In this document: positions 1 through 23,353 of the stretch, piece after piece
Layout of the letters: each line of letters begins with the position of its first letter
Numbering within the stretch: the stretch's first letter is position 1
Source: a virus
Virus record (IMG/VR): IMGVR_UViG_3300031963_000946
Location: 1-23,353 of that record
Reading direction: 5' to 3' (one strand)
Length of the DNA stretch: 23,353 bases
Notes under the pieces: generated by a model
What the model saw: only the letters and a program-made list of their open reading frames with translations
Databases searched by the model: none
Told to the model about the DNA's origin: nothing
Made by a program: the position numbers and the translations under genes

Positions 1-84
1 GGTTGGGGTAGCGGTTGGGGTAGCGGTTGGGGTAGCGGTTGGGGTAGCGGTTGGGGTAGCGGTTGGGGTATCGGTTGGGGTAAT
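1..84 (-). repeat. 12-bp tandem repeat encoding Ala-Thr-Pro-Thr
   Basis: Seven consecutive 12-bp units (plus strand GGTTGGGGTAGC). The first five (1-60) are identical; 61-72 and 73-84 differ at the last bases. Read on the minus strand the unit is GCT ACC CCA ACC. The array reaches the first base of the window, so its true length is unknown and the edge is probably an assembly break. Confidence 0.95.
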
Positions 85-363
85 AGTGGAACTAATATTT
101 ACAACTATAGAAGCTGGATCGGCGACTATATTTAAATCTACGCAATTTTCAACAGTTTTATCTATATTTTGAGTTATTTGAGCCGACCCGCCTTGTTCCG
201 ATATAGTGATAGAATTGGCGCTAGGGTCAACATTAAGCTCTATGCCCCCCAAAAGCTCCTGCTTGGTAGCAGAACTTGGAACTACGGTTCCGGTATTAGC
301 GGATAATGTAAAATTATTCCCAATTGAATCAGCTATGGAGCCTACTGTCAAAAAAATCTTCAT
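1..363 (-). CDS. Thr-Pro repeat virion-type protein, partial (runs off left edge)
   Basis: An open frame starts with ATG at 363 and stays open for 121 codons to the window edge, so the C terminus is missing. Residues 1 to about 93 form a small domain starting MKIFLTVGS. From residue 94 it becomes a 4-residue repeat (Ala-Thr-Pro-Thr) encoded by a 12-bp DNA repeat. The N-terminal part is related to the gene at the right edge (22860): both begin M-x-I-x-L-T, have G-x-x-F-[ST], share a [ST]-K-[EQ]-E-L-L-x-G motif near residue 34-40, and then enter Thr-Pro repeats. This pattern is typical of phage fibre or surface proteins with extended linkers, but I do not recognise the family with certainty. 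There is no Shine-Dalgarno sequence; a GTGTA element lies 25 bases upstream. It is transcribed divergently from the PhoH operon. Confidence 0.72.
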   Translation of the reverse strand, partial: MKIFLTVGSIADSIGNNFTLSANTGTVVPSSATKQELLGGIELNVDPSANSITISEQGGSAQITQNIDKTVENCVDLNIVADPASIVVNISSTITPTDTPTATPTATPTATPTATPTATPT

Positions 364-387
364 ATATAATTATAATCAAATTATTAA

Positions 388-392
388 TACAC
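388..392 (-). promoter_or_regulatory. GTGTA element upstream of the left Thr-Pro gene (candidate promoter)
   Basis: On the minus strand this reads AAATAA-GTGTA-TTAATAATTTG and ends 24 bases before the ATG at 363. It is one of eight copies of the same pentamer in intergenic gaps of this window, each pointing at the following gene. Its role as a promoter is inferred. Confidence 0.35.
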
Positions 393-404
393 TTATTTCA
401 TATT

Positions 405-430
405 TATCGATAAAAATAAAAAAATCGATA
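405..430. other. Inverted repeat in divergent intergenic region
   Basis: TATCGAT (405-411) and ATCGATA (424-430) form 7-bp perfect arms around a 12-base A-rich loop. The repeat lies between the two divergent GTGTA elements (388-392 minus, 434-438 plus). It could be an operator for both directions or a weak hairpin; nothing in the sequence decides. Confidence 0.35.
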
Positions 431-433
431 TAG

Positions 434-438
434 GTGTA
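434..438 (+). promoter_or_regulatory. GTGTA element upstream of PhoH operon (candidate promoter)
   Basis: Sequence GATATAG-GTGTA-ATATTTACT, 28 bases before the PhoH start codon at 467. A separate TATAAT lies closer to the ATG, and no Shine-Dalgarno is visible between. Same element as at 388, 10210, 13827, 16254, 18770, 22329 and 22838. Confidence 0.35.
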
Positions 439-466
439 ATATTTACTATTATAGTTATAATTCATT

Positions 467-1285
467 ATGTCTAAAAGCAAAAAAAATAAGCGTGTAACAC
501 AGACTGAAATTCAAAATGAAAGCCGAGCCGTGGAAGAACAAGTGCAAGAAAAAAGGGACTGTTCTCTTCACGTAACACAAAGACCAAAAATAAGCTTTTC
601 ATTAAATATAAAAGAAAGAACCGACCTAACAGATAAACAAAAAAAAATATTTGAAGTAGCTGCTAATAAAAATACAAAGTGCGTATTTATAGATGGACTG
701 TACGGATCTTCTAAATCTTACTTAGCCGTAATGTCTTCGTTAAAACTTTTGAATGCAAAAAAAGTAGACGAAATAATATTTATTAGAAACCCGGTTGAGT
801 CCTCTACTACAGGAAAAATTGGCTTCATTCCAGGAACTAGTGAAGAAAAAATGGCTCCATATAATGCTATTTTATTTGATAAGCTCGAAGAAATGTTGTC
901 GGAATCAGATATTGCTAGATTAAAAAAAGATAATCGAATTAGCTGCCATCCTGTCGGTTTTGTAAGGGGTCGTTCTTGGAATTGTAAGGCTGTTATCGTT
1001 GACGAAGCTTCTTCTATGACCTGGGATGACCTGTTTCTTATTCTAACAAGATGCGGCGAATTTACTAGAATCTTTTTTATAGGAGATTCTGTTAATCAGA
1101 ATGATATTGGAGCTAAATCTGGGTTCAGAAAAATGTTTAATTTGTTTAACGATCAGGAAAGTAAGGATTTTGGCATTCATTGTTTCGAACTTAGAGAGTA
1201 TTCAGACATTGTTAGATCTGGATTACTAAGATTTGTAATGGAAAAAGCTGGTTTAATTAAAAAACCTAAAATTGACAATTATTAA
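467..1285 (+). CDS. phoH: PhoH-like P-loop ATPase
   Basis: A 272-residue protein with the PhoH ATPase core. Visible motifs are Walker A GLYGSSKS at residues 77-84, the R-x-P-V-E segment near 107-111 followed by GFIPG (119-123), the RGRSW segment at 167-171, Walker B VIVDE at 176-180, and FIGDS-x-N-Q-x-D at 204-213. The first 40 or so residues are a basic, low-complexity tail. PhoH-like proteins are common in marine and other environmental phages; their exact role is unsettled, with RNA or ribosome-linked ATPase activity proposed. It is the first gene of the plus-strand operon that continues into the sugar-modifying genes, 15 bases before the next start. No Shine-Dalgarno precedes the ATG. Confidence 0.9.
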   Translation: MSKSKKNKRVTQTEIQNESRAVEEQVQEKRDCSLHVTQRPKISFSLNIKERTDLTDKQKKIFEVAANKNTKCVFIDGLYGSSKSYLAVMSSLKLLNAKKVDEIIFIRNPVESSTTGKIGFIPGTSEEKMAPYNAILFDKLEEMLSESDIARLKKDNRISCHPVGFVRGRSWNCKAVIVDEASSMTWDDLFLILTRCGEFTRIFFIGDSVNQNDIGAKSGFRKMFNLFNDQESKDFGIHCFELREYSDIVRSGLLRFVMEKAGLIKKPKIDNY

Positions 1286-1300
1286 TTAAATTTTACTTAC

Positions 1301-2002
1301 GTGAATTACTCATTAGCTTTTACTTCATATAAAAGTTTTAAATATATAAAAAAACAACTTGAACTTGATTATTTTAATTTGTCCGATAATAGAATAGACG
1401 AAATTGTTATTCAAGATGACTGTTCTAGCGATTACTCTCTTATTCAGCCTTATGCAAATGAAAGAATAAAGGTTTTTCAAAATGCTGAAAATTTATCACC
1501 ACTTTTGAATAGGGTGAAACTAGTTGAAAACTGTAAAAACAACATGGTTTTATTGATGGATTCGGATAATTTTTTAGATATTGATTCTTTTTCTAAAATA
1601 AATAACTGCGAATATAAGGATAACGTTATATATTGTCCGGACTACGCCAAGCCAGCCTTTAAATTTAAGGAGTTTTCAAATCTTGAAATAAACTTTTCTT
1701 TCGCTAAAGAACAAATAAATACTCTTGGCATGCAAATATTTTTAAACAACGGCAATTACTTTGTTCCCAAAAAAGCTTACCTTGAAGTAGCTAAAAACAT
1801 AGACGTAAAATTTGCGCATTTCGCGGTAGACGTAATTTATTTTAACTATTTATGGTTAAAGGAGGCTGGTAATAAATTAAAATGTGTAAAAGATTATGAG
1901 TATGATCACACGTTAAGAAGCGATGGATACTACTCGATAAACGAAAATCCACGCACACAAAAAAAATTAATGGAAGTTATTGAATTGTATTTGAATTTAT
2001 GA
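1301..2002 (+). CDS. Glycosyltransferase, GT-A fold (family 2-like)
   Basis: A 233-residue protein beginning MNYSLAFTSYKSF. The pattern is that of a nucleotide-sugar-dependent GT-A enzyme: a first strand, then DEIVIQDDCSSD (about residues 33-44, the family-2 strand with the D-D-x-S motif), and later VLLMDSDNF (about 83-91), which carries the D-x-D metal-binding motif. Donor and acceptor cannot be read from the sequence. The start is a GTG at 1301; the next in-frame ATG lies far downstream and would remove the N-terminal half of the fold. It overlaps the next gene by ATGA, indicating translational coupling. It is a member of a four-gene glycan block. Confidence 0.75.
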   Translation: MNYSLAFTSYKSFKYIKKQLELDYFNLSDNRIDEIVIQDDCSSDYSLIQPYANERIKVFQNAENLSPLLNRVKLVENCKNNMVLLMDSDNFLDIDSFSKINNCEYKDNVIYCPDYAKPAFKFKEFSNLEINFSFAKEQINTLGMQIFLNNGNYFVPKKAYLEVAKNIDVKFAHFAVDVIYFNYLWLKEAGNKLKCVKDYEYDHTLRSDGYYSINENPRTQKKLMEVIELYLNL

Positions 2003-2592
2003 AAAAATATATACAAATCGGAGCAAATATTGGAAACGACGATTTTCAGAAAGAAATTGAGGCTTTGTCTGAAAAGTCATTTATTTTGCTTGTTGAGCCG
2101 AATCCAAAACTAATTGATGAATTAAAATTAAATTATAAATTACTGGCAAGCAAGCATGAGATAGCTTTTTTAAATAAAGCTATAACTACAAAAGACCAAG
2201 AAGACGCCAAGCTGTACATATATCAAGAGAGCGGGCATTCGTCTTTGATCAGGCGAAAATCTCATATGATCCCATTGGAGGAAATTGGCGTTGACGCAAT
2301 TAAATTTAATACTTTATGCGAAATTTACAATATAGACGAGGTTGAGCTTTTACAGATTGATACCGAGGGGTTGGATTACGAGATAGTTAACTCTATTGAG
2401 TTTTCGAAAATAAAAATTCATACATTAATTTTTGAATGCTGGGGTCATCCTGACGACGATTTAAATAAAATATACAGAACTGGCGCAGACTTTTTAGAAA
2501 AAGATGTGAAAAATAAACTCCTTGAATTGTACGACTGGGGCGGCGCGTGGTTAGGCAATATGCCTAATCATAAATTAACTTTAAAAAAATGA
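1999..2592 (+). CDS. FkbM-family SAM-dependent methyltransferase
   Basis: A 197-residue protein with the FkbM methyltransferase signature: the SAM-binding motif YIQIGANIGND near the N terminus, LLVEPNPKLI around residue 30-39, and LLQIDTEGLDYEIVNS around 116-131, which is diagnostic of the family. FkbM-type enzymes usually O-methylate sugars or polyketides. Between two glycosyltransferases the likely substrate is a sugar hydroxyl, possibly a cap on a growing glycan. Both ends overlap their neighbours by ATGA (1999-2002 and 2589-2592), so the genes are probably translated as a coupled chain. Confidence 0.88.
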   Translation: MKKYIQIGANIGNDDFQKEIEALSEKSFILLVEPNPKLIDELKLNYKLLASKHEIAFLNKAITTKDQEDAKLYIYQESGHSSLIRRKSHMIPLEEIGVDAIKFNTLCEIYNIDEVELLQIDTEGLDYEIVNSIEFSKIKIHTLIFECWGHPDDDLNKIYRTGADFLEKDVKNKLLELYDWGGAWLGNMPNHKLTLKK

Positions 2593-3404
2593 TTATTTTT
2601 GAAAGACTTGGTGGTTGGGGCTTGGCTAATACACTATTTCAAATAGCTACAACGGTTTCTCTTGCTAAACTTAACAATACAGATTACGGCTTTCCAAGTG
2701 ATTGTTATTTTAGATTTGCAAGATATAATCCGAATGCCTTAGGTAGGATTTTTTTTAAAAAAGAGCTTCCTTGGGTAGATATTAATCTTATAAAAAATCA
2801 AGACTTTGAAAGATGGGGGTTTGGGGGAGTAGGCTTTAAGACGTTACCAACCACATATAAGAATATGATAATTGATGGCTTTTTTCAATCTGAAAAATAC
2901 TTCATACAGCACCGTGATTATATTTTGGAATTATTTGAAATAAAAGATGAATATAAACTTTATATCCAGAGTAAATATAAGCATTTAATAGACGAAGACG
3001 CGTGTTCTCTTCATGTTCGGAGAGGTGACTATGCCAACGCTAGAGAACTTATTATTTTAAATAAGGATTATTATGATAAGGCAACAGAAATCATTGGAAA
3101 AAATAAGCTTTTTGTTATATTTTCTGATGATATAGATTGGTGTAAAAAAAACTTGGATTATTTACCTAACAAGTTTTACATAGAAGAAAAAAACGATCTT
3201 TTAGAAATGTATTTAATGTCTTTGTTTAAGAAGCACATAATAGCAAATAGTACTTTTAGTTGGTGGGGAGCGTGGATGGCAGACAATTCAAAAGTGATAA
3301 TGCCAAATCCTAGCAGTAACTGGTTTAGTGAAGAATTCTATAAAGAGACTTGGAGGGACAACATTTATACTGATTTAATTTGTTCCGGCTGGGAATACTT
3401 ATGA
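2589..3404 (+). CDS. GT11 fucosyltransferase-like glycosyltransferase
   Basis: A 271-residue protein matching glycosyltransferase family 11 (alpha-1,2-fucosyltransferases): an N-terminal GWGLANTLFQIA segment (residues 9-20, equivalent to the family's G-x-G-N-Q-x-F-Q), the nucleotide-sugar-binding HVRRGDY at 142-148, and NSTFSWWGAWM at 220-230, the most characteristic motif. Known members move fucose from GDP-fucose to galactose at the 2 position; the actual donor and acceptor here are unknown. A phage-encoded member suggests modification of host surface glycan or of virion proteins. It is coupled by ATGA overlap to both flanking genes. Confidence 0.85.
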   Translation: MIIFERLGGWGLANTLFQIATTVSLAKLNNTDYGFPSDCYFRFARYNPNALGRIFFKKELPWVDINLIKNQDFERWGFGGVGFKTLPTTYKNMIIDGFFQSEKYFIQHRDYILELFEIKDEYKLYIQSKYKHLIDEDACSLHVRRGDYANARELIILNKDYYDKATEIIGKNKLFVIFSDDIDWCKKNLDYLPNKFYIEEKNDLLEMYLMSLFKKHIIANSTFSWWGAWMADNSKVIMPNPSSNWFSEEFYKETWRDNIYTDLICSGWEYL

Positions 3405-4135
3405 AAAAAAAATATATTATAGGTATATGTTCGGTAGGCGAACAATATCATGCAAAAACTATAAAACTCATCAAAGAAATTAATGCTCTTATTGATATAG
3501 ATTTTTTGGTCCTGACAGATGAACCAAAAAATTTTGAAGGGTTTCCAAATGTTTTTTTAGAGAAGTACCAATATAAGTCTGCTAAATATTTAAATAAAAT
3601 TTTTTCGTTTCATGACAAGAAAATAATTTTCGAAAGAGGGTTTTTACATTACGATACAGTACTTCTTTTGGACGCAGATCATTCTATAAGACCAAATCTT
3701 TATGAGGGCTTATTAGATTTTGATTCAGATAAAATTAGTTGCGGAGCTTATCCGCAAATTATTTGGAGGCATCCCTCCGACTGCTCTATAGAAAATTTTT
3801 TATGCGGGTTAACAGGAAGGGTTCCGTACGGAATAAAATTTAAAGAATACGCGATTTCTAAAAATTATAATTTAGATGGAGCTTTTTTGATTCAGGAAAG
3901 TTTTTTACTTATTAAGTCCGATGAAAAGTCTATTTTTGATTTTTTGAAAACCTGGGACGATTTAAGTGTTTTTTGTGAAGAGCAAGACATTATCAGGGGG
4001 CAACATGTTCTTGGTTACGGCGAGGGGTACAGTATCGGGGTATCTTTGAACACCGCAGGAATAAAAATAATAGAAGATGATTCGTGCGTCAATAGGCTAT
4101 CTAGATCGTTTAAACATTTTGCATGGGAAAAATAA
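3401..4135 (+). CDS. Putative glycosyltransferase, GT-A type
   Basis: A 244-residue protein beginning MKKKYIIGICSVGEQYH. The segment VLLLDADHSIRPN near residue 86-98 carries a D-x-D metal-binding motif, and EQDIIRGQHVLGYG near the C-terminal third resembles the late motif of glycosyltransferases that build on galactosides. I chose the ATG at 3401, which overlaps the previous stop as ATGA like the two preceding junctions; an in-frame TTG at 3380 would add seven residues and a longer overlap. Last gene of the glycan operon; a hairpin terminator follows at 4160-4186. Confidence 0.68.
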   Translation: MKKKYIIGICSVGEQYHAKTIKLIKEINALIDIDFLVLTDEPKNFEGFPNVFLEKYQYKSAKYLNKIFSFHDKKIIFERGFLHYDTVLLLDADHSIRPNLYEGLLDFDSDKISCGAYPQIIWRHPSDCSIENFLCGLTGRVPYGIKFKEYAISKNYNLDGAFLIQESFLLIKSDEKSIFDFLKTWDDLSVFCEEQDIIRGQHVLGYGEGYSIGVSLNTAGIKIIEDDSCVNRLSRSFKHFAWEK

Positions 4136-4151
4136 AAATTAGCATTTTTTT

Positions 4152-4799
4152 TTAAATACCTGTTTTGAAAATGCAAAACAGTTTTTCAGGAATCTGGTTT
4201 ATATTTTTGTATTTATTTTGAGCTAGTAATCTCGTGGCTCCAATTTTTTTATAGCTCGCAGTTCTTCCGGTTTTTTTATCTATAAAATCAGGCCAAATTC
4301 CGTATTCTCCCCAATACAAATATTTATATAAAATAACGTTTGCTTTCGCAATATATTCTTTTTTATCAACTGGCAGTTTATATTTATTTATTAACTTAAT
4401 AGCTTGTTTGTCACAGTCTAGCTCCATATTTATTATGGAGCTGGATATTTTTTTACGCAGCGTTTTATTTATTTTATTTGTTTTTTTTGTAAAAATATCT
4501 TCAAGGTCATCTATATTGTCAAATACAGAGTCTTGAAAGCTTAGCCATAGTTTGTTGTGGCTAACGCATTGAAGAAAATGACTATATTCATGTGCCAATA
4601 CCCCTATCCAGTAAGTAGATGAAAAATCTATAAAGCACTTTATGATCATATCTGACTCAAGAAATTCTCCGTCGAATTTGCTACATTGAGATACTCTGGC
4701 TTTTAAAATAAGTTTTCCATCATATTCAGATAAATGAGATTTAATCTTTTGTATAAAACTTTCTATTTTATATTTTTTTATTAACCTATTTAGCCTCAT
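4152..4799 (-). CDS. HExxH zinc metallopeptidase-like protein
   Basis: A 215-residue protein, the only complete minus-strand gene in the window. HEYSH at residues 70-74 is a zinc-metallopeptidase HExxH motif in a hydrophobic helix (GVLAHEYSHFLQ). The segment MELDCDKQA around 125-133 would supply the third ligand (Glu126), and it is followed by a conserved-looking YIAKANVILYKYLYW stretch. The arrangement resembles a small conserved phage family of unknown role; the substrate cannot be inferred. It converges on the glycan operon with only 16 bases between stop codons and diverges from the zinc-ribbon/sigma operon, so it is an isolated cassette. Upstream sequence holds an ATGTA-ATTATAT element close to the start. 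Confidence 0.6.
   Translation of the reverse strand: MRLNRLIKKYKIESFIQKIKSHLSEYDGKLILKARVSQCSKFDGEFLESDMIIKCFIDFSSTYWIGVLAHEYSHFLQCVSHNKLWLSFQDSVFDNIDDLEDIFTKKTNKINKTLRKKISSSIINMELDCDKQAIKLINKYKLPVDKKEYIAKANVILYKYLYWGEYGIWPDFIDKKTGRTASYKKIGATRLLAQNKYKNINQIPEKLFCIFKTGI
4160..4186 (+). terminator. Rho-independent terminator of the PhoH-glycan operon
   Basis: Perfect 8-bp arms CTGTTTTG (4160-4167) and CAAAACAG (4174-4181) flank a 6-base loop and are followed by TTTTT (4182-4186) on the plus strand. On the minus strand the hairpin has no T-run, so it should act only on plus-strand transcripts. It lies inside the last codons of the convergent minus-strand peptidase gene. Confidence 0.7.
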
Positions 4800-4883
4800 A
4801 GATATAATTACATTTTTTGTTTAGAAAAAGATAATAAAATAGATTTAAACTTATTAACTGTATATAATATTTTTTTAAAGCAT
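4800..4883. promoter_or_regulatory. Divergent intergenic region, 84 bp, AT-rich
   Basis: Separates the minus-strand peptidase from the plus-strand zinc-ribbon gene. On the plus strand a TATAAT lies at 4863-4868, inside CTGTATATAATATT, 15 bases before the ATG; on the minus strand ATGTAATTATAT lies next to the start. Both contain TGTA followed by AT-rich sequence, weaker versions of the GTGTA element elsewhere. Promoters in both directions are likely here but not proven. Confidence 0.35.
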
Positions 4884-5441
4884 ATGAAATTATACTGCAC
4901 CGAATGTTTTGCTAAAACAGAATATAAATTTTCTAAGCCAAAATTTTGTCCAGAATGCGGCGCTAAGGTTGGAGCTTTAAACGTTTCAGTTTCTAGCGGG
5001 GGTATCAAAACTTCTGTTTCAACCGCTTCTGACAATCAAAACCTAGTTAGAATTAAAGAGTTAGAGTTAGAGTTAGAAAAAATCAGAGCGTCTTCAAGAT
5101 TGGGTCACTTAACCAAAAGTAAAAATCTTAATGAGGGTATTAATGAGGATATTGATGATGAAATTGATGAAGAAGAGTCTGAGGATTATTTAGCAACTCA
5201 AAGACACATTGCTAATTTCAAAAGAAGTAAAAATAAATCCGGTATAGTTATAGAAAGAAGTCAGAATTCTTCTGGAGTTACATTTGGTCAGCTTATAGAA
5301 AATGCTTCAAAAAACCCATCCTCTGCATCTGCCGATTTTTTGCCTAAGCCTTCTGCTCCTAGCGAAGCTGAGCGACAAAATATCTTAAATCAGCTAAGAG
5401 CTGAATCTTCTAGTCAGGCTAGAGTCATAGAAATAGAATAG
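4884..5441 (+). CDS. Zinc-ribbon protein with acidic disordered tail
   Basis: A 185-residue protein whose first 30 residues form a zinc ribbon: C5-x2-C8 and C22-P-E-C25-G, a classic four-cysteine knuckle pair. The rest is low complexity: a short coiled-coil-like stretch rich in Leu and Glu (about residues 52-64), an acidic patch with many Asp and Glu (about 85-105), and a Ser/Ala-rich end. I do not recognise a specific family. It lies four bases upstream of the sigma factor gene, so they are almost certainly co-transcribed. That pairing suggests a transcription co-factor, as T4 late transcription needs accessory proteins besides its sigma, but this is an inference from position only. Confidence 0.7.
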   Translation: MKLYCTECFAKTEYKFSKPKFCPECGAKVGALNVSVSSGGIKTSVSTASDNQNLVRIKELELELEKIRASSRLGHLTKSKNLNEGINEDIDDEIDEEESEDYLATQRHIANFKRSKNKSGIVIERSQNSSGVTFGQLIENASKNPSSASADFLPKPSAPSEAERQNILNQLRAESSSQARVIEIE

Positions 5442-5445
5442 CAAT

Positions 5446-6171
5446 ATGGAGTTTGACGAAGAAAGCTTTAAAAAAGAAAAACCTAATTTTGAAAATTGTT
5501 TGTTCATTATTAATGAAGAACTTTTGAAAAGAAAAGGAAAATGGCGTTTAACAGCTATAGCTTGGATGGATTTTGATGACGTATCTCAAAAAATTAGACT
5601 TCATATTTTTAATAAGTGGAGTCAATGGGATAATGCTAGACCGATTAGACCCTGGCTTAATACTATAATTACAAATCAGATTACAAATTTAATTAGAAAC
5701 AATTATTCTTCATTTTCGAAGCCGTGCTCTCAGTGTAAATATAATCTTGGCGGAAATTTATGCGAAATATATGGAACTCAGAACAATTCATGCGCAATAT
5801 ATTCAAAATGGGAATCGTGTAAAAAGAATGCGTATGATATAAAAATGCCAGTTAGTATTCATGAAAACCTTTATGATAATAACGAATCTTCCGGCTCTCA
5901 GTCGGCAATGGATATTCCAGATTCAGATGCATATATAGATTATGACTCTAAAATTAGTAACTTTCATAAAAAAATAAAAGAAAAGCTATCAGTAGTAGAA
6001 TGGAAAGTTTACAACTATCTTTACGTAGAAAATAAAAATGAGATAGAAACAGCTCAAGCTATGGGTTATAAAACCAGCGAGAAAAATAGATCTCCTGGAT
6101 ATAAACAAATTAAAAAAATAAAAAATAAGATATATAAAATTGCTAAAACTTTAATTTACGATATATCATGA
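5446..6171 (+). CDS. Phage RNA polymerase sigma factor with Cys-rich insertion
   Basis: A 241-residue protein with sigma-70-type organisation. Region 2 spans about residues 40-86: MDFDDVSQKIRLHIFNKW, then RPWLNTIITNQITNLIRN, matching the D-x-D-D-V-x-Q and W-L-x-x-I-x-x-N pattern. A C-terminal region 4-like part (about 178-240) includes LSVVEWKVYNYLYVENKNEIETAQAMG as a candidate helix-turn-helix. Between them is an unusual insertion with five cysteines (C94, C97, C106, C116, C125) that could bind zinc or an Fe-S cluster. Likely role: redirect host RNA polymerase to phage late promoters, as T4 gp55 does. It sits directly before the packaging genes and overlaps the next start by ATGA. Confidence 0.78.
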   Translation: MEFDEESFKKEKPNFENCLFIINEELLKRKGKWRLTAIAWMDFDDVSQKIRLHIFNKWSQWDNARPIRPWLNTIITNQITNLIRNNYSSFSKPCSQCKYNLGGNLCEIYGTQNNSCAIYSKWESCKKNAYDIKMPVSIHENLYDNNESSGSQSAMDIPDSDAYIDYDSKISNFHKKIKEKLSVVEWKVYNYLYVENKNEIETAQAMGYKTSEKNRSPGYKQIKKIKNKIYKIAKTLIYDIS

Positions 6172-7334
6172 CCGAAAATGAAGATGATAATTTAAAGTTA
6201 ACTCCAGAACAAGAGCTTATAGTTAGAGACGCGTTTCAGGACGGAGCTACTCCCAATCTTTCTGAATTAACTCAGAAGGTCTTTAAAAATCCGTCTATTG
6301 ACGGAAGAAGCAAAGAGGGGCGAGCCATAAAAGAATACATATCTGAGTTTCAGATTGGTAAGGTTAGAGTAAATGTAATTAAAAAAATGGAGCCCTACGC
6401 TCTTTCTGACGAGCAAAAAGAAAAAATAAGGCAAGAGTATAAAAAAGACGGATTTACTACGCTTATTTTTACAAGAAATCTTTTAAATGATCAAACAATT
6501 AGCGCTCTCCATTTGGAACATAGGGCGGTAAGCGAGTATGTTAAATCACTGCATGATCAAGATGATAAAAAGAGTTTAAGGATTAGTGACTCTGGCGAAT
6601 TTGAAACAATAAATTATGAACCTTCTTCAAGCTTCAGAAGAAGCGAAGCTCCAACTGAGCAGTATAGGTCTCCTGCTACAATGGTGCAAGTTATTGCTCG
6701 AATAAATAAGTATTTAAACTATGGATGGAAAGAAGAAAATTTAAAACGCGCTCAGATTAAATGCGTTGAGTCTCTTTTTTCTTATCTTAAAATATTTCGT
6801 TTCTTGTATCAGATAAATAACTACTCCAGGCAAGAGGATAGGGAGCTTTTCGAGGATGCTTTTATCAGATATACCCATGATAAAGATGACCTAACTCAAG
6901 AGGAGCTGGATCAGTTTATAACTTTGTCAAACGAAGTTGTTATTGCTGCAGATATTCAAAGAAGAATCGAATACTTGAGAATGGCTTTGGACGATATGGC
7001 TTCTGAGTCTGACGGCAGAAAAATAAGCATGAGTCTTAATGAGGCTATTAATAACGCTCAAACTGAATATAATCAGTGTATTTCGAGGCAGGATAAATTA
7101 TATAAAAGTTTAACGGTTAATCGATCAAAAAGAATAGAAGAAAAAAGAAACGAAAATGCTTCTATCTTAAATTTAGTTTACGCATGGAAGCAAGAAGAAA
7201 ATAGAGAAAGAATGATTGCTTTAGCTGAAAGGCAAAGGGAAGCGCTAAAAGAAGAGGTAGAAAAGTTGTCGTCGGTTGATGAATTTAAAGCGATTATTAG
7301 AGGAATTGATCCAAAAGAAATTTTTAATACTTGA
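6168..7334 (+). CDS. Protein with two HTH-like repeats and coiled coil; possible small terminase
   Basis: A 388-residue protein, not recognised with certainty. Residues 11-60 and 79-127 look like two copies of one module: each starts L-[ST]-x-E-Q-x-x-x-I/V-R and ends [EG]-x-R-A-[IV]-x-E-Y-[IV], with helix-turn-helix spacing. The middle (about 165-270) is helical, and the C-terminal 100 residues are rich in Arg, Glu and Lys and predicted coiled coil. Location fits a small terminase or other DNA-recognition subunit: two genes before the large terminase in the same operon, with only the ERCC4 nuclease between. Known small terminases combine an N-terminal HTH with a coiled-coil oligomerisation part, but they are usually shorter. 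The start overlaps the sigma gene stop by ATGA. Confidence 0.6.
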   Translation: MTENEDDNLKLTPEQELIVRDAFQDGATPNLSELTQKVFKNPSIDGRSKEGRAIKEYISEFQIGKVRVNVIKKMEPYALSDEQKEKIRQEYKKDGFTTLIFTRNLLNDQTISALHLEHRAVSEYVKSLHDQDDKKSLRISDSGEFETINYEPSSSFRRSEAPTEQYRSPATMVQVIARINKYLNYGWKEENLKRAQIKCVESLFSYLKIFRFLYQINNYSRQEDRELFEDAFIRYTHDKDDLTQEELDQFITLSNEVVIAADIQRRIEYLRMALDDMASESDGRKISMSLNEAINNAQTEYNQCISRQDKLYKSLTVNRSKRIEEKRNENASILNLVYAWKQEENRERMIALAERQREALKEEVEKLSSVDEFKAIIRGIDPKEIFNT

Positions 7335-7339
7335 TTTCT

Positions 7340-8272
7340 ATGGAATTCTCTTGTAAAGAAGTCGGATGTTCGTATTGCTGTTGTGATAAAAACGAGTTTA
7401 TCAAACATATAAAAAATGAACACGATTTGAAAATAGATAAATACTTAAAATGGAACTTAAATAAAAAAGATTTACTAACTAAGGAATCTATCGAGTTTAA
7501 AAGTTTTGAACAATATCTATTAACAGATTTTGTAAATAAAAAAAACATGCTTGCGTGGCTAAAGCTTGAAAAGGAGGGGTTAGCTAAAAATTTCTTATTG
7601 AATAAAATTATAGATCATTCAAAATTAAAAAGTGTATGCTATTTTCCGTCGTCCTCCGAGATGAGAACCGTGTCTTATCTACCCTCTATCAAGACGTATA
7701 AATTTTTTTTTCCAGATTTAGATAATTTCATTAAATCAACTGGTTTAAAAAGTCGTTACTCGTATAATAAAAATGAATTAAATTTTAATTTTATTTATCA
7801 AAAAAACATAACAGTGGACACAAGAGAACAGAAGCCTATAAAGCTTAAAGATTACGAAATAGTAAACGAGAAACTTGAGTTCGGAGATTATTCTTGCGAC
7901 GGGCTGCTAGCAGTTGAAAGAAAATCATTAAATGACTTAGTTTCTACTTTATCGTCTGGGTTTGATAGGTTTAACAGAGAAGTAGAAAGAGCTAGAGACG
8001 CAAATGGGTATATTGTCGTAGTTACAGAATGTGATATCAATAAGTTTTTATCGTTTTCTTATTCTAGAACCGGCAGATTCGCAAAAGCTTCAACAGATTT
8101 TGTTTTTCATAGATTTAGGGAGGTTTGTAAAAGCTTTCCCGAAAATATTCAATTCTGTTTTTCCGGAGGAAGAAAAGAGTCTTCCGAGCTTATACCAAAA
8201 ATTTTAGCTTTGAATGTAGCTCAAGCTAAAACTTTTGATTTTCAATATTTAATAGAGCATAATCTTATCTAG
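7340..8272 (+). CDS. C2H2 zinc finger plus ERCC4-type nuclease
   Basis: A 310-residue protein. The N terminus has a classical C2H2 zinc finger (C5-x4-C10-x12-H23-x4-H28). The C-terminal half has an ERCC4 (XPF-type) nuclease core: VDTREQKPI with D160, then FGDY at 181-184 and ERKS at 193-196 with D199, followed by GFDRFNREVERA. This is the G-D-x(n)-E-R-K-x(3)-D metal-dependent nuclease signature, with all key residues present. XPF-type nucleases cut branched or 3'-flap DNA; a phage enzyme beside the terminase probably clears branches from replicating concatemers before packaging, the job of T4 endonuclease VII. I use the ATG at 7340; an in-frame TTG at 7331 overlapping the previous stop is possible. 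Confidence 0.82.
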   Translation: MEFSCKEVGCSYCCCDKNEFIKHIKNEHDLKIDKYLKWNLNKKDLLTKESIEFKSFEQYLLTDFVNKKNMLAWLKLEKEGLAKNFLLNKIIDHSKLKSVCYFPSSSEMRTVSYLPSIKTYKFFFPDLDNFIKSTGLKSRYSYNKNELNFNFIYQKNITVDTREQKPIKLKDYEIVNEKLEFGDYSCDGLLAVERKSLNDLVSTLSSGFDRFNREVERARDANGYIVVVTECDINKFLSFSYSRTGRFAKASTDFVFHRFREVCKSFPENIQFCFSGGRKESSELIPKILALNVAQAKTFDFQYLIEHNLI

Positions 8273-8274
8273 TT

Positions 8275-10206
8275 ATGTGGGAAGTAGGAAATCAAGATAT
8301 AATTATTCCGGATCGTCATTTTAACGAAGAGTTAAAAGAAATACGCGGCGAAATGGATGACGCTACTGCAAGAATAACTCTTGCAAAATTTTTAAAATCG
8401 AATATAGGATTAACTACTGAATTATTTTTAGGAATTAAGCTCGAAAAATATCAGGAGCTTAACATTAAAGCCATGTTTAATAGAAATTTTTCTATGCTAA
8501 CATGGGGAAGAGGCGCTTCGAAAAGTTTTTGTGCGGCAGTGTTTTGTATTCTTCAGTGCATATTTGAACCGGGAACTAAAATATTAATTGCGTCTGCTAA
8601 TTTTAGAACGTCTCGCAGGCTTTTTATGGAGATAGATAAAATGCTGAACGCCAAGGATGCTGGATTGGCTAAGCAATGCTTTAGAGACCCTATCAAAAGA
8701 AACGACGAATACGTGTATCCAGTTGAGCTTCCAACTGGCGGATCAATAACAGCAATTCCGCTTGGCGGCGAGAATACTAGAGGGTATCGCGCGTCTGTTT
8801 TAATAATTGATGAGTTTTTATTGATGCCTAAAGACATTGTTGAGAGAGTTTTAATGCCATTTATGAGTTCTCCTCTTGACGTTGCTGAAAGAATTAGAGT
8901 TAGAGAAGTAGAGGATCAAATGATAAAGGCTGGCAGAATGCAGGAAAAGGATAGAACTGTATTTAAAAATGTAAATAAAATGATAACTCTAAGTTCGGCA
9001 AGTTATACTTTTGAATACTTATTTGAGCTTTACTCTATTTGGTCTGATATCATCAGAGATCCAAATTTACTTAATGATTCTGAAAAAGTAGGAGAAGATA
9101 GAATGGAGGCTATGAAAAACTCTACTTATTTTGTATCTCAAATGAGTTACGAATCGCTTCCTGAGCATATGATAGACCAAGGCGTTATTCAATTAGCTAA
9201 AAGCGGAGGCATAAGTCACTCGGCGTTTCTTAGAGAATACTGCGCTCGCTTCGTGGATGGTGGTGATGGATATTTTTCTCCTAAAAAAATGATACTTTGC
9301 ACCGTTCCTAATGGTCAATACCCAACTACTAAAATAGCAGGAGATAAAGATAAGAAATATATTTTAGCTATTGATCCGAGCTTTAGTGCTTCTAAAAGTT
9401 CCGACTATTTTGCAATGGCTGTGATGGAATTGAACGAAGAAGACGGGACTTCTGTGTATGTTCATGGTTATCAAAAAGCTGGCGCGAGTGTTCAAGACCA
9501 TATTAAATATTTTTATTATTTATTAACGCATTTTAACATTAGATTGGTTATTATTGACAATGCGGGCGGTGATCAATTTATTGAAGCAGCTAATGGATCG
9601 GCTATTTTTAAAGCCAAGGGAATGAAAGTAGGGTTTTTTGAGTTTAACTCTGATAAAGAAGGGGAAGAATATATCGAAATGCTTAAAGAAGCTAAATCTC
9701 AATATAATTTTGATACAGGAACTATTTGTATTAAGCAGTATTTTACTTCTTCATTTATAGGTAGAGCTAACAGTTATTTGCAAAGCTGTATTGATCATAA
9801 AAGAGTTTGGTTTGCAAGTGCTTCATGTGCTCATCCAGATATTATTCATCAAATGTTTTCATTGAATATACCAATAGATTATATTTATCCGAAAGGTATA
9901 GATGATGCGCCAGAAGACGCCGTGGAGAGAGCTAAGCTTGGAGTTAGAGACTTCATGGAGCAGCAGGATTTTATAATTAAAGATACAAAAGATCAGTGCG
10001 CGCTAATACAGGTTTCGTCTACTGCTCGCGGAACTCAAAGTTTTGATCTGCCTGCTCATTTGAGAAGACTAACTACTGCTAATAAGCCTAGAAAAGATAA
10101 CTATTCTGCCTTAATGCTTGGTAATTGGGCTGTTAAGGTTTATTTTGATTTAAACTCTGAAAAGGCTGAGAAGCTTCAGTACAATTTTACACCCTTTTTT
10201 CTATAA
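8275..10206 (+). CDS. terL: Terminase large subunit
   Basis: A 643-residue packaging motor. The ATPase half shows Walker A GRGASKS at residues 78-84 (a variant of the usual G-x-x-x-x-G-K-[ST]), the motif-like ILIASANFRTS near 103-113, and Walker B VLIIDE at 175-180. The nuclease half has the RNase H-like acidic strands ILAIDPSFS (D367) and LVIIDNAGGD (D428), with further acidic residues (D543, D544) near PEDAVERAK. It would cut concatemeric DNA and pump it through the portal. It follows the nuclease gene by two bases; the portal gene is next after a 67-base gap with a GTGTA element. No Shine-Dalgarno at its ATG. Confidence 0.93.
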   Translation: MWEVGNQDIIIPDRHFNEELKEIRGEMDDATARITLAKFLKSNIGLTTELFLGIKLEKYQELNIKAMFNRNFSMLTWGRGASKSFCAAVFCILQCIFEPGTKILIASANFRTSRRLFMEIDKMLNAKDAGLAKQCFRDPIKRNDEYVYPVELPTGGSITAIPLGGENTRGYRASVLIIDEFLLMPKDIVERVLMPFMSSPLDVAERIRVREVEDQMIKAGRMQEKDRTVFKNVNKMITLSSASYTFEYLFELYSIWSDIIRDPNLLNDSEKVGEDRMEAMKNSTYFVSQMSYESLPEHMIDQGVIQLAKSGGISHSAFLREYCARFVDGGDGYFSPKKMILCTVPNGQYPTTKIAGDKDKKYILAIDPSFSASKSSDYFAMAVMELNEEDGTSVYVHGYQKAGASVQDHIKYFYYLLTHFNIRLVIIDNAGGDQFIEAANGSAIFKAKGMKVGFFEFNSDKEGEEYIEMLKEAKSQYNFDTGTICIKQYFTSSFIGRANSYLQSCIDHKRVWFASASCAHPDIIHQMFSLNIPIDYIYPKGIDDAPEDAVERAKLGVRDFMEQQDFIIKDTKDQCALIQVSSTARGTQSFDLPAHLRRLTTANKPRKDNYSALMLGNWAVKVYFDLNSEKAEKLQYNFTPFFL

Positions 10207-10209
10207 AAC

Positions 10210-10214
10210 GTGTA
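10210..10214 (+). promoter_or_regulatory. GTGTA element upstream of portal gene (candidate promoter)
   Basis: Reads CTATAAAAC-GTGTA-GAATTATC just after the terminase stop codon and 59 bases before the portal ATG. The preceding TATAAA resembles a -10 hexamer. Confidence 0.35.
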
Positions 10215-10273
10215 GAATTATCTAATAATATAATTGGTAAATTATCTTTATTGGTTCAAAAAGGAATAAATTA

Positions 10274-12292
10274 ATGTCTAAATCTAAAATAGAAAAAGAT
10301 GAGTCGTCGATTAAAGCTTCTACGTCTAGGGTGTCTAGAAAAAGCGAAAAGATAGAAATACCAGAAGCTCTTATGGCTTCTTTAGATGATAATTTAAGCA
10401 TTTCTCTTGCCTCTACTTGTGAAAGAACGGGAGAAACCTCCATGAGAAGGAATATTTCTTCTTCAATTACTAAGACAGATAGATTTTCGAATCTCGAAAA
10501 AGGACTAGTTCCATTTGTTTATGGTACAGGCAAAGGGAATTACGATTCAAATATTTCAGCAAAAGATGCGATTGTCTTGTGTCAAAAAGCTTATTGGAAC
10601 GTGCCGATTTTTAGAAATACTATAGACTTAATGACTGAGTTTAGTTTGTCTGATATATACTTAACAGGAGGCAATGAACAAAGTAGAAAGTTTTTTGATT
10701 TGTGGCTTCAGAAAATAAGCTCGTGGGATTTACAAGATCAGTTTTATAGAGAGTTCTATCGCAGTGGTAATATTTTTATATATAAATTTAGAGCCGATTT
10801 TGGTAGAGAAAGCATGATGAAAATACAGGAGGTTTTTGGTGCGAAATCTTCTAAAAATGAAAAATTATCTGAGTCCGCTATTCCTGTAAAATATATCGTG
10901 CTGAATCCGGCTGATATAAATATAGTAACATCATCTTCTTTTTTAGATAATGTTTATGTTAAAATTTTAAATGACTACGAGCTTCAAACTTTGGTAAATC
11001 CAAAAACTGAATCGGACAGAAAAATTGCAGAAAAAATACCAGAAATAAAAAGTATTTTAGATAAAAAGGCTACATCCCAAAAAATGGGAATTCCGTCTGG
11101 GCTTAATAATATAGGGCTAGAACTAGATAAGGATAGGCTTGTCGCTGTGTTTTATAAAAAACAAAATTACGAGCCATTATCTGTTCCTATGGGTTTTGCG
11201 GTTTTAGAAGATATAAATTCAAAACTAGAGCTAAAAAAAATAGACCAGGCTATTGCTAGATCTGTTCAGCAAGCGGTTTTGATGATTACAATGGGCGATG
11301 AAAAGGTCGGAATGCCGAGCGCTCAAAACCTAGCTTCAATGAGAAAGCTATTTGAAAATCAAAGTGTTGGAAAAGTTTTAGTTGCAGATTACACAACTAA
11401 TGCCAAATTTGTAATTCCAGATATTGGTAATTTACTTGACCCAAAAAAGTATGAAATACTGGATAATGATATCAGAATGGGGCTAAATAGTATTTTATTT
11501 GGCGAAGAAAAGTTTTCAAATACGTCGATAAAAGTAAAAGTATTTTTCGCTAGATTAAAATACGGAAGAGAAAAATTTTTGAGAGATTTCCTTATTCCAG
11601 AAATGAAAGAGGTCGGAAAAGCTCTTGGCTTCAAGCAAGTTCCGACTCCAAGACTTGAAGATATTGATTTTGAAGATAATGTATTGATGAGTAGAGTTTA
11701 TTCTAGGCTTATAGAGCTTGGGGTTCTTACTCCGGAAGAAGGTTTTGATGTTTTTCAGAGTGGTAGACTTCCAACTTCTGAAGAGAGCATAGAGTCTCAA
11801 AAAAGATACAAGGATTCAAAAGATAAAGGATACTATAAGCCTATTATAGGCGGCGCCAAAGAGGGCGAAGAATCGACTGGAACTGGTGGAAGCAAAAACC
11901 CGGCTGGAAATTCCGGTCGTCCAGCGGGAACGGGTGGTAATAAACAATCTGTTCCTAGAAAACAGGTTAAAGCTTCTAATTCAAAATTTAGTTACAGCAA
12001 ACTAAAAAATGTAATTTCTTCATTGACCGAATTAGAAAAAGAAATCGAATCTACTTTGAAAGCTAAATTTAAAATAAAAAAATTAAACAAGGAGCAATTA
12101 AGTGTGGCTTCTGATCTAGCAATTTTAGTAGCTCAAAATGAGCCTTTTTCAAATTGGAAGTCTGTTTATAAAAAATATATAGATAATCCGATTAGTGAAA
12201 ATTCTAACATAGCAGAAGAAGTAGACTCAATAGCTTTGGAGCACGGTTTGGATTCTCGTTCTGCTTGCATGCTTTACCATAGTAAGGAATAA
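10274..12292 (+). CDS. Portal protein
   Basis: A 672-residue protein placed directly after the large terminase. The first 75 residues are charged and Ser-rich; the body (about 90-510) has the layout of phage portals, including AKDAIVLCQKAYWNVPIFRN and a following FYREFYRSGNIFIYKFR segment, with a long helical part and a late ADYTTNAKFVIPDI stretch. The C terminus has a Gly/Ser/Thr-rich linker (about 526-560), then a basic helical tail. Portals form the dodecameric DNA channel at one capsid vertex and dock the terminase. The ATG at 10274 is supported by a Shine-Dalgarno AAGGA eight bases upstream, one of the few clear ones in this window. Identity rests mainly on position and overall pattern. 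Confidence 0.8.
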   Translation: MSKSKIEKDESSIKASTSRVSRKSEKIEIPEALMASLDDNLSISLASTCERTGETSMRRNISSSITKTDRFSNLEKGLVPFVYGTGKGNYDSNISAKDAIVLCQKAYWNVPIFRNTIDLMTEFSLSDIYLTGGNEQSRKFFDLWLQKISSWDLQDQFYREFYRSGNIFIYKFRADFGRESMMKIQEVFGAKSSKNEKLSESAIPVKYIVLNPADINIVTSSSFLDNVYVKILNDYELQTLVNPKTESDRKIAEKIPEIKSILDKKATSQKMGIPSGLNNIGLELDKDRLVAVFYKKQNYEPLSVPMGFAVLEDINSKLELKKIDQAIARSVQQAVLMITMGDEKVGMPSAQNLASMRKLFENQSVGKVLVADYTTNAKFVIPDIGNLLDPKKYEILDNDIRMGLNSILFGEEKFSNTSIKVKVFFARLKYGREKFLRDFLIPEMKEVGKALGFKQVPTPRLEDIDFEDNVLMSRVYSRLIELGVLTPEEGFDVFQSGRLPTSEESIESQKRYKDSKDKGYYKPIIGGAKEGEESTGTGGSKNPAGNSGRPAGTGGNKQSVPRKQVKASNSKFSYSKLKNVISSLTELEKEIESTLKAKFKIKKLNKEQLSVASDLAILVAQNEPFSNWKSVYKKYIDNPISENSNIAEEVDSIALEHGLDSRSACMLYHSKE

Positions 12293-12295
12293 GTT

Positions 12296-13822
12296 ATGGG
12301 GATAAACAAAATTAAATTAAAACAAATTGATGCTGATTTTTCGGGCTTAGTTGGACAATATGGCTCTGGATATTTTAGCACTACGGGACAATTGAATTCT
12401 CTTTCTGGTTTAGCTTTTAAGTATTCAGATCTCGCTGCTACACAATTTGTTTATCAAACTGGAAATCAAAATATTTCTGGTTCTAAAACTTTTTTCTCTA
12501 GACCGATTATCAGCGGAGCAGGAGTGACGTATCATGCTTCTGGCGCGGCTAGACTTGGTGAGGTTGTTAGTCTCGCTGGATCAGATCAAATAACTGGTCC
12601 AAAAACTTTTTTGAATACGGTTGATTTTGACGCTTCGGATGTAACTTTCGGCGTTACGCCTTTAGTGTTTGTAGATTGCACATTTGATTTACAGGGTTCT
12701 TCAGCAACTAATTTAGCAAATGCCTTAGGAGCTAATTTGGTTAATACCACTACTAATCAAGCAATAGGTGGTGTTAAAAATTTTACTAATAATCTTACAA
12801 TTAAGGGAACTGGAGTTTTATTGAGTGGGCAAGTCAATCCGGTTTATGTTAGACCAGCTTTCTCATCTAATGAAAGATATATTAATTTTGTAGATTCTAC
12901 TGGAAGCGGATTTAAAAACTTAGAGCTTAATTCGGGACTGAGATACGACATAATTAATCAGACGCTTAAATGTAAAACTTTTCAAGGCGAGGCTTCAACT
13001 GCAAGAAGATTATCCGGGAAAAGTCCAGTCGCTACAATTAATGGTTTAACTTTTGACGGTGGAAGTAACATAGTTGTTTCTGGATATGGAAATTCTGATA
13101 TAACAAATATTTATAGACCTTTATTATTTACCTCTAATTCGACCGTAGGATATAAAGATTTGATGTTTAATAGTTCGATTTTAGTTAATCCTTCTATTGG
13201 TAATGTTTCAGGCTCTTCTATATCTGCTGGATCTGCTGGATTTTCTGGAAATGCTTTAAGTTCTACTTCACTAACAACATCTTTAAATTTAGGCACGGCA
13301 TTGTCTACTGATAGTATTCTTTTTCAATTTCCTAAGAACACATCTTTATATCAAATGCTTAGTACTGAGTTTAAGCCTGTAAATAATGGAACTGTAAAAT
13401 TAGGATTAAGTACCCAAAGGTGGTCCGAAATTTGGTGTACTACTACTTTAAATACAACTTCTGATCGAAATTTAAAAACAGAAATATCTGAAATTCCTGA
13501 TGTATGGCTTGACGCTTGGCAAGACGTTGATTACGCAAGATATAAATTTAAAGATTCGGTGGCTGCAAAGGGAATATCTGGCGCTAGATGGCACATAGGG
13601 TTGATTGCTCAAGATATTTATGAAAAATTTCAAAATCATGGATTGGATGCGTTTGAAATAGGAATGCTATGTTATGACAAATGGGATGAAAGCATAGATG
13701 TGAATGGTAAGATAGTTCCATCTGGTGAGATTTGGTCAATTAGACCAGACGAATGCCAATTTATGGAAATGGCTTTGATGAGAAGGTCTTTAAACAGATT
13801 AAAGAGCGGAATTTTATCTTAA
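12296..13822 (+). CDS. Tail fibre/spike with C-terminal S74 intramolecular chaperone
   Basis: A 508-residue protein. The body is Gly/Ser/Thr/Asn-rich beta-type sequence with repeated N-x-x-I-S/T-G-x-K-T-F elements (for instance TGNQNISGSKTFF near residue 57 and DQITGPKTF near 98). The last 120 residues are a peptidase S74 chaperone: TSDRNLKTEI, with Ser389 at the expected self-cleavage point, and WHIGLIAQDIYEKF further on. Such domains fold a trimeric fibre and then cut themselves off. The body shares a module of about 60 residues with the fibre at 14163. Start: ATG with AAGGA seven bases upstream, three bases after the portal stop. Confidence 0.88.
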   Translation: MGINKIKLKQIDADFSGLVGQYGSGYFSTTGQLNSLSGLAFKYSDLAATQFVYQTGNQNISGSKTFFSRPIISGAGVTYHASGAARLGEVVSLAGSDQITGPKTFLNTVDFDASDVTFGVTPLVFVDCTFDLQGSSATNLANALGANLVNTTTNQAIGGVKNFTNNLTIKGTGVLLSGQVNPVYVRPAFSSNERYINFVDSTGSGFKNLELNSGLRYDIINQTLKCKTFQGEASTARRLSGKSPVATINGLTFDGGSNIVVSGYGNSDITNIYRPLLFTSNSTVGYKDLMFNSSILVNPSIGNVSGSSISAGSAGFSGNALSSTSLTTSLNLGTALSTDSILFQFPKNTSLYQMLSTEFKPVNNGTVKLGLSTQRWSEIWCTTTLNTTSDRNLKTEISEIPDVWLDAWQDVDYARYKFKDSVAAKGISGARWHIGLIAQDIYEKFQNHGLDAFEIGMLCYDKWDESIDVNGKIVPSGEIWSIRPDECQFMEMALMRRSLNRLKSGILS

Positions 13823-13826
13823 TAAA

Positions 13827-13831
13827 GTGTA
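13827..13831 (+). promoter_or_regulatory. GTGTA element upstream of 101-residue protein gene (candidate promoter)
   Basis: Reads TTAATAAA-GTGTA-GTAAGGTATATAAATA, 22 bases before the ATG at 13854. A TATAAATA octamer, like the T4 late promoter, follows the pentamer immediately; both fall in a 31-base gap. Confidence 0.38.
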
Positions 13832-13853
13832 GTAAGGTATATAAATAAATAAT

Positions 13854-14159
13854 ATGAATCATTTTTTTATACAAACAAAATTATTGCTAACAGGTCAACA
13901 AGCGCCGTTTACGGGCGAAGCAGTTAATATGGCTAGATCTAGAGATGCGGCATTTACCGCTTATGGAAGCGGAAATGGAAGCGTTTTTCTTCAATATAAA
14001 AGTCCATTTTTTGAAAATGGATGGGTTGATTTTTATTCTTTTTCTGGAATAAGCACCGGATACGCTCTTCCCGCTTATTTAACAACTCCTGTTACTGAAG
14101 TTAGGGCAATTTCAAGCGGAAACGGAAAGTTTTGGTGCGGATTTACCGCGCAAAATTAA
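13854..14159 (+). CDS. Small structural protein between fibre genes
   Basis: A 101-residue protein not recognised as a family. It is rich in Gly, Phe, Tyr and Ser, has no membrane segment, and reads as a compact beta protein (for example SVFLQYKSPFFENGWVDFY and GNGKFWCGFTAQN). It is flanked by two fibre proteins and ends three bases before the next start, so a role as a fibre tip, adaptor or virion accessory protein is likely from context alone. No Shine-Dalgarno. Confidence 0.6.
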   Translation: MNHFFIQTKLLLTGQQAPFTGEAVNMARSRDAAFTAYGSGNGSVFLQYKSPFFENGWVDFYSFSGISTGYALPAYLTTPVTEVRAISSGNGKFWCGFTAQN

Positions 14160-14162
14160 GCT

Positions 14163-16130
14163 ATGATTAATGATGCTTCAATTGTTAGAATTGAACGTCA
14201 GCCAGCTGAGATGCTTTCTACAAGCGGATTTGGCGTCCCAGTAGGGGGATCACAGGGTCAAATTTTAGCTAAATCTACTAATAATAATTACGATACCACT
14301 TGGGTAGATCCAAGCATTGGAGTGCCAGCTGGCGGTTCAATTGGTCAATTTTTAGTAAAAAAAACCAATAGCAATTACGATACTAATTGGCAAGATTTAC
14401 CATTAGTTCAAAGTACGGAATATTTGCTTCAAGCAGTTTATAACGGATCTGGATCTACTATAAACAAAGGCAGTATAGTATCTTTTATTGGAGGAGATGG
14501 ATCTTATCCAATTGTAGAAAAAGCCGTGTCTAATAACGTACACGATTCAGATGTAATTGGATTAGCAATTGATAATATATTAAATGGCGAATACGGATCA
14601 ATAATAGTTAATGGAATTTTAGATGGGGTTAATACAATCAATTTTGAAGTTGGAGATAAATTATATCTTTCCCCAACTATAGATGGAGCTATTACAAATT
14701 CTTCACCAACAGCTCCTAATCATGCTATTTTTATAGGTTTTTGTATTAAAAAAGACGCCATAGATGGAGTAATATATGTAAGTTTGAATATCGGAACACA
14801 TTTAGATCTCCTTCACGATGTAAATATTAACTTACCATCAAGCGGCGATGTTTTATTTTTTAATGAAAATAATATTTGGGTTAATAAGAAATTAGATGTT
14901 TATAACATATCCGGAGCTGTAAATTCTGGTGATTTTAAAAATATAGTTTTTCAAACCGGCAATCAAAACATATCAGGAATAAAAACATTTTTCCATAGAC
15001 CTATTTTATCTGGCTCACAAATACAAAACAGTCAATCTGGATTAGCGATGTTAGGAGAGGTTGTGACTATAAACGGTTCGCAAACTATTACTGGACCAAA
15101 AGTTTTTGGTGCAAATGTTAGCTTTTCTAATTCTACTATTGACTACACTACCTCTGAAGTAAATTTTACAGAAACTGATTTTATTTTAGATTCTTATTCT
15201 TTATCTGGATTAGCTTTAAATTTAAGGGGATTTTTCGTTGATGTTGATTCAAATCAAATAGTTAATGGAAGAAAAACTTTTAGGTCTGGAATAAGATTAA
15301 TATCCCAAAATTCTTCTGCCTTGGATGTTTCCGGTTCTGCGTTTTTTGATCAAAGACCAACCGTAAATGGCTCTGGAGTATTGTTAAGCGGAGATATTGA
15401 TACGTCGAATTTTTATCCTAATAATAATCCAAGTGGTTTTATCACGGGGATTGATCTTTCAAATTATGCGAAAAGTTCAGATATATTTAATTCTGCTGTA
15501 GAATGGACGCCAAATCATACTTTAGCTGATGGAACCCGTTATTTAGCCGGAGATCTGGTTTACTCTAATGGAAAAGTTTATAAAGCTAACTATGCTAATG
15601 AAAGTATACCCGTAACAGATTCGTTATATTGGACAGATTTAGGTCTCGGATACCGTTTAAACATTGACGGTCGAGATATTCCTAATATTCCGCAGGTTGA
15701 TGTTTCCAATCTATATCCAAATAATAATCCGAGCGGTTTCATTACTGGCATCGACACGTCAAATTTCTATACGAACGATAATCCGAGCGGTTTCATTACT
15801 GGCATCGACACGTCAAATTTCTATACGAACGATAATCCGAGCGGTTTCATTACTGGTATCGACACGTCAAATTTCTATACGAACGATAATCCGAGCGGTT
15901 TCATTACTGGCATCGACACGTCAAATTTCTATACGAACGATAATCCGAGCGGTTTCATTACTGGCATCGACACGTCAAATTTCTATACGAACGATAATCC
16001 GAGCGGTTATATTTCAAGTAATTCAACGTCAGTACCAGGAGCAGATTATATTTCAAATATTATTCAGATTCCTCAAACTGGTTACGACGCGATAATTCCA
16101 CGGGCGAATACTCTTTACATCATTATTTAA
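14163..16130 (+). CDS. Modular tail fibre with 18-residue repeats and CBM-like module
   Basis: A 655-residue protein. Two copies of G-V-P-x-G-G-S-x-G-Q-x-L-x-K-x-x-N-x-N-Y-D-T-x-W lie in the first 75 residues, a motif known from fibre proteins. A middle domain (about 85-215) is followed by a module shared with the fibre at 12296 (TGNQNISGIKTFF, then QTITGPKVF). Residues about 445-495 (Y-L-A-G-D-L-V-Y-x-x-G-K-V-Y-K-A, then P-V-T-D-S-x-Y-W) match the pattern of CBM5/12 carbohydrate-binding modules. An 18-residue repeat with N-P-S-G-F-I-T-G follows in six tandem copies. The end, YDAIIPRANTLYIII, resembles common phage fibre termini, so the stop looks genuine. There is no S74 domain. Confidence 0.82.
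   Translation: MINDASIVRIERQPAEMLSTSGFGVPVGGSQGQILAKSTNNNYDTTWVDPSIGVPAGGSIGQFLVKKTNSNYDTNWQDLPLVQSTEYLLQAVYNGSGSTINKGSIVSFIGGDGSYPIVEKAVSNNVHDSDVIGLAIDNILNGEYGSIIVNGILDGVNTINFEVGDKLYLSPTIDGAITNSSPTAPNHAIFIGFCIKKDAIDGVIYVSLNIGTHLDLLHDVNINLPSSGDVLFFNENNIWVNKKLDVYNISGAVNSGDFKNIVFQTGNQNISGIKTFFHRPILSGSQIQNSQSGLAMLGEVVTINGSQTITGPKVFGANVSFSNSTIDYTTSEVNFTETDFILDSYSLSGLALNLRGFFVDVDSNQIVNGRKTFRSGIRLISQNSSALDVSGSAFFDQRPTVNGSGVLLSGDIDTSNFYPNNNPSGFITGIDLSNYAKSSDIFNSAVEWTPNHTLADGTRYLAGDLVYSNGKVYKANYANESIPVTDSLYWTDLGLGYRLNIDGRDIPNIPQVDVSNLYPNNNPSGFITGIDTSNFYTNDNPSGFITGIDTSNFYTNDNPSGFITGIDTSNFYTNDNPSGFITGIDTSNFYTNDNPSGFITGIDTSNFYTNDNPSGYISSNSTSVPGADYISNIIQIPQTGYDAIIPRANTLYIII
15696..16008 (+). repeat. 54-bp tandem repeat inside the fibre gene
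   Basis: Units start at 15696 (diverged), 15750, 15804, 15858, 15912 and 15966 (last one incomplete). The four complete units from 15750 are identical except for one base (15857, T for C). Each encodes the 18 residues ending N-P-S-G-F-I-T-G. A further single diverged unit lies upstream near 15400. High DNA identity points to recent tandem expansion. Confidence 0.95.
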
Positions 16131-16144
16131 TACAAAATAAATCT

Positions 16145-16216
16145 TTATTTTGCGGCTGCCATCATCGACGTCGAACCATACCCTGAAGCAACTAGTATAA
16201 AAATACAGATATACAT
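16145..16216 (-). CDS. Possible 23-residue hydrophobic peptide (uncertain)
   Basis: On the minus strand an ATG at 16216 opens a 23-residue frame starting MYICIFILVASGYG and ending MMAAAK, then TAA. It has a short hydrophobic N terminus like a mini membrane peptide and covers the GC-richer part of the gap. There is no Shine-Dalgarno and it is antisense to the flanking genes. It may well be chance. Confidence 0.15.
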   Translation of the reverse strand: MYICIFILVASGYGSTSMMAAAK

Positions 16217-16253
16217 GCTTGCATATAAAAAAAATATATTTATTTTTAAACAA

Positions 16254-16258
16254 GTGTA
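16254..16258 (+). promoter_or_regulatory. GTGTA element upstream of spanin candidate (candidate promoter)
   Basis: Reads TTTAAACAA-GTGTA-ATATAAAATG, ending only nine bases before the GTG start at 16268. If it is a -10-type element, the transcript would be almost leaderless. Confidence 0.33.
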
Positions 16259-16267
16259 ATATAAAAT

Positions 16268-16864
16268 GTGAAGCGTATTTTATTTGTTGTTTTTTGTTTT
16301 TTATTTTCTTCTTGTACGATTTATACAGAGAAGCAGTCTCAGGCTTTGTCTAGAACTATTTATGCAACAAAAGATTCTCTTGACGAAGCTCGTATTGATT
16401 TAGCTGACAAATACTCTGCTGAGGCTACCCGCTTAGTTAAGCCGCCAAAAAAAAGAGTAGAAATTCCTCCGGTTTATAAAAAAACTATTCCGGTAATTTC
16501 TTCTCAAAGTAAGAACTCTCCAGAATATATTAATAAGCAAAGGGTTTTAGTTATACCTGAAAAATATAAAGGCGATACTGTGGTTGTTGTTAGCTCAGCA
16601 GAATACGAAGAGCTTTTGAAAGATAAAGAGACTTTTGCTCAAATTAAAAAAGATTTTGAGAATTTAACAGAAGTTAGAGATCAAGTAGACCAAGAATTGA
16701 TTCGACAAATGGAGTATAATGACAAAATGATTAAAGACTTGAACATGATGCAGAAGAAACTTATCGAAAAAGATCTGGCTATCTTACAAAGAAATATAAT
16801 TATCGTCGTATTATTATTGGTAATAGGCGCTGCAACTTACTTAAGAATAAAAGGAATACTTTAA
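16268..16864 (+). CDS. Unimolecular spanin candidate (lipoprotein plus C-terminal TM)
   Basis: A 198-residue protein. It begins with a lipoprotein signal peptide (MKRILFVVFCFLFSSC, lipobox cysteine at residue 16), has a proline-rich stretch with basic residues (about 59-75), a long charged helical part (about 110-172) and a C-terminal membrane segment NIIIVVLLLVIGAATYL (176-192). A lipid anchor for the outer membrane at one end and an inner-membrane helix at the other is the u-spanin design, as in phage T1 gp11, which fuses the two membranes in the last step of lysis. The neighbours (membrane proteins and an endolysin) support this. Start is GTG at 16268, since an in-frame stop lies two codons upstream. 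It is longer than T1 gp11 and more helical. Confidence 0.65.
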   Translation: MKRILFVVFCFLFSSCTIYTEKQSQALSRTIYATKDSLDEARIDLADKYSAEATRLVKPPKKRVEIPPVYKKTIPVISSQSKNSPEYINKQRVLVIPEKYKGDTVVVVSSAEYEELLKDKETFAQIKKDFENLTEVRDQVDQELIRQMEYNDKMIKDLNMMQKKLIEKDLAILQRNIIIVVLLLVIGAATYLRIKGIL

Positions 16865-16865
16865 T

Positions 16866-16991
16866 ATGAAATCACAAACCAAGATAGAATTTTTTATTGA
16901 AAAAATTAATAATCTAACAAGCAGGTATCCAGCACAATGTCTTTTTGGATTAGGGTTTATTTTTGGTTTTATAATTGGGTCTATTTTTTAA
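16866..16991 (+). CDS. Small single-TM protein (41 residues)
   Basis: ATG at 16866, two bases after the spanin candidate's stop, with AAGGA ten bases upstream. The 41-residue product begins MKSQTKIEFFIEKINN and ends in one membrane segment from about Cys25 to Phe41 (LFGLGFIFGFIIGSIF), with a cytoplasm-like charged N terminus. It could be a holin, antiholin or other lysis accessory. Gly-rich membrane helices with G-x-x-x-G-like spacing favour oligomerisation. Too small for family assignment. Confidence 0.55.
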   Translation: MKSQTKIEFFIEKINNLTSRYPAQCLFGLGFIFGFIIGSIF

Positions 16992-17040
16992 ATATAGAAT
17001 GTATTTAATATAAAATAAATACGTTTTATAAAATATAAGT
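16992..17040 (+). other. 49-bp AT-rich gap before the GAF-like gene
   Basis: No Shine-Dalgarno. Contains AATGTATTTAATATAAAATAA, a TGTA-plus-AT element similar to but weaker than the GTGTA sites, and short inverted arms GTATTT and AAATAC. Confidence 0.3.
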
Positions 17041-17688
17041 ATGTTGGCTTTTTCAATTCTTCATTCAGAAATGGTTCCCGTCTTGGTGGCTTTTTTAACA
17101 GGTATAGTTGGTCCGATGGTTCTTCTTTACGTAAAGTACCTATTGAGTCTAAGAAAAGAAAAAGATAGAAGTAAAAGACGCGACGATTTTAACATTACTA
17201 TTAGCGTTCAGCAAAAAATTAATTCCACTCTTAACGCTTTACAAAGCAAGTATGACCTTGATAGAGTTTGGATAGCTCAGTTTCATAATGGTGGTAATTT
17301 TTACCCAGGAAATAAAAGCATGAAGAAGCTGTCGGCTACTTTTGAGTCAACAAAGCCTGGAATTTCTACAGATTTAATGAAGCTTCAGAATTTGCCAATA
17401 TCTTTTTTTAGTAACGTGCTGACGGAAATGAACGAAACTCAGTCCGGAGTGATCGTCGAGACGGATGGATCGCATGAAAACGCATTTAAAGATTTTTGGC
17501 TTCATAGGGGCGTTCATCGCTCTTATATGTTTCCTATAATTTGTCTTGAGGGAGATTTTATTGCTATTTTAGGTATTGATTTTAATCATATTGACGGAAG
17601 ATTATCTGACGAACTTTATAAAGAATTAGAGGGAGAAGCTAAATTGCTATCTGGCTATGTAGCAATAGTTTCTATTGAAAAAAAGTAA
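17041..17688 (+). CDS. Membrane-anchored GAF-like domain protein
   Basis: A 215-residue protein with one N-terminal membrane segment (about residues 12-35, VPVLVAFLTGIVGPMVLLYV) followed by a basic stop-transfer stretch (RKEKDRSKRRDD). The rest resembles a GAF-type sensor fold: DRVWIAQFHNGGNFYPGNKS near 75-94, a helical middle, then SYMFPIICLEGDFIAILGIDF near 160-180, the typical strand pair of the GAF sheet. Ligand unknown. It lies between the spanin candidate and the holin candidate, so it could tune lysis timing by sensing something in the cytoplasm, but that is inference. The start has no Shine-Dalgarno. Confidence 0.6.
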   Translation: MLAFSILHSEMVPVLVAFLTGIVGPMVLLYVKYLLSLRKEKDRSKRRDDFNITISVQQKINSTLNALQSKYDLDRVWIAQFHNGGNFYPGNKSMKKLSATFESTKPGISTDLMKLQNLPISFFSNVLTEMNETQSGVIVETDGSHENAFKDFWLHRGVHRSYMFPIICLEGDFIAILGIDFNHIDGRLSDELYKELEGEAKLLSGYVAIVSIEKK

Positions 17689-17707
17689 TAGCGCATAATA
17701 ATATATT

Positions 17708-18130
17708 ATGATACAAGCTATTAAAAATACAGCGATTTCATTAGTTTCTTATTTGAGCGGACACATGGTTCCGCCCAATACTCCTATTGAGGATATCGAA
17801 AAAATGAGAGCCATTAATCATATGGCTTCGAGTAAATTTTATATTGTTTTTACTTCGGTTTTAATCCTTGCGTTTTTTTATTTTGCTAGCTTGGGTATTA
17901 TGTTTTTTATTCCACAGAAGCCAGAATTTATAAGCGGCTTTGTTACTGTGTTTTCAAAAACCATTGAAATTTTAGCAATTATTATTGCTTCTTATGTGGG
18001 CGCTCAAGCTGCCGTAGATCTCAAATACGGAAGCAGTTCAAGAGCTGCTATAGAAAGCGCAAATGAGACTATTAATTCGGTAACTGTTATTCAAACCAAC
18101 GCAAAAGAAGATGATTATGAACTCGTCTAA
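17708..18130 (+). CDS. Two-TM membrane protein, holin candidate
   Basis: A 140-residue protein with two hydrophobic segments: about 44-68 (FYIVFTSVLILAFFYFASLG) and about 78-101 (FVTVFSKTIEILAIIIASYV). Both termini are hydrophilic; the C-terminal 40 residues are Ser/Asn/Asp-rich. Its stop overlaps the start of the endolysin gene. A small two-TM protein directly before the endolysin is the usual place for a class II holin, which opens the inner membrane. Length and the long N-terminal arm are a bit large for a classical holin, so another membrane role cannot be excluded. Confidence 0.55.
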   Translation: MIQAIKNTAISLVSYLSGHMVPPNTPIEDIEKMRAINHMASSKFYIVFTSVLILAFFYFASLGIMFFIPQKPEFISGFVTVFSKTIEILAIIIASYVGAQAAVDLKYGSSSRAAIESANETINSVTVIQTNAKEDDYELV

Positions 18131-18734
18131 GCCGTCACAAAAAGCGCTAGATTTATTATTAAAATATGAAGTTGGCGGCGGAGAAAATTATTATGAAAAA
18201 TATCTTTCTAAGTTTACCTGGCCTGGTGGAGCGTCTGGTCCAACTATTGGAATTGGAATAGATTGCGCTTACTATTCAGAAAATGAATTAGCTAATATTT
18301 TTAATTTTCTAAAAAAAGAAGAAATAGAACTAATAAAGGGAGCAGTAGGGAAAACTTCTGAAAAAGGCAGAGAATATACAAAAAAATTAAGAGGTGCAGG
18401 TATCAGCGTTGGCTGGGAAAAGGCTTTGAAAGTTTTTGAATCGCTTACGTGGACTAAGTTTACAAAACTAGCTGAAAAAACATTTCCCGGACTGCCTGAG
18501 TTATGCCCTGATGCTTATGGCGCGATTGTGTCTTTAGTTTTTAACAGGGGAACTAGTTTAGTTGGCGAAAAAAGACTGGAAATGAGAAATATAAAAGTTC
18601 TTATTCCTAAAAAAGATTATAGGAAAATAGCGGATGAAATTCGCCACATGAAAAGAATATGGCGAGGCAAGAATCTTGACGGACTTATCGAGAGGCGAGA
18701 GGCGGAAGCTCTTCTCGTGGAGTCTTGTATTTGA
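18111..18734 (+). CDS. Endolysin, lysozyme-like
   Basis: A 207-residue protein. Near the N terminus LLLKYEVGGGENYYEKYL places a candidate catalytic Glu20, followed by WPGGASGPTIGIGIDCAYY (38-56), the GxTIGIG-type strand of phage lysozymes; T45 and D51 are candidate partners. The downstream part (AYGAIVSLVFNRG, about 145-157) fits the helical lobe of this superfamily. It should cleave peptidoglycan glycan strands. No signal peptide, so release needs the holin. It overlaps the previous gene; a second ATG at 18117, with AGAAG at good spacing, may be the real start. Confidence 0.78.
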   Translation: MIMNSSKPSQKALDLLLKYEVGGGENYYEKYLSKFTWPGGASGPTIGIGIDCAYYSENELANIFNFLKKEEIELIKGAVGKTSEKGREYTKKLRGAGISVGWEKALKVFESLTWTKFTKLAEKTFPGLPELCPDAYGAIVSLVFNRGTSLVGEKRLEMRNIKVLIPKKDYRKIADEIRHMKRIWRGKNLDGLIERREAEALLVESCI

Positions 18735-18766
18735 TATATAAAATTATTTGTGACATTTTTTATATA
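18735..18766. other. AT-only inverted repeat between lysis and head genes
   Basis: Arms TATATAAAA (18735-18743) and TTTTATATA (18758-18766) are perfect 9-bp complements around 14 bases and start right after the endolysin stop. The right arm runs into the GTGTA element at 18770. It could be a weak hairpin terminator or an operator over the head-gene promoter. Confidence 0.4.
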
Positions 18767-18769
18767 ATT

Positions 18770-18774
18770 GTGTA
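18770..18774 (+). promoter_or_regulatory. GTGTA element upstream of prohead protease (candidate promoter)
   Basis: Reads TATATAATT-GTGTA-AATTTGAATT, 36 bases before the ATG at 18811. The same stretch also contains TTTG (18747-18750), 22 bases, then TAAATTTG (18773-18780), which fits the -33/-7 consensus of Bacteroidota promoters (TTTG and TAnnTTTG). Confidence 0.42.
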
Positions 18775-18810
18775 AATTTGAATTACAATAAAAATAATTT
18801 ATTTTTTATC

Positions 18811-20487
18811 ATGCCAAAATTTGAAAATTCTTATATCTGGGTCAGCGACCTTATTGCAGAAGAATATAGACCGTCGGCAAAAATAGAGTTCCCGTTTCAA
18901 ACTATTTTCGCGTCTGAACCCGTTAAGATTTTTTTGCCTGAAGAGAAAGATCTTACTGTTGCAAAGGCTGGTATAGATTCATTAAAGCCCTTTTTAGATT
19001 CATCAATTGATTTGGAAAAAAACTATGATTTAATTGGCGTTGCTTTCAATGCTTTTGTTGTAAATAGGGCTAATAAAAACGGTCAAGTTATTTCTACTGA
19101 CGTAGCTTTATCATCTGTTGAAAACTTTAAGTTTAAGCCGATGAACATTGAGCATAAAAGAAAAAATGTCGCGGGTTTGATTACGAGCTATGGATTTAGC
19201 GAATACGGAACCGATAAGCCTTTGTCATTAGAAGAGGTTAAAGATAAAAAAGAGCCTTTCAACGTTGTCTTAAGTGGTTTTGTGTGGAGAGTTGTTAATG
19301 AAGAGTTCGCCGAAAAATTAGAAGCTTCTTCTGACCCGTCTTCAGAATCTTATTTGACTATCTCCACAAGTTGGGAGATGGGATTTAAAAATTTTAATAT
19401 TGCCAAAGGCTCTTTAAACTTATCCGAAGCCTCTATTATTTCGGACGAAAATGCTGTTTCTGAAATGAAAAATAAATTAATGCATTTTGGCGGAAATGGC
19501 TTAGCTGATGATGGACAGCCAGTTTATATCAACTTAGTCGGAGAGGTTTTACCTCTTGGAATTGGCTTCACAAACAATCCTGCGGCTGACGTAAAAGGCG
19601 TGAAAGTTTTTGGGTCCGATGATTTAGAAGATCAACAAGAAGTTAGCGAAGATGCTTCATCTAATACAAAAGAAGCCGTAGAAAGTTCCCAATTAGAAGA
19701 AAAACTTGTAGAAACAAATATAATTTCAAATAAATTAGACACGGATAACTTAGCTGCTGCATCTAACTCTTTTGAAAAAGAAATAAATAAAAAGGAAAAT
19801 AATAAAATGCTTATAAAGTCAATTCAAGATTTAACTGATGACTCTTTGAAACAGATTTGCGCTACTGATATTCGCTCGCTGTTTGAAGAGGAGATTAAGA
19901 AGGCTGGAGAAAAATTTGCCGAAGCGCAAGAAGCTAAAGATAAGCTTGTCGCAGAAGCGGAGAAAACAAAAGCTGAACTTGAAGCTCAACTTGAAGAGTT
20001 AAAACAAACTGGCGAACAGTTAAAAGCTGAACTCGAAAAAATTAGAGTCGAAGCCGAAGCTCGCGAAAAAGAAGAGTCATTCCAGAATAGAATGACCACT
20101 TTAGACGAAGAGTTTTCTTTGGACGACGAAGAGCGCCAAGTTATTGGTGAGCAAATTAAAGATTTAGATCAAGAAGCTTTCGACAAGTGGTATAAAGCTT
20201 TTAATGTTTTTGCCAAAAGCAAAAACAAGAAATTAATGATGGAGAAAAAAGAGGCTGAGGAAAAAAATAAAGAAAAAGAAGAAACCAAAGCCGCCTCCGT
20301 TGAAGAAAAAGAATCTGCTGAGGCAATTGCTTCAGAGCAAGAAAAAGAGCAAGAAGTCGCTAATATGCTTGAAAAAGCTGAAGTTGAGGAAGTTGCTCTT
20401 CCAAATGGTGCAGTTGCCGAGGATTCGCTTAGGCAGAAATTTGCCAAAGCTTTCAATAGTAACACTATCAAAGTAGAAAATAAATAA
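18811..20487 (+). CDS. Prohead protease fused to scaffold
   Basis: A 558-residue protein. The N-terminal part (about 1-210) is a prohead serine protease candidate: NIEHKRKNVAGLITSYGF near 112-129 places the catalytic His at 115, and SSESYLTISTSWEMGF near 177-192 supplies the nucleophile Ser (185 or 187). Residues about 270-330 are acidic linker. From about 333 the sequence is charged alpha-helix and coiled coil rich in Glu, Lys and Ala, as in capsid scaffolds. The protease would cut scaffold and capsid protein during maturation. I use the ATG at 18811; an upstream TTG (18778) would add 11 residues. An internal start is listed separately. Confidence 0.8.
   Translation: MPKFENSYIWVSDLIAEEYRPSAKIEFPFQTIFASEPVKIFLPEEKDLTVAKAGIDSLKPFLDSSIDLEKNYDLIGVAFNAFVVNRANKNGQVISTDVALSSVENFKFKPMNIEHKRKNVAGLITSYGFSEYGTDKPLSLEEVKDKKEPFNVVLSGFVWRVVNEEFAEKLEASSDPSSESYLTISTSWEMGFKNFNIAKGSLNLSEASIISDENAVSEMKNKLMHFGGNGLADDGQPVYINLVGEVLPLGIGFTNNPAADVKGVKVFGSDDLEDQQEVSEDASSNTKEAVESSQLEEKLVETNIISNKLDTDNLAAASNSFEKEINKKENNKMLIKSIQDLTDDSLKQICATDIRSLFEEEIKKAGEKFAEAQEAKDKLVAEAEKTKAELEAQLEELKQTGEQLKAELEKIRVEAEAREKEESFQNRMTTLDEEFSLDDEERQVIGEQIKDLDQEAFDKWYKAFNVFAKSKNKKLMMEKKEAEEKNKEKEETKAASVEEKESAEAIASEQEKEQEVANMLEKAEVEEVALPNGAVAEDSLRQKFAKAFNSNTIKVENK
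19792..19809 (+). promoter_or_regulatory. Internal Shine-Dalgarno and ATG for a nested scaffold
   Basis: AAGGA followed by an A-rich spacer of about ten bases and ATG at 19807, in frame with the protease gene. Clear Shine-Dalgarno sequences are rare in this window, and the same AAGGA with the same spacing precedes the 41-residue gene at 16866. Confidence 0.55.
19807..20487 (+). CDS. Nested in-frame scaffold protein (predicted)
   Basis: If translation starts at the internal ATG at 19807, the product is the C-terminal 226 residues of the protease gene: MLIKSIQDLTDDSLKQIC, then a long coiled coil with many Glu, Lys and Ala (about residues 25-105), then a charged tail. The start lies exactly at the border between the low-complexity linker and the coiled coil. 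This is the arrangement of phage lambda, where the scaffold Nu3 is made from an internal start inside the protease gene C. It would give scaffold in excess of protease from one gene. Not proven without protein data. Confidence 0.5.
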   Translation: MLIKSIQDLTDDSLKQICATDIRSLFEEEIKKAGEKFAEAQEAKDKLVAEAEKTKAELEAQLEELKQTGEQLKAELEKIRVEAEAREKEESFQNRMTTLDEEFSLDDEERQVIGEQIKDLDQEAFDKWYKAFNVFAKSKNKKLMMEKKEAEEKNKEKEETKAASVEEKESAEAIASEQEKEQEVANMLEKAEVEEVALPNGAVAEDSLRQKFAKAFNSNTIKVENK

Positions 20488-20525
20488 ATTAACAAATAAA
20501 TAAACAAATTAACAAATAAATAAAA
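20486..20525 (+). repeat. 20-bp direct repeat, A-rich leader of decoration gene
   Basis: Two copies of AAATTAACAAATAAATAAAC (20486-20505, 20506-20525; the last base differs) fill the gap between the scaffold stop and the ATG at 20528. With almost no G or C the leader should be unstructured. No Shine-Dalgarno is present. Confidence 0.8.
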
Positions 20526-20527
20526 AT

Positions 20528-21064
20528 ATGGCTACAATTAGACCTTTTAGAGATTATGATGAGCATGAGGTTATCAACCTTTTTGCTTTTGACGGTGACT
20601 TGGGAAATAAAGGCACTTTCGTTACCGCTGTCGGTAATGGTTTTGACCTTTCCAAAGAAGCCGCTTTTGGAAATGACAGTTTTATTGATGGAACTGTCTC
20701 CGCTAGATTTAACGTCGCAAGTAAAGTTACTGCTGCTCCTTCTGGAACTGTTCCAGCTAAGGTCCTCGGAATGATGCTTAAGGATGTTAGATCGGTTGAT
20801 GAAAATGGATACCCATTAAAGTTTGAACCACGTAAAGCTGCTGAGCGCGATGTTATCATTAACGGTGAAGCTGTCCCCGTTGTTAAACGCGGTTTATTCC
20901 TTTACAGCGGCGTTGTTGGTACTCCCGCTTTCGGAAGTGGTCTTGCTATTTCTGATGCTGGAAACGGTGAGCTTAAAGTTACAAATGATCCAACCTTAAT
21001 GGTTGCTAAAGCGCTTGGTCCGAAGGACGCAAATAACTTTGTCTTGATCGACATTAAGCTTTAA
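20528..21064 (+). CDS. Putative capsid decoration protein
   Basis: A 178-residue beta-rich, Gly-rich protein starting MATIRPFRDYDEHEVINLFA. There are no membrane or signal segments. Its place between scaffold/protease and major capsid protein is the usual place of head decoration or stabilisation proteins, and parts (GTFVTAVGNGF, PAKVLGMMLKDVR, KRGLFLYSG) read like that class. Codon use is shifted (CGT and CGC for Arg, GTC, CTT), as in the capsid gene, which suggests high expression. Translation starts after an A-rich repeated leader instead of a Shine-Dalgarno. Confidence 0.65.
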   Translation: MATIRPFRDYDEHEVINLFAFDGDLGNKGTFVTAVGNGFDLSKEAAFGNDSFIDGTVSARFNVASKVTAAPSGTVPAKVLGMMLKDVRSVDENGYPLKFEPRKAAERDVIINGEAVPVVKRGLFLYSGVVGTPAFGSGLAISDAGNGELKVTNDPTLMVAKALGPKDANNFVLIDIKL

Positions 21065-21076
21065 TACAACGCTAAA

Positions 21077-21102
21077 TAGAAAATAAAATTTAGAAAATAA
21101 AA
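21077..21102 (+). repeat. 12-bp direct repeat in the A-rich capsid gene leader
   Basis: TAGAAAATAAAA occurs at 21077-21088 and 21091-21102, directly before the ATG at 21107. Like the 20488-20527 leader it is nearly free of C and G, has no Shine-Dalgarno and should be unstructured. Confidence 0.65.
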
Positions 21103-21106
21103 AAAT

Positions 21107-22228
21107 ATGAAAATTAAATTTGAAAAAACACCAGAGCAAGTTGAACTTGTGAAAGCCATGGGTTCAAGTAATAAGGTTCAGGCTCTTGAGGCTCAGGACG
21201 CTTTTGCTGCCTTTATTGCTCCAGTTATTCAGGAAGTTCTTTTGCAAGCAGGTACCGCTGCCGCTATTTATGAAGACATGAGTTATGATGAAGATGATTC
21301 TCCATCTATTCCTGTTGATCTTTACTATGGCGAGCCAGAGGGTACATTTTCTGTTTGGCAGCAAACAGTTGCCGGAGGTCTCCCAACTCAGCAAATTGGC
21401 AGCTTTCAAGAGATCAAAGTTTCTACCTATCCTCTTGATTCCGCCATTAGCTTTGATAAGCGCTATGTGCGCAAATGCCGCTTAGACGTTGTTGCTAGAG
21501 GTCTTGAAAGACTTTCTAATGACGTTCTTATTAAGCAAGAAAGAAATGCTTGGTACGTTGTTCTTAAGATGCTTGCTGATGCCGAGACAAAAACCGGCAC
21601 AGGTGGAGCTACTTCTAAGCACGTTTTTAGAGCCGGAACAGCTGGCACATTCCTGCTTGACGATGTTAATAAAGCAATGACCCTCTTAAAAAGATTAAAC
21701 GCTTCTTATAATTTTTCTTCTCCTATCGGGAACGAAGGAAGAGGCTTAACTGATCTTTATGTTTCTCCTGAAATCATGGAGCAGGTCAGAGGCTTTGCAT
21801 ATAATCCAGTTAATACTAAGCAGGCTGCATTAGGAACTACCTCTATTCCTCTCACGGATTCTCAGCGCGAGCGCATTTATAGCGCTGCTGGAATGAGTGA
21901 AATCTTCGGGGTGACTCTTCATGAGCTTCTTGAGCTTGGGGTTGGTCGCAAGTACAACGTCCTTTTCAATGAGATCGCTACAGGTAAATCATATGGAAGC
22001 GGCGCAGGTACAGCTTTCGGAGCTAATGACCAAATCCTTGTCGGTCTTGATCGTTCGCGTAGATCGTTTATCCGCACCTTGGCTGTTAATGCTGAGACCG
22101 GTGGAAGCTTCAATCTCCGCCCAGATGACCAATTCTTGGCTCGTTCTGGAAAAGTTGGTTTCTATGGCGGTCTTGAAGAAGGTCGCGTCGGACTTGATGC
22201 TAGAGCAGTTGCCGGCATCATCGTTTAA
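21107..22228 (+). CDS. Major capsid protein (HK97-fold candidate)
   Basis: A 373-residue protein of the length and position expected for the major capsid protein: after protease/scaffold and decoration gene, before a strong terminator. The central part (about 95-160) has an F-D-K-R-Y-V-x-x-x-R-L-D-V-V-A-R-G segment and a long helix with ERNAWYVVLKML, like the spine helix of HK97-fold proteins. Later parts (LTDLYVSPEIMEQVRG near 210-225, IFGVTLHELLELGVG near 267-281) fit the A-domain. Codon choice differs from the rest of the window: Arg is often CGC or CGT where other genes use AGA, and third-position C is common. That is expected for the most abundant virion protein. Confidence 0.85.
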   Translation: MKIKFEKTPEQVELVKAMGSSNKVQALEAQDAFAAFIAPVIQEVLLQAGTAAAIYEDMSYDEDDSPSIPVDLYYGEPEGTFSVWQQTVAGGLPTQQIGSFQEIKVSTYPLDSAISFDKRYVRKCRLDVVARGLERLSNDVLIKQERNAWYVVLKMLADAETKTGTGGATSKHVFRAGTAGTFLLDDVNKAMTLLKRLNASYNFSSPIGNEGRGLTDLYVSPEIMEQVRGFAYNPVNTKQAALGTTSIPLTDSQRERIYSAAGMSEIFGVTLHELLELGVGRKYNVLFNEIATGKSYGSGAGTAFGANDQILVGLDRSRRSFIRTLAVNAETGGSFNLRPDDQFLARSGKVGFYGGLEEGRVGLDARAVAGIIV

Positions 22229-22255
22229 TAAAAGACTAAAAATAAAATCAAAGAC

Positions 22256-22286
22256 AAGCCCCGTTTATCGGGGCTTTTCTTTTTTA
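22256..22286 (+). terminator. Strong Rho-independent terminator after capsid gene
   Basis: Perfect 8-bp stem AAGCCCCG (22256-22263) and CGGGGCTT (22269-22276) with a 5-base loop, followed by TTCTTTTTT. It is the most GC-rich hairpin in the window and ends the head-gene transcript 28 bases after the capsid stop codon. Confidence 0.93.
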
Positions 22287-22328
22287 TTTAACAAATTTTC
22301 TTTTAGATAGATTTTATTGATATTAAAT

Positions 22329-22333
22329 GTGTA
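22329..22333 (+). promoter_or_regulatory. GTGTA element after the capsid terminator (candidate promoter)
   Basis: Reads ATATTAAAT-GTGTA-AACTATTAAG, 52 bases before the ATG at 22386. A new promoter is expected here because the terminator at 22256 ends the upstream transcript. Confidence 0.4.
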
Positions 22334-22385
22334 AACTATTAAGTTCGTTTGTATTTTATAAATTATTTTAATAATGTAAAAGTCT

Positions 22386-22829
22386 ATGATTCCAGCTATT
22401 TATGATTTACCAGATGCTTATAGGGGAGATGATTATGGTCCGATCTTATTAAAAATAAAAGACGCTAATGGAAATTATATTCCATTTATTGGGTCTCAAA
22501 TAAATTTGCATGTAAAAAATAAAAAAAATTGTGCTGTAGTTTTAAGTTGGTCTACATTAGATGGCACCATAGATAGACCAGATGATTTTTCAATCGTATT
22601 AAAACAAAAAATTGGATGCAGAATGGGAATGCCTCCAGGAAAATATAGTTACGATTTGCAAATTTTAGATTCTAAAAAAACAGCAAGTTATTTAAGGGGA
22701 ACGCTATCAGTAACGGGAGATGTAACTGATATAGTATTTTGTGACTGTGAATATAATGGGGGTTCTGCTGAGCAATTAAGTGATTCATTTTGCTCAATTG
22801 AATCAGCTATTTCTTTATCTCGAATGTAA
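22386..22829 (+). CDS. Small virion-type protein, baseplate/BppU-like pattern
   Basis: A 147-residue protein. The first 110 residues follow a pattern common in phage tail or baseplate accessory proteins: I-x-D-L-P-D near the start, Y-R-G-D-D-Y-G-P-I-L-L-K-I-K-D, a later IDRPDDFSIVLKQ, then PGKYSYDLQILDS and SYLRGTLSVTGDVTD, suggesting one immunoglobulin-like beta sandwich. The C-terminal 30 residues are Ser- and Cys-rich and acidic. It precedes the right-edge Thr-Pro repeat gene, and the two may form one tail/fibre transcription unit, although a further GTGTA element separates them. The specific family is not certain. Confidence 0.6.
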   Translation: MIPAIYDLPDAYRGDDYGPILLKIKDANGNYIPFIGSQINLHVKNKKNCAVVLSWSTLDGTIDRPDDFSIVLKQKIGCRMGMPPGKYSYDLQILDSKKTASYLRGTLSVTGDVTDIVFCDCEYNGGSAEQLSDSFCSIESAISLSRM

Positions 22830-22837
22830 AAACTCTT

Positions 22838-22842
22838 GTGTA
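22838..22842 (+). promoter_or_regulatory. GTGTA element upstream of right Thr-Pro gene (candidate promoter)
   Basis: Reads AACTCTT-GTGTA-TATATTGAAATAA, 17 bases before the ATG at 22860, in a 30-base gap. The left-edge paralogue has the same pentamer at a similar distance (24 bases). Confidence 0.36.
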
Positions 22843-22859
22843 TATATTGAAATAATATA

Positions 22860-23353
22860 ATGGATATCTTATTAACACTAAATTCCGGTATGGGTGAGGG
22901 ACTCGGTCCAACTTTTTCTGTCACTCCAGATGTTGGGCTAGCAAATCCAGGAATTGCTTCTAAGGAAGAGCTTTTGAATGGTAAAGTTTTTACTGTAAGT
23001 AACTGCGCTACTCATGTAACGATTACTTCACTTGGAAAGTGTGGAAATTCTATCACGTTTTTTATAGGAGCGCTTTTGACTCCTACTCCGACTTTAACTG
23101 CAACTCCTACGCCAACACCGACGGCTACCGAAACTCCTACGCCAACACCGACGGCTACCGAAACTCCTACGCCAACACCGACGGCTACCGAAACTCCTAC
23201 GCCAACACCGACGGCTACCGAAACTCCTACGCCAACTCCGACGGCTACGCCAACTCCGACGGCTACGCCAACTCCGACGGCTACGCCAACTCCGACGGCT
23301 ACGCCAACTCCGACGGCTACGCCAACTCCGACGGCTACGCCAACTCCGACGGC
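22860..23353 (+). CDS. Thr-Pro repeat virion-type protein, partial (runs off right edge)
   Basis: ATG at 22860 opens a frame of 164 codons that reaches the window edge. Residues 1 to about 75 form a small domain ([20 protein letters not shown], then [20 protein letters not shown] and a C-x-N-S-I-T segment). From about residue 76 it is a Thr-Pro-rich repeat, first 10 residues per unit (with one Glu), then six. The N-terminal domain is a diverged copy of the left-edge gene: the same M-x-I-x-L-T start, the same spacing to [ST]-K-[EQ]-E-L-L-x-G and the same switch into Thr-Pro repeats. A fibre or surface role is likely; the long Thr-Pro arm would be rod-like and a possible O-glycosylation target. 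Confidence 0.72.
23103..23353 (+). repeat. 30-bp then 18-bp tandem repeats encoding Thr-Pro-rich units
   Basis: Four perfect 30-bp units (23103-23222; residues [10 protein letters not shown]) are followed, after a hybrid unit, by six perfect 18-bp units from 23244 (GCTACGCCAACTCCGACG; A-T-P-T-P-T) up to the last base. All unit lengths are multiples of three. The array is cut by the window edge. Confidence 0.95.

Follow-up and report, generated by a model that had tools for sequence, protein, structure and literature searches.

GTGTA as a probable -10-type late promoter element in a clade of large tailed phages without cultured members

We propose that the pentamer GTGTA serves late promoters as their -10-class element in a phage lineage known to us from uncultured virus records, and, judging from sequence evidence, we put the probability of this reading at roughly 0.85. 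A preliminary description of the DNA had suggested that GTGTA might be the -10-type element of a phage-specific late promoter. This suggestion is supported by the oriented enrichment of the element, its conservation in orthologous gaps, its absence from the interiors of operons and its spacing to start codons. The stretch analyzed (hereafter, the window) is the 23,353-base virus record IMGVR_UViG_3300031963_000946, which is probably a fragment. It encodes terminase, tail-fibre, lysozyme-like and PhoH-like genes; its portal, protease/scaffold and capsid genes are candidates that we named by position. We infer lateness from gene content (portal, protease/scaffold and tail genes), and we use the term phage-specific in view of the conserved phage sigma genes and the contrast with TTGACA/TATAAT early promoters.

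In the window, eight copies of GTGTA occur at the places given in the preliminary description, each reading in the same direction as the gene that follows. These sites, two variants of the element and an associated terminator are as follows (distances are to the start codon).

388..392, minus strand: GTGTA, 29 nt upstream of gene 363 (minus strand)
434..438, plus strand: GTGTA, 33 nt upstream of PhoH-like gene 467
4809..4813, minus strand: ATGTA variant, 14 nt upstream of gene 4799 (minus strand)
10210..10214, plus strand: GTGTA, 64 nt upstream of portal-position gene 10274
13827..13831, plus strand: GTGTA, 27 nt upstream of gene 13854
16254..16258, plus strand: GTGTA, 14 nt upstream of the GTG start of lipoprotein-like gene 16268
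16999..17003, plus strand: ATGTA, 42 nt upstream of gene 17041
18770..18774, plus strand: GTGTA, 41 nt upstream of protease/scaffold-position gene 18811
22256..22276, plus strand: intrinsic terminator hairpin at a unit boundary, just upstream of the element at 22329
22329..22333, plus strand: GTGTA, 57 nt upstream of gene 22386
22838..22842, plus strand: GTGTA, 22 nt upstream of gene 22860

This accumulation in gaps exceeds chance, as had been estimated beforehand: GTGTA is present in 8 of 13 oriented upstream gaps, compared with 0.7 expected, where the test covers gaps of at least 20 nt (1130 bp) and counts divergent gaps for both genes. Among 2000 dinucleotide shuffles, the maximum count was 4. 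GTGTA also tops the ranking of all pentamers by over-representation in these gaps (Poisson 6e-7, or about 6e-4 after 1024 tests). In the window as a whole, its frequency is ordinary (24 copies versus 19.0 expected), and the signal is therefore positional. Since 16 of the 24 copies lie inside genes, the five-base core alone is too short, and its context must help to specify promoters.

The preliminary description mentioned a preceding TATAAA- or TAATAA-like stretch, which did not withstand analysis as a conserved element: there is only a preference for A/T just upstream of GTGTA. In these small samples, upstream positions carry at most about 0.33 bits of information, versus 1.4-2.6 bits for each base of the core. 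By the same measure, conservation upstream is too low at every position for a shared -35, in agreement with what had been noted. It had also been proposed that gaps without the exact pentamer have TGTA variants. This part stood for the ATGTA at 4809-4813 (minus strand), which is in register at 14 nt from its start codon and for which 15 of 28 orthologous regions have GTGTA at 13-17 nt. It did not hold as clearly for the other two variants: the ATGTA at 16999 is 42 nt from its start codon, where 20 of 44 orthologous regions have GTGTA, mostly at 14-15 nt, and the CTGTA at 4858 directly adjoins the TATAAT in a putative TAGATT-N17-TATAAT promoter.

The preliminary description had asked whether the element is enriched upstream of genes outside the window. 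It is, strongly and in the oriented sense, among about 150 related contigs that we gathered using the sigma and terminase proteins as queries. In clade A, whose terminases are 87-99% identical, GTGTA occurs in the forward direction in 73 of 123 tandem gaps, versus 2 in reverse. The corresponding counts are 52 of 83 versus 1 in clade B (terminase about 60% identical), where the core is longer (GTGTAA), and 56 of 226 versus 4 in the distant, sigma-based clade D. The latter set comprises relatives of the L034 sigma (about 40% identity with the sigma of the window) and two contigs from GTDB genomes; these two (40-42% sigma identity) also exhibit the gap signal on their own. It is important to consider that related genomes are non-independent samples. 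Identical gaps were removed in all three sets, as were gaps sharing a 16-mer in clade D, and the thinning of upstream regions relied on similarity rather than on phylogeny.

Conservation at individual gene boundaries points in the same direction. We counted distinct upstream regions of orthologous genes in which GTGTA lies 12-100 nt before the start codon. At unit boundaries, the element was found for the portal-position gene in 37 of 40 regions, for gene 18811 in 41 of 45, for gene 22386 in 15 of 16, for gene 13854 in 11 of 14 and for the PhoH-like gene in 37 of 56; the counts for genes 16268 and 22860 were 11 of 18 and 3 of 3. Upstream of genes internal to operons, GTGTA was absent: sigma (0/85), gene 6168 (0/74), the ERCC4 nuclease (0/67), terminase (0/61) and lysozyme (0/13). 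Orthologs of gene 21107 have it in 2 of 39 upstream regions. All six of these genes lie closely behind another gene. In tandem gaps containing both a terminator and GTGTA, the terminator was the upstream one in 13 of 13 cases.

Spacing to the start codon adds a property that the preliminary description did not mention. Counted from its G, GTGTA lies at distances that set in sharply at 14 nt, peak at 14-18 nt and are almost never below 14. For distances of 14, 15, 16, 17 and 18 nt, respectively, there are 9, 4, 6, 1 and 2 sites in clade A, 16, 11, 12, 3 and 3 in clade B, and 37, 26, 8, 17 and 6 in clade D. Within the window, the copy at 16254 is the only exact GTGTA at 14 nt. Summed over 1557 starts, 163 copies of GTGTA are located 13-18 nt before the start codon, versus 4.7 expected, and no one-base variant is comparably enriched at this position. 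ATGTA occurs 20 times versus 11.2 expected (1.8-fold) and GTGTG 7 times versus 2.6, a small number, and the remaining variants other than GTATA are near or below expectation. GTATA, with 44 versus 12.3, was considered as a separate signal and rejected, since its excess is explained at least partly by GTGTATA read two bases on.

Early promoters of the sigma70 type (TTGACN-N16-18-TAnnnT) provide a ruler for interpreting this onset. The distance from the first base of a -35 element to +1 is 35 nt. In these genomes, the distance from the TTGAC of the early promoters to the start codon begins at 34-35 nt, and in clade D it is exactly 35 nt for 29 of 62 promoters. This equality suggests that transcription in both promoter classes begins at the start codon or right beside it, and, combined with the onset at 14 nt, it would place GTGTA at about -14 to -10. 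Shine-Dalgarno sequences were found at none of the short-distance starts (0 of 163 for GTGTA and 0 of 71 for sigma70 promoters at 34-38 nt); at starts that are 28-70 nt from GTGTA, 12 of 94 have one. Many late transcripts should thus be leaderless or nearly so, and for gene 16268 we predict such a transcript.

Promoters of the host type were found in relatives, in stretches of small genes with higher G+C. There, GTGTA is missing from tandem gaps (0 of 16 in L153 and 0 of 15 in L147), and TTGACA-N17-TAnnnT promoters are present instead. We call these stretches early because of their small genes of unknown function and their host-type promoters. We also looked for other promoter types, and rejected them. 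Bacteroidota-type promoters (TTTG / TAnnTTTG) had no forward excess, a GATT-type -35 was unconvincing genome-wide, and position-specific k-mers revealed no clear third class beyond -35 variants such as TTGCAA.

With regard to the protein that reads GTGTA, a phage sigma was found in every relative tested. In the window, the relevant operon contains the following features.

4840..4868, plus strand: TAGATT-N17-TATAAT, a candidate promoter of the host type preceding the sigma operon, with a weak -35 and no statistical result
4884..5441, plus strand: Zn-ribbon-like protein, first gene of the operon (best Pfam E 0.002, below the cut-off)
5446..6171, plus strand: phage sigma-like protein (sigma-1), with sigma70 region 2 and four invariant cysteines (94, 97, 106 and 116)
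8275..10206, plus strand: terminase large subunit, last gene of the operon

In the window, the front of this operon has no GTGTA, and the CTGTA there is at 4858-4862. Region 2 (PF04542, Sigma70_r2) is detected in all 39 members of the sigma-1 family (best E 1.3e-7), and the four invariant cysteines come just after it. There is no convincing match to region 4, with one of the 39 members having a sub-threshold hit (E 0.004). An AlphaFold model of sigma-1 is of moderate confidence (pLDDT 70, low in the Cys segment) and has C-terminal helices; the best matches in a fold search with it are sigma factors, and are marginal (E no better than 1.5e-3). We found no match to a phage RpoB in 19 distinct relatives of 40-200 kb, with positive controls, nor to a T7-type RNA polymerase in the relatives, with T7 as a positive control, although some records in both searches may be fragments. 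We consider sigma-1 (5446-6171) to be the probable reader, with modest confidence, because a single-element promoter fits a sigma that lacks a clear region 4 and because promoters other than GTGTA mostly precede its operon.

It is possible, if somewhat doubtful, that GTGTA is a late promoter read by a second sigma-like protein, and that sigma-1 does something else. This protein (sigma-2, about 196 aa, with region 2 and an HTH) is present in 11 of 11 viral records of at least 104 kb; as every large record has it, its phyletic distribution was uninformative. In most clade-B genomes, a TTGAC promoter is located 35-36 nt upstream of its gene, so that its expression should precede that of the late genes. 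In addition, GTGTA also precedes the sigma-1 operon in clade B, which implies that another initial source of sigma is needed there. However, the HTH of sigma-2 resembles region 4, yet GTGTA promoters have no -35, while sigma-1, without a convincing region 4, is encoded in the late module. Moreover, in the other clades the promoter in front of the sigma-1 operon is mostly of a kind other than GTGTA, as expected for a sigma that opens the late class. A host protein might also be responsible, namely an alternative sigma of the host, since our comparison covered promoters in phage genomes. We regard this explanation as improbable, given that phage sigma genes are maintained across the whole clade and that the element spans a clade whose sigmas are as little as about 40% identical, which likely infects several hosts.

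The remaining alternatives would make GTGTA something other than a -10 element. Activators of the MotA type occur in T4, and a similar phage activator could bind GTGTA to assist the host sigma70 holoenzyme, which would fit the apparent use of host RNA polymerase throughout, as no phage polymerase was matched. We consider this quite unlikely: where GTGTA is 14-16 nt from the start codon, it would itself span about -14 to -10, so that a separate host -10 would not fit between it and the inferred transcription start. In addition, sigma70-like sites are not in excess in the window's late region (45 versus 46 expected), and no -35 is shared. Even less credible, in our judgment, is a role in translation, with GTGTA acting within the mRNA leader in ribosome binding or in some other way. 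Such a role would explain why GTGTA is found on the coding strand a short way before start codons. However, the operon-internal genes need translation, yet they are without GTGTA in all of the 85, 74, 67 and 61 upstream regions mentioned above; furthermore, its distances span 14 to over 60 nt, and it is downstream of the terminator in all 13 gaps that have both.

Returning to GTGTA as a late promoter, we envision the following mechanism. The pentamer would be the core of the late promoters in large tailed phages of this uncultured and widespread clade, acting as a single -10-class element with no fixed -35 and with A/T-rich sequence on both sides. It would be read by host core RNA polymerase together with a phage-encoded sigma, most likely the region-2 Cys4 protein at 5446-6171, and transcription would start about 12-14 bp downstream of its G. 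Because the start codon is often 14-18 nt from this G, many late mRNAs would begin with the start codon or no more than about 4 nt away from it, and would be translated in a leaderless or nearly leaderless manner. The remaining late mRNAs would have longer leaders, some of them with a Shine-Dalgarno sequence. For early genes, host-type TTGACA-N17-TAnnnT promoters would be used, likewise placed so that transcription starts at or near the start codon. We give even odds to the broader proposition that both the early and late programmes of this clade are largely leaderless or nearly so, and that GTGTA is read by a new class of sigma with a putative zinc-binding Cys4 module after region 2.

We found no cultured phage relatives for the sigma, portal or major capsid proteins, and only terminase matches at 22-29% identity. 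A terminase search of GTDB genomes produced no relative. Sigma matches in GTDB led to two contigs (a Halobacteriovorax MAG and an uncultured bin), and these are too weak to name a host. The (near-)leaderless placement in both early and late genes hints that the host's ribosomes accept leaderless mRNAs well, which is a clue to the host. The GTGTA rule makes it possible to find late transcription units in a phage clade that has no cultured member. The system could also serve as a test bed for how transcription is initiated from a five-base element by a sigma that has no clear region 4, and for the extent to which phage mRNAs can be leaderless.

In its general kind, the proposed system would be a sigma-read phage late promoter, as both a shared element and a phage sigma were found. 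In T4, late promoters that depend on gp55 have TATAAATA, a single -10 element with no -35. The system described here is similar in that a small phage sigma would work with host core RNA polymerase at a single element upstream of late structural genes, and gp55 is a functional analogue. Unlike gp55, the sigma-1 family does not have PHROG 234 among its matches, and there was no significant hhalign match. We also saw no TATAAATA-like conservation around GTGTA, which is itself the top over-represented pentamer.

The middle and late promoters of phiEco32 (Kuravirus) are recognized by gp36; they have the consensus tAATGTAtA, lack a -35 and start transcription 6-8 bp downstream (PMC8948821). In that phage, the gp36 sigma works with host core RNA polymerase, and early genes are read by host sigma70 (PMC8948821). 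The promoters proposed here likewise have a single -10-type element containing TGTA without a -35, and the start position inferred for them fits. They differ in that the core is GTGTA rather than AATGTA and that leaderless or nearly leaderless placement is common. The sigmas themselves are not significantly similar in a single-sequence comparison (hhalign probability 0.2, E 0.32), and gp36 lacks the Cys cluster of sigma-1. Their common assignment to PHROG 1740 was considered as a sign of kinship and rejected, as this group is a catch-all that also matches other sigma types here. Phage 7-11, whose sigma directs host RNA polymerase to late genes (PMC8948821), has late promoters of the form GTAAtg-16-aCTA. 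Such promoters are bipartite, unlike GTGTA, around which no upstream element is seen.

A -10 region next to the ORF, giving leaderless mRNA, is described for Deinococcus-Thermus (PMC12340547). That case involves cellular genes and a host sigma, unlike the phage late class and different element considered here. The papers searched, which cover part of the literature, do not describe a late promoter for this clade. The kind of promoter is known, while the element, the clade and the leaderless or nearly leaderless placement are new as far as we have checked.

The similar proteins encoded at the window's two ends, 1-363 (-) and 22860-23353 (+), carry long PT-rich repeats (PTPTATPT...), and it may be these repeats that caused the assembly to stop there. 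In the tail-fibre-like protein of gene 14163-16130, the C-terminal part has near-identical tandem repeats encoding SNFYTNDNPSGFITGIDT; the gap at 16131-16267 contains a patch richer in G+C (GCGGCTGCCATCATCGACGTCGAACC), while the rest of it is A/T-rich.

Among related contigs (L205, L210-L216, L220, L222, L226, L233 and L235), a ATTGATTTTT-like stretch was repeatedly found 5' of the sigma operon, 16-21 nt ahead of a TATAAT-like box, within an intergenic gap of 35-46 nt. It may represent a promoter class of its own or a site where a regulator acts. Early-type regions of 10-20 kb with raised G+C (0.34-0.51) and numerous small ORFs are present in the relatives L153, L147, L140 and L146, and the leaders in such regions of clade A are A/C-rich (CTCAACCAACC...).

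All 11 viral records of at least 104 kb encode a second sigma-like protein of ~196 aa, with region 2 and an HTH. In most clade-B genomes a TTGAC promoter precedes its gene, at a distance of 35-36 nt from the ATG. Two D-clade genomes encode an additional, ECF-like sigma.

Further sigma-like proteins in relatives
G001:74322-74912 (-), second sigma-like protein
G002:38454-39050 (-), second sigma-like protein
L306-L317, second sigma-like protein
G023:23256-23441 (L287) (-), ECF-like sigma, D-clade
G021:19802-19990 (L300) (-), ECF-like sigma, D-clade

The window's own sigma-like protein (5446-6171) has four invariant cysteines, residues 94, 97, 106 and 116, directly C-terminal to region 2. These form a putative zinc module, which phiEco32 gp36 lacks.
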